Shown here in pieces: positions 1-64,000 of a DNA stretch of 64,000 nucleotides (positions are counted from its first letter, which is position 1; every line of letters begins with the position of its first letter). This DNA is from Candidatus Saccharimonadota bacterium (GTDB lineage Bacteria; Patescibacteriota; Saccharimonadia; Saccharimonadales; Saccharimonadaceae), in the NCBI GenBank assembly GCA_017510425.1, contig JAFWNJ010000014.1, positions 37,304 to 101,303 on the forward strand. Reading direction: 5' to 3'. The position numbers and the translations under genes were made by a program. Below the pieces are notes generated by a model. That model worked only from the letters and a program-made list of their open reading frames with translations. It was not told the origin of the DNA and made no database searches.

Positions 1-424
1 CTTCATCGGGCCCAGAAGCACCATCACCAGTGGCTCGAAGGACGTAATCGCCATAGCCATATTGCGGCTGACTGAGGTCAAGGCTTAAAGGAAAAGAGCC
101 GGCGGCATAGTCAACGTTTTCATCAATTAAATCAAAGGTCTGTTCTACCCCATTCAAATCCGTATAAACTAATACAACCCTAACATTCGCAACATTCCCG
201 TACGAGATAGTTAAGTTCTTTTCTGGATTTATAGAAACTGTGCCTGACTCAACCCCATCGATACTAATCTCTGGATTGGTCCCGATCACACGTATGACAA
301 TCGTATCTGTTACATTTGATAAAGCTGAAACTCCCGGATTTGGCAAAGCCACCGCAACCGCAGTCATCACGGCGACTGTGACCAATCCGAAAAAGCCCAG
401 TAGTTTTTTATGTGTCTTTTTCAT
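1..424 (-). CDS. Secreted protein of unknown function (3' end outside window)
   Basis: Reading the minus strand from ATG at 424 gives an open frame that runs off the left edge (141 residues visible). It begins MKKTHKKLLGFFGLV and continues with a hydrophobic stretch ending near PNPGVSA, a typical Sec signal peptide. The mature part is rich in V, T, N and G (for example VTDTIVIRVIGTNPEI), as in beta-sandwich surface proteins. It lies 68 bp downstream of the DUF916-like gene on the same strand and is probably co-expressed. I do not recognise a family. Confidence 0.7.
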   Translation of the reverse strand, partial: MKKTHKKLLGFFGLVTVAVMTAVAVALPNPGVSALSNVTDTIVIRVIGTNPEISIDGVESGTVSINPEKNLTISYGNVANVRVVLVYTDLNGVEQTFDLIDENVDYAAGSFPLSLDLSQPQYGYGDYVLRATGDGASGPDE

Positions 425-492
425 CTCTACACTCTTTTTTTATTTTTTTATTTTTATCTGCGAAGTGAGCTTTCGCTCTTAAAGCCCCAGCC

Positions 493-1512
493 CTAGACCG
501 ACAATCTCGAGCGGCGCTCCTTGCGCTTCTTACCACGGATTATACACCATACAATAATAATTGTCAATAGGATTATGGTTATTATTATAGCTGGAACAAT
601 ATTTATTACGACAATCTGTTCTATCGTCTCGGTCTCTCCTGCTGCTTCCACAGTCCAAGTTACTTTGAAAATACCAAATCCAGGCGTTTCTTTCCATTCA
701 TCGGTTACTACTAATTCGGACTCTGGTATTACGGAAACTCTACCGCCATTTGAAGGGGTTTCGTAGTGTCCGCCAAATAGTATTCCGTCCACTACTAGTT
801 TTCCAGAAGCATTGAAATCTATATTGCCAGTGTTTTTTACTTTGGCTATACCGCTAATTGTGTTGCGGGTTATCTCGTTTTCAGTGATAGATTGCCGTAT
901 GGCCAAATCTCTTATCTCGGCCGAAATTATCGATTCGCTGTCGATCGAACGCCCATAGACTACCATACCTGGACTTGCTTCCGTCTTAATGCCATTTGCT
1001 GAGGTCACACCATTGGTGGTGCGTGCGAAAATCACGGCATATTGTCCACCGCTTGGGATGCTGCCTGGTGTCTCAATTCTATATTCAGCTGTATAGGAAG
1101 TATTAGGTGCAATTTTGGCATTAATGGTTTTCTTGTAGGTTCCGTCGGCATCTTTAAAGGTAATCCAACGCGAGAGCTGGGTGTAATTCGTCTCATTACT
1201 AAAACCTAGTTGGTAGGTGTCATTCTGTTCAGAGTAAACATATGAGTACGGAGCGGCGAAGACTTCGATTTCTAGTTCCCTACCTCCGGTGTTATTGACC
1301 GTAAAAGAATCATTATAGACTGAACTACCCGAGAGTTGATATGTCTTGCTGACTGGTGTCAAACTAATATTGGTGCCAGTTTGATCGGCACTTTCTTCCG
1401 CGCTTTGTTCAGGCTCGGTCTCATCTTCCGCATGAACTCCAGATTGAACAAAAAATACCGGACTCATTAGTAGTGCCACAATTACCGACAAATTAATAAT
1501 ACCTTTTTTCAT
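493..1512 (-). CDS. DUF916/WxL-interacting-like secreted protein with C-terminal membrane anchor
   Basis: 339 aa. Residues 1-28 form a Sec signal peptide ending near VHAED, followed by an acidic linker. The middle part (ISLTPVSKTYQL, SFTVNNTGGRELEIEV, SIPSGGQYAVIFA) has the beta-sandwich pattern of DUF916/WxL-interacting or COG1470-like proteins. A hydrophobic segment (VPAIIITIILLTIIIVWCII) followed by a basic tail anchors the C terminus. Such proteins are exported and sit outside the membrane bound to peptidoglycan or partner surface proteins. The start is supported by a strong AAGGAGGT ribosome site 2-3 nt upstream of the ATG. The secreted gene downstream is probably in the same operon. The family assignment is from pattern memory and is moderate. 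Confidence 0.6.
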   Translation of the reverse strand: MKKGIINLSVIVALLMSPVFFVQSGVHAEDETEPEQSAEESADQTGTNISLTPVSKTYQLSGSSVYNDSFTVNNTGGRELEIEVFAAPYSYVYSEQNDTYQLGFSNETNYTQLSRWITFKDADGTYKKTINAKIAPNTSYTAEYRIETPGSIPSGGQYAVIFARTTNGVTSANGIKTEASPGMVVYGRSIDSESIISAEIRDLAIRQSITENEITRNTISGIAKVKNTGNIDFNASGKLVVDGILFGGHYETPSNGGRVSVIPESELVVTDEWKETPGFGIFKVTWTVEAAGETETIEQIVVINIVPAIIITIILLTIIIVWCIIRGKKRKERRSRLSV

Positions 1513-1567
1513 TTACCTCCTTACTCTTTATGCTATTATATCACGCATGCTGGGATTTGGCTAGTGA

Positions 1568-1583
1568 TGTTCTTGCTGGTTTT
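1568..1583 (+). repeat. Left copy of 16-bp direct repeat flanking the IS
   Basis: TGTTCTTGCTGGTTTT, identical to 2673-2688; candidate target-site duplication of the IS481-family element. Confidence 0.85.
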
Positions 1584-2672
1584 ATCAACCTCCCAAACAT
1601 CTTGGACACTTTTTATATAATAAATAAAGGATGTTAAAGATGAGGAATAGAGCTATGCAAGACAAGCAAAGACGCATATACGGCGCCAGGATTCGTTTGG
1701 GCTGGTTTATGGAAGCAAAAAGACTTGGTTCTGTGACTAAAGCCTGCAAATCGCTCGGCGTACCCAAAAGTACTTATTATTACTGGTTTAATAGATGGAA
1801 GAAAGGTCATAGAACATTGAAGAGTTTAATGGATGAACCAAAGACTCCCCATTCACATAAGAACGATCCAAATGAAGAAGTGGTAAGTTTAGTCGTACAA
1901 CTTAGACTAGGTATGATGTACGGAGAAAATCTAATCTCGGTTATTCTGCTTAGAGATTATGATATTAAGATATCGCCACATGGAGTACACAACATACTCT
2001 CCCGTGCTGGATTACTAGAAAAACGCAAGAAAAAAGCCCGTAGGCAATACAGACTTAACGATTATCCATATAGGCCGGGTGAGCTAATGCAATTGGATGT
2101 TAAACATTGGAAACACTCGGCCTATCAGTATGATATCATAGACTGCTGCACTAGAATAAAGTTTAAACTTATCTATGAAGATTATAATGTAAATACTACC
2201 GTTAAATTCTTAGAAAAAGCCATTAGGTTTTATGCTCCAGCTTTTGATATTGAACTTATTCAAATGGACAATGGGACCGAATTTACCAACAACCAAATTC
2301 ATGTAGATAGAAAGAAAGAGCCACCACTCGCTTTACCAGAAAAATGGTTAATAACGCACAACATCGGGTTTAGACATATTCCGCCTAGCTCACCTCATTT
2401 AAACGGTCGTATAGAGCGTCCCCATGGTGTAGATAAGTGGCGATATTCTAGAATGACTTCAGGAAGCCATAGGATAGAAGAATTAAAAAAATTCTGCGAA
2501 GAAGATTGCCTGGATTACAATACTTATAGGCCGCATTCAATGCTGAATTATTTAACACCAGTAGAATTCTTACAAAGTCTACCTGGATATGAGAATGCTT
2601 GTCCAGATTTTTCTGTGCTATACTAGAAACATTAACAACTAAAAGTTGTACAACTTGTTTGGGAGGTTAACC
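1584..2672 (+). mobile_element. IS481-family insertion sequence, complete, with 16-bp flanking direct repeat
   Basis: One transposase gene is bracketed by a perfect 13-bp terminal inverted repeat, AACCTCCCAAACA at 1587-1599 and its complement at 2656-2668; similarity continues imperfectly inward. Directly outside, the 16-bp TGTTCTTGCTGGTTTT occurs at 1568-1583 and again at 2673-2688, as expected for a target-site duplication (IS481 elements make 4-15 bp or so). Removing the element and one repeat copy restores a plain intergenic sequence. The intact repeats and open transposase frame suggest a recent insertion. Confidence 0.85.
1631..2626 (+). CDS. IS481-family transposase (DDE integrase core)
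   Basis: 331 aa. The N-terminal ~60 residues form a helix-turn-helix (SVTKACKSLGVPKSTYYYW). Residues ~140-310 form an rve-type integrase core. The catalytic acidic residues are visible as D in QLDVKHWK, D in IQMDNGTEF and E in NGRIERPHG, about 35 residues after the second. The downstream NTYRPHSMLNYLTPVEFL motif is typical of IS3/IS481 transposases. The frame is intact with no programmed frameshift, unlike IS3. A TATAAT box lies 9 nt before the ATG, inside the element. Confidence 0.9.
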   Translation: MLKMRNRAMQDKQRRIYGARIRLGWFMEAKRLGSVTKACKSLGVPKSTYYYWFNRWKKGHRTLKSLMDEPKTPHSHKNDPNEEVVSLVVQLRLGMMYGENLISVILLRDYDIKISPHGVHNILSRAGLLEKRKKKARRQYRLNDYPYRPGELMQLDVKHWKHSAYQYDIIDCCTRIKFKLIYEDYNVNTTVKFLEKAIRFYAPAFDIELIQMDNGTEFTNNQIHVDRKKEPPLALPEKWLITHNIGFRHIPPSSPHLNGRIERPHGVDKWRYSRMTSGSHRIEELKKFCEEDCLDYNTYRPHSMLNYLTPVEFLQSLPGYENACPDFSVLY

Positions 2673-2688
2673 TGTTCTTGCTGGTTTT
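2673..2688 (+). repeat. Right copy of 16-bp direct repeat flanking the IS
   Basis: Identical to 1568-1583, immediately outside the right terminal inverted repeat. Confidence 0.85.
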
Positions 2689-2777
2689 GTTACTGGGAGG
2701 AGGTTACCTTCTTAATGCTATGCTGTGAGTGTGATATTGACAAATGCAACATCAGAAATTCTGTTATAATAGAGTGA

Positions 2778-3179
2778 ATGAATAAGAGCGAGAAAAAACA
2801 AGGCGTTTTTAAGCCAGTTGGTAGAAGGGTGTGGCCACACGAAGATCGCACTGCCAATATATTAGCATCGCACGGGCATTATGTTGAGTTTTTGCCGGAA
2901 AACAGAATAAGTTCCGCTGATATACTTTTTGACGGAGTATTATACGAAATGAAATCGCCAAGATCTTCTAATACTAATTCTATGGAGCAATTAATCAAAG
3001 ATGCGCTATATAAAAAGCAATGTCCAAACATTGTATTCGATTCGCTTCGCCTAAAAGGTATCCGTGATGAAAAAGTCATTGAATTTTTAATTTCCCAAGT
3101 TAAAACCAGGAAAAAAATTAAGAATATGCTCTTTGTGAACAAGCGCCATGAGCTTATTGACATTTTTACCTTAATTTGA
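2778..3179 (+). CDS. Stand-alone CdiA-CT-like nuclease (PD-(D/E)XK fold, probable toxin domain)
   Basis: 133 aa with no signal peptide. The order of motifs is that of CdiA C-terminal tRNase-like domains: ENRTAN-type helix (HEDRTANILASHG), strand VEFLPE, then DILFDGVLYEMKSP, a Ser/Asn-rich turn and a helix (MEQLIKDALYKKQ) leading into NIVFDSLRL. D in ADILFDG and the E-x-K of YEMKSP form the presumed metal site. It is a solitary gene rather than the end of a large CDI protein. A TATAAT box ends 7 nt before the ATG, so the mRNA would be nearly leaderless. It sits between the IS element and tRNA-Leu. A second relative lies at 63489-63908. No immunity-like gene follows; a terminator does. A role in phage-type or interbacterial toxicity is inference. 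Confidence 0.65.
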   Translation: MNKSEKKQGVFKPVGRRVWPHEDRTANILASHGHYVEFLPENRISSADILFDGVLYEMKSPRSSNTNSMEQLIKDALYKKQCPNIVFDSLRLKGIRDEKVIEFLISQVKTRKKIKNMLFVNKRHELIDIFTLI

Positions 3180-3195
3180 TAGAATAAAAGTATTG

Positions 3196-3234
3196 AAACC
3201 CCGCACGACTCCGAAGGAATCTACCGCGGGGTTT
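3196..3234 (+). terminator. Hairpin terminator after the CdiA-CT-like gene
   Basis: AAACCCCGC pairs with GCGGGGTTT across a 21-nt loop, 17 bp after the stop codon. The A-run on one side and T-run on the other would let it work in both directions. Confidence 0.6.
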
Positions 3235-3257
3235 CCTAGTTTCTGGTAATTATTTGC

Positions 3258-3272
3258 TGGTGTGCCTGACTA
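3258..3272 (+). repeat. Partial duplicate of the tRNA-Leu(GAG) 3' end
   Basis: TGGTGTGCCTGACTA matches 14 of 15 bases of the tRNA-Leu 3' end at 3336-3350 (TGGTGCGCCTGACTA), in direct orientation 78 bp away. This could be a remnant attachment site. Confidence 0.5.
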
Positions 3273-3275
3273 ATC

Positions 3276-3325
3276 ATTGCTCGCCAAAGGCGAGCAAGAA
3301 AAAAGGCCGAGATACCGGCTTTTAA
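3276..3325 (-). terminator. Hairpins ending the tRNA-Leu(GAG) transcript
   Basis: On the minus strand, AAAAGCCGGTATCTCGGCCTTTTTT is followed by a second hairpin GCTCGCCTTTGGCGAGC. The first has a clean U-tract and reads as an intrinsic terminator. Confidence 0.6.
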
Positions 3326-3335
3326 CTTGAATTAA

Positions 3336-3427
3336 TGGTGCGCCTGACTAGACTCGAACTAGCACAGCCGTGAATATGGCCACTACCACCTCAAGGTAGC
3401 GTGTCTACCAATTCCACCACAGGCGCA
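3336..3427 (-). tRNA. tRNA-Leu (anticodon GAG)
   Basis: The minus-strand product starts TGCGCCTGTGGTGG and ends in encoded CCA; the 7-bp acceptor stem TGCGCCT/AGGCGCA is intact. The anticodon stem CTACC/GGTAG encloses loop TTGAGGT, giving anticodon GAG. The long variable arm (GTGGCCATATTCACGGC) is the class II hallmark, and the T-loop reads GTTCGAGTC. Length is 92 nt. Downstream (to the left) two hairpins, GCCGGTATCTCGGC and GCTCGCC/GGCGAGC, likely end transcription. Confidence 0.95.
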
Positions 3428-3454
3428 TATTGTAATTATACCATATTATTACTG

Positions 3455-5191
3455 TTATGGGGTTTTATTTTTAGTGGCTGTATTTACTGCCCAGGTATTA
3501 ACATCGTTAAATCTATCCAGGGCTGTTACCAGTTTAAGGTCATTGCTAAAGGTGCGCACATTACGGTTATAATAATAGGCCAGATTAGGCTGATAAATGC
3601 CAATTGCCGGCACATTGGAGACCCAATACTCGAGGAACCTTTCATACTTTTTAATCCTTAGAGATTCATCCAATGTTTCCCTACCGCCTAGCAGCAAGTC
3701 ATCCACAAGTGCATTGCGATAATTCGAAAGATTTAGTCCGGATTGTGATACTTGCGACGAATGATAATACGGCAGAGGATCCGGATCCGCTCCCAGCTCG
3801 ATTTCGTAAATCAGCAAATCATAGCTCCTTTTAGAGAGAACATTCGAGACGAATTCCTGGTTTTCTTCGTAGGTGGAGATATGAACATCATAGCCCAGCT
3901 CAGTCAGGGCGTTCCCGACTAGCTCAGATACCTTAGGTAGGAATCCGGAATTTACCGTCGCAATTTCTAGGAACTTCCTTTCGCCGCCATTTAACTCCGC
4001 CAGTTTCGATTTAGCTGCTTCCAGATTATATTCCGGCAAGGCCGGGTAGTTCTCTAACTTAAGCTGCGACTCTAGCAAAGGGTAACTTAGCGCAATAGTA
4101 TTTGGAGCTTCGTTCCTGATCTCGGCCATATTAATACCCTGTCGGATTGCCTCTCTCACGGCTATATCCTTGACATTCTGACTCGTGGTATTAAAGAAGA
4201 TAAATGCACCCGAATTTAAACTAGAATTCTTATGGTGAAACTGTGCAGAGGTAATTTTATCATCAACCGCCTCTGTTAGCTCCGCAGTTGCCGTTACCGT
4301 ACCTGCATTGATGGCGCTAATGATGCTCTCCTGATCAGTAAAAATATGAATAGCAAAACTACTCAACATAGTCTGTTTCCTATAATAATATGGATTAGAC
4401 GATAGGTATATCACCTTCTCGTTGCTGGTTGAACTGGACTGCGCAGCATTGAAGAAAAATGGTCCCGAACCAGTCGGCGCATTGGAGAAGCTATCCTCGA
4501 TTAACGTCTTAGGATCGGAATCCGACAGCAAATGCTCCGGCACCACTGGAATGACCAGCGCGGTCATGAAATCCGCATACGGAGTCGCCAAGGTAAACAC
4601 GATTTCGTTGTTCTCATTAGCTTCCACCTTAACATTAGCCAGATTCGCATCATAAATAGTATTTACCGCAGGATTCTTGATTAAATTTAACGTAAACATG
4701 ACATCATCGGTGGTCAATGGTTCCCCGTCCGACCACTTTAGGTCGTCTCGGATTTTTACCGTCCAGATGCGCCCATTTTCGCTTGGTCTGATATATTCGG
4801 CCAGCTGTGGTGCCGGGTGGCCCGAGCGGTCAATCGCGGCTATGGTTGAAAACATCAGCCTACTCAGCACTCGCTCACTGTTGGTATTGGCAAATAATGG
4901 GTTCATCGAATTTACTTCTCCTATGGTGGCCTCTATGTAAGTCCCGCCAGTAGACCAAGAATTCCCAGCATATGAATCCCCAAACCAAAAAGCTTGCGCA
5001 ATCGCCAACATAATTAGAGCGACCACTAGTAGTCCCCATTCAAGAATTAAGAGTCTGATACTGGCAATATGAGAAAACCTTCCAATAATATTCTCGCGGA
5101 TGTGTTCCTTACTCTCCGCACCAACCTGAACCGAAGCCTTTGAGAACTTCTTTAGGAATTTTTGCCCACGCTTTTTAAGAGATTTTTTCAT
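3455..5191 (-). CDS. Membrane-anchored ABC-type peptide-binding protein (SBP family 5)
   Basis: 578 aa. A basic cytoplasmic N-terminus (~50 residues) is followed by one membrane segment (LRLLILEWGLLVVALIMLAIAQ region) and then a large outside domain. The outside part carries the family-5 oligopeptide/dipeptide-binding signature: LMFSTIAAIDRSGHPAPQLAE, WTVKIRDDLKWSDGEPLTTDDV and FTLNLIKNP. Normal DppA/OppA proteins are lipoproteins; this one uses an uncleaved anchor and a positively charged cytosolic tail. No permease or ATPase genes are beside it, so its partner must be encoded elsewhere or it works alone. The gene ends 1 bp from secG upstream of it and is probably co-transcribed with secG. 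Confidence 0.8.
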   Translation of the reverse strand: MKKSLKKRGQKFLKKFSKASVQVGAESKEHIRENIIGRFSHIASIRLLILEWGLLVVALIMLAIAQAFWFGDSYAGNSWSTGGTYIEATIGEVNSMNPLFANTNSERVLSRLMFSTIAAIDRSGHPAPQLAEYIRPSENGRIWTVKIRDDLKWSDGEPLTTDDVMFTLNLIKNPAVNTIYDANLANVKVEANENNEIVFTLATPYADFMTALVIPVVPEHLLSDSDPKTLIEDSFSNAPTGSGPFFFNAAQSSSTSNEKVIYLSSNPYYYRKQTMLSSFAIHIFTDQESIISAINAGTVTATAELTEAVDDKITSAQFHHKNSSLNSGAFIFFNTTSQNVKDIAVREAIRQGINMAEIRNEAPNTIALSYPLLESQLKLENYPALPEYNLEAAKSKLAELNGGERKFLEIATVNSGFLPKVSELVGNALTELGYDVHISTYEENQEFVSNVLSKRSYDLLIYEIELGADPDPLPYYHSSQVSQSGLNLSNYRNALVDDLLLGGRETLDESLRIKKYERFLEYWVSNVPAIGIYQPNLAYYYNRNVRTFSNDLKLVTALDRFNDVNTWAVNTATKNKTP

Positions 5192-5192
5192 A

Positions 5193-5420
5193 CTATGATG
5201 GAATTAATAATAGTCCTAGAATCGATAAAACAAAAATCACGGCAAACACAATAGTGGTAATAAAGAGTGATTTTTCCAATCCACGGCGAGTAGTATAAAG
5301 CTCACCAGAGCTACCAAATCCAGCGCCGAGCGAGGCGCCGCGCTGTTGTAATAGGACTAAAAGAATGGTAAAAATGGCCGAAATAAATGTAACTACTTCC
5401 AGGAAATTGCCGATATTCAT
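5193..5420 (-). CDS. secG: Preprotein translocase subunit SecG
   Basis: 75 aa with two membrane segments: LEVVTFISAIFTILLVLLQ and FITTIVFAVIFVLSILGLLLI. Between them is the diagnostic SecG loop QQRGASLGAGFGSSGELY, close to the family consensus of a GG/GA-rich motif after the first helix. It is an accessory subunit of SecYEG. An AAGGAG ribosome site precedes the ATG. The peptide-binding gene follows after 1 bp. Confidence 0.9.
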   Translation of the reverse strand: MNIGNFLEVVTFISAIFTILLVLLQQRGASLGAGFGSSGELYTTRRGLEKSLFITTIVFAVIFVLSILGLLLIPS

Positions 5421-5441
5421 AAAATAACTCCTTTGACAAAA

Positions 5442-6701
5442 TCATTTTAGCATACTTTTACGTTTGAGTAAAGAATGGTAAGTGATTGCGAAGCGATGTG
5501 CTTCCTCATCAATCCGGGCAATCAATTTCGCAATATGGGAATCCGAAGGTAACTCCACCGTCTCGGTGCGCCCCGGAATGACAATCTTAACCAAAGCATT
5601 ACGTGAATGGTCGCCGGACTTGTCGCGCCCGATGAGCTTAATGTCGTACGGCTCCACCAGTGGTAGCACTGCATTTACTTGTGTAACGCCGCCATCTAAT
5701 ATGATCAAATCAGGAAAGTTCCACTCTTTATGCTTCAGACGTCGCGTAATTACTTCGGTCATACTTTTCAAATCGTCATTTCTAGAGGTTCGTACCTTGA
5801 ATTTCCGATATTCATTTCTCGCTGAAGCCCCATTGATAAACACCACCATGCTACCCACCGTGTTTTCGCCCGATTGGTGTGAAATGTCATAGCCTTCAAT
5901 TCGTCGAGGAGGCTTCTCGAGGCCCAGCATGTTCTGTAACTGTTTCAGGGCCTGATCGGATGAAATATCCAGAAATTCCTTATCGGAAAAAACAATTTTC
6001 CTCTTCAGCTCTTTTAATCCCAGCAATTGGTCTCTGGCCTCAGCAGCCAGTTCATAATTCCCCTTCGCGGCTTCGCTCTTCATGGTCTGCTCGAGGTCAT
6101 TTAGTAGCTTCTTGCGGTCACCCTCGATATATCTAATCAGATTTTTCAAATTTTTCTTGTAATTTTTCGGTGTGGTTTTTCCAATTTCAATACCCGGAGT
6201 CAGGCCAAGGTCGGTGTCTAAATCTTTATGTTCAGTATAGGGTTTTACGTAATATGGGAAGATTCGTCTCAGTATTCTCACGGCCTTCTCGACCGAAAGC
6301 TTACCGTAAAACGGCCCAATGTAGGTCGCCCTGTCGTCAACCGGGTTACGGGTAAATGATATATAGGGCACTTCTTCGTTCATCGTGATTCGGACATAGG
6401 ATACGGTCTTATCGTCCCTTAGTAAGATGTTCCATTTAGGCATGTATCGCTTTATCATTTCAGATTCTAAAAAAAGCGCATCCATTTCCGTATCAACCAC
6501 AATCCAATCCGTATCGGCGATTTCGCGCACCAAAGCCTCAGTCTTTGTATCCTTCTTAGATTTCTGGAAGTACTGTCGCACGCGGTTTTTCAAAACCGCC
6601 GCCTTCCCCACATAAATCACTTCGCCAGTAGAGTTTTTATGAAAATAAACCCCCGGACTGGCCGGGAGTTTCTTTAGTTTTTGTTTCAAAGCCTCGTTCA
6701 T
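5442..6701 (-). CDS. uvrC: UvrC-like excinuclease subunit C, shortened, without Fe-S cysteines or HhH end
   Basis: 419 aa against roughly 600 for typical UvrC. It has the N-terminal GIY-YIG nuclease (PASPGVYFHKNSTGEVIYVG), a UVR helix pair (YELAAEARDQLLGLKELK) and the RNase-H-like 5' nuclease domain (IEGYDISHQSGENTVGSMVV, PDLIILDGGVTQV, ending EEAHRFAITYHSLLKRKS). It stops there, so the C-terminal (HhH)2 DNA-binding part is absent. The stretch where UvrC normally carries a cysteine cluster (after LRRIFPYYVKP) has none. Nucleotide excision repair incision is the inferred role. A perfect promoter (TTGACA, 17 bp, TATAAT) ends 6 nt before the ATG. Confidence 0.85.
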   Translation of the reverse strand: MNEALKQKLKKLPASPGVYFHKNSTGEVIYVGKAAVLKNRVRQYFQKSKKDTKTEALVREIADTDWIVVDTEMDALFLESEMIKRYMPKWNILLRDDKTVSYVRITMNEEVPYISFTRNPVDDRATYIGPFYGKLSVEKAVRILRRIFPYYVKPYTEHKDLDTDLGLTPGIEIGKTTPKNYKKNLKNLIRYIEGDRKKLLNDLEQTMKSEAAKGNYELAAEARDQLLGLKELKRKIVFSDKEFLDISSDQALKQLQNMLGLEKPPRRIEGYDISHQSGENTVGSMVVFINGASARNEYRKFKVRTSRNDDLKSMTEVITRRLKHKEWNFPDLIILDGGVTQVNAVLPLVEPYDIKLIGRDKSGDHSRNALVKIVIPGRTETVELPSDSHIAKLIARIDEEAHRFAITYHSLLKRKSMLK

Positions 6702-6707
6702 AACTTA

Positions 6708-6736
6708 ATTATATCATACTTATGTATAATTGTCAA
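6708..6736 (-). promoter_or_regulatory. Consensus sigma-70-type promoter of uvrC, leaderless start
   Basis: On the minus strand TTGACA (6736-6731), 17-bp spacer, TATAAT (6713-6708), then only TAAGTT before the ATG at 6701. A normal transcription start would fall on or next to the A of ATG. Confidence 0.8.
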
Positions 6737-6738
6737 GC

Positions 6739-7929
6739 TTACCAATCTTCGTCCCAATCTACCTCATACCAATCCTCGTCCCAGTCGTCCCAATCAGTGT
6801 CGATTTCTACCAAATCCGAGTCCGTATCCGGCAGCATATAGAATCCAGACATCAACTGATTAATCACATCGGTAAAATCGGTGTATTCGACCGGCTCGGT
6901 CACGGTGACGTTGGTCGGATAGGAGAAGCCGAGATCGATAATCAAGGAAGCCGCTCCATCATTAAGATTAGATTCCATGTATAGGCGCGAGAAATCATTC
7001 TGTCCATTTAACTCCACAAATACCTTCGGCATTTTATCTACAATGGTCTTAATATCTTCTTCGCTTACACTTACACTGTCCTCATATCCTAGGCAGGTAT
7101 AAACTTTTCCGACCAAGTTGCTATTCGTAATTGAATTGACAAAACTAGTCAGATTTTTGCTATCAAGTCCCACTTGGTAGACTTGACTATGCTTGCTTGG
7201 GATAAAGACATTCTCGGTGGTTGACGTGATGAACGGATACTTGTTGTATAGTTCAGCTGCAGTATTGTTTGTCTTGCTTAGATCCGTCACCAGATCTGTT
7301 ACACAACTAATGGGGCTTTCCTGCGTGGAACCACCGCTCATTGATTGAATCATCTCAGCCGAAACCCTTAGCCAGGTTCCGTCTATCGATTCCACTACGT
7401 CAAGAGTGTCAGAGCTCGTCACGCCCGTGCCTAATAGTCCAGAATCCTCTAAAGCAGCAGTGGCTCCGTCAATTTTAAAATACACATTTCCATCGGCGGC
7501 GTAAATCTCATTGAATTTAACGGAGAAATCTTTATCTTCGGAAGTTGTAAAGGTTAGAACTGCCGAGGAAGTATTAATCATCGAACCGGTCACAATATCG
7601 GAATCTAGATTGACATTGACTCGCTTAATTGGCGAACCCTCCTGATTAATCAGGATATTAAACTCCCCGTCAATCGCTACGTTTTTAGGTGTAGCACCAC
7701 TCATGATTCTCTGCATCGCAGTGGCCACTGGATTCTGATTTAGTAGGCCTGGCAGGAGTAACACTGCCGCTACGGCGCCACCAATTAGAGCCACAGCCCC
7801 AATTATAATCCCGACAATCAGACCAGTCTTTTTCTTCTTGATTGGCTCGGGTGTTGCTTGATTAGAACTCGGTGCCTGCTCTGGAGTTGGATTTAGAGGG
7901 CTCGGGGTTCCACCGGAATTTTCATTCAT
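6739..7929 (-). CDS. Single-pass membrane protein with large outside domain and D/W-rich tail
   Basis: 396 aa. A proline-rich cytoplasmic N-terminus (TPSPLNPTPEQAP) with a KKKK stop is followed by one membrane helix (LIVGIIIGAVALIGGAVAAV). The ~330-residue outside part has alternating beta-type sequence of unknown family, loosely reminiscent of LppX/DUF-type lipid-binding domains. The end is strikingly acidic and aromatic: DWDDWDEDWYEVDWDEDW. It sits head to head with enolase, and AAAGGAG supports the start. Function unknown. Confidence 0.75.
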   Translation of the reverse strand: MNENSGGTPSPLNPTPEQAPSSNQATPEPIKKKKTGLIVGIIIGAVALIGGAVAAVLLLPGLLNQNPVATAMQRIMSGATPKNVAIDGEFNILINQEGSPIKRVNVNLDSDIVTGSMINTSSAVLTFTTSEDKDFSVKFNEIYAADGNVYFKIDGATAALEDSGLLGTGVTSSDTLDVVESIDGTWLRVSAEMIQSMSGGSTQESPISCVTDLVTDLSKTNNTAAELYNKYPFITSTTENVFIPSKHSQVYQVGLDSKNLTSFVNSITNSNLVGKVYTCLGYEDSVSVSEEDIKTIVDKMPKVFVELNGQNDFSRLYMESNLNDGAASLIIDLGFSYPTNVTVTEPVEYTDFTDVINQLMSGFYMLPDTDSDLVEIDTDWDDWDEDWYEVDWDEDW

Positions 7930-7971
7930 AAATAACTCCTTTAACTTGTTTATAAAACCATTTTACCATAA

Positions 7972-9973
<2,002 letters not shown>

Positions 9974-10016
9974 TTTTATCCTTTTAGCTATTATAACCTA
10001 TAATCTGTAAAAACTT

Positions 10017-10979
10017 TTAAATCTTCTGAATCGGCATCGGATGTAAAGGTTCATTACCACTTAGTAGTCCCCGACTTGCCCCTAGTTTCATCACTACGGA
10101 AGTAGAATTCGCCGAAGCAAAGACTAGAGAGTTCCGGAATGAATGTCCGGCCGTAAAATGCGCCAAAAAACCAGACCCGAAAGCATCCCCTGCCCCGGTA
10201 GCATCTTTGATTTTCTGGTCTTCGTAAATCCCAAACCGGTAGGCCTCGGTGCCATTGCCAGCTATCCCGCCCATGGCCCCGGCTGTAATTATCGCGATAT
10301 TGACGTAGTTATTCAGGTGATAGAGCAGCTCTGTCAGCGTTACGCCCGGTACAATCTTCGCCGCTTCTTCTTTGTTGACGAGCAGGATGTCCACATAGTT
10401 AAGTAATTTAGCTAGCGCCTGCGATTCTTCTAATTCTCTCACTCCAGGGTTAAACATTATTTTTGCCCCCATCTCCTTAGCGTGGCGGAAGAATTTCTCC
10501 AAAGTATCCATGTCGCCACGTAGAGATGTGACATATAACCAATCCGGCTGAATCGAATCTAAATCAGCAGGCTCTAAATTGCCGAACTGTTCACTCGCAC
10601 CACGATAGGTCAGGATGGTTCTTTCGCCACTCACGGAATCAAGCAGAACCACTGACGTACCGGTTGCTTTCCGTTCGAGGAATCTAACATAACTATTGTC
10701 CACTCCTTCTTGGTCGAGCTTCTTTAAAATCGCCATGCCGGCCGGATCACGCGAGACGTTGCCCATAAAAATCGCTTCGTGTCCATGCCGAGCGAACGAA
10801 ATCGATGAATTAATTCCCCCTCCGCCCACTTCGTAGGCTACTTTATCAATGTCAACCTTGGAACCCACCAACACCTTGCCAAAAATAGCCGTATCACCAA
10901 TGGCCGTCGGCCTCAAATCATCGTGGTCGATTAAATAGACATCCTGCAGGGCTGAGCCTAGTGATACGATTCGCGCCAT
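10017..10979 (-). CDS. PfkB-family carbohydrate kinase (ribokinase-like)
   Basis: 320 aa. It has the N-terminal GGGGINSSISFARHG substrate/GG motif and the C-terminal PfkB signature with catalytic Asp (DATGAGDAFGSGFLAHF). The middle LLVNKEEAAKIVPG is typical of ribokinase/adenosine kinase relatives. It phosphorylates a sugar or nucleoside; the substrate cannot be read. It is the last gene of the gap-rpiB-rpe-kinase operon, starting at the base where the rpe-like gene ends, which fits a role in pentose phosphate entry such as ribose phosphorylation. Confidence 0.9.
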   Translation of the reverse strand: MARIVSLGSALQDVYLIDHDDLRPTAIGDTAIFGKVLVGSKVDIDKVAYEVGGGGINSSISFARHGHEAIFMGNVSRDPAGMAILKKLDQEGVDNSYVRFLERKATGTSVVLLDSVSGERTILTYRGASEQFGNLEPADLDSIQPDWLYVTSLRGDMDTLEKFFRHAKEMGAKIMFNPGVRELEESQALAKLLNYVDILLVNKEEAAKIVPGVTLTELLYHLNNYVNIAIITAGAMGGIAGNGTEAYRFGIYEDQKIKDATGAGDAFGSGFLAHFTAGHSFRNSLVFASANSTSVVMKLGASRGLLSGNEPLHPMPIQKI

Positions 10980-11635
10980 TAAATCACCACTCCGTTCTTG
11001 TCAATTTCGGCCACCAGCTCCTGGAAAACTTGCGCTGGGTCAGTAGCCTGCGAGATTGCCGAGCCGACATTTATCACGTCCACATCGGCATGTGCAATTG
11101 CTCGGATATTGGTCATATTGGCCCCACCGTCCCAACCAATCTCGAGTTCTGGTTTCATGTTGCGAACTAGTGGAATTTTCTCCATCTGCATTAAATCTGC
11201 CGGAGAACCCTGCACCCCGAGATGTCCAGCAAATATCAGTACGTGGTCAGCTGCATCAATATATGGCTTCACATTGCCAGGAAAAGTCGACGGCAAAAGT
11301 GCCACCCCAGTTCTAATTCCAGCATCCTTCAAAATTTGGAAACTTGGCAATAAATCTTCATTAGCCTCAGCGTGAAAAATACAAAGCGAAGGGTTAAGCT
11401 TTAAAATTGTATCTAGATATTCGGAAGGATTGGCAGCCATTAGATGGAGGTCCGCCTCCCAGTTCTTCGGCCACCAGATGTTCGTAATGTCAAGTGACTG
11501 CGACGGTGCAAACGTTCCATCAGTTACATCAATCTGTACTCTACGAGTAAAAATATTAATACGCTCAACCTGCGCTCGATAATCTTGTTTATTATCAGTA
11601 AGTATTGTTGGAACAATAGATACCGTCCTAATCAT
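10979..11635 (-). CDS. rpe: Ribulose-phosphate 3-epimerase family protein
   Basis: 218 aa TIM-barrel. RVQIDVTDGTFAPSQS holds the D-x-x-D metal motif, ADLHLMAANPSEYL matches the family's LHLMV-type strand, and the C-terminal EIGWDGGANMTNI with VINVGSAI matches the phosphate-binding end. Expected reaction is ribulose-5-P to xylulose-5-P. It overlaps the rpiB gene by 8 bp and touches the kinase gene. The sequence is somewhat divergent, so epimerase specificity is inferred. Confidence 0.85.
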   Translation of the reverse strand: MIRTVSIVPTILTDNKQDYRAQVERINIFTRRVQIDVTDGTFAPSQSLDITNIWWPKNWEADLHLMAANPSEYLDTILKLNPSLCIFHAEANEDLLPSFQILKDAGIRTGVALLPSTFPGNVKPYIDAADHVLIFAGHLGVQGSPADLMQMEKIPLVRNMKPELEIGWDGGANMTNIRAIAHADVDVINVGSAISQATDPAQVFQELVAEIDKNGVVI

Positions 11636-12077
11636 AATCTTCCCTTTCGTCTAAGCGATTAATTCGTCTTACTCGACGTTCCAAACCAGTGAAATTTGTC
11701 TCTAAAAACACTTTCGTAATTTTCTGCATCGTGGCTTCGTCCATAAAATGCGCAGATAAGCAGAGCACATTGGCATCATCGTGTTCGCGGGCCAGGCTGG
11801 CCGACTCCTTACTATCGCAGTGGGCTGCACGAATGCCTTTGAAGCGATTTGCCTGCATGGTAACCCCGTGTGCTGAATCGCAGATTAAGATTCCCATCGT
11901 GCCCAAATCCTCACGCACGTCCCGAGCTACTTTAATTGCCGGATCATTGAAATCATCACCTTCGACATATTCGTACGCACCATCATCAATCACATCGTAA
12001 CCATTACTAAGCAGGTAATCTTTTAACTGATTTTTCCGCTCCAGTCCTCGGTAATCAGCTCCTAAATAGACCTTCAT
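11628..12077 (-). CDS. rpiB: Ribose-5-phosphate isomerase B (RpiB/LacAB family)
   Basis: 149 aa. N-terminal LGADYRGLERKNQLKDYL and ICDSAHGVTMQANRFKGIRAA match RpiB, with Cys in the CDSAHG catalytic loop where LacA/B-type and most RpiB enzymes keep a cysteine. It interconverts ribose-5-P and ribulose-5-P. The start overlaps the last base of gap, and the 3' end overlaps rpe by 8 bp, so the genes are translationally coupled. Confidence 0.9.
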   Translation of the reverse strand: MKVYLGADYRGLERKNQLKDYLLSNGYDVIDDGAYEYVEGDDFNDPAIKVARDVREDLGTMGILICDSAHGVTMQANRFKGIRAAHCDSKESASLAREHDDANVLCLSAHFMDEATMQKITKVFLETNFTGLERRVRRINRLDEREDYD

Positions 12078-13081
12078 TAAACACCCTTCCCGAAATCAAC
12101 TGCGAGTTCCACTAGTCGATTCGAATATCCCCATTCATTATCGTACCAAGCTACGACTTTAATCATATTACCACCCACTACGTCGAGCAATGGCAGGTCT
12201 ACGATGCATGAATGTGGATCGCCGATGAAATCTGAAGAAACCAGCTCCTCCTCCGTCACGCCGATAATACCCTCATAATACGGCTCCTTGGCCGCTTTTT
12301 TAAATACTGCAGCCAGCTCTTCTTTAGTAGTGTCACGCTTTACAATTGCTGTAATATCGGAAAGCGAAACCACTGGTGTCGGTACGCGTACCGATAGCCC
12401 ATTAAATCTATCCTTCAGACTCGGAATAGTCAGGGCGGCAGCTTTTGAAGCGCCAGTCGTAGTCGGAACAATATTCTCAGCAGCCGACCTTGCTTCGCGA
12501 AGATCCTTAGCGGGTGCATCGAGAATTCTCTGTGACCCAGTGTAGGAGTGCACGGTAGTCATCATAGCTTTATCAATTCCAAAGGTATTTTCAAGTACCT
12601 TCATAATTGGGGCAATACAGTTGGTGGTACAAGAGGCGTTTGATAAAATCTTATCATCCTTGGTTACAACCTCTTCGTTTACGCCAAGCACCACAGTCTT
12701 AGCGCCCTCACCCTTGGCTGGGGCGGAAATTACGACTTTCTTAGCACCCGCATCAAGATGCGCCTTAGCATCCTCTGGCTTGGTGAAGAAACCAGTGCTT
12801 TCGATTACGACATCTACACCAAGCTTTTTCCATGGAAGCGCTCTAGGGTCTTTCTCTGCAAAAACCGGAATCTCCCGAGTATTAATCAAGATAGATTTGT
12901 CCGTAGAAGAAACCTTCTTGTCGTAAGTTCCGTATGAGGAATCATGCTTCAAAAGATGTGCCAACGTCTTAGCATCTGTGATATCATTAATCGCTACGAC
13001 CTGTACGTCGCGCCTCTCTAACAGTATCTTCAATGCATTACGGCCAATTCTGCCAAAACCGTTAATTGCAACTTTAATCAT
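12077..13081 (-). CDS. gap: Glyceraldehyde-3-phosphate dehydrogenase, type I
   Basis: 334 aa, full length. The Rossmann start IKVAINGFGRIGRNALKIL, catalytic Cys in SNASCTTNCIAP, PTTTGASKAA and the C-terminal WYDNEWGYSNRLVEL are all present. It converts glyceraldehyde-3-P to 1,3-bisphosphoglycerate with NAD(P). Here the gene has a real leader: TATAAT about 27 nt upstream and AGGAGG before ATG. It heads the gap-rpiB-rpe-kinase operon, linking the pentose phosphate route to lower glycolysis. Confidence 0.97.
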   Translation of the reverse strand: MIKVAINGFGRIGRNALKILLERRDVQVVAINDITDAKTLAHLLKHDSSYGTYDKKVSSTDKSILINTREIPVFAEKDPRALPWKKLGVDVVIESTGFFTKPEDAKAHLDAGAKKVVISAPAKGEGAKTVVLGVNEEVVTKDDKILSNASCTTNCIAPIMKVLENTFGIDKAMMTTVHSYTGSQRILDAPAKDLREARSAAENIVPTTTGASKAAALTIPSLKDRFNGLSVRVPTPVVSLSDITAIVKRDTTKEELAAVFKKAAKEPYYEGIIGVTEEELVSSDFIGDPHSCIVDLPLLDVVGGNMIKVVAWYDNEWGYSNRLVELAVDFGKGV

Positions 13082-13215
13082 TTTACCTCCTAAATCTACT
13101 TATGGCTATTATACCACAAACTTTTTAATTCTGTAGAATTATGAAGTTCTAATTTGTCATAACCATCTTCTCTAGGTTGATATATTTAAAAAGTTGTGAT
13201 ACATCTTACGCCATT

Positions 13216-13650
13216 ATGGTTAATAAGAATACAGACGATTTAAAATCCGCCTTTGCTATCAGGCGTGATTATAAGGAATGGATGAAGATAAAAGCGGATA
13301 TACATAACGGCGGCAAATTCAGAACTTTTAGCGAAGGACAAGTTTGGTGGTGTGTATTAGGCGAAAATGTGGGTATTGAAATAAACGGCAAGGGTAGTTA
13401 TTTCTTGAGACCGATTTTTGTGTTGAAGAAAAATGGAAGACTTGGCTTTATTGGGATACCATTAACCACAAAAGCACATAGTGGGTATGGCTATCTAAGT
13501 TTTGATTTCAAAGGCAAGACTACTTATGCAGTTTTTTCGCAGATAAAAACAATTAGCGTGTTTCGGCTACTTCGCAAAATGGGAGAGGTCGACGACTTGG
13601 ATTTTGAGAAGATTCAAAAAGGTATAGGGGAGTTTTTGGGGTTTCTTTAA
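13216..13650 (+). CDS. PemK/MazF-family toxin-like protein, no antitoxin beside it
   Basis: 144 aa from ATG 13216 (an in-frame ATG 39 bp upstream also exists). The core EGQVWWCVLGENVGIE, followed by GSYFLRPIFVLKK, IGIPLTTKAHSG and FSQIKTISVFRLLRKMG, matches the PemK/MazF endoribonuclease fold including the conserved G-x-V-W/R-P-V-L-V-L-type strands. Such enzymes cut mRNA. No small antitoxin gene is adjacent: gap lies upstream on the other strand and rpsL downstream. A TTGATA box 17 bp before TACATC is a possible promoter. Confidence 0.75.
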   Translation: MVNKNTDDLKSAFAIRRDYKEWMKIKADIHNGGKFRTFSEGQVWWCVLGENVGIEINGKGSYFLRPIFVLKKNGRLGFIGIPLTTKAHSGYGYLSFDFKGKTTYAVFSQIKTISVFRLLRKMGEVDDLDFEKIQKGIGEFLGFL

Positions 13651-14008
13651 AAAATTCCTCCAGCATTGCTACTGGAGTGGGGCGGGAAAATCCCGATACA
13701 CTTTCATTATAACAAAAAACACGCAAAAATACAAGGGGTAACAGTTTATAGATGCTATATTGTGGGTATAATCCTGATTTATTAACTAATGGGAGCGAAG
13801 TAAATAGCTGTTTGTATGGATTTTTTGGGATAAGTATGATATAATCTCAACAAGAGTTTCAGCTGGTCTACAATTGCTGTGCGTAGACTGGCAGAGTGAT
13901 GACCACTAGATATGGTGTTTTGAGGCCGTTTTTAGGTGCCGAAACGCTATATGTAGCGTAGGTATAGTCACTATATATTATATGTTAATCTAAAGAAGGA
14001 AGGTTTTA
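13651..14008 (+). promoter_or_regulatory. Gap holding the rpsL-rpsG promoter and structured 5' leader
   Basis: TATAAT near 13840 would start a leader of about 155 nt before rpsL. It contains the stem GTCTAC/GTAGAC (13876-13902 region), the hairpin ACGCTATATGTAGCGT and a possible long pairing of TAGTCACTATA with upstream GTGATGACCACTA. The AAGAAGGAAGG ribosome site lies just before ATG 14009. Most other genes here seem leaderless, so a long folded leader is notable and could bind a ribosomal protein or act as an attenuator. Upstream, CTCCAGCATTGCTACTGGAG is a small hairpin after the PemK gene. Confidence 0.5.
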
Positions 14009-14422
14009 ATGCCAACTATCAATCAGTTGATTCGTAAGCCTCGCAAAAAGGCTGCGAAGAAATCTAAGTCTCCTGCCCTTGGCTCCATTGTAAACACCTT
14101 GAAGACCAGGCGAATTGAGACAGCTGCGCCTCTGAAGCGTGGTGTATGTATTAAAGTAACTACGAAGACCCCAAAGAAGCCGAACTCCGCTATGCGTAAG
14201 GTTGCCCGCGTGCGCCTTACTAATGGTCAGGAAGTTTGGGCCTACATTGGTGGCGAAGGTCATAATTTGCAGGAACACGCCGTCGTGTTAGTGCGTGGTG
14301 GCCGTGTGCCAGATCTTCCAGGTGTGCGTTACCACGTGGTACGCGGAACTTTGGATCTTCAAGGCGTGCAGGGCCGTAAGCAGGGTCGCTCCAAATATGG
14401 TGCGAAGAAGGAGGATAAGTAA
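14009..14422 (+). CDS. rpsL: 30S ribosomal protein S12
   Basis: 137 aa. Diagnostic S12 motifs: [51 protein letters not shown] and [17 protein letters not shown]. The residue that confers streptomycin resistance when changed lies in TPKKPNS (the second Lys is wild type here). It is the first gene of a short rpsL-rpsG operon; fusA and tufA do not follow. Confidence 0.98.
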
Positions 14423-14424
14423 TT

Positions 14425-14901
14425 ATGCCACGTAAAACTACTAAGGCCTTACAAAGAAAGGTCAATCCTGATCGCAAATATCAGTCAATTCTAGTCCAGA
14501 GATTAATTAATAAGTCAATGCTTGACGGCAAAAAGCAAGTAGCCGAACGCGCAGTTTATGCCGCTATTGAAGGCGCTGCCAAGAAATTGAAGTCTGAGAA
14601 TCCAGTCGAGGTCCTAGAAAAAGCTATCGCAAACGTTAGTCCGGATTTCGAAGTTAAGTCTCGCCGTGTTGGTGGAGCTAATTACCAGATTCCATTCCCG
14701 ATCGCAGGACATCGTCAATTGCACTTTGCTTTCTCATGGCTAGTCCAATCAGCCAGAGACCGCAAAGGAATGCCTTACGCTAAGCGACTGGAAGCCGAAA
14801 TTGTAGATGCCTACAATGAAACCGGTGCAGCCTTCAAGAAGAAGGAAGATTGTCACCGCATGGCTGAAGCCAACCGTGCATTTGCACACTTTGCTCGCTA
14901 A
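14425..14901 (+). CDS. rpsG: 30S ribosomal protein S7
   Basis: 158 aa. It starts PRKTTKALQRKVNPDRKY and contains the S7 signature with SRRVGGANYQIPFPI and the C-terminal HRMAEANRAFAHFAR. It nucleates assembly of the 30S head on 16S rRNA. It begins 2 bp after rpsL, with GGAGG-type signal inside the rpsL end (AAGGAGGATAAG). Confidence 0.98.
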   Translation: MPRKTTKALQRKVNPDRKYQSILVQRLINKSMLDGKKQVAERAVYAAIEGAAKKLKSENPVEVLEKAIANVSPDFEVKSRRVGGANYQIPFPIAGHRQLHFAFSWLVQSARDRKGMPYAKRLEAEIVDAYNETGAAFKKKEDCHRMAEANRAFAHFAR

Positions 14902-14906
14902 AGTTT

Positions 14907-14990
14907 TGGACTTTCTTTCAAGAAAGAAAGTCCAGCAAAAAAAGCAAGTTTGAAAAAGAAGACAGGCACATGTCCTGATCTTCTTTTTTT
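14907..14990 (+). terminator. Two hairpins between rpsG and tig; the second is a bidirectional terminator
   Basis: The first hairpin is TGGACTTTCTTTC paired with GAAAGAAAGTCCA (14907-14934). The second pairs GAAGAcAGG with CCTgaTCTTC (about 14956-14986) and is followed by a T-run on the plus strand and flanked by A's, so it can stop both rpsLG and the convergent tig gene. Confidence 0.75.
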
Positions 14991-15012
14991 ATCAAATATA
15001 CTCTGTCACCTG

Positions 15013-16290
15013 TTATTTATTCGCATCGGCCAAGAAATCAATCGTTGCTTCAATGATAAGGCGATTCTTGATGTCCATCTTGACGTTAGGATTCTTGAGG
15101 TTCTTGAGCGCTTCTGGAGATTTCTTATAGACATCGCGTAGCTCTGCGATCTTTGCATTGACAGCTTCATCGGACACGGTGATGTGATTCTCTACCGCTA
15201 GAACCTGAAGCACCAGAGATGCCTTGACCCTCTCGGTCGCAATCTTGCGGGCTTCCTTTTCCCAGCTCTCCTCGGTCTCATTATTGGCCTTTAGAAAATC
15301 TTCGAAACTCATTCCACGGCTCTGAGCATTCCTAGTCATGTCGTCGCGGATCATTCTTAGTTGATCATTTACTAGTATTTCAGGGGCGGATACCTTAGAT
15401 TTTTCGACCAGAGCCTTAATTAGGTCATCTTTAAACTTATTTTCAATGCGGCTTTCGTTCTGCATTGCAATATTCTTCTCAATATCGGCTTTCAGGTCCT
15501 CAATTGTCTTGAACGGGCCGCATTTTTTGGCTAGTTCGTCATTTAGTTCAGGTAATGTTACCTCGTTAATCTGCTTCAATAATACTTCAAACACCACCTT
15601 GGCACCGGCCAAATCCTTTGCCCCGTAGTCGGATGGGAAAGTTAAATTGAGGTCGAATTTATCACCCGGTTCATGCCCCACAATACCATCCTCAAACCCA
15701 GGAATGAAGGTGTTCGAGCCTAGCACGAGCTTGTAGTCCTTCGCGGAACCACCATCGAACGCTTTGCCGTCCTTCTTGCCGGTAAAATCAATTATTACCT
15801 CATCTGTGAGCTTAGCGGCGCGCTTGGTTACTTTTTTCTCGGCAAATGATTGTGCAATGTTATTAAGCACAGCATCGACATCCTTCTTATTTACCTTTAC
15901 TTCGGGCTTCTTGACCCCGAGCTTCTTGAAATCTCCGAGCTTAACCTCAGGAATAATGTCAGCGGTCGCAGTATATTCGGCCATCTCTCCCGGCACATAC
16001 TTCGTCACGCTAATGCTAGGTAACACTAGGGGTGATTTCTCTTCCTTCTGGAAGGCCTCAATAGCGGTGGAGCGTACGGCAAAATCAATCGTCTCCGCAT
16101 TCAAATCATTCTCAGGAATAAACTTCTTGGCAATCTCCATTGGGACCTTGCCCTTGCGGAAGCCTTCCACCTTCACTTCCTTAGCTAACTTCTCGAGGGC
16201 TTTCTCTTCGGCCTTCTTTAAATCATCCTTATCCAGCGTAACAGTTATCTCTACGCGTGAATCAGAAATCTTCTTAAACTTTGTCTTCAT
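15013..16290 (-). CDS. tig: Trigger factor (ribosome-bound chaperone, peptidyl-prolyl isomerase)
   Basis: 425 aa. The N-terminal ribosome-binding domain carries the signature VEGFRKGKVPMEIAKK. The FKBP-type domain follows (LTDEVIIDFTGKKDGKAFDGG, FIPGFEDGIVGHEPGDKFDL), then the alpha-helical C-terminal arms (RKIATERVKASLVLQVLA). It catches nascent chains leaving the ribosome. It has a spaced TATAAT and an AGGAG ribosome site, not a leaderless start. Confidence 0.95.
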   Translation of the reverse strand: MKTKFKKISDSRVEITVTLDKDDLKKAEEKALEKLAKEVKVEGFRKGKVPMEIAKKFIPENDLNAETIDFAVRSTAIEAFQKEEKSPLVLPSISVTKYVPGEMAEYTATADIIPEVKLGDFKKLGVKKPEVKVNKKDVDAVLNNIAQSFAEKKVTKRAAKLTDEVIIDFTGKKDGKAFDGGSAKDYKLVLGSNTFIPGFEDGIVGHEPGDKFDLNLTFPSDYGAKDLAGAKVVFEVLLKQINEVTLPELNDELAKKCGPFKTIEDLKADIEKNIAMQNESRIENKFKDDLIKALVEKSKVSAPEILVNDQLRMIRDDMTRNAQSRGMSFEDFLKANNETEESWEKEARKIATERVKASLVLQVLAVENHITVSDEAVNAKIAELRDVYKKSPEALKNLKNPNVKMDIKNRLIIEATIDFLADANK

Positions 16291-16311
16291 AAAAACTCCT
16301 ATTTCACCAAA

Positions 16312-17898
16312 TTATAACATAATTCTTGGTGAATTGGTATCTCTTAAATGTGTCAGAGTGAACTTCGAAGATGCACCCAGCTTTATATCAGACCCCAGGA
16401 TGTTGTTTTGATCAAAAATGCGCTTGATTTCTTCATACAGTGACTTCTCTGGCTCGTGCATTTCGGTATTAGTGACAATTGCTTTTAGTCTTCCCTCAGG
16501 CGTGCCACCAGTAAGCTTACCACCCTGTCTTTCTATAACATAAGCCCCTGCTCGTAGGAACGTGGCCAACTTTTTATTATAATCAGGATCTCCGAGGTTA
16601 AACTTGGGTCTTAAGTTGTAAATCGAGGTGTCATATGAACCATAAATCGCCAGGTCAAGTCCCAGCTTTTCGCGCAGAATATTTAAATCATTCATGAAGA
16701 ATTCTAAATTCTCCTTCGGTAGGTAAAAATCAGTCAGGACTGGTACACGTTCACCATTGCGAGTGTTGCCAAGATAATTTGGCAGGGCATTCTGGAATTC
16801 GTTTAGGGCTGGGAGATTATTTGGCGCCTCCAAAATAATCTTCGCATTATTTGATTTGTTATTACACAAAGACGAAAGCTTCTTCAGGCAGTAATTCTTC
16901 TTCTCGTCGAAACTCATAAACACCACAAACCCATCCTCCAGCTTCCGAATCACCCCGTCTAGATTTTTGCCAGACTCACGTGCTCCTTGCAGAATTTTCA
17001 GGTCGAAAACATTTAGCTCCCGCGGTTTTAGGCTCTTTACTTTCTTCATAAACTCGCAGGCCTGCCCCAAAGTCTTGAAGGTAGCTACGGCGCGAACCGG
17101 CTTCTTGGAGATTGGTTCGGCTCTCAAGATTACTTCTGAAATAATCCCCAGCGTTCCCTGCGCCCCAAAGAATATCGGCGCCAGATTCATCGACTCGCCT
17201 TTATAGACGTCCTTAATTCTCGGGTAGCCGGATTTTTCATGTCCATTTTTCCGAATTGCGGCAATTAGGCTTTCGTTTTTCTTAACTAACTTCGCGATTT
17301 TCTTATAAATCTCGCCCTCCAGTGATTTCTCTGCAGTTTTCTTGGCGGCGGCATATTTACGATACCGCATAGTCTGTAGTATCTCGCCGTTAGCCAGGAC
17401 TACTTCGATTCTTTCTACGTATTTCGATATGCCGCCATACTTACCGGCATACGAATCCACCGGGCAATTTGAAATTAGCCCGCCGATCGTATCATTGTCG
17501 TGTCCGCCGATTGGTATACTGAGTCCGGAGACCGACAAGGCGGTATTGAGTTCCTTTAGTGTAATACCGGCCTGCACTCGCACCAATCTTTCACGCGAAT
17601 CAATCTCGAGCATTTTATTGAGTTTTTCCGTGGATACCACGAGGCCATTACCCAGATCCGCTCCGCCTTCATCCAGGCCAGAGCCGCGCACATTGATAGA
17701 TACCGGAATATTTTTAGCTGCTATCTGGTTAAAAAACCGCACGAGCTTCCTAATATCTTCGGTCGATTCTGGAAAGGCGACGAATTTCGGCTTAATTTTC
17801 AGAGCCGAACCATCCGTAGAGTATGCTTCAAGTATCTCAGGTGTATCAAAAACATTTCCAATAATCAGCTGATTAAGATACTTTGTGATTTTACTCAT
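16312..17898 (-). CDS. FAD-linked oxidoreductase (GlcD/D-lactate dehydrogenase-like, PCMH FAD domain)
   Basis: 528 aa. Residues ~35-220 form the FAD-binding PCMH domain: IPVSINVRGSGLDEGGADLG, VRVQAGITLKELNTALSVSG, IGGHDNDTIGGLISNCPVDS and YVERIEVVLANGEI. A C-terminal FAD-oxidase substrate domain follows. Relatives oxidise 2-hydroxy acids such as D-lactate or glycolate. The usual linked Fe-S partner (GlcF) is not adjacent. TATAAT ends 10 nt before the ATG. Substrate unknown. Confidence 0.85.
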   Translation of the reverse strand: MSKITKYLNQLIIGNVFDTPEILEAYSTDGSALKIKPKFVAFPESTEDIRKLVRFFNQIAAKNIPVSINVRGSGLDEGGADLGNGLVVSTEKLNKMLEIDSRERLVRVQAGITLKELNTALSVSGLSIPIGGHDNDTIGGLISNCPVDSYAGKYGGISKYVERIEVVLANGEILQTMRYRKYAAAKKTAEKSLEGEIYKKIAKLVKKNESLIAAIRKNGHEKSGYPRIKDVYKGESMNLAPIFFGAQGTLGIISEVILRAEPISKKPVRAVATFKTLGQACEFMKKVKSLKPRELNVFDLKILQGARESGKNLDGVIRKLEDGFVVFMSFDEKKNYCLKKLSSLCNNKSNNAKIILEAPNNLPALNEFQNALPNYLGNTRNGERVPVLTDFYLPKENLEFFMNDLNILREKLGLDLAIYGSYDTSIYNLRPKFNLGDPDYNKKLATFLRAGAYVIERQGGKLTGGTPEGRLKAIVTNTEMHEPEKSLYEEIKRIFDQNNILGSDIKLGASSKFTLTHLRDTNSPRIML

Positions 17899-17955
17899 GC
17901 TGCTTATGATTATAACACAAAAAATGCCGAGCTTTTTAAAAGAAATTTTATCAAG

Positions 17956-18183
17956 TTAATGACTCGCGGATGGCTTTACGTCAGTGTTTGTATCTTTGGA
18001 GTCAGGTTTCTTAAAGATTAAATCAAGTTCAAGCATTTTACCACTAGGGCCAAATAGAGTTGGGATGAACCCTATATACGCATAGCCCTTTTTCTCAACA
18101 TATTCCTCGATAATCTCACGATGTTCTTTAATGTCAGCATTGATTAGCTTATTATTGGCATATTTAAGACGGACAAATTCCAT
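17956..18183 (-). CDS. Small conserved-looking protein of unknown function
   Basis: 75 aa, mixed alpha/beta with a short middle stretch GYAYIGFIPTLFGPSGKM and a polar tail; vaguely like DUF4177-type small proteins but not assigned. A very strong AAAGGAGGT site 2 nt before ATG and a TACAAT box upstream support expression. Confidence 0.6.
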   Translation of the reverse strand: MEFVRLKYANNKLINADIKEHREIIEEYVEKKGYAYIGFIPTLFGPSGKMLELDLIFKKPDSKDTNTDVKPSASH

Positions 18184-18211
18184 AGACCTCCTTTTGTGCT
18201 ATTGTATCACA

Positions 18212-18889
18212 TTATAAATATTTCCACCCCAGTGAGCGGTAAAACTCCATTGCATCTGGCCAGCCAAAGAATTTCGATGCTAGTAAATTATATATTTCGT
18301 CAGCCAATACTAGTATAAATAATGAAACTGCAAGCGAAAGAAATGCTCGTTTCGACATTTTGCCCGACAGCCATATGATAAATGGTACCACTACGTACAT
18401 TAAGAATAGCGCCGAAAACCCAAATACTAACACCGAGCGCAGACACACAAACCCGCCAATGTTTCCGAAATTCCAAATCTCGGTATTATAATCCCAGTAT
18501 CTCGTGCCATTTCCTATCGTATAGACTAGCCATCCACCTACGAATTCCAGTAGTCCGGTCACCACTACCGATAGTAAGAACACCGCCCACGGATACTTAC
18601 GGATTTTCCAGCAGCTTGCTATGATTAATACCGCACCAATCGCGTAAATATTGATCCACGGTAAGAAATTCCCACCCTGCATATAGAACTCTCCCGTCCC
18701 ACCATCGAAATAATAAAAGATATACTCATACACCCATCCAAAGAATCCAGCGAATACCACAAGAAGCATTAACAGCCCCGCCCACTGCCATTTTTCTAAC
18801 GTCATTTCCCCTCTCATATATTCCTGCCAAAACAATTTCACGCTCACACTTTCTGCTCTCTTGGTTCCTGCCTTTGTTTTTCTTATCAT
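18212..18889 (-). CDS. CmpB-like multipass membrane protein (putative ABC-transporter type IV, Pfam ABC_trans_CmpB)
   Basis: 225 aa with about six membrane helices. The family pattern is visible: FFGWVYEYIFYYFDGG early, then INIYAIGAVLIIASCW, VTGLLEFVGGWLVY, RYWDYNTEIWNFGNIGGFVCL and a last YNLLASKFFGWP. The name of the family comes from annotation history; transport has not been shown here. It starts 1 bp after the upstream gene's stop (18891), so the two form an operon. Confidence 0.75.
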   Translation of the reverse strand: MIRKTKAGTKRAESVSVKLFWQEYMRGEMTLEKWQWAGLLMLLVVFAGFFGWVYEYIFYYFDGGTGEFYMQGGNFLPWINIYAIGAVLIIASCWKIRKYPWAVFLLSVVVTGLLEFVGGWLVYTIGNGTRYWDYNTEIWNFGNIGGFVCLRSVLVFGFSALFLMYVVVPFIIWLSGKMSKRAFLSLAVSLFILVLADEIYNLLASKFFGWPDAMEFYRSLGWKYL

Positions 18890-18890
18890 T

Positions 18891-19796
18891 TTAATTCCCC
18901 AGTGCTTTAATTTTCTTAAAATTCACTTTTTCTACCGCTTCGCGCAGAGCTTTCTCTGAACCATAATGTGTCCGTCTCTCCGGCGCATCGGATAGCATAT
19001 GCTGCGCGTATGGGAAGCTTACTGCTCTTTCTAGTACGCCGCCGAGCTTGCCTGTACCACATAATACCTCCGCTTTACGTACTTTACTCATCGGGATTTC
19101 TAGTGCCTGTTTCATTTCTTCCGGGAAGAAGGTCAGCGAGAATAAGTCTGCATCTTCTTCTCCCGCCAGTCGTCCATATGCAATCGAAGTATTACCCTCG
19201 ATCCACAGTCTCGCATCTAGCTTTCGCATTCTTGCATCTGTTAGATTCATTTCGCACCGTGCATATTTCTTCCGACTATCGTCCATCATATCGCACACGA
19301 AATCCCCCTCGCAGGTCGTCGTCATCACCGCTCGTCTCGCATCCGGCGACTTCAGCCCATGCTTCGCATCGTACGAAATCGTATCACTGATATAATCACA
19401 AATAATCCATGACAGTAGTCCCGTTTCTGCATTCTCGGCCACCAAATAAAACTCAGTTCTCGCACCCCAGAACACACTCGAATGCACCCGAAACATCGTC
19501 ACGATCCCATAATATTTCGGTGTATCACCATCAAAAATTGCCGATTTTGCCGGCCTGAACCCTACCGGTAGGAACTGTTGCATCTTCTCCGGCTCGGTAA
19601 TTTCGTAAAACATAAATGAACAATATGGTTCTACTACGAAAGGCATTTTGTCAGCTTTCTTCGTTGCGCTCGATACGATTTTCCTTTGTAAGAAAACCGG
19701 TAACTTTCGTAGTTTCGTCTGCAGGTAGGTCACCTTTCCGACCTCCATCGGGTCGACCAACCGCTCCACGCCTTTGGCATATTCTAAAATATTCAT
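18891..19796 (-). CDS. Conserved protein of unknown function (possible acetoacetate-decarboxylase-like fold)
   Basis: 301 aa from ATG 19796; an upstream in-frame ATG exists, but a TATAAT box ends 6 nt before 19796, so the later start is chosen. The centre (FMFYEITEPEKMQQFLPVGFRP, TMFRVHSSVFWGARTEFYLV) resembles the acetoacetate decarboxylase-like superfamily with no clear catalytic Lys match. Followed by the CmpB-like gene. Function unknown. Confidence 0.6.
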   Translation of the reverse strand: MNILEYAKGVERLVDPMEVGKVTYLQTKLRKLPVFLQRKIVSSATKKADKMPFVVEPYCSFMFYEITEPEKMQQFLPVGFRPAKSAIFDGDTPKYYGIVTMFRVHSSVFWGARTEFYLVAENAETGLLSWIICDYISDTISYDAKHGLKSPDARRAVMTTTCEGDFVCDMMDDSRKKYARCEMNLTDARMRKLDARLWIEGNTSIAYGRLAGEEDADLFSLTFFPEEMKQALEIPMSKVRKAEVLCGTGKLGGVLERAVSFPYAQHMLSDAPERRTHYGSEKALREAVEKVNFKKIKALGN

Positions 19797-19930
19797 AAGC
19801 TTATTATAACACCACAAATATAGCTAATAAAGGTCTTGTGATTTGAAATAGTAATCAGCGGCTGAACCTTGACTTTTATTTTTATTTCCCATACAATGAA
19901 ATTAGACAATAAGTAAAGAGGGATAATTAT

Positions 19931-20161
19931 ATGAAAACAATCATATTCAACGAATCAACCAGAGATTTTGTGCTTTCCCTTTTTGACAAAAGTATTGACA
20001 ATGAGGGGTATATTATTGAGAAGAAGACTAAGACCAGAGTCCTAACACCTAGTGGTGACGAGGTCCTCGCTAAAGATTTTGCAGGCTTCACGCCTGGCTC
20101 AGAGATTGTCCTTACTCAAGATCTTCCCTCCCTGCTTCAGTACGCCAATAACGAGGTTTAG
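19931..20161 (+). CDS. Small unknown protein, first gene of a two-gene unit
   Basis: 76 aa: a helix (STRDFVLSLFDKS) and a beta part (GYIIEKKTKTRVLTPSGDEV) then a compact end (FTPGSEIVLTQDLPSLLQY). It ends 3 bp before the 288-aa unknown gene, so the pair is translationally linked. No family recognised. Confidence 0.55.
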   Translation: MKTIIFNESTRDFVLSLFDKSIDNEGYIIEKKTKTRVLTPSGDEVLAKDFAGFTPGSEIVLTQDLPSLLQYANNEV

Positions 20162-20164
20162 TTT

Positions 20165-21031
20165 GTGAAAATACTGGATAAGCTGAAAAGCTTTTTTGGT
20201 GGCAGCGATTCGAAAGCCCTTATAGACATTCGTCCAGATGTTGACGTTAATTCTACTAGGACTAATACCTCCGGCACTGGTCAGACTGGCAAGATTAAGA
20301 ACCGTGGCACGGTCCAAATCGACAATAGTACTAACTATAACATCACAATTAACCTTCCTCCCGATGGCAAAGTGCCAGAACAAGTAACCGAGTATCTCAA
20401 GGAGCAGTTTAATAAAGGCAATCTCCAGTTTCTTTTCCAGTCCTCCAATAATGAGATTGAAGATTACAATGAGTTTGAGAAAAACCCGAAGCAGTCTAGC
20501 ACTATAGATTTTTTCAAAGATAAAATTTCCTCCGAAGATCTCCAGTGCTTAAAAACTGGATTATATGTCAAGAAACTTATGCGGGCCGATGTGGGGCGCG
20601 CTATCCAGATTCGGGATCGTGCTACCATCCGCGGAAAACGCGCCCGTAATGTGATCAGTATTGCTTCGGCGGGGTATTTCGAGACTTTTCTCCGGCCGAT
20701 TTTTGAGAACAAACCCATCGAAGAAGCCAGGCAAGAATACGAAGAAATTGTTGAATCCTTGCCTGAATACATTTTTGTATACGGCGGCATGACAGAGCAA
20801 AGAATCGTCTCGGAGATTGACAGTAGAATCACGCAAAAAGAAAGATATCATCTCCAGTTGGAACGCCTAGTCGTCATTGGTCTCGATTCCTGTGTTGATA
20901 AAATCATGACAATCTATCAGAAAACCACCGACAAATATCCAGAATACGATATTTCGCTGGAAATAAAAGAAGACAATGAACTAAAACAGGCGAAACTAAC
21001 GATTGATTTTCCTGTTATTTCTTCCTTCTAA
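20165..21031 (+). CDS. Unknown 288-aa protein, second gene of the two-gene unit
   Basis: An N-terminal amphipathic helix (ILDKLKSFFGG) precedes a beta-rich repeat-like segment of V/N/T (GTGQTGKIKNRGTVQIDNST), then an alpha-helical C-terminal half (RADVGRAIQIRDRATIRGKRARNVISIAS, an LxxExxE-like helix set). This build, a G/N/T beta segment followed by a helical bundle, is seen in some abortive-infection or phage-related proteins, but I cannot assign it. Not secreted. Confidence 0.6.
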   Translation: MKILDKLKSFFGGSDSKALIDIRPDVDVNSTRTNTSGTGQTGKIKNRGTVQIDNSTNYNITINLPPDGKVPEQVTEYLKEQFNKGNLQFLFQSSNNEIEDYNEFEKNPKQSSTIDFFKDKISSEDLQCLKTGLYVKKLMRADVGRAIQIRDRATIRGKRARNVISIASAGYFETFLRPIFENKPIEEARQEYEEIVESLPEYIFVYGGMTEQRIVSEIDSRITQKERYHLQLERLVVIGLDSCVDKIMTIYQKTTDKYPEYDISLEIKEDNELKQAKLTIDFPVISSF

Positions 21032-21063
21032 ATAGACTTCCGAGGTGTTTTAGGTAGCTAATA

Positions 21064-21309
21064 TCACTTTTTACTTGATATCTCTTGTAATTCGAAACGA
21101 TATTTTTGCTTGGCATCCGGGTATTTTGCCTTGTCCACTGGACTTAGGAACATTTCAAGTGGCCTAGCATAAAGCTCCCCCTCGCCATAAAGCGCTCGGT
21201 ATAAAACCAAGGTTTCCCCAGTCTCCGAATGCTCTGCTAATCCCTCGACTAAGTAAGAATCGCCTTTAAAATGACGGTAGACTCTGTGGATTTTGATTTC
21301 TCTTTCCAT
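21064..21309 (-). CDS. DUF1653 family protein
   Basis: 81 aa. [40 protein letters not shown] and [11 protein letters not shown] match DUF1653, a small conserved family of unknown function. Starts 4 bp after the GH25 gene stops, so it is its operon partner. Confidence 0.85.
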
Positions 21310-21313
21310 GATG

Positions 21314-22102
21314 TTATTTGTCTTCCTTTGGCTGTTCAGCTCCAGTAGCCTTGATTATTAAATCTTCCAAGTTCTTGTCGGAATTAAGCACATTTAAATC
21401 GATGTATTTTTCGTCGCCGTTATAGCCGTCTAGTTCGCCGCGATCTTTATACTGCCAAATCGTCCAATCCCCACCAAATTCCAAGAATACCGGATAATAC
21501 ACATTGCGTACCCAGAGCGGGTAATCTTTGAAATCCTCGCGCAGATACTTATCGTAGACATCTTTCTGGGCGTAAATCATGGGCTTTACTTTATACTTGT
21601 CTTCCAGCACTGCCAGGAAGATTCTTAATTGCTTCGTGACATCGTCTTTCTCGGGCGGATTATCTTTAAATTTACCATAAATCTCCACATCCACTGCCGG
21701 GATTAGCCTTCCTTCAAGTGAGCCTACGGTGGCAATGTAGTTATCCGCCTGAGTCTCGCCGCCACTCTCAAAGGAGAAGAAGTGATAGGCGCCTGCTTTC
21801 ATCTCGGTCTTGGCGATATTGGACCAGTTTGCGGCAAAAGTCTTATCCACGTGGTTACTCCCCTCGGTTGCCTTCATGTAAACAAAACGAATCCCTTGAT
21901 TAGCCAGAACCTTCATATCCACCTCGCCCTGGTAGCTCGAAATATCCACACCCCTTAATCCATTCCCGATGAACCATTCATTAATGAAGAGCTTGCGTTC
22001 CTTCACTAAAGTATAACCAAGAAAGATACCGCCGCCAACTAGTGCTAGCAGCACTAAATCCAGGATTAATGTCTTCAGTTTGATAAATCCCAGCTTATTC
22101 AT
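21314..22102 (-). CDS. GH25 family muramidase, membrane-anchored
   Basis: 262 aa. An N-terminal helix ([22 protein letters not shown]) anchors or exports it. The catalytic domain has the GH25 hallmarks: [30 protein letters not shown] with the catalytic Glu region, GAYHFFSF and [11 protein letters not shown]. It cleaves peptidoglycan between MurNAc and GlcNAc. In an epibiont this could serve its own wall or act on the host wall. TATAAT ends 6 nt before ATG. Confidence 0.9.
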
Positions 22103-22193
22103 AACCCCATTATATCAAAAATACCCCAAAAAGGCGAATGTATGTGAGCAGGTGGATGAGGTGTTTGATCTCAAAAAGGTGAAGAAATAGAGC

Positions 22194-22853
22194 TTAGTTT
22201 TGTGCTTGGTCTAGTAGTGGGCATTGTCTGATTAGCTTTTCGATGGTATCTTTTTGGAGATTCCAATAAGCATCCCAACTGTCCTCTTCGGTTAGTTCAG
22301 AATCATACCGCCAGGTACCATTGACTAAAACTTTTATGACTGGCGCAAGGCAAAAGCCCGGTACCTTCTTAGGCGAGATTTCCTCCACGATTTTAAGTTT
22401 ATCTGTATCAGCGGTCGCAAGACCAGATACGACTTTGATTTGATCGTTCTCGTGCCAAGCGAGAGCAAAGCCCCATTCGAATCGAATTGGAATTTCCCCA
22501 CCATATTTATGGGCGACTTCCGAGAAGGCCTTTTCCCCATTTTCGTCAGTATATTTCCCCATTTTTCTTGCCACAAATGATTTGTTATGGTTTTTGGGAT
22601 CATCTTCTTCATCTACGCCAATCAAAAAAGTCGTGTCATCACGAGCCAGAACTGGTAGTTCTTTGTATTGCTTGGCATAACCGAGAGCTTTTTCAGCAGA
22701 GATTTCTTCGGCCGTAAGCTTGGTTTCTTCTGGCTCAGATAAATGCAGTCCAAGGTCAGAGAAAGACAAGCCTTCATAACCCAATTTGGCTAGTATCTTT
22801 TTGAGGGTCATTATTTTGCCAGGATTGGTAGTAGCAATTAATATTTGGTTCAT
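22194..22853 (-). CDS. HAM1/RdgB-like non-canonical purine NTP pyrophosphatase
   Basis: 219 aa. The start ILIATTNPGKIMTLKKIL is the family P-loop-like SxNxxK equivalent, and LPVLARDDTTFLIGVD matches the D-D-S/T catalytic stretch. It removes ITP/XTP from nucleotide pools. The end is less canonical than E. coli RdgB, so the call is at superfamily level. TATAAT ends 6 nt before the ATG. Confidence 0.75.
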   Translation of the reverse strand: MNQILIATTNPGKIMTLKKILAKLGYEGLSFSDLGLHLSEPEETKLTAEEISAEKALGYAKQYKELPVLARDDTTFLIGVDEEDDPKNHNKSFVARKMGKYTDENGEKAFSEVAHKYGGEIPIRFEWGFALAWHENDQIKVVSGLATADTDKLKIVEEISPKKVPGFCLAPVIKVLVNGTWRYDSELTEEDSWDAYWNLQKDTIEKLIRQCPLLDQAQN

Positions 22854-22908
22854 GAGATTATTATAGCATTTTTGATATAATGATAGTAATAACTATTTAA
22901 GGAGGAAA

Positions 22909-23181
22909 ATGGAAGAAGCTAAAGTTGAAGGAAAGATTTGCCAAAGCTGCGCAATGCCGCTAACTTCGGAGGACATGTTTGGCACGAATGCGGATGGAAG
23001 TGCTTGTGAAGACTATTGCAAATGGTGCTACGACAAGGGCGAATTTATTGAGAACTGCACGATGGAAGAGTTTATCGATAAGTGTTCTCAATTTGGCGAG
23101 CAGGCGGGGATGACGAATGAACAGATGAAAGAATATTGCACAAAAGTTTTCCCGACGCTAAAGAGATGGAAGAAGGCCTAG
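22909..23181 (+). CDS. Putative zinc-ribbon protein
   Basis: 90 aa. It has CQSCAMPLTSEDMFG then CEDYCKWCYDKGEF, giving CxxC and CxxxCxxC pairs as in the Zn_ribbon_2 (DUF) family found next to small-molecule methyltransferases and in many reduced genomes. AAGGAGG precedes ATG, and a TATAAT box lies upstream. Role unknown. Confidence 0.75.
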   Translation: MEEAKVEGKICQSCAMPLTSEDMFGTNADGSACEDYCKWCYDKGEFIENCTMEEFIDKCSQFGEQAGMTNEQMKEYCTKVFPTLKRWKKA

Positions 23182-23452
23182 AGCAAAACGATTACGCTTC
23201 GAATCGGCAGTTAAGGGGGTTGATATTTGAGTAGGGGCATGATAGGGTAGATTCGGGTCGGCCTTGGCGGGAAGTGGGGTTTGGCTATCCACGGCGGGAG
23301 CCTGCATAGGTTCGTGCGGGTGTGGAGCTTCACTGATCGGCTATTCTAGGTATGCTAGAAGCTCGGAAAGGATTCTGAAGATGGCGATACATTTTTCAAT
23401 ATGGAGAATTAATATCAGCGTAACTTTATCTGTGAGGAGAAGAAGCCACAGC
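23182..23452. other. Gap without recognised gene
   Basis: A G-rich stretch (GGTCGGCCTTGGCGGGAAGT and following) may fold but matches no RNA I know; the only ORFs here are short and without ribosome sites. It lies between the zinc-ribbon gene and the candidate sRNA. Confidence 0.4.
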
Positions 23453-23531
23453 AAAAGATTAAGTCGCTAAAAGCGACTTAATCCAACAAACCCATGAGCC
23501 TAGTTCCTAGAGCTAGGTTCTAGACCCTTAT
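23453..23531 (-). ncRNA. Candidate small RNA (~80 nt) with strong promoter and terminator
   Basis: On the minus strand TTGACA (23565-23560), 16-bp spacer and TACAAT (23543-23538) predict a start near 23531. About 50 nt later comes a perfect hairpin GATTAAGTCGC TAAAA GCGACTTAATC (23483-23457) followed by TTTT. No ORF fits between. The body has the inverted CCTAG/CTAGG pair. No known RNA family recognised. Confidence 0.55.
23457..23483 (-). terminator. Perfect hairpin terminator of candidate sRNA
   Basis: 11-bp perfect stem, 5-nt loop, followed on the minus strand by TTTTGC. Confidence 0.7.
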
Positions 23532-23537
23532 GTTTTT

Positions 23538-23565
23538 ATTGTAGCATTGTTATCATTTGTGTCAA
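23538..23565 (-). promoter_or_regulatory. Consensus promoter of candidate sRNA
   Basis: TTGACA - 16 bp - TACAAT on the minus strand; no protein-coding start follows within 80 nt. Confidence 0.7.
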
Positions 23566-23592
23566 GAGCTCCGCTCGGCAATAAAAAGTCGC
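23566..23592 (+). repeat. Left direct repeat outside the defence cassette
   Basis: Similar to 28256-28283 in the same orientation (about 23 of 27 positions, one extra A), with weaker similarity continuing to the TGGTGC motif on each side. May be an old attachment site or a shared terminator module. Confidence 0.45.
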
Positions 23593-23634
23593 CCTGCGGG
23601 CGAAAAATTTCAAGATTTTGCAGTTTTGGTGCGT

Positions 23635-23837
23635 TTATATGACACCGCTAGAAACCATTTCGCTGTAGAGTCTGAAAATGACTAGATATTTCGCAAACTG
23701 CCCCCGCCCAGCCTGCGAAATATCTGAATAATAATCAGAGAATTGGCAGGCTTCCCCCGCCAAGCCCGCCAATTCTCTAGAAGCACAAGCGAACAGTTAC
23801 GCATCGGCAAAACACCACTATCAGTGCTACCGGAAAA
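23635..23837 (+). repeat. Left 203-bp inverted repeat of the defence cassette
   Basis: It matches the reverse complement of 27999-28201 along its whole 203 bp with 4 visible mismatches. Each copy contains two long hairpins with GC-rich loops (stem AGATATTTCG/CGAAATATCT and stem AGAGAATTGGC/GCCAATTCTCT). It ends 26 bp from the methyltransferase stop codon. See right copy. Confidence 0.9.
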
Positions 23838-23863
23838 CACAATTGAGCGCTTTTTGATGGTTC

Positions 23864-24610
23864 TTAAAACAACCTATTCTTTTTTTCCAATTTAACCGCA
23901 TCAATTCTATCTGATAATACTTTGTAATAGTGGCTATCTAGTTCAAAGCCCGTATAATTGCGTTTAGTATTAATAGATGCAACAGCTGTTGTACCTGAGC
24001 CCATAAATGGATCTAAAACCAAATCACCTTCATTACTATGAATCTTTATTAACTTTTCAATTAGCTTGATTGGCTTTTGTGTTGGATGGAACCGTTTAAA
24101 TGCGCCACCGCTTTCCGATGCACAACGAATAACTGGGCTTTGATACGGATCATCCTGTCGATTAAAAACCCATTTTGCGTGTTTTTTCTTTACAAACCAA
24201 ATCATCAACTCTAGTGACGGAATATATCTACGCTCTCTATTTCTTGGCATAGGGTTTGTCTTTTCCCATACAATAACATCTTTAAATTCAAAACCCGCTG
24301 TTGTTGCTATGTTAATAACATCAGATACTTTCTTGAAATCATTAAAGACAATAAGCGAACCGCCATCCTTCAACAGTTTAAAAGAAGCGTGTATCCAATC
24401 AGTGTTATCAAATTCTTCATCCCAACTTCCAAAACTAGTACCAGTTCTAGCGTTTTTTCGATCTTTCATAGTATGGAAATTAGATTCACGCGAAATAACA
24501 TATGGTGGATCGGCTATTATTAAATCAACAGAAACATTATGCGCTATTAAATCGTTCATACCACTAACACAATCCTGATTTTTTATTTTATTTAAATAGT
24601 ATTCCTCCAT
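23864..24610 (-). CDS. DNA methyltransferase, beta-class (N6-adenine or N4-cytosine)
   Basis: 248 aa. The catalytic motif IV (LIIADPPYVI) comes first and the AdoMet motif I (VLDPFMGSGTTAVASI) near the end, the beta-class order seen in DpnA- or MboII-type enzymes. FHPTQKPIKLIEKLI is motif X-like and sits before motif I. It faces away from the endonuclease gene; the two starts are 71 bp apart and share a short promoter region. TATAAT ends 8 nt before ATG. With the Dam-type enzyme it gives two methylases for one nuclease, as in DpnII-like or asymmetric-site systems. Specificity unknown. Confidence 0.9.
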   Translation of the reverse strand: MEEYYLNKIKNQDCVSGMNDLIAHNVSVDLIIADPPYVISRESNFHTMKDRKNARTGTSFGSWDEEFDNTDWIHASFKLLKDGGSLIVFNDFKKVSDVINIATTAGFEFKDVIVWEKTNPMPRNRERRYIPSLELMIWFVKKKHAKWVFNRQDDPYQSPVIRCASESGGAFKRFHPTQKPIKLIEKLIKIHSNEGDLVLDPFMGSGTTAVASINTKRNYTGFELDSHYYKVLSDRIDAVKLEKKNRLF

Positions 24611-24681
24611 ATGCTTTTATTATACTACATTTATTCCCTAAAACATAGAATTAACTGTCTTAAGATGATATAATATAGAGT

Positions 24682-26091
24682 ATGACAGATAATATTGCAG
24701 GTGGAAAAAATTTATGGATCTTAACGGAGGAGCATCCTAAAAATGAAGTAATAGAGCAAATTTTGATGGAGTTTGCGGGAGCGAGTGGCTATTCGGCGAT
24801 TGTAGACAGAATCAGAGTGTTACCAATACTTAAAAATGGACTATTTAGTTTTATCTATGAGGTAACTGGCTTTAATTGTAGCAAAATAAAACATATTTAC
24901 ATAAAGTCAGTAAGCGGATATTCGAGTTTTGTAGATTTTTTGTTATTCCATCAAGATGAAGAGCCAAACCCAAAAACTGATATTCCGAGTTATGCGATAG
25001 AAGAGACAAAGACGGACGATAGTGAGAGTAGAAACACTGGCGTATATCAAAGATGCTCGAAGTTTGTATACATTAGTAAATACTATCCAAATATTCGCAG
25101 AATAATGCTTTACAATCTAGGTATTAGCCAAAAAGAAGAACCAACCGAAACATATATTTTCGGCACAAGAATGCTTATAACCATCGGCGTACGAATTATG
25201 GGCAAAGTATTAAATGATAAGGTATTTAAACCCTTCGCTTCGATTGACGAATTGATTGCCTTCAAAAACTCTATGAGGAGACCGCCAGCTGGCAATGTCC
25301 CAATAGAGATAGTAAAAGGTCAAAATACGATTTTTATTTCTGGTCGGCTAGTAAAATCGGGTAGTCTTTCACACGACCCAAATATTGGAGCATTATCTAT
25401 CATCTCTGCAACATTGAGAAAACTTGGCTGGGAAGGTAGGATAATGATTACTAAACATGGGCTAGAGCAAAAGCATCTTAAACCTGGAAACAAATTTATA
25501 CAAATTGCGAATATGCTACATTTGGAGCTTGAGGGACTGGAAATACCTATTGCAAAAAATCATGAAGATTATTGGTATTATGATAGAAATGGCGAAAAAC
25601 TAGGAACGATTTTTGTCCATGTTGTTGTCGAAAGTTTTACAAACGGATATTCAATTTATGAAAACCATGCAGGTTGTGAAAGAGGATATTTTATCTCTTC
25701 TTCTGGAGAAAAGATTACAATCGAAAAATACTCCGATAGAGATTTATATAAAATGGGAGATAAAACAAAAAGGATTTCAATTCCAGACCTTGTTTTACTT
25801 GATTTTGATAGGAGAGAAATAATAAACATTGAAGGAAAAAAATATGAAAATAAACAGAAAGGAATAGAAGAGTTAGGAAACTACGACGATATAGAAAACT
25901 CGTATATACGAAAATACTATCCTGGATATAAAATCACAAGGACGGTAGTGCTATATGGTAGTAAAGAAGAAAAAATAATAGAATTAGAAGTTTGTTTTTT
26001 GTTAAACGAAGACGGGAAAATGATACTTGGTATTAGAGCACCGCAATTAATAAAAGATGCTCTGGAAAGACTAATAGATTATTGGAGATGA
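24682..26091 (+). CDS. Probable type II restriction endonuclease (unrecognised family)
   Basis: 469 aa, no match to DpnII/MboI by eye. Two PD-(D/E)XK-like signatures are visible: TDIPSYAIEETK (D100, E108-x-K110) followed by SRNTGVYQR, and IPDLVLLDFDRREIINIEGK (D369, E384-x-K386). The second has the classic PD-x(n)-ExK spacing. It sits between the two methylase genes and overlaps the Dam-type gene by its stop codon region, which is the main reason for the call. TATAAT ends 7 nt before ATG. Its site and cleavage pattern cannot be read. Confidence 0.7.
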   Translation: MTDNIAGGKNLWILTEEHPKNEVIEQILMEFAGASGYSAIVDRIRVLPILKNGLFSFIYEVTGFNCSKIKHIYIKSVSGYSSFVDFLLFHQDEEPNPKTDIPSYAIEETKTDDSESRNTGVYQRCSKFVYISKYYPNIRRIMLYNLGISQKEEPTETYIFGTRMLITIGVRIMGKVLNDKVFKPFASIDELIAFKNSMRRPPAGNVPIEIVKGQNTIFISGRLVKSGSLSHDPNIGALSIISATLRKLGWEGRIMITKHGLEQKHLKPGNKFIQIANMLHLELEGLEIPIAKNHEDYWYYDRNGEKLGTIFVHVVVESFTNGYSIYENHAGCERGYFISSSGEKITIEKYSDRDLYKMGDKTKRISIPDLVLLDFDRREIINIEGKKYENKQKGIEELGNYDDIENSYIRKYYPGYKITRTVVLYGSKEEKIIELEVCFLLNEDGKMILGIRAPQLIKDALERLIDYWR

Positions 26092-26093
26092 AA

Positions 26094-26954
26094 ATGGATT
26101 TCATAAAATCTCCGTTAAATTATACAGGTGGAAAATTTGCAATTCTTCCACAATTATTTCCATTATTTCCAAAAACCATAAATACATTTTTAGATATGTT
26201 TGCTGGTGGCGCAAATGTCGGCATCAATGCAAACGCTAATGAAATAGTTTTAAACGATAACTTGGTATTTCTTATGGACATTTACTCCGATCTGCAATCG
26301 AAAGAAGCCGATGGGATATTTGAAGAAATAGAAGAAATAATAAAAAAATATAAATTATCATTAACTAATCGTGATGGATATAACAAGTTAAGGAATGATT
26401 ATAATAAAGACAAAACTCCGATTCTTCTACTAGTTTTATCTTTTTATTCTTTTAACCATCAGATAAGGTTTAACAACCAACATGAATTCAATACGCCATT
26501 TGGGCTCAACAGAAGCCGATACAACAAAAGAATCAAGGATAATCTTAAAGGGTTTATGGGAGCGCTCAAAAATAAAAACATAATTATCAGCAAAAAAGAA
26601 TTTAACAAGTATGATGTATCAGTGCTAGGAGAAGGTGATTTTGTTTATTGTGATCCACCGTATCTAATCACTACGGGTACTTATAATGACGGGAAGCGCG
26701 GATTTACTGGCTGGGGGGAAAAACAAGAACGAAATTTATTGCAACTATTAAATGAACTAAATTCGAATGGAGTTAAATTTGCACTTTCGAACGTTACCCA
26801 TCATAAAGGAATGATTAATGATATATTGTTGGAATGGATAGATAGTAAAAACCATATCGTACATGAAATAAAAAAAGATTACACGAATTCTAGTTATCAT
26901 GCAAAATATAGAAATGGTAATGAAACGAAAGAAGTATTAATCACAAATTATTAA
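26094..26954 (+). CDS. Dam-family DNA adenine methyltransferase (alpha-class, DpnM-like)
   Basis: 286 aa from ATG 26094, preceded by GGAG at 6-nt spacing; ATG 26088 (overlapping the upstream stop as ATGA) and a TTG at 26082 are alternatives. It has NYTGGKFAILPQL (motif X), FLDMFAGGANVG (motif I) and FVYCDPPYLI (motif IV DPPY), the alpha order of Dam/DpnM N6-adenine enzymes. Relatives methylate GATC, but the target-recognition part (KDKTPILLLVLSFYSF region) cannot be decoded by eye. Protects the host from the upstream nuclease. Confidence 0.9.
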   Translation: MDFIKSPLNYTGGKFAILPQLFPLFPKTINTFLDMFAGGANVGINANANEIVLNDNLVFLMDIYSDLQSKEADGIFEEIEEIIKKYKLSLTNRDGYNKLRNDYNKDKTPILLLVLSFYSFNHQIRFNNQHEFNTPFGLNRSRYNKRIKDNLKGFMGALKNKNIIISKKEFNKYDVSVLGEGDFVYCDPPYLITTGTYNDGKRGFTGWGEKQERNLLQLLNELNSNGVKFALSNVTHHKGMINDILLEWIDSKNHIVHEIKKDYTNSSYHAKYRNGNETKEVLITNY

Positions 26955-26983
26955 ATAAAGGAAAGCGTGAAAGAAAAAGCAAT

Positions 26984-27994
26984 ATGGATTCATACGATGA
27001 GACACTACTGTTTAGAGATGATGACAAAATTTATGTAGCTGATTTTCCCAAAGGCCGCTATATCACTAAAACTTTTACATCTAATGAATTGCCAGAAGAA
27101 GGTGATTTTAAGGTTTCTCCTAAAGTAAGTGTTAGAATTACTTATATCAAAGAAAAAAATGATTTAAGGGGAATAGAAATTAAAAAGATTGGTGGTAAAG
27201 AAAAACAGAGGCTCATCCTTTCTTCTTTTGATTTTAAAATGCTTTTAGCCACATTAAAATTCTTCTCCGAAATAGACTTAGCTTCAGTCGCCAATAAAAG
27301 TTTTATACTCGATGAAAGTATTTTTCAAAACGGTGATTTAAAGAAAATAAAGAAATTTTTATCTACACTTGCCGCTGATCCCGACGGGAGAAAACTATTA
27401 AGTTCTCTGGAAAATGTTACACCATCATTCCTTCAAATGAATCTACTACGCAAACAAAGCACCGAGGTGTTCGACAAATTGTTAAACGATGATAGTTATT
27501 TTAAGTATATTAAAAAGAACAAAAAGATAGGTAAAGATGAAGAGGTTTGGCAAAAATTTTTCACTATTAATGACTGGATTTTAGGTTCAAACGTCATAAA
27601 GGTTTTAGAGAATCGCATTCTAGACGAACATAATGTAACAGATATACCATTTCAGAGTTATGATGGATTTTTAGATATTATTGAATTAAAACTACCAAAT
27701 GCTCGTTTTTGGACCAATGATAATTGTCCAACTTCGGAATTAACATCTGCGATAATGCAGTGTGCTAGATATTTACGTATTGCCGAAAAACAATCTAATA
27801 ATCTTGATAAAAGCGAAGAATTCGGTTGTAAGATAATTAAACCTCGAATCACGCTAATCTATGGAAGATCAAATAATTGGACAAAGGCACAACAAGAGCA
27901 ATTCAGGGTGTTGAATGCTACGCTAACGAATATAACGGTTTTATCCTACGACCACGTATTACTAAGGGCAAATAAAATAGCTGGATTGGCTTGA
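26984..27994 (+). CDS. sduA: Shedu antiphage nuclease SduA (DUF4263)
   Basis: 336 aa. The C-terminal part carries the DUF4263 PD-(D/E)XK pattern: EEVWQKFFTINDWILGSN, then DGFLDIIELKLPNARFW (D, E-x-K) and SAIMQCARYLRIAE with the conserved Gln. The N-terminal half (EEGDFKVSPKVSVRITY; LASVANKSF) is the variable sensor region. Shedu is a single-gene phage defence that cleaves DNA. It follows the Dam-type gene by 29 bp on the same strand and is likely co-transcribed with the RM genes. The stop codon is 4 bp before the right inverted repeat. Confidence 0.85.
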   Translation: MDSYDETLLFRDDDKIYVADFPKGRYITKTFTSNELPEEGDFKVSPKVSVRITYIKEKNDLRGIEIKKIGGKEKQRLILSSFDFKMLLATLKFFSEIDLASVANKSFILDESIFQNGDLKKIKKFLSTLAADPDGRKLLSSLENVTPSFLQMNLLRKQSTEVFDKLLNDDSYFKYIKKNKKIGKDEEVWQKFFTINDWILGSNVIKVLENRILDEHNVTDIPFQSYDGFLDIIELKLPNARFWTNDNCPTSELTSAIMQCARYLRIAEKQSNNLDKSEEFGCKIIKPRITLIYGRSNNWTKAQQEQFRVLNATLTNITVLSYDHVLLRANKIAGLA

Positions 27995-27998
27995 TATA

Positions 27999-28201
27999 TT
28001 TTCCGGTAGCACTGATAGTGGTGTTTTGCCGATGCGTAACTGTTCGCTTGTGCTTCTAGAGAATTGGCGGGCTTGGCGGGGGAAGCCTGCCAATTCTCTG
28101 ATTATTATTCAGATATTTCGCAGGCGGGGCGGGGGCAGCCTACGAAATATCTAGTCATTTTCAGACTCTACAGCGAAATGGTTTCTAGCGGTGTCATATA
28201 A
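27999..28201 (-). repeat. Right 203-bp inverted repeat of the defence cassette
   Basis: Reverse-complement partner of 23635-23837; begins 4 bp after sduA. Its hairpins place runs of G on the plus strand (GGCGGGGCGGGGGCAGCC). Confidence 0.9.
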
Positions 28202-28255
28202 CACACCATCATAACAAAAAACTCTGGATTTTCGCGTAAAAGCGCATTTTTTTCC

Positions 28256-28283
28256 GAGCTTCGCTCGGTGATAAAAAAGTCGC
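28256..28283 (+). repeat. Right direct repeat outside the defence cassette
   Basis: GAGCTTCGCTCGGTGATAAA and following, partner of 23566-23592. On the minus strand it contains CCGAGCGAAGCTCGG followed by A's and lies just past the tRNA 3' end, so it may double as the tRNA terminator. Confidence 0.45.
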
Positions 28284-28319
28284 GCGATGAGCACGGAAAA
28301 TTCAAAACTAGTTCCGAAA

Positions 28320-28405
28320 TGGTGCCCGAGACAGGACTTGAACCTGCACACCAAACGGCATATGCTCCTAAGGCATACGTGTATACCAATTTCACCACTC
28401 GGGCA
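28320..28405 (-). tRNA. tRNA-Leu (anticodon TAG)
   Basis: Minus-strand product starts TGCCCGAGTGGTGAAATTGG and ends GTCTCGGGCACCA with encoded CCA; acceptor TGCCCGA/TCGGGCA intact. Anticodon stem TATGC/GCATA encloses CTTAGGA, giving TAG. Long variable arm (class II), T-loop GTTCAAGTC. 86 nt. Possible insertion landmark for the neighbouring cassette. Confidence 0.95.
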
Positions 28406-28440
28406 TTTGGGATTAATCTTAGTATATCATAAGAACGCAA

Positions 28441-28476
28441 AAAAAGCGAGCCGGCACAGAACCAGGCTCGCTTAAA
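28441..28476 (-). terminator. Hairpin after the LPXTG gene
   Basis: AAGCGAGCC pairs with GGCTCGCTT around a 12-nt loop, 10 bp past the stop of the 28486-29064 gene; on the minus strand it is followed by TTTTTTGC. Confidence 0.7.
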
Positions 28477-28485
28477 ACTTGAAAC

Positions 28486-29064
28486 TTATTTAATTTCAAT
28501 CTCTCTCTTAGCTAGAACGGCAGAAGATAAGAAGGTTGTAAGAGCGCCGGCCATTAATGCAATCGGTAAGACATCTTCTGGTCCAGTCGAAGGTAAATCT
28601 TCGTCAGATTCAGATGCAACCGAGGAACTATTGTTTGATTCAGCATTACTGGATTGCTTATTATCTGTCTTATTATCAGAGGCCCTATCGTTACTTAGAA
28701 TCCCTAGGCCACTCACACTAGAATTGGAATTTCCGTTATTAGAATTGCTAGTTGCGGTAGTATTGCTGTTATCCGAATTAGCTTTTACCTCAGCTTCAGC
28801 CTCAGAGCCGGCTTCAGCCTTAGCATTAGACCCAGCCTCAGAATCATCACTCGTCTCAGAACTATTCTCGGAAGTTAAGCTAATAGCCTCACTATCATCA
28901 GGCTGAGAAATAGCTTCATTCGCCAGGTCGTTTGACAGAGATGATTTCTTAATCGCAACTACGATAATAGCCGCAACAAGCAAAACAATAATCGTAGCAG
29001 CAATAGTGGCCACAATCATTAGTCTACGGCGTTGTTTTTTCTCGGTTTCATCTTGATAATACAT
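28486..29064 (-). CDS. LPXTG-type surface protein with additional N-terminal membrane helix
   Basis: 192 aa from ATG 29064, preceded by AAGGAG; upstream in-frame ATGs lack a ribosome site. Basic N-terminus (KKQRRR), membrane helix LMIVATIAATIIVLLVAAII, then ~110 residues of Ser/Asn/Glu-rich low-complexity sequence. The end has LPSTG, a hydrophobic stretch (VLPIALMAGALTTFLSSAVLA) and KREIEIK, the sortase sorting signal order. No sortase gene is in the window. Likely a flexible wall-attached spacer. Confidence 0.75.
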   Translation of the reverse strand: MYYQDETEKKQRRRLMIVATIAATIIVLLVAAIIVVAIKKSSLSNDLANEAISQPDDSEAISLTSENSSETSDDSEAGSNAKAEAGSEAEAEVKANSDNSNTTATSNSNNGNSNSSVSGLGILSNDRASDNKTDNKQSSNAESNNSSSVASESDEDLPSTGPEDVLPIALMAGALTTFLSSAVLAKREIEIK

Positions 29065-29195
29065 AATAAAACTCCTTCTGATATATATTATACCACACAT
29101 TCCAATAAAAAGCAAACGAAATTATGTAATAAACCCAGAATTATGCAAATCCAGACCTCACTAGATTCAACCAGGCTCACTAGGACCTCAATCAT

Positions 29196-29807
29196 CTAGT
29201 TAATCTTATCTGTTTTCGTATAAATCGAGATAGTAGCCCCAGCATACTTTCTGGTATCCTTCAATAAGAGACCAGATAGTTCTGGTGCCACTCCTGGATG
29301 AGATAGTACCAATACTCCGCCGGCTTTCAGGAAACCAATTAACCTCTCAATACTGCCACTGTTAAACGAATCATATGGCGGGTCAGCCAGAATCAAATCG
29401 AACTGCCGAGCTATACTATAAGATTCAATTTTACTGCGTGTTATCACGGCGCCCATCTCTTGAGAAGAACTTAAACCACACCTAGAAAGCGTATCGCAAG
29501 ATAAATGGTACTCGCCACTAGAGGTCTTAGTAAACCCAAGCGTAATCAAATTATTAGCTATACATCTAACAGGCTCAGAGCCACTATCTACAAAAGATAC
29601 TTCCCTAGCCCCACGAGAAAGAGCCTCCAGCCCGAGCGCGCCACTGCCAGCATAAACATCTAGGACTGTCGCCCCAGATAACGAATCGCCAATCATATTA
29701 AACAGCGCCAGTCTTTCCCTTTCCCCCATGGGGTGAGTTCCGCCACCAGGGGTGGTAATTAAGCGCCCTCTAAATATTCCAGATGTAATTCTTACAGTGT
29801 TGTTCAT
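29196..29807 (-). CDS. rsmD: 16S rRNA (guanine966-N2)-methyltransferase RsmD
   Basis: 203 aa. VRITSGIFRGRLITTPGG is the RsmD N-terminal signature; VLDVYAGSGALGLEALSRGA is motif I and FDLILADPPYDSF the NPPY-like catalytic motif. Methylates G966 of 16S rRNA. Starts 7 bp after recG ends. Confidence 0.93.
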   Translation of the reverse strand: MNNTVRITSGIFRGRLITTPGGGTHPMGERERLALFNMIGDSLSGATVLDVYAGSGALGLEALSRGAREVSFVDSGSEPVRCIANNLITLGFTKTSSGEYHLSCDTLSRCGLSSSQEMGAVITRSKIESYSIARQFDLILADPPYDSFNSGSIERLIGFLKAGGVLVLSHPGVAPELSGLLLKDTRKYAGATISIYTKTDKIN

Positions 29808-29814
29808 ATAACCT

Positions 29815-31872
29815 CTAATTCAATGTCGTAATCTGTTGATACTTGGTGATACCCTCCATCAACTCCTTATATTTTAACAAGTTTTCGGGGGTTTTCAAGA
29901 AACCGTCTACGTCCTTCTGTGCACGTGAAATTAGCTTCGTATCCGATAAGGAAGCAATTTTAAGATCAAGTGCACCGTGCTGCAGGACACCATAGATTTC
30001 ACCCGGTCCACGCAGCTTCAAATCCACTTCGGCCAGATAGAACCCGTCACAGGACTTCTCAAGCTCTCTTAGGCGCCGCGACGACGAGGAGTCCCCAGTA
30101 GTCAACAGATAGCAGTAGGAGTCAGATACACCTCGTCCGACTCTACCACGCAACTGATGAAGCTGGGCCAGACCATATGACTCCGCATTTTCAATCACTA
30201 TCATGGTCGCATTTGGCACATCGACTCCGACCTCTACCACCGTAGTGGAGACGAGGATGTCGATTTCGCCATTTTTAAATCGCTCCATAATGGTATCTTT
30301 CTCTAGTGGTTTCATTTTGCCGTGCAAAAATTCAATTTTCAGCCGAGGAAAAATTTCGCGCAGCTTCTTCGTGCGGTTCTTGACCGATGTTGCCTCTGAG
30401 ACAGTTTTATCTGTATCCTCTATAGCGCGACAAATCCAGTAAATTTGCCGACCATGTGCTTTTGCCCCATGTTCCTTAGCATCTGGGGGCAATAATACCG
30501 TCTCCTGGATTTTAGGGTAGAGTCTTTCCCTGGTATCCGTCTCGGATAAAACAGTGGTCGTAATCGGCTTTCTCCCTGATGGCAACTCATTAAGTATCGA
30601 GACATCCAAATCGCCAAACACTGTTAGCTGGAGGGAGCGCGGGATAGGTGTAGCCGTCATAGCGAGAAGATGAGGTGCGAGGTTGGCTGGCGATTTTAGC
30701 ATTATTTTCTGCCTCTGTTCTACCCCAAATCTGTGCTGCTCGTCGATTATCACCAGATTCAAATTTTTAAACACCGTATCATCAGTTAGTAAAGCATGAG
30801 TCCCGATTACGACATTGACTTCGCCGCTACGAATCCTTGCTTTGATATCATTTTTCCGCTTGGTGGCACCGGTTAATAGTTCAACCTTTACATTAAATTT
30901 TTCAAAAATCTGCAAAAGATTAACATAATGCTGCGAGGCTAGCACCGCGGTAGGAGCCAGCAGTGCAACCTGTCCACCCCCTCTAGCGACCTCGTAGGCG
31001 GCGAGTGTTGCTACCATAGTCTTACCCGAGCCAACATCTCCCTGTAATAGCCGGTTCATTGGTACGACCTTCTCGAGATCCTGGAAGATATCCCAGGCCG
31101 CCCTTCTCTGCGCATTGGTTAGCTTAAACGGTAGATTACTAACAAAGTCCCGTATCAGGGCGTTATCAAATTTAATTGGCGACGCCTTCAACTTGTTATT
31201 CTCTTGGCGATTCAATTTCGAGGCCAGTATCAGTTCAAACAGCTCCTCGTAGGCCAAATAGTCCCTCGCCCGTGCCGCGATTTTAAGTGAACTGGGAAAA
31301 TGCATATAAAACAAAGCCTTCGCCCGCGTACCGTGTGGCACCGAAGGCAGTAAGTCGGGTATCAGGCTAAAGCGATCCCTGGATGCCGTCATCATACGCT
31401 TGAAATCGTGCGATTTTAGTGAACCGTGGGCCTTATATACGGGGTTAAGACCCGTCCTCAGGTCAATGTCAGACACTTCAGCTGCGGCGGGAGACATCAG
31501 GCTGTATCGTCCATTTTTAAGTTCGTAATTACCAGTAAAAAAATATTCCTTATCGGGGGCAAACTGCTTTATTCTGTAACTCTGATTAAACCAAACTACT
31601 TTAATAGCCCCAGTTTGATCATGAATTACACCCTCGGTGATTGAGAGGTTACGGCGCCTTGACCGCCGAGTTGTCAGCGAATCAACCTTGCCCCGCACCA
31701 CAATCTTACCCGGACGAACTTCTGAAATCGAAATCGGAGTTTCGAAAGTTTCGTAATCTCTCGGTAAAGTATAGAAAAAATCCCGCACGGTTCGAATTCC
31801 GTACTTATGAAGTTTCTCTGCGGTTTTCGGCCCAATCCCCTTCAATGTCAGGACATCGTCATCAAGATTCAT
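29815..31872 (-). CDS. recG: ATP-dependent DNA helicase RecG
   Basis: 685 aa, full length. Helix-hairpin-like N-terminus (LKGIGPKTAEKLHKYGIRTV), OB wedge domain, Walker A LLQGDVGSGKTMVATLAA, DEQH box (LVIIDEQHRFGVEQR), motif III MTATPIPRSLQLT and QLRGRVGRG motif VI. Remodels stalled forks and Holliday junctions. TATAAT ends 6 nt before ATG. First gene of a recG-rsmD operon. Confidence 0.96.
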   Translation of the reverse strand: MNLDDDVLTLKGIGPKTAEKLHKYGIRTVRDFFYTLPRDYETFETPISISEVRPGKIVVRGKVDSLTTRRSRRRNLSITEGVIHDQTGAIKVVWFNQSYRIKQFAPDKEYFFTGNYELKNGRYSLMSPAAAEVSDIDLRTGLNPVYKAHGSLKSHDFKRMMTASRDRFSLIPDLLPSVPHGTRAKALFYMHFPSSLKIAARARDYLAYEELFELILASKLNRQENNKLKASPIKFDNALIRDFVSNLPFKLTNAQRRAAWDIFQDLEKVVPMNRLLQGDVGSGKTMVATLAAYEVARGGGQVALLAPTAVLASQHYVNLLQIFEKFNVKVELLTGATKRKNDIKARIRSGEVNVVIGTHALLTDDTVFKNLNLVIIDEQHRFGVEQRQKIMLKSPANLAPHLLAMTATPIPRSLQLTVFGDLDVSILNELPSGRKPITTTVLSETDTRERLYPKIQETVLLPPDAKEHGAKAHGRQIYWICRAIEDTDKTVSEATSVKNRTKKLREIFPRLKIEFLHGKMKPLEKDTIMERFKNGEIDILVSTTVVEVGVDVPNATMIVIENAESYGLAQLHQLRGRVGRGVSDSYCYLLTTGDSSSSRRLRELEKSCDGFYLAEVDLKLRGPGEIYGVLQHGALDLKIASLSDTKLISRAQKDVDGFLKTPENLLKYKELMEGITKYQQITTLN

Positions 31873-31898
31873 ATTAAAATTATACTATCACTTCAGGA

Positions 31899-32573
31899 TT
31901 AGGCAACATCATTATCTACGGTGCCAGAGTGCTCTTTGCGCCATCTAGCAATCTCACCATGGTTGCCAGATAGTAAAACGTCTGGTACTTTCATCCCCCG
32001 AAAATCCTCGGGGCGGGTATATTGCGGGTATTCAAGATTATCCCCCTCGGAGAAAGACTCAATCTCGGCCGATTGTTCACCTCCGAGCACACCAGGAATT
32101 AGCCGCACCACGGAGTCGATTATGATCAGGGCTGGAAGTTCACCGCCAGTTAGGACATATTTCCCAAGCGATATCTTGTAATCCACGATTGACAAAATCC
32201 GCTCATCATAACCCTCATAATGTGGACACAAGATAATAAAATGGGGATTATCCACGTGTTTATCGGCAAAAACCTGTGCGCTTTTTTGATTCCAAATCTC
32301 GCCAACAGGGGTAGGCAAAATTACCTTGGCGCTGGGGTCAGCAGCCTTCACCTGCTCAATGGCATTAAAAACTGGCTCGCATCTAAGCAGCATACCATCG
32401 CCGCCACCGTAAGGGGTGTCATCGACACTCTTATGCGGACCGAGACCAAAATCGCGCAAATTAACAAAATCAAACTCCACTAGGCCTTTCCGTACAGCCT
32501 TCTCCATCATGGAGCTCTGTAAATATGGTTCAACTGCTTCCCTAAACAGCGTAATTATCGTAAACTTAACCAT
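31899..32573 (-). CDS. trmD: tRNA (guanine37-N1)-methyltransferase TrmD
   Basis: 224 aa. ITLFREAVEPYLQSS start, DDTPYGGGDGMLLR, LCPHYEGYDERI and YVLTGGELPALIIIDSVVRLIPGVLG match the SPOUT trefoil-knot enzyme. Methylates G37 of tRNAs with a G36. TATAAT ends 6 nt before ATG and lies beside the sRNA terminator. Confidence 0.96.
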   Translation of the reverse strand: MVKFTIITLFREAVEPYLQSSMMEKAVRKGLVEFDFVNLRDFGLGPHKSVDDTPYGGGDGMLLRCEPVFNAIEQVKAADPSAKVILPTPVGEIWNQKSAQVFADKHVDNPHFIILCPHYEGYDERILSIVDYKISLGKYVLTGGELPALIIIDSVVRLIPGVLGGEQSAEIESFSEGDNLEYPQYTRPEDFRGMKVPDVLLSGNHGEIARWRKEHSGTVDNDVA

Positions 32574-32590
32574 ATCTGTATTATATCACG

Positions 32591-32616
32591 AAAAAACCAT
32601 CTTACGATGGTTTTTT
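32591..32616 (-). terminator. Terminator of candidate sRNA
   Basis: 11-bp stem AAAAAACCATC/GATGGTTTTTT with TTAC-type loop, U-tract in the minus direction. Confidence 0.75.
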
Positions 32617-32734
32617 CCGCTGTTACGCGCCCACCCGCGGGGCACATTTTTTTGTTTTAATCCGCTTTTTATTTTTAATGTAAGTCTCCACACTCCACTA
32701 AAGTCAGTGGAACCCCTGTGAAGCGTACCAGCTT
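32591..32734 (-). ncRNA. Candidate small RNA (~145 nt) upstream of trmD
   Basis: On the minus strand TTGACA (32769-32764), 17-bp spacer and TATTAT (32746-32741) predict a start near 32734. The transcript would contain stem CTTCACA/TGTGGAG enclosing CCACTGACTTTAGTGG, a GC-rich hairpin GCCC/GGGC and an intrinsic terminator AAAAAACCATC/GATGGTTTTTT (32616-32591). No ORF fits. The size suits 6S-like RNA, but I see no diagnostic sequence. Confidence 0.6.
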
Positions 32735-32740
32735 ATACTT

Positions 32741-32769
32741 ATAATAAAGCATAAACTTTAATTTGTCAA
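32741..32769 (-). promoter_or_regulatory. Consensus promoter of candidate sRNA
   Basis: TTGACA, 17 bp, TATTAT on the minus strand in the obgE-trmD intergenic region. Confidence 0.7.
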
Positions 32770-32806
32770 TTATTTTTTTATTGCAAAAATATGTTATAAT
32801 ATTGTT

Positions 32807-34291
32807 ATGTTTGTAGATACAGCCAAAGTGAGTTTAAAAGCGGGTAAAGGCGGAGACGGTGCCGTCTCTTTTCGTCATGAAATCTATATTCCGAAGGGTG
32901 GTCCTGACGGTGGCGATGGTGGCAAAGGCGGCGACATTATTTTCCGAGCCGACCGCAACACTAATACATTGGTCGACTTTCGCTTTACGCCAATACTGAC
33001 CGCAGAGGATGGCAAGAACGGCTCCGGCCAGCGTTCCGCCGGCCGCTCCGGCAAAGACCTCGTCGTCGACGTCCCTGTCGGCACTGTCGTGTATAAAGTC
33101 AGCGAATTAGGTCCTTTTGAGACCATTCGCGACAACGGGAGCGAACTAGCGAGCGAGCCCCGTAACGACGGGCGCGAGCGAAGCGGGTCGAGAAAGGACC
33201 TAATCGCTGACTTAACGCATGATGGTGACGAGGTTGTCGTCGCTCACGGTGGCTCCGGTGGCTTCGGTAACGCCCATTTTAAATCCAGCACCCGCCAGGC
33301 CCCTATTATCGCCGAAGTCGGTGAACCCGGCGAAGAATTCGAGGCCGAACTCGAACTTAAATCCATGGCCGATGTGGGCCTGGTCGGCCTGCCAAATGCC
33401 GGTAAATCTACTTTTCTTTCCGTGGTGTCGAATGCTAAACCCGAAATCGCCGACTATCCCTTCACTACTATTACCCCGAACTTAGGCGTTGCGACTGTTG
33501 ATGACCATGATCTATTAATTGCCGATATTCCGGGTCTGATCGAAGGCGCCTCTGAGGGTAAAGGCCTCGGCCACGATTTCCTTCGTCATGTTGACCGCAC
33601 GACGGTACTGCTTCATCTAATCGATGTCTATAATGACGATGCCGGCGAAGCCTATCAAACCATCCGCAATGAACTCGAAAAATATTCAGATCTCGCCGCC
33701 CGCCCCGAGGTTGTAGCACTGACTAAGTGCGAGGGTGTGGACGAGGATATTATTAAAATGCAAATGTCTTCCATTCTCGCCAAGAACCCCGCCGCCAAAA
33801 TTTTCGCCATCTCGTCCAGCGCCCATCAGGGCTTAACGGAATTATTGAGGGAGCTGAAGCGGGTTTATTTTGAGAGTAAAAGGCAAGTTCGAGAAACAGC
33901 TCATAAGGCATCAGCGACATCTTCTTCTGAGACCCTTTCGCGACAACGGGAGCGAACGGAGCGACTGAGCCCCGTAACGACGGGCGCGAAGGAGCGTGTC
34001 GAAGAAGAACGATGGCGTGATGCCGATTTACCTGTTATTTCGCTTGCCTCAGATGTCCTGAAGGACACCTGGCGAGTCGAAAAACTAGATGACGACCATT
34101 TCAAGGTCACCGGCGAGAAAATCGAAAAATTCGCCCGCAAAACTGACTTAGGTAACTACGCCAGCCTTAACCGCCTCCGCGACATCATGAAAAAAATGGG
34201 CATTCGCGCCGAACTCACCACCCAAGGCGCCAAACCAGATTCGGTCATCCAGATTGCAGGTAAAGAGTTTACTCTGGTCGAAGATTGGTAA
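32807..34291 (+). CDS. obgE: GTPase Obg/CgtA with two palindromic-element insertions
   Basis: 494 aa against ~430 usually. Obg glycine-rich fold first (KGGDGAVSFRHE, PKGGPDGGDGGKGGDI), then G1 GLPNAGKSTFLSV, G2/G3 region and DIPGLIEGASEGKGLG, then the C-terminal OCT domain. Two insertions explain the extra length: one inside the Obg fold (residues ~98-135, SELGPFETIRDNGSELAS onward) and one in the linker before OCT (residues ~368-405). In the first, the conserved Obg text DLIADLT lies in the second arm, and the first arm is its inverted copy. TATAAT ends 6 nt before ATG. Ribosome-assembly GTPase. Confidence 0.93.
   Translation: MFVDTAKVSLKAGKGGDGAVSFRHEIYIPKGGPDGGDGGKGGDIIFRADRNTNTLVDFRFTPILTAEDGKNGSGQRSAGRSGKDLVVDVPVGTVVYKVSELGPFETIRDNGSELASEPRNDGRERSGSRKDLIADLTHDGDEVVVAHGGSGGFGNAHFKSSTRQAPIIAEVGEPGEEFEAELELKSMADVGLVGLPNAGKSTFLSVVSNAKPEIADYPFTTITPNLGVATVDDHDLLIADIPGLIEGASEGKGLGHDFLRHVDRTTVLLHLIDVYNDDAGEAYQTIRNELEKYSDLAARPEVVALTKCEGVDEDIIKMQMSSILAKNPAAKIFAISSSAHQGLTELLRELKRVYFESKRQVRETAHKASATSSSETLSRQRERTERLSPVTTGAKERVEEERWRDADLPVISLASDVLKDTWRVEKLDDDHFKVTGEKIEKFARKTDLGNYASLNRLRDIMKKMGIRAELTTQGAKPDSVIQIAGKEFTLVEDW
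33097..33213. repeat. Palindromic element 1, in frame in obgE (Obg fold)
   Basis: Arm AGTCAGCGAATTAGGTCCTT (33098-33117) is mirrored by AAGGACCTAATCGCTGACT (33194-33212) with one base missing. The core between has CGCGACAACGGGAGCGAAC and GAGCCCCGTAACGACGGGCG. Confidence 0.85.
33907..34024. repeat. Palindromic element 2, in frame in obgE (linker)
   Basis: Arms GGCATCAGCGACATCTTCTT and its imperfect mirror ending GGCGTGATGCC. The core repeats CGCGACAACGGGAGCGAAC and GAGCCCCGTAACGACGGGCG of element 1 but is read in another frame (LSRQRERTERLSPVTTGAKE). Confidence 0.85.
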
Positions 34292-34317
34292 AATAGATAA
34301 CTAATTAGATAGATTTT

Positions 34318-34367
34318 AGGCGGGTGACGGTGCTGAAGGGGGGAAGAAAGCACCGGCAGATCCGCCT
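34318..34367 (+). terminator. Hairpin after obgE with asymmetric internal loop (no U-tract)
   Basis: AGGCGG and CCGCCT, then GGTGAC opposite GGCAGAT, then CGGTGCT/AGCACCG. The bulge GCA followed by G-A opposite G-A is kink-turn-like. The same motif recurs in elements in tdk and the cysteine desulfurase gene. Confidence 0.55.
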
Positions 34368-34382
34368 GAATTGTAATATGGT

Positions 34383-35462
34383 TTAATGTATATAGTTTAA
34401 GTAAGCTGCCGAGCTGGCCGGAATAGTTGAGCGAATCACGCGGTAAGGAATGCCGTAGTTCATCTCTGTCGCCACGATAGATCCGTCCGGATTCACTGAT
34501 TCCACATAACCCACGTGGCCATACCAACCACCATTGCTCTGAAACACCGCACCCGGTGCAGGATTATGGTCTACCAGATAGCCAATTGCTGCCGCACGAA
34601 CACCCCAAGTGTTCGCATTGCCAAGCGATGCCGGCAAATCTTGGCGCATATACCAAGCCCACTGAGTACACTGCCCACGCCCATAAGGACCACCTAAATC
34701 GTAGAAGTAGCCCACCACTTCGATATTCTGTCGCTCCGAGGTGCTACCGAGATAGGAATAAGTATAAACTGGCCTTACGATAACTGGCGGCACATATTCA
34801 GGGCGCTCAGTTTCCGGTAGGGACCCATCTTTAATTAGAATCCGATTCCCTTCGGCGATACCAGAAAGTTCCAAATCATTTAGGGCAATAATCTCTTCAG
34901 AGGTAGAACCGTATTTCTCGACAATCGATTCAATTGTGTCATCAGATTTTACCGTATACACAATACCAGGCTTACTTGGGATATAGAGTACGTCGCCAGC
35001 TGAGACATCAGTATTCTTGCGGTTGTTTGACCAGCGAATCTGATCGGTCGTCACGCCGTATTTAGAAGCGATTTGCTCCATCGATTCGCCCTCGGCGACA
35101 GTATACTCAATCACGCCTCTAGAACCGGTAACAGTGGTAATATTAGGCTTCTCCGGCTTCCCGGCTAGAGTAATACCAGCATTATACATAGTGTTGGTTA
35201 TCACGTAGTTCGATGCCACATCCTGCGCACTCGCGAGGCTCAGAGCATCGGATAGGTCAGCCACCACATAAAGCTCAGATAACTGGTCGACCGAGACTTT
35301 ATAATCATTGGCCGCAAAAGAATCCAGACTCAGATTGATATCGCGATTTTGCTTATCAATCGACCCGATTAAGACTAAAACCAGCGTTACGAAGCCAACC
35401 AAAAAATACGGCAATATATTGCTTAAATCTTTTAAATGAATTCTATTCTTTTTTCTTGTCAT
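34383..35462 (-). CDS. LysM-CHAP cell-wall hydrolase, membrane anchored
   Basis: 359 aa. N-terminal helix ILPYFLVGFVTLVLVLIG, then two LysM modules (EYTVAEGESMEQIASKYGVT and VYTVKSDDTIESIVEKYGST), then a C-terminal CHAP domain with catalytic Cys in YGRGQCTQWAW and His in YGHVGYVESV. LysM binds GlcNAc chains; CHAP acts as amidase or endopeptidase. The start overlaps the stop of the RuvX-MltG gene by 4 bp, so the two wall enzymes are coupled. Confidence 0.9.
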   Translation of the reverse strand: MTRKKNRIHLKDLSNILPYFLVGFVTLVLVLIGSIDKQNRDINLSLDSFAANDYKVSVDQLSELYVVADLSDALSLASAQDVASNYVITNTMYNAGITLAGKPEKPNITTVTGSRGVIEYTVAEGESMEQIASKYGVTTDQIRWSNNRKNTDVSAGDVLYIPSKPGIVYTVKSDDTIESIVEKYGSTSEEIIALNDLELSGIAEGNRILIKDGSLPETERPEYVPPVIVRPVYTYSYLGSTSERQNIEVVGYFYDLGGPYGRGQCTQWAWYMRQDLPASLGNANTWGVRAAAIGYLVDHNPAPGAVFQSNGGWYGHVGYVESVNPDGSIVATEMNYGIPYRVIRSTIPASSAAYLNYIH

Positions 35463-36958
35463 AGTGCTGCATTACAGAGTTCTTGGCAATGACTGTAAAT
35501 GTTCTGGATATGCTCAGACTCTGTATAACTATAATACATCAGACCATCGTCTCCTGTCAAGAAATAAAGATAAGAACTATCTGAAGGATTGGCCACGGCA
35601 AGGAGAGCTGAAAGCCCCGGATTTGAAATTGGTCCGCATGGTAAACCGCCGTATAACCTCGTGTTATAACAAGAATCAATCAAAAGCGCTGCAGAATTAT
35701 CCTGATAAACTTGGCGCTCCGGGTCAATCGTATCCAGTGCATAGGAAACAGTCACATCGCTCCCCAGAGCCATCCCGTACTGAAGCCGAGTCAAAAACAC
35801 TTGAGCGACGGTTGGCTGTTCGGGTGAGGGAGCTTCTTTCTGGACAATGGAAGCGACGGTGATACCTTCAAATAGACTTAAACCCTGGTTCTGATACAAC
35901 TGTTCTAAATTATTCTCAACAATCGCCTTCCCCATCTCTGACAAGAAAGCCTTTAAAATATCACAGACCTCACTATCACCGTAGAAATTCAAGGTCTCAG
36001 GATAAAGGTACCCCTCAAGAGTCGCCTCTTCAGGCCTCCCCTCTAAAAACGCAAAATCATATTGAGCGCTGAAGGCTTCGTCTATCTCCTCTTGGGTATA
36101 GTTCGGTATTCTTTCTTCTGAACTACTTTCGCCGTTACGGTCAACCGCTAATAAATTTTGCTTTATTTTATAGATGGTCTCTCCAGGCCTAATCGTAAAA
36201 TTAAAAGTCGCTGCCTTCATCTCGGCTTCTTGCCTAGCGTATTCTTCGGCTCTTTTCTTGGCATTCTCTTCCCTGATATGGTTAATTAAAAGAATACTAG
36301 AAATCACCCCACCGATAATAATTAGTAGTGTCGAAATACTAATAATAGCTTTGGTCGAAGCCTTCATTTTATGCTTAACGATTTTAGTATTAAGCTTGAC
36401 CTTTTTCGCTTCCTTCTTAGTGATACCAGTAACGGTCTCGCTAACTTCCTTGGCAGTCTTTTTAACTAAATGTACAGGGCTTTTATCTTTGCCGCTAGCG
36501 GCTGGAGAGGTACTCTTTTTTTGTACTTTATCACTATCCCCAGATAGCTCTGAAATGTTTTTCAAATTTTCCAAAAAATCCTGCAAAATTATCGCTGCGG
36601 CTTCCGCATCTATTTCGCCCTTCGCATACTTATCTTTCCTAATCTTCAAGCGCTCCTCGGCGACCACCGACGTTAGCGACTCGTCCTGAAATCTAACTCT
36701 TGCCCCAGGAATCTTAGTGGTTAGAGTTTTGGCAAAATTCCGGACATACAAGGATTGCGCCGTCTCGTTGCCATCGTTGCTTCTCGGCAAGCCCAACACG
36801 AAGAGATTTGTACTATTATTCTTCGCTATCTGGTCGATCTTCTTCCATTCTTCGCCGTCAACCTCAATAAACCCTATCGGGATAGCGATTCGCGTATTGG
36901 AATCTGCCCGCGCCACGCCGATTCGTTTTTCACCTACATCAAGACAAATAATTTTCAT
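35459..36958 (-). CDS. Fusion of RuvX/YqgF nuclease and MltG endolytic transglycosylase
   Basis: 499 aa. Residues 1-135: YqgF RNase-H-like domain (IICLDVGEKRIGVARADS, LFVLGLPRSNDGNETA, VRFQDESLTSVVAEERL). Then a Ser/Lys-rich linker, one membrane helix (AIISISTLLIIIGGVISSIL, ~205-225), a LysM-like start, and a YceG/MltG domain with catalytic-Glu motif ASIVQKEA and LYGGLPCGPISNPGLSALLA. In most bacteria these are adjacent separate genes. Here a cytosolic 16S-rRNA-maturation/junction nuclease is tethered to a periplasmic glycan-chain terminator. The 3' end overlaps LysM-CHAP. Confidence 0.93.
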   Translation of the reverse strand: MKIICLDVGEKRIGVARADSNTRIAIPIGFIEVDGEEWKKIDQIAKNNSTNLFVLGLPRSNDGNETAQSLYVRNFAKTLTTKIPGARVRFQDESLTSVVAEERLKIRKDKYAKGEIDAEAAAIILQDFLENLKNISELSGDSDKVQKKSTSPAASGKDKSPVHLVKKTAKEVSETVTGITKKEAKKVKLNTKIVKHKMKASTKAIISISTLLIIIGGVISSILLINHIREENAKKRAEEYARQEAEMKAATFNFTIRPGETIYKIKQNLLAVDRNGESSSEERIPNYTQEEIDEAFSAQYDFAFLEGRPEEATLEGYLYPETLNFYGDSEVCDILKAFLSEMGKAIVENNLEQLYQNQGLSLFEGITVASIVQKEAPSPEQPTVAQVFLTRLQYGMALGSDVTVSYALDTIDPERQVYQDNSAALLIDSCYNTRLYGGLPCGPISNPGLSALLAVANPSDSSYLYFLTGDDGLMYYSYTESEHIQNIYSHCQELCNAAL

Positions 36959-36969
36959 TTGGACTATAG

Positions 36970-38868
36970 TTATTCGTTACTTTCAGCAGCTTCTTCACCG
37001 GATTCTTCGTCTGCGGAAGCCTCTTCTGACTGCGCTTCCTCGTGATGAGTTCGATTGATACCTTGATGTTCTACTTTATTACCATTCTGATCTTTAATTT
37101 CCAAATCAACGGTAATACGATTAGAATCATTCGGTACTGATGTCACCCACGGGAACGAAGTATTAATTTTAACTTCAGTGATTCCATCGATGTCTTTCAG
37201 TATATGCTGAGCATCGCCTAGGCCACGGCCCCGAATCAGTTCAACGATACTTGTATTATTGAGCATCGGGCCGGTAAGGTAAGAAGTCTTCAGTTTACCC
37301 GTATATCCGTTCTCGGTCTTCATAAAGCTCTCAATGAATGGATCCTTCATCTCATAGATTTCCTGGTCATCTTTTAAGTTGGCCTTCTCAGCAATGAATT
37401 CTTTCACCTTTGTCTTGTCAATCACAAGAACTGAGGTAACAACGGTCGCTTTTATAGATGACTTCGTGTCTGGCTTCACTTCCTCATCAACTTTAGGTAT
37501 AGACTCAACATCGATTACTTCCTGTTTCAAACTAGACTCAATCACCATCTTATCGTCGCCAAGCTGCTCCAACAACTTAGCCTTATTATCGTCAAGGTTC
37601 GAATTGGCTAATTTCGACTCGGCTAGGTCCACATCCGACTGCTGTACGATGATGATTTCTTCATCCGTACCGCCACTCATGGCCTTGTCGGAATAGATAC
37701 TTATATCGCCAATCTTGTTCCAACCAGAAGAAGAGGCAGCTATATTATACCTTTCGCCCGCCTGCAAAGCGGTGACCTGAATCCTTGTGGATATCAAGCA
37801 ATTGACGGTGCCGTCATGGATAATTGGGTCAGTCGAACTATTATTGTTTTCACAGCTGTTCTGATTGCCATTCCAACTTAGGACCGCATCTGAATCCGCT
37901 AGGTAAACCAAATCATTAATTATAAACTCAGTTCCAGCCTTTATTGAAAAAGACCTTTTTGCACTAAAATGCAATAATGCAACCACACTTCCAGTCGCCT
38001 TCTCCCCGATATTTTTCTTGCCAGTTGCCTCAAACGTTATTTCTTCAGTAGACGAAACCTTCTTCTCTTCCAAATAAAACTTACCGACGGTCGCATCCTC
38101 CTCGGCTAAATTAGTAGTGAACGTTACCGCTTCGGAGAAGTTATTAGATGTAGTCCTAATACCCACCGTCACCGTGACGGATGGAGCAATCACCAGCGCC
38201 CAAACCAGCACAATTATGAAAACCAAAACACCAACACCGCTAATAATCGCAAGTTTCTTGTGCTCATTAAGCCAATTAATAAAGCGATTCTTGCCAGTAT
38301 TTAGGATGGCTTTTCCCTTCTTTAGGCTATCCTTCGCATTCTTTTTGTCGGAACTTTTATCCGCGCTTCCTTTAGCATCCTTTTCCGCCTTGTCATCATC
38401 GGAATTATCCTTGTCAGACTCATCGTCCTTATCGGTGTCTGTCTTCGCCTTCTTATCGGTCACCCCCTCGTCCTTAGAATCTTCTCCATCTTTAGGTTCG
38501 GTTAGCTCATCAATATCTTCCTTGGTTTCTACGGTTCCGTCAGACTCCTCCACTAACTCTTCCTTTGAAATATTCTCTGTCTCAGCATCCTCCTTAGGGA
38601 TTGCGGGGGCCGTCTTCAAATCGCTAGTTACTGGTAGCTTATTTACTGCAGCTAATTTGATAATCGAAGGGTCGGTCGTGACTAGGACGATGGCCTTCTC
38701 TGCTGCGCTCCCAGCTTTATGGATTAATTTCATATTTACAACACTACGAAACACTCCAGCCTTTTTAGGCGGCACCAAGGCAACAATCTTCTGTTTTGAC
38801 TTTTCGATTTTGGAGATGATGTCGGTGATATCATCCTCTGGTTCTAAATAAATAACATCCTTATTCAT
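36970..38868 (-). CDS. Single-pass membrane protein, baseplate J-like extracellular part
   Basis: 632 aa from ATG 38868, preceded by TATATT at 6 nt. Cytoplasmic N-domain (VIYLEPEDDITDIISKIEKS, IVALVPPKKAGVFRSVVN) is a recurrent Patescibacteria pattern; then a long acidic/Lys linker, helix LAIISGVGVLVFIIVLVWAL (~205-225), and a beta-rich outer part (ATGSVVALLHFSA, FSIKAGTEFIINDLVYLAD, RIQVTALQAGERYNIAA) with TAMSGG-type spacing of baseplate J/gp47. Function unknown. Ends 11 bp before the RuvX-MltG start, so likely operon. Confidence 0.75.
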   Translation of the reverse strand: MNKDVIYLEPEDDITDIISKIEKSKQKIVALVPPKKAGVFRSVVNMKLIHKAGSAAEKAIVLVTTDPSIIKLAAVNKLPVTSDLKTAPAIPKEDAETENISKEELVEESDGTVETKEDIDELTEPKDGEDSKDEGVTDKKAKTDTDKDDESDKDNSDDDKAEKDAKGSADKSSDKKNAKDSLKKGKAILNTGKNRFINWLNEHKKLAIISGVGVLVFIIVLVWALVIAPSVTVTVGIRTTSNNFSEAVTFTTNLAEEDATVGKFYLEEKKVSSTEEITFEATGKKNIGEKATGSVVALLHFSAKRSFSIKAGTEFIINDLVYLADSDAVLSWNGNQNSCENNNSSTDPIIHDGTVNCLISTRIQVTALQAGERYNIAASSSGWNKIGDISIYSDKAMSGGTDEEIIIVQQSDVDLAESKLANSNLDDNKAKLLEQLGDDKMVIESSLKQEVIDVESIPKVDEEVKPDTKSSIKATVVTSVLVIDKTKVKEFIAEKANLKDDQEIYEMKDPFIESFMKTENGYTGKLKTSYLTGPMLNNTSIVELIRGRGLGDAQHILKDIDGITEVKINTSFPWVTSVPNDSNRITVDLEIKDQNGNKVEHQGINRTHHEEAQSEEASADEESGEEAAESNE

Positions 38869-38916
38869 ATATAAAATATACCACATTTTTTGCTGCTTGT
38901 GTTAAAATATATATAA

Positions 38917-40272
38917 ATGAGCATTTTCAAACCTAAAAAAAACCAGAATAGTCCAAGTAATAATGCAGTATTGTCGGAATTGGCATTGAGATACATCCAT
39001 GATGGTGTAATTATTGCTGACAAGAATAATACAGTTTGTTTTATTAACCCTGCGGCTGTCATCATGACGGGTTGTAGCTCCGCCGAAAATGCCATTGGGC
39101 TAGATTTTGGGCTAATTATTAAGATTGAGAGTAAAGAAGGCCGTGCGCTTGCAGAGAATGAAAATCACCTTATTCAGGCAATGCTGACAAATCAGCCACT
39201 AGATGCTTTCCAGGCCTTACTGATAAACGCTAGCTCCGAGAAGCGAGTACCAGTTTCGATCTCCGTGATTCCAGTAGAGGGAGCCGGCAATAATCGTATT
39301 ATTACTCTGCGCAATATTACAAGAGAGCTTGCCGAGGAGAGCGAGCAGGCCGAATTTATTTCCACCGCTTCACACGAAATGCGCACCCCAGTAGCCACCA
39401 TTGACGGCTACCTTTCTCTGACTCTTAATCCCCAGACTGCCACCATTGATGAGCGGGCGCGCGGCTATCTGACTGCGGCTGAGAAGGCCTCCAAGCATCT
39501 TGGCAAACTGTTCCAGGATCTCTTGGATGTCACGAAACTTGACGATAGTAAAATCAGACCCAATCTCGAGCCGGTCGAAATGACTGAATTAATCAAGTCA
39601 ATCACCGAAGATTACAGGCTCCGCGCTGAAGAGGCCAAGCTTAAACTCACGTTCGGCTCTTCCGAGGGCGACTTTACAGACGTTAATCGCAAAATGCACC
39701 CAGTCGTGTATGGCTTTATTGACATTAATTTTATGCGTGAAATAATGGATAATCTCATCGAAAACGCCATCAAATACACCCCCGAAGGCGGCTCGATTTA
39801 TGTCAACGTTCGTGCCGACGGCGATCGTTTTCTCGTCAATGTGACTGATACCGGGATTGGTATTTCGGCGGATGATTTAATGCATGTGTTCCAGAAATTC
39901 TATCGAGCAGATAATTCTGATACGCGCACAATTGGCGGGACAGGCCTAGGCCTATATATTGTCAAACAGCGCACTGAGGCAATGGGGGGCAAAGTTTGGG
40001 CCGAATCGGCCTTCGGCGAAGGCTCGACCTTCTATGTTTCTCTGCCACGCCTGTCTGATTCGGAATACGAAAAACGTATGATTATGGTACAAAATCGCAT
40101 GATGCAGGCGCCTACTCCGGCCGTTTCAGCCGCGCCCATACCACCAGCACAGATAGTACAATCGGCTTCGCCAGTGCAACCAGCCCCACCCGCTCCACCC
40201 ATTCCCCCAACGCAAACAGTTACTATGTCCACAAATCAAACCAATAACAATTTAAACGGAGAACCAAAATGA
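38917..40272 (+). CDS. PAS-containing sensor histidine kinase
   Basis: 451 aa, no membrane helix, so probably a cytosolic sensor. PAS domain (~25-130, LRYIHDGVIIADKNNTVCFI), HisKA with FISTASHEMRTPVATIDGYL (phospho-His), HATPase with N box NLIENAIKYTPEGG, VTDTGIGIS and GGTGLGLYI. Ends in a proline-rich tail (PAPPAPPIPPTQT). TAAAAT lies 8 nt before the ATG. The next gene, the response regulator, overlaps by 4 bp. Confidence 0.95.
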   Translation: MSIFKPKKNQNSPSNNAVLSELALRYIHDGVIIADKNNTVCFINPAAVIMTGCSSAENAIGLDFGLIIKIESKEGRALAENENHLIQAMLTNQPLDAFQALLINASSEKRVPVSISVIPVEGAGNNRIITLRNITRELAEESEQAEFISTASHEMRTPVATIDGYLSLTLNPQTATIDERARGYLTAAEKASKHLGKLFQDLLDVTKLDDSKIRPNLEPVEMTELIKSITEDYRLRAEEAKLKLTFGSSEGDFTDVNRKMHPVVYGFIDINFMREIMDNLIENAIKYTPEGGSIYVNVRADGDRFLVNVTDTGIGISADDLMHVFQKFYRADNSDTRTIGGTGLGLYIVKQRTEAMGGKVWAESAFGEGSTFYVSLPRLSDSEYEKRMIMVQNRMMQAPTPAVSAAPIPPAQIVQSASPVQPAPPAPPIPPTQTVTMSTNQTNNNLNGEPK

Positions 40273-40931
40273 GTAAAATAATGGTAGTAGAAGACGATGC
40301 AAGCTTGCGCGAGATTTACAGTATTCGGATTACAGCTGAAGGTTACGAAGTAGTTTCCGCTGGTGATGGTGAAGAGGCTCTTGCTGTGGCAGTACGCGAA
40401 AAACCAGACCTAATTCTAAGTGACGTAATGATGCCAAAAATTTCAGGTTTTGACATGCTAGATATTCTTCGCTCTACGCCAGAAACCGCCGATATTAAGG
40501 TTATCATGATGACTGCGCTCTCGGCAGACGACCAGCGCCAGCGTGGCGAAAGCCTCGGCGCCAATAAGTATTTAGTTAAATCTCAAGTCGGCATAGAGGA
40601 TGTGATTGGTGCCATCCATGAAGTGCTAGGCGACCGTGAGGCAAAAGATTCAGAACCAGCTCCAGCCCCAGCACCGGTGCCTGAGCCGACCCCTGCTCCA
40701 GCACCCGCACCCGAACCGACCCCCGCGCCGGCTCCAGCTCCCGAACAACCATTGCCGCAGCCAGAACCTGTTTCAGAACCAGCTCCCGCGCCAGCACCAG
40801 CTCCAGCTCCGGAGCCTACTCCAGCTCCCGCACCCGAACCGACACCAACCCCAGCCCCTGCCCCAGCACCCGAACCTGTCAATCAAAACTCTGCCCCAGT
40901 AAACTATGAACAACCAAATCAGGCTCAATAA
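40269..40931 (+). CDS. Response regulator with Pro/Ala-rich tail (REC only)
   Basis: 220 aa. REC domain 1-120: MVVEDDASLREIY acidic pocket, phosphoacceptor D in DLILSDVMMPK, T in MMTALSADD, K in KYLVKSQ. There is no DNA-binding domain; residues ~125-215 are repeats of PAPAPEPTPAPAP type. Output may be a protein interaction. The gene overlaps the histidine kinase (ATGA) and the next gene by 26 bp. Confidence 0.92.
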   Translation: MSKIMVVEDDASLREIYSIRITAEGYEVVSAGDGEEALAVAVREKPDLILSDVMMPKISGFDMLDILRSTPETADIKVIMMTALSADDQRQRGESLGANKYLVKSQVGIEDVIGAIHEVLGDREAKDSEPAPAPAPVPEPTPAPAPAPEPTPAPAPAPEQPLPQPEPVSEPAPAPAPAPAPEPTPAPAPEPTPTPAPAPAPEPVNQNSAPVNYEQPNQAQ

Positions 40932-41595
40932 ATTCCTAGCGGAAAGATTAGGTGTCTCGCGCCGCGAAGCGGACGAGTTAATAGTAAGCGGTAAGGTTAC
41001 TATAGACGGCGAACCAGCCAAAATCGGTGCTAGACTGGACAAATCGTCGAAAGTATGTTATAATAATAAGATAGTTCCGTTTGAGACGGAGTATCTTTAT
41101 TTAGCCTTCCATAAACCAGTCGGATACGTCTGTTCCCGCCGAGCGCAAGGGGCAGCTCCCACGCTTTATGAGCTTTTACCAGCTAAATATCAACACTTAA
41201 AGACCGTCGGTCGTCTCGACAAAGACTCCTCCGGCCTCATTCTGCTTACCAATGATGGCGATTTTGCCTATCAAATGACCCACCCCAAATTCCGCAAGAC
41301 TAAAATCTACGAAGTAGAACTAAATCAGCCTCTGCAGCCATTGCATCAGCAAATGATTTCCGATTACGGCGTAATGCTCGATGATGGCCCCAGCCAATTC
41401 AAGGTGATTACGTTGGCGACAGACCCCGACCAGCGCAAACGTTTCACGGTGGTATTAACCGAGGGTCGTAATCGCCAGATTCGCCGCACCTTCGCTGCAC
41501 TGGGATATAGGGTTACCAAGCTTCACCGCACTCATTTCGGCCCCTATGAAATAGGTGATTTACCACCTGGAAAGTATGCTATAATCAAAGTATGA
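40906..41595 (+). CDS. RsuA/RluB-family rRNA pseudouridine synthase
   Basis: 229 aa. N-terminal S4 domain (MNNQIRLNKFLAERLGVSRR) then catalytic GRLDKDSSGLILLTNDGDF with Asp, and EGRNRQIRRTFAALGY. Makes one pseudouridine in rRNA (RluB/RluE/RsuA type not distinguishable). Starts 26 bp inside the response regulator. Confidence 0.9.
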   Translation: MNNQIRLNKFLAERLGVSRREADELIVSGKVTIDGEPAKIGARLDKSSKVCYNNKIVPFETEYLYLAFHKPVGYVCSRRAQGAAPTLYELLPAKYQHLKTVGRLDKDSSGLILLTNDGDFAYQMTHPKFRKTKIYEVELNQPLQPLHQQMISDYGVMLDDGPSQFKVITLATDPDQRKRFTVVLTEGRNRQIRRTFAALGYRVTKLHRTHFGPYEIGDLPPGKYAIIKV

Positions 41596-42815
41596 GCACG
41601 ATTCTGGGTTTAGATATTGGCACTGAATTTGTGAAAGCCGTTCTTGCTAAACCTGCCAGGAAGGGCAATCTCGAGATTTTGGGTGTAGGTAAAGCCAAGC
41701 AGAATGAAGGCAACATGTACAATGGTGCAATTGCTGATATTCCTGCCGTCGTTAGTGTCTGCGAAGAAGCGATAAAACAGGTCGAGGACCAAGCTGGCGA
41801 GCACGCCGAGCTAACCGTAGTTGGTGTTGCCGGTGAGCTAGTCAAGGGTTCCACTACCACGGTTAATTATAATCGCAAGGATCCCAATAAACCAATTACC
41901 GACAACGAAATGCAGGAAATTATCAAGAAAGTTCAGCAAAGATCTGGTGAAGTCGCCAAGAAAACCGTCGCACTTGAGACTGGCAATGATAATGTCGAGG
42001 TGCGGCTAATCAATTCCGCCATCGTCTCGCTTACGATTGACGGCTACAAAATCAGCAATCCGATTGGCTTCAAGGGTTCAGATGTAGTTATTCAGTTTTA
42101 TACAGCCTTTGCCCCGTTAATCCATGTCGCTGCTATTGAGAAAGTCTGCGCAGAGCTTAATCTCGACCTCCTCACTATCGCTGTAGAGCCATTTGCGGTC
42201 TGTCGCGCCTGCCTTGGCGATGATATTGATTCCGGTTTCTCCGGTATCGTCATGGACATAGGTGGCGGCACCACTGATGTTGCAGTAGTCGAGGATGGTG
42301 GCATTGAAGGCACGAAAATGTTCTCAATCGGTGGCCGCAGTTTTACTCACCAAATTGCCGAATCGCTCGGTGTGGATTTTGATACTGCTGAAAAGTATAA
42401 ATTGCAATTCGATACCACCGAGCTTGACGACCATGTCAAATCTAAAGTCGAATCCGCCCTTTCGCGCAATCTCTCTGTCTGGATGACTGGTGTCGAGGTG
42501 GCGCTGGAAGATTTCGAGAGCATTAGTAGTCTTCCGCTTAATCTCTTCCTCTGCGGCGGCGGTGCCGGACTCTCTCTTATCCAGGAATCCTTAGCCGTGT
42601 CGGATTGGTACCAGGCCCTCCCCTTCTCTCGTCGCCCGATTATTCATCTGATTGATGTCGCCGAACTCCCGAATCTGAAAAACGAGCAGGATTTCGATCT
42701 AGACCATTCTTTTGCTACGGCCTTGGGTCTCTTATGGGTTGGGCTAGATACTCTCGCAGGAGCACCAGAAGAAAACAAGCTCAAAGCTAAAATTGCTAAA
42801 ATTTTGCAGAAATAG
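41592..42815 (+). CDS. FtsA/PilM-like actin-fold ATPase
   Basis: 407 aa. ILGLDIGTEFVKAVLAKP is phosphate-1, IVMDIGGGTTDVAVVEDGG phosphate-2, CGGGAGLSLI the adenosine motif. The middle (ELTVVGVAGELVKGSTTTVNY) resembles the 1C/SHS2 region. No amphipathic C-terminal helix is obvious, and no PilN/O genes follow, so FtsA versus PilM is open. TATAAT ends 6 nt before ATG inside the previous gene, so it can be transcribed alone; it overlaps that gene by 4 bp. Confidence 0.85.
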   Translation: MSTILGLDIGTEFVKAVLAKPARKGNLEILGVGKAKQNEGNMYNGAIADIPAVVSVCEEAIKQVEDQAGEHAELTVVGVAGELVKGSTTTVNYNRKDPNKPITDNEMQEIIKKVQQRSGEVAKKTVALETGNDNVEVRLINSAIVSLTIDGYKISNPIGFKGSDVVIQFYTAFAPLIHVAAIEKVCAELNLDLLTIAVEPFAVCRACLGDDIDSGFSGIVMDIGGGTTDVAVVEDGGIEGTKMFSIGGRSFTHQIAESLGVDFDTAEKYKLQFDTTELDDHVKSKVESALSRNLSVWMTGVEVALEDFESISSLPLNLFLCGGGAGLSLIQESLAVSDWYQALPFSRRPIIHLIDVAELPNLKNEQDFDLDHSFATALGLLWVGLDTLAGAPEENKLKAKIAKILQK

Positions 42816-42885
42816 CCCCCATTAGAAGAAGATTTGTGTTATAATTAGTTCATCTGATGGAACCAAGACTAAAGGGGGTGGAAAA

Positions 42886-43602
42886 ATGATTGTTTTCATT
42901 GTTTTATCAGATACGTTGATTTGGGGGATTCGGAAGACATCAGAGTATGTCGCCGACCGGTACGGGCAGGATGTCGCTAATCTGTATTCTCGTAGGTTAT
43001 ATGACACTAGAGACAGATACAATAAGCTTTTAAGAGGAGAAATCTCTGAAGAAGACTATTGGAGGGAAGTAGGCATCATTAGCGCAAAAGAGGCCAGAGC
43101 ATTTTACACTAAAGCCTTGAAATGTGTTAAGCCGGGAGTGATGGAGGTACTGAGATCTATAAAGTCCTATCCGTCTCAAATCCCCGCATGCAGAGGAAGA
43201 ATCGAATACGGAATCCCGGAGATTCAATTACTCTGTAACTGCAACAGGGAGCGACAGGAACTAATCAAGGAAGAGCATTCTGATCTGTTTGAAATTGCCA
43301 GTATGGCCCATTGGACCTTCGATGACCATCAGACCATATCAGACGGAATCAAAAAGAATCAGAAAAACTACTTTGAGAAAAGCTACTTTGAGAAAAGCTA
43401 CCTTGAGAAAAAACTGGAGGTGAACGGAATACATCCTCTGGAAGCCTTCCTTATCGCTGGAGAAACGTATAGCACCACCGCGGCTTCACTGGCTAGAGAC
43501 CCCTTCAATCTGAGGGCCCCGACCATGGGAATCCCGCATCAGCTGTATATTAATCCAGACCATTTCCGGAAACGCTTACTGGAATTCGGCTTCGAGTTCT
43601 AA
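42886..43602 (+). CDS. HAD-like protein of uncertain activity
   Basis: 238 aa. It looks like a degenerate haloacid-dehalogenase hydrolase: FIVLSDTLIWG (nucleophile D), RGEISEEDYWREVG, VKPGVMEVLRSIK (motif II-like), FDDHQTISDGIKKN and LEAFLIAGE (motif IV-like). Missing a second catalytic Asp after the nucleophile (DTL instead of DxD). It has a triplet-like repeat (NYFEKSYFEKSYLEKK). GGGGGTGG-type ribosome site and a leader of ~45 nt. A hairpin terminator follows at 43643. Confidence 0.55.
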   Translation: MIVFIVLSDTLIWGIRKTSEYVADRYGQDVANLYSRRLYDTRDRYNKLLRGEISEEDYWREVGIISAKEARAFYTKALKCVKPGVMEVLRSIKSYPSQIPACRGRIEYGIPEIQLLCNCNRERQELIKEEHSDLFEIASMAHWTFDDHQTISDGIKKNQKNYFEKSYFEKSYLEKKLEVNGIHPLEAFLIAGETYSTTAASLARDPFNLRAPTMGIPHQLYINPDHFRKRLLEFGFEF

Positions 43603-43642
43603 TCCAGCCATCAACATCCCACAACATCCCACAATCAACCAT

Positions 43643-43666
43643 AAGGCACCCTTTACAGGGTGCCTT
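43643..43666 (+). terminator. Hairpin between the HAD-like and alaS genes
   Basis: AAGGCACCC TTTACA GGGTGCCTT, 9-bp perfect stem, followed by CCCCC not T's; weak U-tract on both strands. Confidence 0.55.
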
Positions 43667-43735
43667 CCCCCATTCTGGCCTAGTTTTAAGGATAGCTTTA
43701 ATTCAAAAGTCTCAAGTGGGTGGCTTCAGACACCT

Positions 43736-45793
43736 CTATTCCAGAACCGCCTTAATCCTTCTTACTCCAGCCGACGATGACTCTTCCTTTTTAATTCGGA
43801 ATTTTCCAATCACTCCCGTATGTTCGACGTGCGGCCCACCACAGACCTCGCGCGAAATTGGATTCTCGAAATCGCCAATTGTATACACGATCAATTTCTC
43901 AGGGTACTTATCCCAGAACTGCCCATGTGCTTTCAATGTTTCTCGAGCATATTTTTTATCATACTCATCGTGCACTACTGGCAAATCTGCTTCAATCCAT
44001 TCATTAACTTGGTCTTCGACCGCCTTCTTCTCTTCGTCTGTCATCTTATGGTCAAGATTAAAATCAAATCTTAACCTCTCGGCGGTGGTGTTCGAGCCTT
44101 TCTGGACGATGTCTGGCGAAACCAGCTTCTGCAATGCCGCTAGTAAGAGGTGTGTAGCAGTATGATACTTGATGGTCTGCTCGCCGTGATCTTCCAAGCC
44201 ACCCTTAAACATGCCTTTAGAGGCAGTCTGTGAGCGCTCACGCTGCTCGGCCAGAGCCTGCTCGAATTCTTTGATGTAATCTGGAGAGAGGTCAATACCT
44301 TCACGATAACACTCTTCTACCGAAAGTTCCATCGGAAAACCATAAGTGTCCTGGAGCTTAAATAAGTCATATCCGGACAATCTAAACGGGACTTCTCGGG
44401 GACGGGGTTCCTCGCGCCCGTCGTTACGGGGCTCGGACCCCTCGCCACATCGACCAAAGGTCGTCCGTCTGTCGTCGCCTCGACACGAAACGCAAGCGTT
44501 TCGTCTGCTCGGCTCCTTCGACGGTCGGTCGTAACCTCCGGAGCGCCCCGAGAAGTCCGTTCTCGATTGTCCAGACAGCTTATGTAGCTCCTTCAGCCCA
44601 CGATTTAGCGTTTTCCGAAAAGCATTTTCCTCGCGCAGCATTACATCGAGTGCTACCTCGCGGTGTGTCAAAATCGAATCCGGCAAATCACGGTAAATCT
44701 CAGACACAATTGGCACAATCTCCGCTAAGAAATTGTCAGAAATCCCGAGGTCCAGTGCTCTCAGAATCGCTCGGCGTAGCAATCTTCGCATTGCATACCC
44801 TTGAGTCTTGTTAGATGGCACTAACCCTTCCGCTGCCAGCAGATAAGCACCGCGGATGTGGTCAGCAATCACCCTCATCTCGTCGGTATTGTTGTCGTAA
44901 GATTTGTGCGAAATTTGTTCCAGCTTCTCAATAATCGGCTTCATTAGTGAGATCCTAAACACATCAAAACTATCAATTGAAGCGGCAGTAATTCGCTCCA
45001 GTCCCGCACCGAAGTCGACATTCTTCTTCTCTAGCTCAGAGAAACTCCCATCTTCGTTGCGGCGGTACTGCATGAAGACCTGATTACCAATCTCCATAAA
45101 CCTCGCCCCGTCGCTGGCCGGGTGCGCCAGTCCATATTTCTCTACATCCTGTTTATCCTCACCGAAGTCATAGAATACCTCCGAATCTGGCCCACAGGGG
45201 TCGCCAATCGGTGTTGTCTCGCAACCACCACCCCGCGACCACCAGTTCTCGTGATCATCATAGAAGAAAATCCTCTCGCCTGGCTTCACGCCGCGTTTGT
45301 CGCCATCTTTTGCCGAACCGATTTCGACAATTTTCGCCTCAATTCCAGCCTCATTAAAGACCTTTTGCCAGATCTCGGCAGCTTCCGTGTCGCGCGGTAT
45401 GCCGTATTTGTCATTGCCGATAAAACAAGTCACGTAAATCCGCTCCGGATCCAATCCGACTTCCTTAGTCAGAAACTCAAAGAAATTTCGAATCTGCTCC
45501 TCCTTGAAATAATCGCCCAGTGACCAGTTCCCGAGCATTTCAAAAACCGTCGTGTGCCTAGGGTCTCCCACATCCTCAATATCCTGCAATCGCAGCGAAG
45601 GCTGAGAATCACAAAGCCGAGTCCCCTCCGGGTGCTCCTTCCCTAGTAAATAAGGTAGCAGCGGCTGCATACCCGAACCGGTAAATAAGGTCGTCGGATC
45701 GCCCTCCAGTACCAGAGGTGCAGGGCTAATTATCTTGTGCCCCTTCGACACCTGAAAATTTAAAAATTTTTGTCTAACAACATTTGCATCCAT
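43736..45793 (-). CDS. alaS: Alanyl-tRNA synthetase, short form, with palindromic insertion
   Basis: 685 aa from ATG 45793 (TATAAT ends 7 nt upstream). The catalytic core includes GDPTTLFTGSGMQPLLPYLL and the editing domain near ATHLLLAALQKL ends in REVCGGPHVEHTGVIGKF. The C-Ala (DHHA1) domain is absent, ending shortly after. A ~67-residue insertion (GQSRTDFSGRSGGYDR... EEPRPREVPFRLSG) sits between LSG and GYDLFKLQDTYGFP, a point where other AlaRS have only a short loop. Charges tRNA-Ala. Confidence 0.93.
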   Translation of the reverse strand: MDANVVRQKFLNFQVSKGHKIISPAPLVLEGDPTTLFTGSGMQPLLPYLLGKEHPEGTRLCDSQPSLRLQDIEDVGDPRHTTVFEMLGNWSLGDYFKEEQIRNFFEFLTKEVGLDPERIYVTCFIGNDKYGIPRDTEAAEIWQKVFNEAGIEAKIVEIGSAKDGDKRGVKPGERIFFYDDHENWWSRGGGCETTPIGDPCGPDSEVFYDFGEDKQDVEKYGLAHPASDGARFMEIGNQVFMQYRRNEDGSFSELEKKNVDFGAGLERITAASIDSFDVFRISLMKPIIEKLEQISHKSYDNNTDEMRVIADHIRGAYLLAAEGLVPSNKTQGYAMRRLLRRAILRALDLGISDNFLAEIVPIVSEIYRDLPDSILTHREVALDVMLREENAFRKTLNRGLKELHKLSGQSRTDFSGRSGGYDRPSKEPSRRNACVSCRGDDRRTTFGRCGEGSEPRNDGREEPRPREVPFRLSGYDLFKLQDTYGFPMELSVEECYREGIDLSPDYIKEFEQALAEQRERSQTASKGMFKGGLEDHGEQTIKYHTATHLLLAALQKLVSPDIVQKGSNTTAERLRFDFNLDHKMTDEEKKAVEDQVNEWIEADLPVVHDEYDKKYARETLKAHGQFWDKYPEKLIVYTIGDFENPISREVCGGPHVEHTGVIGKFRIKKEESSSAGVRRIKAVLE
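44373..44575. repeat. Palindromic element 3, in frame in alaS (with nested hairpin)
   Basis: Arm GGACAATCTAAACGGGACTT mirrored by GGACAATCGAGAACGGACTT (reverse complement). The core is that of the mnmA elements (GGAGGTTACGACC, GAGCCCCGTAACGACGGGCG), split by a ~85-bp insert that contains its own palindromes (CGAAACGCTTGCGTTTCG). Confidence 0.85.
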
Positions 45794-45883
45794 AGGTAGC
45801 ATTATATCATAAAAGGGATTGACAGAAAATATTATTAGTGCTAAAATAAGCGTAAGGATATTAAATAAATAAAAAGGAGCTAT

Positions 45884-46087
45884 ATGGCACAAGCAAAAAA
45901 GAAAACTGCGACTAGGACTGCTAAGAAGACCGCGACCAGGCAGGCGCCACGCCGCAAGCAAGCATGCTGCAAGCGTACTCAAACTGGCATTTCCAATCAA
46001 GAAAGAATGCATCTCTATGTCATTACTGGCATGAGCATTATTGCCGGTATTTTACTTTGCGCAAACGCAGCGATGATGATGGTCTAA
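45884..46087 (+). CDS. Small basic single-pass membrane protein
   Basis: 67 aa. N-terminal Lys/Thr/Ala/Arg-rich half, like an H1 tail (KKKTATRTAKKTATRQAP), then CCKRTQ and one membrane helix (LYVITGMSIIAGILLCANAA). AAAAGGAG precedes ATG; terminator at 46109. Unknown role; a membrane-tethered nucleic-acid-binding peptide is possible. Confidence 0.65.
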   Translation: MAQAKKKTATRTAKKTATRQAPRRKQACCKRTQTGISNQERMHLYVITGMSIIAGILLCANAAMMMV

Positions 46088-46108
46088 TTGTAAGGATTCC
46101 TTTTCATC

Positions 46109-46136
46109 AAAGCCCCTTTTCAAAAAAGGGGCTTTT
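46109..46136 (+). terminator. Terminator of the small basic membrane protein, bidirectional
   Basis: AAAGCCCCTTTT and AAAGGGGCTTTT; poly-T on the plus side. Confidence 0.75.
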
Positions 46137-46137
46137 G

Positions 46138-47415
46138 CTAGCAAATAATGCCGCCACCCAGACAAATTTTACCGGAATAGAAGACTGCGCTCTGTCCGCT
46201 GGCTGGCCGTTTGATTTCGTTCTCAAAGTGTAGCGTTTCGCCGTCAAAAGTCGCCGGAATCAGTGGCGCCCGGTGCCTGAGACGAACGTGGATAGTGTCG
46301 AGAGGTCCGAATATGCTGTTTTGGGGACGGGGTTCCTCGCGCCCGTCGTCACGGGGCTCGGACCCCTCGCCACCTCGGTCGTAACCTCCGGAGCGCCCCA
46401 ATACAGCATATTCGGACCTCCTCAGCAACATATCACGTAGTCTCAGCTCTGTTACCCAAATCGCCTCATGATTCAAGTTTTTTGACACATATACGATGTT
46501 TTTATCAATATCCTTTTTCACCACATAATACGGCATTCCGTCGTTGACTACGCCTTTTTCGCCATCAAGATATAGCCCGTGCCTCTGCCCAATCGTATAG
46601 AAAATCGCTCCCTCGTGATATCCAAGTACCCTGTCGCTTTCAATTTCGCGAATTTCACCTGGCTTTACATCGATGTATTCCTTCAAAAAGTCCCTCATCC
46701 CCACCTCACCCACGAAACAAACTCCCATGGACTCCTTCTTATAAGCATTATGTAGCCCCTTCTCGGCCGCCAGTTTCTTGACTTCCGGCTTCAACATATC
46801 CCCAATCGGGAACAAAGTATGCGCCAATGCCTCCTCTGATATCCGATACAAGAAATACGTCTGATCCTTATTTTCATCGGTGGCTCTTGCAAGTATGGGT
46901 GGGAACAATCCGGAAGTATTATAGTGGGGCGCTCCGGAGGTTACGACCGAGGTGGCGAGGGGCGGCTCGCCCGTAACGACGGGCCGAGCCGACCCCGTCC
47001 CCAATATGATACTTCCGGATTGCTCAACGCCTACCCTTGCATAATGCCCCGTTGCAATAAAATCAGCCCCCGCCTCCATCGCCTTTTCGTAAAACAGCTT
47101 GAATTTGATTTCCTGGTTGCACATAATGTCCGGATTTGGCGTATTGCCTTTACGAAATTCAGAGAGCATGTAATCGACGACTTTCTCGCGGTATTCTTTC
47201 TCGAAATCCCACACCTGAAAATCAATCCCTAGTTTCACTGCGACTCTCTTAGCATCGGCCAGATCTTCCGCCCAAGGACATTTCATCCCAGGTAGGTCTT
47301 TAGACCAGTTTTTCATGTAAACGCCAACCACATTGTAGCCCTGCTCCTTCAAAAGCAGCGCCGCCACGCTCGAATCCACGCCGCCACTCATGCCGACATA
47401 AACCGTCTTAGTCAT
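46138..47415 (-). CDS. mnmA: tRNA 2-thiouridylase MnmA with two palindromic insertions
   Basis: 425 aa versus ~360. YVGMSGGVDSSVAALLLKEQ PP-loop, catalytic Cys in DIMCNQEIKF and ESMGVCFVGEV, and C-terminal RHRAPLIPATF, QSAVFYSGKICLGGGII. Two extra segments account for the length: after ARVGV (EQSGSIILGTGSARPVV onward, ~43 aa) and after RLRDMLL (RRSEYAVLGRSGGYDRGG onward, ~40 aa). Thiolates U34 of tRNAs with sulfur from the cysteine desulfurase gene just upstream, which it overlaps by 8 bp. Confidence 0.93.
   Translation of the reverse strand: MTKTVYVGMSGGVDSSVAALLLKEQGYNVVGVYMKNWSKDLPGMKCPWAEDLADAKRVAVKLGIDFQVWDFEKEYREKVVDYMLSEFRKGNTPNPDIMCNQEIKFKLFYEKAMEAGADFIATGHYARVGVEQSGSIILGTGSARPVVTGEPPLATSVVTSGAPHYNTSGLFPPILARATDENKDQTYFLYRISEEALAHTLFPIGDMLKPEVKKLAAEKGLHNAYKKESMGVCFVGEVGMRDFLKEYIDVKPGEIREIESDRVLGYHEGAIFYTIGQRHGLYLDGEKGVVNDGMPYYVVKKDIDKNIVYVSKNLNHEAIWVTELRLRDMLLRRSEYAVLGRSGGYDRGGEGSEPRDDGREEPRPQNSIFGPLDTIHVRLRHRAPLIPATFDGETLHFENEIKRPASGQSAVFYSGKICLGGGIIC
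46302..46420. repeat. Palindromic element 4, in frame in mnmA (3' part)
   Basis: Arms GAGGTCCGAATATGCTGTTT and GAGGTCCGAATATGCTGTAT (reverse complement) enclose the shared core GGGGCGCTCCGGAGGTTACG onward. Confidence 0.9.
46904..47024. repeat. Palindromic element 5, in frame in mnmA (middle), opposite orientation
   Basis: Arms CAATCCGGAAGTATTATAGT and CAATCCGGAAGTATCATATT (reverse complement) enclose the core of element 4; the first 37 core bases are identical, inserted the other way round. Confidence 0.9.
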
Positions 47416-48643
47416 TTGCCAGCTCCTTCTTAGCCGCCGCTGACTTATTAATCCGCTCCCTCTCGCCAGCCACTACTTCATTGATAATCTTTGCCGCCTC
47501 ATGAATTTGAGCCTCATCATTAGTCTCACCGAAGGTAATCCGAAGTGAGCCAGCGATTTGCTCGTCGGTTAGCCCGATAGCCTTTAGCGCATGTGACCTG
47601 ACACCCTTAGAAGCGGCGCAGGCGGCGCCAGTCGCGACGTAGACTTCTCTTTCCTCTAGTAAAAACACTAGTCGTTCCGCATCCAGTCCCTTGAAACACA
47701 CTACTACGAAATTATCCAGCGAATGCCTGTCGTTAATCAACTCATAATCGGATAGCTCAGATAAAAAGCTCTTCTTCCACGCCGCATATTTCTTCCGGTT
47801 GCCATTCAGGTGCTCCTTTGTCAAAAGAATCGCCTTGGCAAACCCAATTACCCCAGGCACATTCTCCGTACCGCTCCTGAGGCCGTTTTCCTGCCCACCC
47901 CCAAAAGTCAGTGGGTGTAACCTGACATCGTGTGATACATATAATGCGCCGACCCCTTTCGGCCCGTAAACTTTAGCGGCATTTAGTGTCAATAAATCCA
48001 CCCCCAGTCTGGCGACATTGATATCGAGCAAATTTAGCGCCTGTGAGGCATCAGAATGCAACAACAATTGCCGTTTTAGCCCCCTCTTCATCCGGTCGAG
48101 TTTCACTTCCCGAATAATCTGCGACACCTCTGCTATCGGCTGAATCGTCCCCAGCTCATTATTTGCGAGCGACACCGAGATAAGCTCCGTCTCATCCGTA
48201 ATTTTCTTGCGTAAATCCGATAAGTCAATCAATCCATTCAGCAAAACATCAATCGCCTGCCCGCCGTATCGCTCCGCCACCCTCCTGACCGAATCATGTT
48301 CAGTCACGAGATACAACACGGACGGGTGACAGCTGTGAGGAGGGTGCCCTACTGAGTCTTGCGAAGCGGGAGAGGAGAGTGACTGACGGGATTCGTCCAA
48401 AGATATAGCAGTAAACGCTAAATTATTCGCCTCAGTTGCCCCAGCGGTTATAATCAAATCAGAGGTCTTCGCCCCAATCGCATGTGCAATTACGCCTTTT
48501 GCCGACTCATATTCAGAAGCCATCTTTTTCGCCGGTAAATACGCCGCCGACGGATTAAAAAAATCCTCCGTAAAACACGGCTCCATCGCTTGTAGCACTC
48601 TTTTGTCTACTGGCGTAGCTGCAGCATGGTCAAGATAAATCAT
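47408..48643 (-). CDS. Cysteine desulfurase (NifS/IscS-like)
   Basis: 411 aa. PLP enzyme: MIYLDHAAATPVDKRVLQAM, ITAGATEANNLAF, LLHSDASQALNLLDI, the Lys in LLTLNAAKVYGPKGVG and the Cys loop TGAACAASKGVRSHALKA. Provides sulfur to MnmA; overlap of 8 bp supports this. Contains an insertion after AISLDESRQSL (~25 aa) from a palindromic element. TATAAT ends 6 nt before ATG. Confidence 0.93.
   Translation of the reverse strand: MIYLDHAAATPVDKRVLQAMEPCFTEDFFNPSAAYLPAKKMASEYESAKGVIAHAIGAKTSDLIITAGATEANNLAFTAISLDESRQSLSSPASQDSVGHPPHSCHPSVLYLVTEHDSVRRVAERYGGQAIDVLLNGLIDLSDLRKKITDETELISVSLANNELGTIQPIAEVSQIIREVKLDRMKRGLKRQLLLHSDASQALNLLDINVARLGVDLLTLNAAKVYGPKGVGALYVSHDVRLHPLTFGGGQENGLRSGTENVPGVIGFAKAILLTKEHLNGNRKKYAAWKKSFLSELSDYELINDRHSLDNFVVVCFKGLDAERLVFLLEEREVYVATGAACAASKGVRSHALKAIGLTDEQIAGSLRITFGETNDEAQIHEAAKIINEVVAGERERINKSAAAKKELAND
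48320..48398. repeat. Palindromic element 9, in frame in cysteine desulfurase gene
   Basis: GGACG GGTGACAG opposite CTGACGGGATT CGTCC; inner part low-complexity G/A. The GGGTGAC strand matches the hairpins at 34318 and 62691. Confidence 0.6.
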
Positions 48644-48660
48644 AAGAATATTATAACATA

Positions 48661-49164
48661 TTATTGCACATCTGTAAACTCACCAACGAAGACGATTTTC
48701 TTCTCGCCATCTATTAGCGTAAGAGTTTTCTCTCGCTGGTTTAGTTCGTACTCGTACTCATTCTCGAGGTTATATAGCCATTTAGTTTCAATCTGTAATT
48801 TGCCGTCCCGGATTGCCCAGACGAAGTCGTAATCGTTTAAGTGACCGTTCGTGGTCAGTGTTCCCTTACCAACTTCGGTAAATTTCCAAATCACGCTTGG
48901 CATGCAATTTGACTCGCCATTATTCTCATCTACGCTGTCTTCGCCCTCGGTAGTCACATCTGTACTATTTGCACAATTCGCGCCATCATCGAGAACCCAC
49001 TGCTCCGCCGAGATTAAGTACTCCCCGTCCTCAATATCTGGCACATGGAGCAAATCCAGTATCAAAAAAACCACACCAACAATTAGTGCGATTATTCCTA
49101 CTACAAAAACCCCAATTGATAGTCCAAGTTTTTTTGATTTCTTCAAAGGTTTGTCGTTATCCAT
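48661..49164 (-). CDS. Membrane-anchored protein of unknown function
   Basis: 167 aa. N-terminal helix LGLSIGVFVVGIIALIVGVV then an outer beta-rich part with VWKFTEVGKGTLTTNG; resembles lipocalin-like META/DUF folds in feel but not assigned. TAAAAT ends 6 nt before ATG. Confidence 0.65.
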   Translation of the reverse strand: MDNDKPLKKSKKLGLSIGVFVVGIIALIVGVVFLILDLLHVPDIEDGEYLISAEQWVLDDGANCANSTDVTTEGEDSVDENNGESNCMPSVIWKFTEVGKGTLTTNGHLNDYDFVWAIRDGKLQIETKWLYNLENEYEYELNQREKTLTLIDGEKKIVFVGEFTDVQ

Positions 49165-49173
49165 GACTCTATT

Positions 49174-49554
49174 TTAGCAATAGAGTTTTGATTTGACAAG
49201 GTTAAGGTAAACCTTCGCGGCCTTGCGGAAATTATCCAGCTCGTCTCCGGCTAGTTTCTTATACTTGCCTTTGGCCGACTTCTTATATACACCAGCCGGT
49301 CGCACCTCGTACCTGACCGTAATCTTCTTAAGTATTCCAGAATTATCCAGATAGCTTTCATGCCAAATCCAGACGTTTTTCCTTGCCTCGAAAAACTCCC
49401 TTTCGTGGCCATTCGGAATTGGCCCAAAAATCGTACGCCCCAGCTCCGCCTCGGCATTGATCAAGTCTTCGTAGGTGAGCTTTTGTGGCTCCTTCACCTT
49501 TCTAAAAGGGTATTTCGGTGATAAATTTAACCCTAGCAGTTTTCCAAGCGACAT
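49174..49554 (-). CDS. Unknown cytosolic protein
   Basis: 126 aa; motifs EAELGRTIFGPIPNGHEREF and NVWIWHESY with TVRYEVRPAGVYK. I recall similar genes in Saccharibacteria without function. Starts inside the 3' end of the 50-aa ORF, so translation is coupled. Confidence 0.65.
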   Translation of the reverse strand: MSLGKLLGLNLSPKYPFRKVKEPQKLTYEDLINAEAELGRTIFGPIPNGHEREFFEARKNVWIWHESYLDNSGILKKITVRYEVRPAGVYKKSAKGKYKKLAGDELDNFRKAAKVYLNLVKSKLYC

Positions 49555-49685
49555 TTTTCAATCTCCTGAGAAATAGCGTTTAATTCCTCAAAAATCCTCA
49601 AATCCTCACTTGAAGAATCGTCAAAACCATAGGCCTCACTCTTTGCGAAAGAAGGCACTTTATATTCTAAATAGTTTTCTTCCAT
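49533..49685 (-). CDS. Possible small protein (50 aa) bridging tatD and the 126-aa gene
   Basis: ATG 49685 lies inside the tatD 3' end, in another frame, and the stop at 49533 lies 22 bp into the next gene. The product begins MEENYLEYKVPSFAKSEAYG and is acidic. Coupled overlaps on both sides suggest a real gene, but no ribosome site is clear. Confidence 0.4.
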   Translation of the reverse strand: MEENYLEYKVPSFAKSEAYGFDDSSSEDLRIFEELNAISQEIEKCRLENC

Positions 49686-50532
49686 TTTTCGTGGTCTCCT
49701 TCTCTATAATTTTGAACTCTGACCCAAGTTTTGCGGCTAGCCAGTTGGCGATGTCGCTCACATGGGCCGGTTCATTAATTATACCACGAAATGGCTCTGG
49801 AGTCAAGAACGGCGCATCTGTTTCCAGTAGGATTCTCTCTAGTGGCGGGGTTGGCAGTGTCGAATAGGTGGCCAGCCCATTCACTCCTACATAGAAATCA
49901 GTTTCGTTTAAAATTCGCTTCAGAATCTTCTTGCTATCAGTAAAGGAATGCACTACGCCACGCACCTTCGGGAAATTAGCCACCACTGGGAAAAAGTCTT
50001 GGAAGGCTTCCCTGACATGAAACGACACGGGTAGGTCATTATCAGAGGCCAGCTGCAGCATCTGCTCGAATAACCTTATCTGCGCCTCACGATTATAATT
50101 AGGATAATGATAATCCAGCCCGACCTCACCGATAGCTACAGGGCGGGTGGCTGAAATCTGTATTCTCGGATGTATAAAGTTCTGATTTGAATTTTCAACA
50201 CGTATATTCCTGACGGCCCGGACAGGTTCGCCCCGGAGGGGCGGTTCTGCCCGCGGCCCAGTGTATGACGTGCTTGAAAATTCAAGTCCCACATCCGAAA
50301 AAATAGGTTCAGCCAGGCCCCGCCCTATAGCTTCGGGGTGAATGCCGTAGGTCCAGTATACATTATCATGTTTACTCGCGAACTCGCGCGCAGCTAGAGA
50401 ATCCTCATGTGACGTGCCGATACAGATAATCTTCTCTACTCCCGCTGCATGCGCCCGCTGAATCATCTCTTCCGCCTGCTCAGCGGTGAAAAACTCCCTA
50501 TCATGCAAATGACAATGCGTGTCGATCAACAT
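49660..50532 (-). CDS. tatD: TatD-family metal-dependent deoxyribonuclease with palindromic insertion
   Basis: 290 aa. MLIDTHCHLHDREF metal His pair, YGIHPEAIG, VAIGEVGLDYHY Glu, PVSFHVREAF, GVVHSFTDSKK, LLETDAPFLTP. A stretch of ~50 residues (GLEFSSTSYTGPRAEPPLRG onward) lies between GIHP and EVGLDY and comes largely from a palindromic element. DNA repair/turnover exonuclease. TATAAT ends 6 nt before ATG. Confidence 0.93.
   Translation of the reverse strand: MLIDTHCHLHDREFFTAEQAEEMIQRAHAAGVEKIICIGTSHEDSLAAREFASKHDNVYWTYGIHPEAIGRGLAEPIFSDVGLEFSSTSYTGPRAEPPLRGEPVRAVRNIRVENSNQNFIHPRIQISATRPVAIGEVGLDYHYPNYNREAQIRLFEQMLQLASDNDLPVSFHVREAFQDFFPVVANFPKVRGVVHSFTDSKKILKRILNETDFYVGVNGLATYSTLPTPPLERILLETDAPFLTPEPFRGIINEPAHVSDIANWLAAKLGSEFKIIEKETTKNGRKLFRI
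50184..50288. repeat. Palindromic element 6, in frame in tatD
   Basis: Arms GATTTGAATTTTCAACACGT and GACTTGAATTTTCAAGCACG (reverse complement). The core (GCCCCGGAGGGGC) differs from the obgE/mnmA cores, so same design, different core. Confidence 0.8.
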
Positions 50533-50640
50533 AAGATGATTATATCACATAGCTGATAATTATCTCGGCAACTCACAAAAAGGCAGTGGAATTATTATAA
50601 TGGTTGTGCTATTATAATTGTAAGAAAGGCTATAAACAAA

Positions 50641-52242
50641 ATGAATAAAACCCTCAAGTTCTTAAGTGTTCCACTAGCTGTTACGGTTATATTTGGTACA
50701 CTATTATCATCTTATAATGTCTCTGCCGATGATGTAGTAGACGAAATCAACATCACAGTCCCAGTCTCCTGTACCATGTCTGGTACTGGACAAGATTCCC
50801 ATAATGCTACCATCAATAATGGCCAATCTAACTCCACTATTGGTGAAACGACCATGAAGGTTTTCTGTAATGATAATAATGGTTTTGCTATCTATGCTAT
50901 TGGTTATACTGATAATACTGATGGTAAGAATGTACTAACTAGTTCTACTTTGGGAGATAATTATAATATAGTAACCGGTACCGCTACAGGACCAGTAGGA
51001 AACACAGATATATCACAGTGGGCCATGAAACTATCTACTATTACCGACCCAACCCCTACCTACCCCATCATCATAGCGGGTAGCAGTGCTGATACCGATA
51101 GAGAACAGGGTGATCCAGACTACAGCACTTTTCAGGAAGTCCCAGACGACTACACTCTAGTAGCTAAGCGTACATCTGGTACCGATATCAACCCAGCCGG
51201 CCAATCTACTGCCGAGGGCGCCACCCTAAAATCCACTTATCAAGCCTACATCAGCAAAACCCAACCCGCCGGCACCTACACCGGCCAAGTCAAATACACC
51301 CTCGTCCATCCGAATACAGCACCTGCACCAACCAAACCAACCGCCATAGAATCTGCCATGCAGTTGGCTGGCAAGACTAAAATCAACGGTTACTACAAAA
51401 TGCAAGATTTGAACAGTGCCATTTGTAATAGCGTAAACATAGAAGCTAGTAGTACAACCGAGCTAATTGATGTTCGTGATAATCAGGTTTACAAAGTTGC
51501 TAAACTCAAAGATGGCAACTGTTGGATGGTGGAAAACCTTAATATCGCTGGCGGCACCGCTCTATCTAGCACCGACACCGACTTTGATACAAATTATACA
51601 CTACCTACCACTGACGGTTGGACTGTAACCGATGGTAAGCTAGTCCTCCCAGCCTCTGCTACAAAAAATCCAGATGATAACCATCTCACCGATGATACTC
51701 AATTCTATAACAACAACTACGCTTATGTATTCAATAGCGGCAACAAGACAGACTGTGGCGAAAGCGGTCAAGACACTCCATGTTATTCCTACTACTCATG
51801 GGATGCTGCTACTCTTGGCTCTGGTAGAAGCATTAGCACAGACAACACCGATGCGGCCTACAGTATTTGCCCAAAGAACTGGAAACTACCAACCAGTAGA
51901 ACCACTAGTGCTGCCAACTGGCAAACTGAATCAGATTTTTATGCATTTGCACGTCAATATGGTTTAGACGACAACTCAATTACATCGTTTGACGAGGCTT
52001 ACGATACTAGATTCTATGACCAGGCTGGTCCCGGCACCACTCCAGACTTTCTACTTGCTGGTTATTACGTTTATGGATCGTTCCAATATGATGGTAGCGC
52101 TGGTTATTACTGGTCTGCTTCTTCCTACTCTAGTCCCAATTGGGCCCGTTTCCTGTACTTCAACTCCGGATTTATTAGCTCTGCCAATTCTGATAACCGC
52201 AGTTATGGCTACTCCGTCCGCTGCCTCCTCAGAACCAACTAA
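50641..52242 (+). CDS. Secreted Fib_succ_major-domain surface protein (paralogue A)
   Basis: 533 aa. Signal peptide (LSVPLAVTVIFGTLLSSYNVSADD), a shared N-terminal domain (DEINITVPVSCTMSGTGQDS, CNDNNGFAIYAIGYT), then a C-terminal Fibrobacter-succinogenes-major-type domain (VRDNQVYKVAKLKDGNCWM, SICPKNWKLPTSR, GYYWSASSYSS, YGYSVRCLLR). No anchor visible. Probably displayed or released at the surface. Two relatives lie at 56242 and 58963. AAAGG-type ribosome site. Confidence 0.85.
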   Translation: MNKTLKFLSVPLAVTVIFGTLLSSYNVSADDVVDEINITVPVSCTMSGTGQDSHNATINNGQSNSTIGETTMKVFCNDNNGFAIYAIGYTDNTDGKNVLTSSTLGDNYNIVTGTATGPVGNTDISQWAMKLSTITDPTPTYPIIIAGSSADTDREQGDPDYSTFQEVPDDYTLVAKRTSGTDINPAGQSTAEGATLKSTYQAYISKTQPAGTYTGQVKYTLVHPNTAPAPTKPTAIESAMQLAGKTKINGYYKMQDLNSAICNSVNIEASSTTELIDVRDNQVYKVAKLKDGNCWMVENLNIAGGTALSSTDTDFDTNYTLPTTDGWTVTDGKLVLPASATKNPDDNHLTDDTQFYNNNYAYVFNSGNKTDCGESGQDTPCYSYYSWDAATLGSGRSISTDNTDAAYSICPKNWKLPTSRTTSAANWQTESDFYAFARQYGLDDNSITSFDEAYDTRFYDQAGPGTTPDFLLAGYYVYGSFQYDGSAGYYWSASSYSSPNWARFLYFNSGFISSANSDNRSYGYSVRCLLRTN

Positions 52243-52354
52243 CTCACACCCTTCGGTAAGCCTTTACGGCTATTTCACCAAGTATTCCTCAGCGAAAATG
52301 CCAAGAATTTCCCCGCGGTTTTGCCAAGTTTTTACCAGCGAAATTGCCAGTTCT

Positions 52355-52453
52355 AGTTTTCCAATCTCGTGCGAAACCACTACTGTGAGTTTTTCAATTC
52401 CGTGCAAAATTACCAGTCTTAGTTTCTCAATTTCGTGCAAAACTATGCATAAT
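52355..52453 (+). repeat. Three 33-bp tandem repeats downstream of paralogue A
   Basis: Units at 52355, 52388 and 52421 begin AGTTTTCCAATCTCGTGCGA, AGTTTTTCAATTCCGTGCAA and AGTTTCTCAATTTCGTGCAA. More diverged units of ~25 bp lead in from about 52278. Lacks spacers, so not CRISPR. Confidence 0.7.
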
Positions 52454-52470
52454 AAGGGGTAAGGAGGTCT

Positions 52471-53815
52471 ATGAAAGACGATATTAAGCTTAAACGCAAA
52501 AAACGATGAACTACTAAAATGGAAAAAATCTCGGGACGGAGCGACGGCAATACTAATAGAAGGCGCACGCCGTGTAGGTAAGAGTACTATTGCAAAAGAA
52601 TTCGCTGAGAATGAATACGATAGCTATTGCCTGATAGATTTCAATGAAGCACCGCAAATGATTAAGGATCTATTCGTAAACGAGCGAGACGATCTCAACA
52701 CTATTTTTAATACAATAGAGATCTATTATAAGGTGAAGCTCATCTCTAGGAAATCTGTCATCATTTTTGATGAGGTGCAGCTCTGGCCACCGGCCAGGTC
52801 GCTTATAAAATACCTAGTTGCAGATGGCCGGTATGATTATATCGAGACCGGGTCGCTCATTAGTCTCAAGAAAAACGTGCAAGATATCGTCATTCCGTCC
52901 GAAGAAGAGCGGATCAATATGTATCCTATGGATTTCGAGGAATTCCTCTGGGCGACTGGCGATATTACGACGATGCCATTCATCAGAGAGAAATATGAGA
53001 AACACGAAACCGTTGGACCGTTGCACCGTGAGATCATGAAGCGGTTTAGGAAATATGTACTTGTAGGTGGGATGCCTCAAGCCGTGCTAGCGTATCTAGA
53101 TAATGAAGATTTTGAAAAGGCTGATGCTGCCAAAAAAGCGATATTGAAGCTATATCGAGAGGATATACATAAATACGCAGATGATGATAAGGTTGTCGCA
53201 ATCTTTGATGGTATCCCGGGTCAGCTTAGTACTCAGGGTAAGCGGTATAAGCTATCGTCAATTTCCGAGACGGCGAGAAACCGCGATTATAGAACGGCAT
53301 TTAATTGGCTAAAGGAATCCATGATAGTAAATCTTTGTTATAATACGACTGACCCTAGCATAGGAATGGCCCTGACCGAGGATGCGAATAGCTTCAAATG
53401 CTTCCTAGGTGATACCGGCCTACTAGTAACGCAGGTTTTTGAGAATAAGCCCTACCTTGATAATGATATTTATCGCGATATTTTGCTAGACAAATTGAAT
53501 GTCAATGAAGGTATGATTATGGAAAACTATGTATCGCAGGCACTTAGCGGCAATGATTACAGACCGTATTATTATTCGTGTACAGATGCCGAGCAGCCCA
53601 AGAATACTATGGAAGTGGATTTTCTTATTTCCATAGACAATAAACTCAATCCGATCGAGGTAAAGTCCGGTGATTATACGAAGCACTCCTCGATCGACAA
53701 ATTTAAGCAAAAATACGGGAAAAAGGTAGGCGAGAGATACGTCCTGCACACCAAGGACGTGAAGGTGGACGGGGATTTGATATATTTGCCACTATATATG
53801 GCTGGGCTACTGTAA
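52471..53815 (+). pseudogene. DUF4143-type AAA ATPase with a +1 frameshift in an A6 run
   Basis: AAGGAGGT precedes ATG 52471. This frame stops at 52507 (MKDDIKLKRKKR). Removing one A from the run 52498-52503 joins it to a frame reading NDELLKWKKSRDG, Walker A EGARRVGKST, LIDFNEAPQ, IFDEVQLWP, and the DUF4143 end (GDTGLLVTQ, EVDFLISIDNKLNPIEVKSG) up to 53815. Without that, the first ATG (52658) lies past Walker A. Either a pseudogene, transcriptional slippage at A6, or a sequencing error. Confidence 0.75.
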
Positions 53816-53870
53816 AGAAGCCTCCTGCCCTTGAGGTATCTATCTGCAAAACTCCCCATGACCATGAAAT

Positions 53871-53932
53871 TACCTACCACTGACGGTTGGACTGTAACCG
53901 ACGGTAAGCTAGTCCTTCCAGCCTCTGCTACA
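53871..53932 (+). repeat. 62-bp orphan copy of a paralogue A segment
   Basis: Matches 51602-51663 (TACCTACCACTGACGGTTGG and following) with two mismatches; no surrounding similarity. Lies between the ATPase and typA ends: remnant of a deleted fourth paralogue. Confidence 0.8.
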
Positions 53933-53940
53933 TTTAGCTC

Positions 53941-55863
53941 TCAAACTAAGTTCCGATTCTCCCGCTTCCTTTTTATCGGGTCGAGCTGTCTTTTGCGCAG
54001 GCGCAGAGATTTAGGTGTCACTTCCAGCAGTTCATCATCTAATAAGAAATCCAAACACTGTTCCAGCGATAACTGTGTGTATGGAGTCAGCTGAATCGCG
54101 CCATCCGATGCATGGGTTCGCATATTGGTGAGCTGCTTTTCGCGACAGATATTGATGTCGAGATCGTCCTTCTTGTTCGAAAGCCCCACAATCATACCCT
54201 GATACACTGGCACCTGTGGCGGAATATATAAAATCCCTCGTGCCTGTGCAGCATCCAAAGCATACGCCGTCGATACCCCCGATTCAAACGAAACCAACGC
54301 CCCATTGCGCTCGGGCTTATATTTCCCTTCCACCGGGCGATATCCGGCCGCAATCGAAGACATAATCACCGTGCCTTTCGTCGCAGTGAGTAAATTATTC
54401 CTAAGTCCAATAAGAGCTGCCGTAGAAATCTCATAAACAAACCTCGTAGCTCCCGCGGCGGTAAGTTCTTGGGACTTCAGCTCTGCCTTACGCACGCCAA
54501 GCTCTTGTGATACTGCCCCCACGAATTCCGGCTCCACCTCCACCGTCAAAGATTCAATCGGCTCGCATTTTACCCCGTCAATCTCGCGGTAGACCACTTC
54601 CGGTCGTCCAACTTCCATCTCGTAGCCTTCGCGCCGCATGGTCTCAATCAGGACAGACAAATGTAGCTCACCCCGCCCCGACACTTTATACCCGAGTCCG
54701 TCAGGCTGGATCTTCAAAGCGATATTGGTTTCCAGCTCCCGTGTCAACCGCTCCGCAATTTGTCGTGAAGTCGTAAATTCGCCTTCACGCCCCTTTAGTG
54801 GTGAAGTGTTTGGCCCGATGTAGATCGATAAAGTCGGTGCTTCCAGTTCAATTCCAGGTAGAGCCTCTGGATTATCGCCGGTCGCAATCGTGTCACCGAT
54901 ATTTGCTTCTGATACTCCAGTAATCGCCACGATATCCCCCGCAATCGCTTCCGGAACCTCTTCCTTGGAAAGCCCGCGATAGGAGAAAAGGCAGTCAATC
55001 TTACCCTTCTGTTTCGCGACCATGCTTCCACTCGGGCACCGGTCGCCCGGCCCGTCGTTACGGGCGGGCTCCCTTTCGTTCGCTCCCGTCGTCGCGAAAG
55101 ATCCCTCGTCGGAAGCGTTGTTCGCTCTCAAAATGGTAACACTCTGTCCTTTCTTAAGCTTACCACTAAAAATCTTTCCAATGCAGTACTTCCCCAGGTA
55201 ATTATCTCCAGCCAGGGCGGCGACTAGCAGCTGCGCCGACTCTGCATCCGGATTTACCGAAGGTGCAGGAATATCATTAATGATTGATTCGAAAATCACA
55301 TGTAGGTCATCATCCAGCTCGGTCGTCTTGCCAGCTCGGCCTTCCCGCGCAATCGCATAATAAACTGGGTAGAAAAGTTGTAATTCGTCGGTGGCAAGCT
55401 CCAGGAACAGACTCTCAATCTCGCTTAGCACTTCATTCACCCGAGCTGCCGGCTTGTCAATCTTATTAATCACAACCACTGGCCTCAGCCCGAGGTTAAG
55501 TGCTTTCGATAGCACGAACTTCGTCTGCGGCATGGGGCCTTCCTGAGCATCCACGATCAGCAGTACGCCATCCGCCATATTCAGAGTTCGCTCCACCTCG
55601 CCTGAGAAATCCGCATGTCCCGGCGTGTCGATGATGTTAATCTTATAGCCATCATAATAAACGCAGGTCTGCTTCGCCGTAATCGTAATACCCCGCTCAT
55701 GCTCCTGGTCGCCAGAATCCATAATCAGGGTCTGCGACATCTCCGCCTGGTTATCACGAAAAGTATGCGATTGCTTCAAAAGCCCATCGACCAGAGTAGT
55801 CTTCCCATGGTCGACATGCGCAATAATCGCTACATTTCGTATCTTATCTTTGCTTAAAGTCAT
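53941..55863 (-). CDS. typA: Translational GTPase TypA/BipA with palindromic insertion
   Basis: 640 aa from MTLSKDKIRNVAIIAHVDHG (TAGAAT 7 nt upstream). G1 AHVDHGKTTL, G3 DTPGHADFSGEVER, G4 VVINKIDKP, C-terminal RGELHLSVLIETMRREGYE. An insertion of ~35 aa (ASDEGSFATTGANEREPARN onward) lies in domain II after GQSVTIL. Ribosome-associated stress GTPase. Confidence 0.93.
   Translation of the reverse strand: MTLSKDKIRNVAIIAHVDHGKTTLVDGLLKQSHTFRDNQAEMSQTLIMDSGDQEHERGITITAKQTCVYYDGYKINIIDTPGHADFSGEVERTLNMADGVLLIVDAQEGPMPQTKFVLSKALNLGLRPVVVINKIDKPAARVNEVLSEIESLFLELATDELQLFYPVYYAIAREGRAGKTTELDDDLHVIFESIINDIPAPSVNPDAESAQLLVAALAGDNYLGKYCIGKIFSGKLKKGQSVTILRANNASDEGSFATTGANEREPARNDGPGDRCPSGSMVAKQKGKIDCLFSYRGLSKEEVPEAIAGDIVAITGVSEANIGDTIATGDNPEALPGIELEAPTLSIYIGPNTSPLKGREGEFTTSRQIAERLTRELETNIALKIQPDGLGYKVSGRGELHLSVLIETMRREGYEMEVGRPEVVYREIDGVKCEPIESLTVEVEPEFVGAVSQELGVRKAELKSQELTAAGATRFVYEISTAALIGLRNNLLTATKGTVIMSSIAAGYRPVEGKYKPERNGALVSFESGVSTAYALDAAQARGILYIPPQVPVYQGMIVGLSNKKDDLDINICREKQLTNMRTHASDGAIQLTPYTQLSLEQCLDFLLDDELLEVTPKSLRLRKRQLDPIKRKRENRNLV
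55023..55117. repeat. Palindromic element 7, in frame in typA
   Basis: Short arms TGCTTCCACTCGGG / CGCTTCCGACGAGGG (reverse complement); core CGCGACGACGGGAGCGAAC and CCCGTAACGACGGG as in obgE elements. Confidence 0.75.
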
Positions 55864-55920
55864 AAGAGAGATTCTATCATAATTTGCAAAATATATCAAT
55901 ATGTGATATAATATAAATAT

Positions 55921-56124
55921 ATGGCTAATCGAAATAAACACTTGAACCCTAATCAGAAATACGAACCTAAGCGCTGCTGGGTCGGTGACACGCATAAGAT
56001 TTGCTACGCCACCGAAGAAGAGGCCGAGCTGGCCGCTCTCGTCGCCGCATATGATCATGATTCACCCGAACTCACAGTCTATAAATGTGAGTACGGCGAC
56101 CACTGGCATTTAAGTTCGAAATAG
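55921..56124 (+). CDS. Small conserved protein
   Basis: 67 aa: KRCWVGDTHKICYATEEEAE, then VYKCEYGDHWHLSS, a pattern seen with CxxGxxHW in phage/TM7 small zinc-like proteins. TATAAT ends 8 nt before ATG; divergent from typA. Function unknown. Confidence 0.65.
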   Translation: MANRNKHLNPNQKYEPKRCWVGDTHKICYATEEEAELAALVAAYDHDSPELTVYKCEYGDHWHLSSK

Positions 56125-56241
56125 AGTTTATAAGATTTCTAGTAATGAAAAAATGCATTTTGTTTGTTCTTCAAATGAGCATTCAGTATGAGAAAAACTC
56201 ATCTGATTGTCTGACGGAACAACCTAATGCGTTACTAGTTT

Positions 56242-58677
56242 TTAAGTAGTATCAAAAACGACTGAAGGAAGATTGATGGCCGAATTGATAACTGGCCGAG
56301 CTACACAACGAATAGAACCACCATCTGAACGATATAATATGGATGATGGATGTGAACTGGAGTCCGAAATGGAATAGTTTGCATTTGCCCCTATTTCGCC
56401 ATATGTAGCTTTTGTCCAATACCAGCCATCACTTCCAATGTTAATTGGTGTAAAGGCAGAATAGTATCCACTAGGCACCAAATAAAATGGATTTTTCCAT
56501 AATGCTCCACCACTATTTAATCTCTGGCTGTTACCATCTAACTCATAAGGGTACTGTAAGAAGTTGTACCTTTGCCACAATGAATAGAATGTGTCTTCTC
56601 CTTCCCCAGGTAAAGGCAGAGTCCAACCGGCCGGACAAATTGATTGGTCGACTAACCTCCATTCCCAACTAGTTTCAGCATTTGAAGCCGCGGTTGCCGC
56701 AGGCCAGTTATAATAATTACCTATATGATACTGTGGTATGCCAGTGGTGGTGGTATAGTCGGGTGTAGGGTTGATCGATTGGTCGCAAATGAGCACATTA
56801 TTACTGTGGTAACAGCTTTCCATGTAATTAAGCCAGTTATTTTTGTCACTTTCCGCACCGTTCCAATAAAGATTGCCCGGATCATAGGATACTGGATATG
56901 TAAACGATGAGTTCCAATTCCCGACATGGTCGACGGTTGCAGAATAGGTGGAGTTGTGTGGGATCCAAGATGCTGTGCTATATTGTTTCGTCGCGGCATC
57001 GTAGCCAATATCGGTATCTTCATTGGTGTATGTCTTAGTAGAATCTAAGTCTAAATCTAGGTTCTGGGTCATCCAAATATTTCCGTCAGCTAATTTAGTA
57101 ATTGTATAGAATTTGTCGTCGCGTGAGTCTCTTAAGACATATTGAGTCCCACGATTCATGGAATTTAAGACCGAAGCTCTGGATTCATTAGTAAACGAGG
57201 CAAAATCTTGCATGCAACGCACTTGTGAGATATTGGTAGCATTTGGATTACAGCTATAATTGTATGCATAGAGATCTATAGTGGTTCCGAACAATGTATT
57301 TTCATTTTGCTCGACATAATCAATAATAGCCGACTCGTCCTCTAAAAAGGTAATTCTTCCATTATCATTAAAAAACCATTTATTATACCAGGTAGTTGTC
57401 TGCGCATAAGTCCCGTTTTGTGCTATAAGGCCGCAGGTTGTAGACATAATTCCAGTATTTTCGTGCTCTGCAGCATAAATTGGGTAGAGTCTGGTATAAA
57501 AACCGTAGTCATAACCAGATTGTGCTGCGCGGTAAGAATTAATGTAGATTGTCGCCGTATCGCCATTTAGAATATATTCTTCTGTACTGGACTCATTATT
57601 GAATGGTTGAATTTTATAGTATGTTTCAGGAGGATTATTCCAATCCCCATTCCAAGTACCTTCAATTATCCCTATGCCTGCTGTATCTGCAGTAACGGCA
57701 TAATCTACCACTACCTTGATTTTGTTAGCGCCAGTAAAAGTCTTGGTTTGAAAGATCAATTCGCTATCGGTATAGGAACCATCTTGTATGCCATTGGTTA
57801 GGTTTGAAGTCTCTACGATTTCCGGCACAATAGCAATGTACTCATCAGTTATGCAGCCATTGCCATAGATTACGTGATTGCTGGTTTCTCCTCCAGCAAA
57901 GGTTAAGCCATTACCGTAAAAATTTACACCAATCTGATCAGGATGTATTGGTGTATCTGCATTGGCTGGATGAACGAGAGTGTAAATGACTTGCCCAGTA
58001 TAGGTATCAGCTTTTTGAGTCTTGCTAATGTAGGCAGCATAGGTAGAGGCAATCTTAGTTCCACCAGTATTTGCCGTCATATCAGTAGAAGAAATCTTGT
58101 GAGCGACTTTAACGTATTCATTTGGTACTACATGGTAGTCTGAGAAGGAGGCACTGGTGGCTCCTGATTCTGCTTCACTTGGAAGTGATACATTAGGAGC
58201 AGAGTCTATCACGAAGGCATTAGTGCCAGTCGTATCGCCAGAATCTTGTGTAATGGTTAGTTTCATCGCCCAGTTAGATACGTCTGGATTTCCTGCCGAT
58301 GTGGCTAATCCTGATTCTATAGCGGCATTATCACTGGCAGATGTCCCGACTAACTTATTACTATTAGTCCCACCTATCTCATCTCCTGTATATCCTGCGG
58401 CGTAGATGGAGAAGCCTGCATTATCGTTACAGAACACATGCATAGTAGTAGTACCGATATTAGGAGTATAGGTACCATTATTAATATTGGCATTATGGGA
58501 ATCCTGCCCAGTACCAGACATAGTACAGGACATAGGGACAGTGATGTTGATTTCGTCTACTGTATCATCAGCGTAAGAAGAATCAGAAATCAAGACCAAT
58601 CCACTGAGTATAGTAATAATTATTAACATTCCGGCAATTATCGGTACTGTGTTACTTCTCTTTTGTACAATCATCAC
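56242..58677 (-). CDS. Secreted Fib_succ_major-domain surface protein (paralogue B)
   Basis: 811 aa, the largest paralogue. Signal peptide (IIAGMLIIITILSGLVLIS), shared N-domain (DEINITVPMSCTMSGTGQDS), a central ~200-aa extra region (HVIYGNGCITDEYIAI onward), then the C-domain (TQYVLRDSRDDKFYTITKLA, QSICPAGWTLPLPGEGED, ending IRCVARPV). Same orientation as paralogue C, opposite to A. Central region unassigned. Confidence 0.85.
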   Translation of the reverse strand: MMIVQKRSNTVPIIAGMLIIITILSGLVLISDSSYADDTVDEINITVPMSCTMSGTGQDSHNANINNGTYTPNIGTTTMHVFCNDNAGFSIYAAGYTGDEIGGTNSNKLVGTSASDNAAIESGLATSAGNPDVSNWAMKLTITQDSGDTTGTNAFVIDSAPNVSLPSEAESGATSASFSDYHVVPNEYVKVAHKISSTDMTANTGGTKIASTYAAYISKTQKADTYTGQVIYTLVHPANADTPIHPDQIGVNFYGNGLTFAGGETSNHVIYGNGCITDEYIAIVPEIVETSNLTNGIQDGSYTDSELIFQTKTFTGANKIKVVVDYAVTADTAGIGIIEGTWNGDWNNPPETYYKIQPFNNESSTEEYILNGDTATIYINSYRAAQSGYDYGFYTRLYPIYAAEHENTGIMSTTCGLIAQNGTYAQTTTWYNKWFFNDNGRITFLEDESAIIDYVEQNENTLFGTTIDLYAYNYSCNPNATNISQVRCMQDFASFTNESRASVLNSMNRGTQYVLRDSRDDKFYTITKLADGNIWMTQNLDLDLDSTKTYTNEDTDIGYDAATKQYSTASWIPHNSTYSATVDHVGNWNSSFTYPVSYDPGNLYWNGAESDKNNWLNYMESCYHSNNVLICDQSINPTPDYTTTTGIPQYHIGNYYNWPAATAASNAETSWEWRLVDQSICPAGWTLPLPGEGEDTFYSLWQRYNFLQYPYELDGNSQRLNSGGALWKNPFYLVPSGYYSAFTPINIGSDGWYWTKATYGEIGANANYSISDSSSHPSSILYRSDGGSIRCVARPVINSAINLPSVVFDTT

Positions 58678-58739
58678 ATAATCATTGTAGCATAACCATT
58701 AATATAATTCTAGTTTACGTACAGACAAATCGACAACAA

Positions 58740-58766
58740 AAAATAGCCCCGAAGGGCTATTTTTAA
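58740..58766. terminator. Bidirectional terminator between paralogues B and C
   Basis: AAAAATAGCCC CGAA GGGCTATTTTT; perfect stem with poly-A/T on both sides. Confidence 0.8.
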
Positions 58767-58962
58767 AGACCTATTGTATACAATGAAGTATCTTTAGAAT
58801 CTTGTTATTTTTAGTTCATCAGAGTATGCTCCCGACATCAAGAATCGCATATGAATAATACAATTTCAACCAATTAACCAGCTTAAGCCCAGATTAATAG
58901 TATTGTCACAAAAAATATTAATTCGAATCTTTTAAGGGGACGGTTCAGTACAGTTCAAAATC

Positions 58963-60666
58963 CTAACGGAGTATACAACGCACTAGATAGCCGCTGATCC
59001 TGCTGTCGTTATCGGCCGGATAGGCACCGCCACCCACGTCGAAGTACGCGCTGTGAGCATAGCTAACATCGTAGGCGACGGACGACCAGAAGTTGCCGTT
59101 GCCCCCGATAATGCCGAGGTTACCGCTGAAGCCGCCGGCGGGAGCGAAGTAGAGCGGAGCTGACCAGACAGTAGAAATATCACTAAATCCATAGTTGTTA
59201 TTATCCCAACCGTATTCAGTCCAGAGATTAGCAAAATCTCCTTCTGATTGATCTGTATTATTATTGTAATTTGCATACGGTAATGTCCAACCAGCCGGGC
59301 AGATGGATTGATGAGTCTCAGGATTGATAAGAGGAGTATCCGGATCTTCATCATCATACCCATATACGCTAGCATCATTAGAAGCGATAGCAGCTGACCA
59401 GTTGTAGTAGTTACCTAAGTGATATTGTGCCGTACCTGTAGAGCTCGTGTAGGTAGAAAGCGGATTCAGCGATTCGTTACACGATGGAGTACTGGTAGAA
59501 TAGTCACATGAACTTAAATATGCAAACCAATCCGAAGAGGCACTAGTCGTAGTATTCCAATATAGGTCTCCTGGGTCATAGGATTCTGGGGTGTTGTTTT
59601 GTTCGCAGTAACCATCTTGAGAGTTCCACGTTCCTCCTTGGCACCAGGCATGAATGTTATTAGCGGATGTTTCGTAAGTAGAGCGAATCGGAGACCAACT
59701 GGCTGTGTCGTAAGTATTAGTACTTGTATTCCAACCTAGGTCAGTATCTTCATTAGTATAAGTCCTGCTCGAATCCAAATCTAAGTCCAAGTTCTGTGTC
59801 ATCCAGATGTTTCCATCGGCCAGCTTAGACACCGTATAAGCCTTACCATCACGCTTATCCTTTAAAGTATACTGCTGCTCGTTAGTCATGGAAGTCAAAA
59901 TGGCCGATTTATTGGTAGATGAAATATCCTGCATACACTTAATATCGGTATTCGTATTGGTTCCAATCGTCGTCCCGGACGGATTGCATACTACCGGCGC
60001 CGGCGCTGTATATGGATGTACCAAAGTATACCTCACCTTACCGGTATAAGTCCCCGCAGACTGTGTCGCGGAAATCCAAGCGGCATAAGTCGTGGTGAAT
60101 GAAGATCCAATCGCGCTCTGCCCAGTAGCTGGCACCTCGGTATTGGAAACGAAAGAAGCCACCTTGGTCATCGTATCTGGCACCACATGATAAGCAGTAT
60201 AAGGCCCGTCGCTATCCTCATGTATAGTCGGCTCGTACAGTCCGCTCACCTTCGTCAGTTTCATCGCCCAATTCGAAATCGGACCCGAAGTCTGAGTCCC
60301 CGTGTCAAAATCAAGCGTAGCATCCGAATCGTGCTTCATTAGCGTATTCCCATATTCGTCATTGCTATATCCTATAGCATAAATCGCATAGCCGCCATTA
60401 TCATTGCAATAAGTATTAAACGTGGTCGTCCCAATCTCCGAATAGTAATTATTATTCATCGCCGTGGCAGTATGTTCCCCGCCGCTCGCAATCACGCCCT
60501 CCACCGAGCAGGATTCCTGTATCGTGATATTAATCTGGTCCACGGAAGTCGTATTATCATCTGCATAACAATTCCCCAAACCAAAAAACGTTGTAAAAAA
60601 TACAACAAGCCCAAAAACTTTCCAACTTTTATCCCATTTCTTGCAGTTAGATGATAACTTATACAT
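58963..60666 (-). CDS. Secreted Fib_succ_major-domain surface protein (paralogue C)
   Basis: 567 aa from ATG 60666, with GAGGT and TATAAT upstream. Signal peptide (VFGLVVFFTTFFGLGNCYAD), N-domain (DQINITIQESCSVEG, CNDNGGYAIYAIGYS), C-domain (KRDGKAYTVSKLADGNIWMT, HQSICPAGWTLPYANYNNN, DNDSRISGYLVRCILR). Same set as paralogues A and B, so a local expansion. Confidence 0.85.
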   Translation of the reverse strand: MYKLSSNCKKWDKSWKVFGLVVFFTTFFGLGNCYADDNTTSVDQINITIQESCSVEGVIASGGEHTATAMNNNYYSEIGTTTFNTYCNDNGGYAIYAIGYSNDEYGNTLMKHDSDATLDFDTGTQTSGPISNWAMKLTKVSGLYEPTIHEDSDGPYTAYHVVPDTMTKVASFVSNTEVPATGQSAIGSSFTTTYAAWISATQSAGTYTGKVRYTLVHPYTAPAPVVCNPSGTTIGTNTNTDIKCMQDISSTNKSAILTSMTNEQQYTLKDKRDGKAYTVSKLADGNIWMTQNLDLDLDSSRTYTNEDTDLGWNTSTNTYDTASWSPIRSTYETSANNIHAWCQGGTWNSQDGYCEQNNTPESYDPGDLYWNTTTSASSDWFAYLSSCDYSTSTPSCNESLNPLSTYTSSTGTAQYHLGNYYNWSAAIASNDASVYGYDDEDPDTPLINPETHQSICPAGWTLPYANYNNNTDQSEGDFANLWTEYGWDNNNYGFSDISTVWSAPLYFAPAGGFSGNLGIIGGNGNFWSSVAYDVSYAHSAYFDVGGGAYPADNDSRISGYLVRCILR

Positions 60667-60752
60667 TGGTACCTCGCTTATGCTAAATCTATTATAGCAC
60701 ATATTTTCAAAAATCAACCACATTTATTATATAATTTAAAAAAGGAGTAAAA

Positions 60753-61322
60753 ATGAATCAAAAACAGCATGAATGGGACGAATATTTTATGAAGATAGCA
60801 GAAGTTATCGGTGAGAGATCCAAAGATCCATCAACCAAGACAGGCTGCGTAATTGTTGACCAGAATAAACGCGTAGTATCTACTGGTTACAATGGCCTTG
60901 TCCAAGGCGCCGACGAATCTAAAATGACCTTATCTGAGCGCCCAATGAAATACTTATTTAGTGTCCATTCCGAAATGAATGCAATACTATTTGCCCACCA
61001 GGATTTGGCTGGTTGCACTATTTATAATCGGGTGGCGACCTGCGATAACTGCCTTAAACATTGTCTCCAAGCTGGTATTAAGCGTTTTGTTTACAAAGAG
61101 TTCCGTGTTCATTCGCATTCTACCACCCCGAAGAAATCGATGACTAATATTGATACCGACGAAGCGGTGGTCCGGCTGCTTGCCTCCATGCCGGAAGTTG
61201 AGACCCTAAATCTCACCAATGGCAAGACTTATATCGAGGATATCCTAGATTCCTACCCAGCTGATTCGCCTGAATATCAGCGCCTCATCAAGTGGGTCGA
61301 GCCAAAGTCCACCGTCGCTTAA
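60753..61322 (+). CDS. Deoxycytidylate (dCMP) deaminase
   Basis: 189 aa. Zn motifs HSEMNAILFA (HxE) and CDNCLKHC (CxxC), with TKTGCVIVDQNKRVVSTGYN. Makes dUMP for dTMP synthesis, with ung, tdk and tmk next to it giving a small pyrimidine cluster. AAGGAG ribosome site. Confidence 0.92.
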   Translation: MNQKQHEWDEYFMKIAEVIGERSKDPSTKTGCVIVDQNKRVVSTGYNGLVQGADESKMTLSERPMKYLFSVHSEMNAILFAHQDLAGCTIYNRVATCDNCLKHCLQAGIKRFVYKEFRVHSHSTTPKKSMTNIDTDEAVVRLLASMPEVETLNLTNGKTYIEDILDSYPADSPEYQRLIKWVEPKSTVA

Positions 61323-61381
61323 TACGCTACAGCTGTTGAATGTCGCTAAGCCCCAATTAGAACGATTGCTAGTACAGTCCC

Positions 61382-62029
61382 CTACCACTCAATCGGCTCT
61401 AGGCCATGGCGAACTAGGAACTCATTGCATTTCGAAAAAGGCCGACTGCCGAAAAACCCAGCATAAGCCGACAAAGGCGAAGGATGTGCCGATTCTAGAA
61501 CCAAATGCTTGGACGTATCAATCAAAGATTTCTTATTGCGCGCATCCCTCCCCCACAGAATAAACACCAGGTGTGGCCTCTTTTGGTTCAAATATTCAAT
61601 TGTAGCAGTAGTAAATATCTCCCAGCCTTTGCCAGCATGGGATTTTGGCTTGTGCGCCTCTACCGTCAGGACGGTATTAAGTAACAATACTCCTTGCTTT
61701 TGCCAATTCGCCAGGCTCCCACGCGGGTTGGCATGCTTACCAATATCGGAGTCAATCTCTTTGTAAATGTTGATTAAAGACGGCGGGACAGGCTGCGAAT
61801 CCGGCACCGAGAAAGCCAACCCCTCCGCCGCGCCCGGCGTGTGATATGGATCCTGACCCAGAATCACGACTTTCACCTCGTTCAAATCCGTCTTAAAAGC
61901 CCGGAACACCAATTCCTTTCGCGGGTAAATTGTCTTCGTCTCATATTCATGATGTAAAAACGCCGCCAATTCTTTAAAATACGGCTTATTAAATTCGCTA
62001 TTTAAAAACTCTTTCCAACTCTCGTGCAT
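61382..62029 (-). CDS. ung: Uracil-DNA glycosylase (Ung, family 1)
   Basis: 215 aa. VVILGQDPYHTPGAAEGLAF (GQDPYH), NPRGSLANWQKQGVLLLN, HPSPLSAYAGFFGSRPF. Removes uracil from DNA; its neighbour makes dUMP. TATAAT ends 6 nt before ATG, facing tdk with 82 bp between starts. Confidence 0.97.
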   Translation of the reverse strand: MHESWKEFLNSEFNKPYFKELAAFLHHEYETKTIYPRKELVFRAFKTDLNEVKVVILGQDPYHTPGAAEGLAFSVPDSQPVPPSLINIYKEIDSDIGKHANPRGSLANWQKQGVLLLNTVLTVEAHKPKSHAGKGWEIFTTATIEYLNQKRPHLVFILWGRDARNKKSLIDTSKHLVLESAHPSPLSAYAGFFGSRPFSKCNEFLVRHGLEPIEW

Positions 62030-62077
62030 ACATACATTATACTTGATTTTGCCATAAAAATATCCCAGATGTTTGTA

Positions 62078-62105
62078 TTGAGAAAAACAAAATATGAACT
62101 ATAAT
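62078..62105 (+). promoter_or_regulatory. Promoter of tdk, leaderless start
   Basis: TTGAGA, 16 bp, TATAAT, then 6 nt (GTAAAC) to ATG 62112. Confidence 0.75.
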
Positions 62106-62111
62106 GTAAAC

Positions 62112-62804
62112 ATGGCGAAGCTTTATTTCCGTTACGGTGCGATGGGCTGTGGCAAGACTATGCAGCTGCTCCAAGTCGCATTTAATTACGAAGAGCGCGG
62201 ACATAAGGTCTGCGTGATAAAACCAAAGACCGACACCAAGCACGGCACCAAGCTATACACTCGCATTGGGCCTGAACGCGAGACGGACGTTTGTTTCGAT
62301 CGTACCACCAATCTTTTCGACACCATTTCCGAAAAATATAACGACGTTCACTGTGTCCTGGTCGACGAGGCGCAGTTCCTAACTCCTACCCAGGTCGACC
62401 AGCTAATGGACATCACGATTAAGCTTAACATTCCCGTCATGTGCTATGGACTGCGCCTGAATTTCCGTCGCGATGACAGCGGCTTCGAAGGCGCCACGCG
62501 CCTGCTTCAAATCGCTCACGATATTGAAGAGATCAAAACTATCTGCGAATGCGGCCACAAAGCCACCTACAATGCACGGTTTCTAAACGGCAAGCTAGTC
62601 GCTGATGGCCCCGACATCCTAATCGACGACGGCAAAAGCAAGATTGAATATCGCGCCCTCTGCCCCGCATGTTATAGTAAATATTTACATGGACGGGTGA
62701 CGTCTTTGAAGGGGGTCCCCCGCGAGAGCCGAGCGGGGGATGAGAAGACGGCAGGACCCGTCCAGAGAAAGAAATTAGCAAGAACCATCAAGAGGAGCAA
62801 ATAA
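62112..62804 (+). CDS. tdk: Thymidine kinase (type II) with insertion near its C-terminus
   Basis: 230 aa from ATG 62112. RYGAMGCGKTMQLL Walker A, VLVDEAQFLTPTQVDQL, Zn pair CECGHKATYNARF and CPACYSKY, then after YLHG an extra tail RVTSLKGVPRESRAGDEKTA encoded by a palindromic element. Phosphorylates thymidine. tmk follows immediately (1-bp overlap), so dTMP to dTDP is coupled. Confidence 0.93.
   Translation: MAKLYFRYGAMGCGKTMQLLQVAFNYEERGHKVCVIKPKTDTKHGTKLYTRIGPERETDVCFDRTTNLFDTISEKYNDVHCVLVDEAQFLTPTQVDQLMDITIKLNIPVMCYGLRLNFRRDDSGFEGATRLLQIAHDIEEIKTICECGHKATYNARFLNGKLVADGPDILIDDGKSKIEYRALCPACYSKYLHGRVTSLKGVPRESRAGDEKTAGPVQRKKLARTIKRSK
62691..62763. repeat. Palindromic element 8, in frame near the tdk end
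   Basis: GGACGGG / CCCGTCC, internal loop TGA/GCAGGA, then CGTCTT/AAGACG and a GC hairpin CCCCCGC/GCGGGGG. Loop GCA-bulge as at 34318. Confidence 0.7.
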
Positions 62805-63412
62805 TGTATATTGTCATCGAAGGCCAAGACGGCACTGGTAAATCCACTCAGGCCGAGCTATTAAAAAACCATTTCGAATCCCAGGGCAAGACGGTCGTCA
62901 TGCTTGAGGAGCCTGACGGCGATCTTCCTCAGGCGCACGATTTGCACGATATGATTCTTACTCGTGGCTATGACCTAGAGCCAATCACGAATGTTCTTTT
63001 GTTTACCGCTGCCCGAGTCGAACTTTGGAAGAAGATTGCCGAGCCGGCTCTAAAAGAAGGCGGTATTGTGATTTCTGCTCGCAATTATTGGTCCACTCTT
63101 GCCTATCAGGGCTACGGCGAAGGCGTATCACGCAGTAAAATCATCCGCCTCACTAAAGAAATGTTGCCCGAAAAATACGTCCACCCAGACTATGGATTTA
63201 TCTTAATCGTTTCAGACGAAGTCCGCCTAGCCCGCCAAAAAAATCGTGGCAAAGCCACCGAAACCTTCGAAAAAAAGCCCAACACCTTCCAACAAAAAGT
63301 CAACGCCGCCTACCCTCACATCGCCAAAGAGTTTGGCCTTACCCTCATCGACGCCTCCGCCACCATCGAAGAAATATTCGCCAAACTCCAAGCTATCATC
63401 GAACATGATTAA
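62804..63412 (+). CDS. tmk: Thymidylate kinase
   Basis: 202 aa. IEGQDGTGKSTQAELL P-loop, EEPDGD after, and the LID region RQKNRGKATETFEK. Phosphorylates dTMP. Starts on the last base of tdk. Confidence 0.95.
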   Translation: MYIVIEGQDGTGKSTQAELLKNHFESQGKTVVMLEEPDGDLPQAHDLHDMILTRGYDLEPITNVLLFTAARVELWKKIAEPALKEGGIVISARNYWSTLAYQGYGEGVSRSKIIRLTKEMLPEKYVHPDYGFILIVSDEVRLARQKNRGKATETFEKKPNTFQQKVNAAYPHIAKEFGLTLIDASATIEEIFAKLQAIIEHD

Positions 63413-63452
63413 ACTATAATATTGAGCGCTAAGTATAAACGAATTAAATTGG

Positions 63453-63481
63453 TTGAAAAACTATTATTCATATGCTACAGT
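63453..63481 (+). promoter_or_regulatory. Promoter of the second CdiA-CT-like gene
   Basis: TTGAAA, 17 bp, TACAGT, then 7 nt to ATG 63489; leaderless. Confidence 0.6.
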
Positions 63482-63488
63482 ATGCGCC

Positions 63489-63908
63489 ATGAAGCCAAAA
63501 TACAGAGTAATTGTAAAAACCTTGCCTCAGGACGCACCAAAAGATTTCGAGATGTCTGCGGCGTTAATTGTGGCGAATCACTTTAAAACAGACATTGTCT
63601 TTTTAAGGCCAGGGCCTATGAAAACACCAGATTTATTAATCAACAAAGAAATATGGGAGCTCAAAAGTCCGAAAGGTAACAGTAAAAACACGATGCGTAA
63701 TAATATCAAAGGAGCAAGAAAGCAATCGACTAACATTGTAGTAGATCTAAGAAGATGTAAAATGAACAAACAAAAAGCCATTTCTAGGATTAGGGATGTA
63801 TATAAAAAACGTAAAAGAAAAGCAGGTAAGTATTACGTCATTTTAAAAAACGGTAAAATCCTGCATAAGTTCAGACACATATTAGACTTTCCAGCTACTA
63901 ATCAATAA
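63489..63908 (+). CDS. Second stand-alone CdiA-CT-like nuclease
   Basis: 139 aa from ATG 63489. Motif order as for 2778: SAALIVANHFKTDIVFLRPG, TPDLLINKEIWELKSP (D, E-x-K), NTMRNNIKGARKQSTNIVVD and a basic C-terminus. Preferred start follows a promoter 7 nt upstream; an earlier ATG would fall in the -35 box. Followed after 19 bp by another ORF running off the window. Confidence 0.65.
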   Translation: MKPKYRVIVKTLPQDAPKDFEMSAALIVANHFKTDIVFLRPGPMKTPDLLINKEIWELKSPKGNSKNTMRNNIKGARKQSTNIVVDLRRCKMNKQKAISRIRDVYKKRKRKAGKYYVILKNGKILHKFRHILDFPATNQ

Positions 63909-63927
63909 TACTGGAGGAGCCTAATAA

Positions 63928-64000
63928 ATGGTTACCAAGAATCAACAAAAAGGGTATATTAATGTTATGAAATACCACAATAATATACCCATATCTATTA
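63928..64000 (+). CDS. Possible downstream gene (immunity?), 5' end only
   Basis: ATG 63928, 7 nt after GGAGGAGC, opens a frame MVTKNQQKGYINVMKYHNNI running off the right edge. It sits where an immunity gene would follow a CdiA-CT-type toxin. A perfect GGGTATATTA/TAATATACCC inverted repeat (63951-63990) lies inside it, so it could also be a short ORF over a terminator. Confidence 0.35.
   Translation, partial: MVTKNQQKGYINVMKYHNNIPISI

Follow-up and report, generated by a model that had tools for sequence, protein, structure and literature searches.

We identified dispersed palindromic elements, inserted in frame in housekeeping genes of a Saccharibacteria lineage, in which a conserved core sits between two arms whose sequence varies with the insertion site. 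The elements were studied in a 64,000 nt stretch of one genome (the window), in the rest of that genome and in relatives. The element proper does not include the long arms, a point missed in the preliminary description, which had counted them in; the arms are site-specific and, where they can be read, appear to be made from sequence of the host gene. The explanation that we favor, with some reserve, is a conserved structured core whose arms are written by fold-back (template-switch) DNA synthesis that copies adjacent host sequence backwards. Palindromes in protein-coding DNA are an established oddity, and to our knowledge their spread lacks an explanation.

Element families and their placement in genes

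The nine hairpins first reported from the window are all present, close to where they had been placed, and every host ORF is open. Seven had been assigned to one core family; six belong to it (family 1), and a single family for all nine is ruled out by the separate sequences of families 2 and 3. Family 1 elements occur in the sense orientation at obgE site 1 (33096..33213, + strand, arms 33096-33118 and 33193-33213), obgE site 2 (33907..34024, + strand, arms 33907-33928 and 34003-34024), mnmA site 2 (46302..46420, - strand, arms 46396-46420, read as the gene's own, and 46302-46326, read as the inverted copy) and typA (55015..55125, - strand, imperfect arms 55103-55125 and 55015-55036). The alaS element (44372..44575, - strand, arms 44546-44575 and 44372-44401), also sense, has a further hairpin nested inside, and the element at mnmA site 1 (46903..47025, + strand, arms 46903-46929 and 46999-47025) is antisense to its gene. 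Family 2, with the design GGGTGACG...GGCAGGACCC, is represented near the 3' end of tdk (62691..62763, + strand) and by a degraded antisense element in the cysteine desulfurase gene (48321..48397, + strand). The tatD element (50184..50288, - strand), which has 15-nt arms at both ends, constitutes family 3.

A 20-mer of the family 1 core, exact or with one mismatch, occurs four times in the window and in none of 100 shuffles. A shorter core, CCCGTRACGACGGGC, is present in typA and, on the other strand, at mnmA site 1. Searches of the whole genome and of relatives found the core dispersed genome-wide, so it is not a sequence that occurs nowhere else. About 30 family 1 copies, picked from core matches, were analysed in this genome, and 12 copies of family 2 were counted. 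Of 35 further genomes sampled from the genus, 27 contain the exact core; outside the genus few do. Several inserts are missing from the host genes of close relatives, and thus are not ordinary conserved loops.

The family 1 core is ~60-80 nt long and mostly intragenic. Within the window genome 26 of 30 copies are in open frames, in ORFs of at least 304 aa, and the other four are between ORFs; no copy (0/30) disrupts a gene out of frame. For tests of arms and strand we used 59 copies, these 30 and 29 from 27 other genomes. Long ORFs contain 49 of the 59, with a cut-off of at least 150 aa for the copies from other genomes, six of which (6/29) are outside such ORFs. The core is in the sense orientation in 39 of the 49 coding copies (binomial p 4e-5; the copies were selected without regard to gene): 22/26 in the window genome, tallied by hand with alaS included, and 17/23 elsewhere.

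The proposal that the inserts add peptides at loops is supported. In the predicted structure of MnmA both inserts have low confidence (residues 139-169 and 340-369, pLDDT < 50), as do loops 225-238 and 282-290 and the C-terminus, and the best-matching solved MnmA chain has no residues at the first insert. The named relatives of this MnmA point to a gut bacterium as the host.

Site-specific arms and their origin

The arms, ~15-30 nt in length, of every window locus differ from those of other loci. The mnmA site 2 element (C24_83643) and a second copy in the genome (C17_31243) are identical at 76 of 77 core positions and at only 7 of 25 in each arm; across the six pairs among the four copies of this subfamily, identity is 62-76 of 77 in the core and 6-13 of 25 in the arms. 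Slow compensatory evolution is thus ruled out as the source of the arms, since cores that differ at 1/77 bases have unrelated ones. Some arm sequence can move together with the core, as the inner arm bases GTTCATTCGAG are common to three copies in the window genome.

Pairing is found within copies, not between them. In 53 of the 59 copies the two arms pair with a score above the 99th percentile (10.0) of a control of 1180 swapped pairs (maximum score 11.5). The six that do not exceed the controls are alaS, L055, the typA copy of the window, L037, L041 and L043; in alaS and L055, nested sequence shifts the arms out of the scored stretch. When arms were swapped among inserts at single sites in argS, the true partner was the best match in 16/21 cases at site 3, 9/13 at site 1 and 4/10 at site 2. 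Only 1/10 true arm pairs at site 2 exceeds the 95th percentile of swaps, because orthologous arms look alike. Within the core the stems covary while the loop motifs stay fixed. A consensus fold of 29 copies from the window genome yielded no more than 11 pairs, around P4, since arms that are specific to a site do not align.

The original arm is clear, as judged by comparison with relatives, at two sites only, mnmA site 2 and obgE site 1. At mnmA site 2 the P0002 and P0003 proteins, which are without the insert, read RRFEYDVLGTTNIHVRLRHR, and the window protein reads RRSEYAVLG[core]PQNSIFGPLDTIHVRLRHR; thus, the left arm is host sequence and the right arm is new. Among MnmA proteins with the left R[QR].E motif, the inverse peptide is found on the right in 11/12 filled and 0/4 empty proteins, a count for which the pattern was written after the sequences had been seen, 117/120 proteins were parsed, and filled proteins may share descent. 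The relatives inspected comprise 60 of the 120 proteins. At obgE site 1, for which 14/30 loci were read and loci on the other strand were left out, the right arm encodes the conserved LIADL of Obg, and the left arm is its inverted copy; at the DNA level the sister genome G086 is empty here. In G086, the core at mnmA site 2 lies next to three inverted copies of the left flank, one almost perfect and two degenerate. The arms therefore likely derive, at least in part, from the host gene by backwards copying of adjacent sequence. Flanks at empty sites, inspected for target-site duplication, are strongly diverged.

Inserts have been gained or lost, inverted and altered among relatives. In addition to obgE site 1, G086 is empty at tatD, at cysteine desulfurase and at both ileS sites examined (the argS and ileS gene names were read from the sequences). 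It shares the mnmA site 1 and typA inserts with the window, the latter with a decayed core, and thus not all inserts are recent. One ileS insert is common to five genomes and missing in close relatives; two insert-free relatives keep a stretch equal to one arm, the left in G177 and the right in G086. The listed argS ORFs range from 544 to 727 aa, excluding five shorter ones (279-482 aa) that were probably truncated where their contigs end.

Template switching between inverted repeats yields homogenised arms and inverted spacers, according to the portions of the literature consulted (PMC8604942), and both outcomes were observed. The alaS hairpin has opposite orientations in G086 and the window, with the arm sequences exchanged, as inversion of the whole hairpin predicts, and the mnmA site 2 core of G086 is also in the other orientation. 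The mnmA site 1 core is inverted in P0003, judged by its peptide. Homogenisation is seen at alaS, where the window and G086 differ at three arm positions and each difference is present in both arms, and at argS site 3, where, among orthologous inserts of six genomes, 11 of 44 pairs (7 in arms) show change on both sides. It is weaker in the arms at argS site 2 (12 of 43 pairs, 3 in arms, five genomes).

Accounts of how the hairpins arise

In the explanation that we consider most probable, the core would be a selfish, non-autonomous mobile unit. As the core is being copied into a gene, or if it stalls a replication fork at some later time, the nascent strand could snap back on the core hairpin and copy 15-30 nt of its own upstream sequence; its return to the template would then add the inverted arm. 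Later template switching may correct mismatches between arms and invert the stretch between them, and the survivors would be only those products that are in frame, free of stops and in tolerant loops. The sense bias speaks against this explanation, as a purely replicative model does not predict it. A stronger version, to which we give tentative weight, is a new kind of mobile element: an armless structured RNA or DNA core would land in an expressed gene, and the cell would write a reverse-complement copy of the target beside it, so that each insertion has a custom stem made out of coding sequence of its host, in frame and with a preference for the sense orientation.

The sense bias is better accommodated if the element acts as RNA, with its fold kept by selection, insertion on the sense strand or coupled to transcription, and arms held by compensatory selection on an RNA helix. 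The covarying stems and fixed loop motifs are consistent with this, as is the location of 49 of 59 copies in long ORFs, even though out-of-frame insertions would be lost. Reverse transcriptase matches were found in 24/37 genomes, including that of the window, 23 of them above the family cut-off. However, several carriers of the element (G086, G025, G003 and G018) have no such match, which leaves reverse transcriptase unsupported as the mobiliser. Some copies are antisense and relatives differ in orientation, and slow compensatory change cannot have made unrelated arms around cores that are nearly identical. A known RNA family is rejected, as no Rfam family matched a window element; the one match in the 34 kb of the window searched is far below the gathering score and away from the elements. 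We thus regard action as RNA as unlikely, if a little less so than the readings below.

Alternatively, the arms may have been there first, with the core preferring the loops of short inverted repeats that were already in place, in many cases as remnants of earlier elements. Elements of different families, and in different orientations, have used the same loops. At ileS site C each of the two arms overlaps conserved codons, and G141 has a bare arm pair without a core; at ileS site A, G025 holds GATTC-TCCT-GAATC and two empty relatives keep different arms. Bare arm pairs are equally explicable as footprints of loss, however, and the second arm is missing from insert-free relatives at mnmA site 2 (protein) and obgE site 1 (DNA), so that we consider this order of events improbable.

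Short palindromes that are scattered over many genomes of one genus and have a conserved core could also be ordinary MITE or REP sequences, in which a transposase recognises the arms as terminal inverted repeats. This is very improbable here, as the arms are not shared between copies and the Y1 (REP-type) transposase, the only transposase family searched, was not matched in the window genome (G000) and was matched in 1/37 genomes overall (the same search was positive in 5/14 known genomes used as a control). Viral carriage was also rejected: the sole stretch on a viral contig (L183) is part of an ORF of 881 codons, the contig is GC-rich, and inspection by eye pointed to a chance match. Palindrome-linked artefacts of metagenome assembly deserve mention given that the window genome consists of 30 contigs with 5.37% contamination, but can be set aside almost entirely, as different species, assembled separately, have the same in-frame inserts (typA and mnmA site 1 in G086; argS) and protein database matches also carry inserts.

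The readable arms record the event itself, including which flank was copied, the length of the copy and later joint change, and do so for the same genes in many species. With this record, the part that template switching is proposed to play in the spread and upkeep of coding hairpins becomes directly testable. Housekeeping enzymes of this small-genome lineage (among them AlaS, Obg, MnmA and TypA) accept inserts of ~20-67 residues, and both annotation and the phylogenetic markers of the lineage are affected.

Comparison with known palindromic elements

We found no earlier description of these elements in titles and abstracts of the literature covered, which mostly excludes subscription papers. 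REP sequences are 20-40 bp in length and mostly extragenic. The cores described here differ in both size and placement, and a REP/RAYT system is rejected, given the lack of a Y1 transposase match in G000.

The closest likeness is to the Rickettsia palindromic elements (RPE), and the resemblance in concept noted in the preliminary description holds. In the account consulted in part, RPE and their Wolbachia counterparts are short palindromic repeats found in frame in conserved genes and between genes, and the one host protein mentioned as tested was active (PMC2229807). The elements here are likewise dispersed palindromes in frame within genes (26/30) and between genes (4/30). RPE are listed with 12 bp terminal inverted repeats (PMC2229807), and the identity of the repeats is described as lost over time (PMC6649704). 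In contrast to terminal repeats shared by copies, the arms here are unique to each site and remain complementary across species; the distinction is drawn from these published descriptions of RPE.

Other systems share single features, to the extent that the cited excerpts describe them. Mobile hairpin-forming elements include mitochondrial GC clusters, which merge and shuffle, and RHE (PMC4478555, PMC2800124); RHE are described there as intergenic, and those excerpts mention site-specific arms copied from genes for neither. In Magnusiomyces mitochondrial genes palindromic inserts are said to stay untranslated by translational bypassing (PMC6649704), whereas here no copy of the window genome (0/30) breaks the frame, as read from sequence alone. 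Mitochondria of Nematomorpha have long inverted repeats inside protein genes, with arms that are kept complementary and repeats that are gained and lost, for which repeat conversion was proposed (PMC6649704); unlike the elements here, no shared mobile core is described for them in that excerpt. Template switching is reported to create and mend hairpin stems (PMC8794818). The quasipalindromes attributed to it in the cited parts are local hairpins, whereas here such arms are found at dozens of sites, together with copies of a dispersed, conserved core.

Hairpin families and the genes that carry them

Nine hairpins lie inside ORFs of the window, all of which are still open, as expected from the preliminary description of at least nine in-frame palindromic inserts. 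Seven of the nine had been assigned to a single design, but the core CCCGTRACGACGGGC is common to six (obgE, two; mnmA, two; alaS and typA, one each), here termed the first family. From pattern and BLAST matches in this genome (G000; 840 kb in 30 contigs, the window being bases 37304-101303 of contig C24), 30 first-family copies were chosen, extracted and folded. The common fold comprises a long outer stem (P1, formed by the two arms), a short P2 and the hairpins P3 and P4, with GCCCGTAACGACGGGC or a close sequence in P4; many copies also have a 2x2 GA/GA internal loop. Within the alaS insert (window 44372-44575) is a nested second hairpin (GACGAAACGCTTGCGTTTCGTGTC), an element inside an element that is present in the sister genome G086 too.

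Hairpins in tdk (window 62691-62763) and cysteine desulfurase (48321-48397) represent a second family, GGGTGACG-stem-GGGGGACCCCC-...-stem-CGGCAGGACCC, whose pattern matches at 12 places in G000. Its loop motifs are conserved and its stems vary; it occurs on contigs C6, C10, C12, C15, C17, C20, C23, C24 and C25. Of 60 genomes searched, 14 have matches, including one (G043) from another family of the same order. A third hairpin family is that of tatD (50184-50288), whose peptide (GLEFSSTSYAGTRAEP...VENSN) is seen again in MnmA proteins of relatives. The window also encodes three large secreted-looking proteins, alike by eye (50641-52242, 56242-58677 and 58963-60723), and a 62-bp stretch is repeated at 51602 and 53871 (97% identity).

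ORFs of at least 304 aa span 26 of the 30 G000 first-family copies (alaS added by hand). The remaining four, situated between neighbouring ORFs or beyond a contig's last ORF, cause no visible gene splitting. Among 102 distinct exact-core copies over the collected loci, a set enriched for a few genes, 90 are within ORFs that reach 200 aa or more, 66 of them in sense and 24 in antisense orientation. A gene-unselected set (the 30 copies from G000 and 29 from 27 other genomes) includes 49 coding copies, of which 39 are sense and 10 antisense. Searching related genomes for the core, we found the exact 15-mer in 27 of 35 other sampled genomes of the genus, whereas all 24 genomes sampled elsewhere in the order lack it. 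Among 294 genomes of the order drawn more widely, 35 have it, and these fall in two of 143 genera.

The first MnmA insert has no counterpart in the best-matching solved chain (query 137 aligns with chain 143, query 176 with chain 145). Both MnmA inserts are low-confidence coil in a predicted model (mean pLDDT 70.5), as are two other loops.

Arm sequences and their source

P1 differs in sequence at every first-family locus. In four copies of a subfamily with GGGG...CCCC ends, cores match at 62-76 of 77 bases and left and right arms at only 6-13 of 25. Within a copy, arm complementarity exceeds the 99th percentile of 1180 swapped pairs in 53 of 59 cases; the six others are alaS, window typA, L037, L041, L043 and L055 (L numbers denote individual copies), and alaS and L055 contain nested sequence. 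Some copies have inner arm bases in common while their outer arms differ (e.g., GTTCATTCGAG in three G000 copies), and therefore the core can carry a portion of an arm along with it. Inner arms are also common to the obgE and mnmA copies of G077 (L064 and L101; GAGRAATACCCTYGTTC). Judging from the sequences, an arm portion does travel with the core in the G077 sublineage, and a peptide at obgE site 2 of G003 suggests the same there.

Comparison with relatives lacking the insert points to the source of the arms. The MnmA proteins P0002 (90% identity) and P0003 (81%) are empty at mnmA site 2 and read RRFEYDVLGTTNIHVRLRHR, where the window protein reads RRSEYAVLG, then the core, then PQNSIFGPLDTIHVRLRHR. 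The right arm is the reverse complement of the left and, at the protein level, is missing from the empty relatives; thus, the left arm is the gene's own. In 117 parsed MnmA proteins, the inverse peptide follows on the right in 11 of 12 filled proteins with a left R[QR].E motif, which are not 11 independent events because the filled proteins may share ancestry and the pattern was devised after the sequences were seen. It follows in none of four empty proteins with the motif, and the loose right-hand pattern matched in 10 of the other 101. At obgE site 1, empty in G086, it is the right arm that codes for the conserved LIADL, and the left arm is the copy. Together, the two sites indicate that either flank can be the template.

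Concerted change and proposed fold-back synthesis

The alaS hairpin of G086 is opposite in orientation to that of the window and its two arm sequences are exchanged, as whole-hairpin inversion predicts. Three arm positions differ identically in both arms between the two genomes, and two more in one arm only. At mnmA site 2 of G086, the core is reversed; beside it lies an inverted copy of the left flank that is nearly perfect, and two degenerate copies come after this one. In argS (30 loci read; listed ORFs of 544 to 727 aa, omitting five short ones that contig ends probably truncate), three loops are used repeatedly, with families and arms that vary by species. In RNAalifold consensus structures of orthologous inserts, 11 of 44 pairs have changed on both sides at site 3 (six genomes; seven of the 11 in arms) and 12 of 43 at site 2 (five genomes; three in arms, the others in P2 to P4). 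At single argS sites, an arm's own partner scored highest in 16 of 21, 9 of 13 and 4 of 10 cases, the last result being weak, as common descent links those inserts.

Template switching between inverted repeats is described, in the available text, as homogenising arms and inverting the spacer, coding genes included (PMC8604942), and likewise as creating and mending hairpin stems (PMC8794818). Both footprints are found in first-family elements; thus, we propose fold-back synthesis. The hairpin of the core would prime synthesis that copies the adjoining flank into a second arm, and the same process may afterwards keep the two arms matched. The first rival reading, for which the preference of first-family copies for genes and sense orientation leaves room, is that the core spreads by an RNA-level or transcription-coupled route; across the 37 genomes tested, however, the presence of reverse transcriptase genes does not coincide with that of the element. 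Reverse transcriptase matches occur in 24 of these 37, including one within a 407-aa ORF of G000 (C15:46297-47010). The Y1 transposase of REP systems has no match in G000.

Turnover of the hairpins is illustrated by ileS. At site A, G000, G060, G071, G145 and G122 share one kind of insert, the arms of which change, and several more genomes have other elements there. The site is empty in eleven, including G177, G086 and G025, yet G177 and G086 each retain a stretch equal to one arm. Site C of G141 holds just a pair of arms and no core. Both sites read as loss leaving footprints; they could alternatively reflect insertion into small inverted repeats.

Comparison with known palindromic elements

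We found no description of the first family in the literature on palindromic, hairpin and template-switch elements, of which few subscription papers were covered. Coding palindromes of Nematomorpha mitochondria have maintained arms, as here, and no mobile core is described in the accessible part of that source (PMC6649704). The likeness to Rickettsia palindromic elements proposed in the preliminary description holds for what the element does (PMC2229807, as far as its available text goes), but not for the arms. The Rickettsia elements carry terminal inverted repeats as part of the element, and these repeats are reported to lose identity, whereas the arms of the first family are site-specific and maintained.
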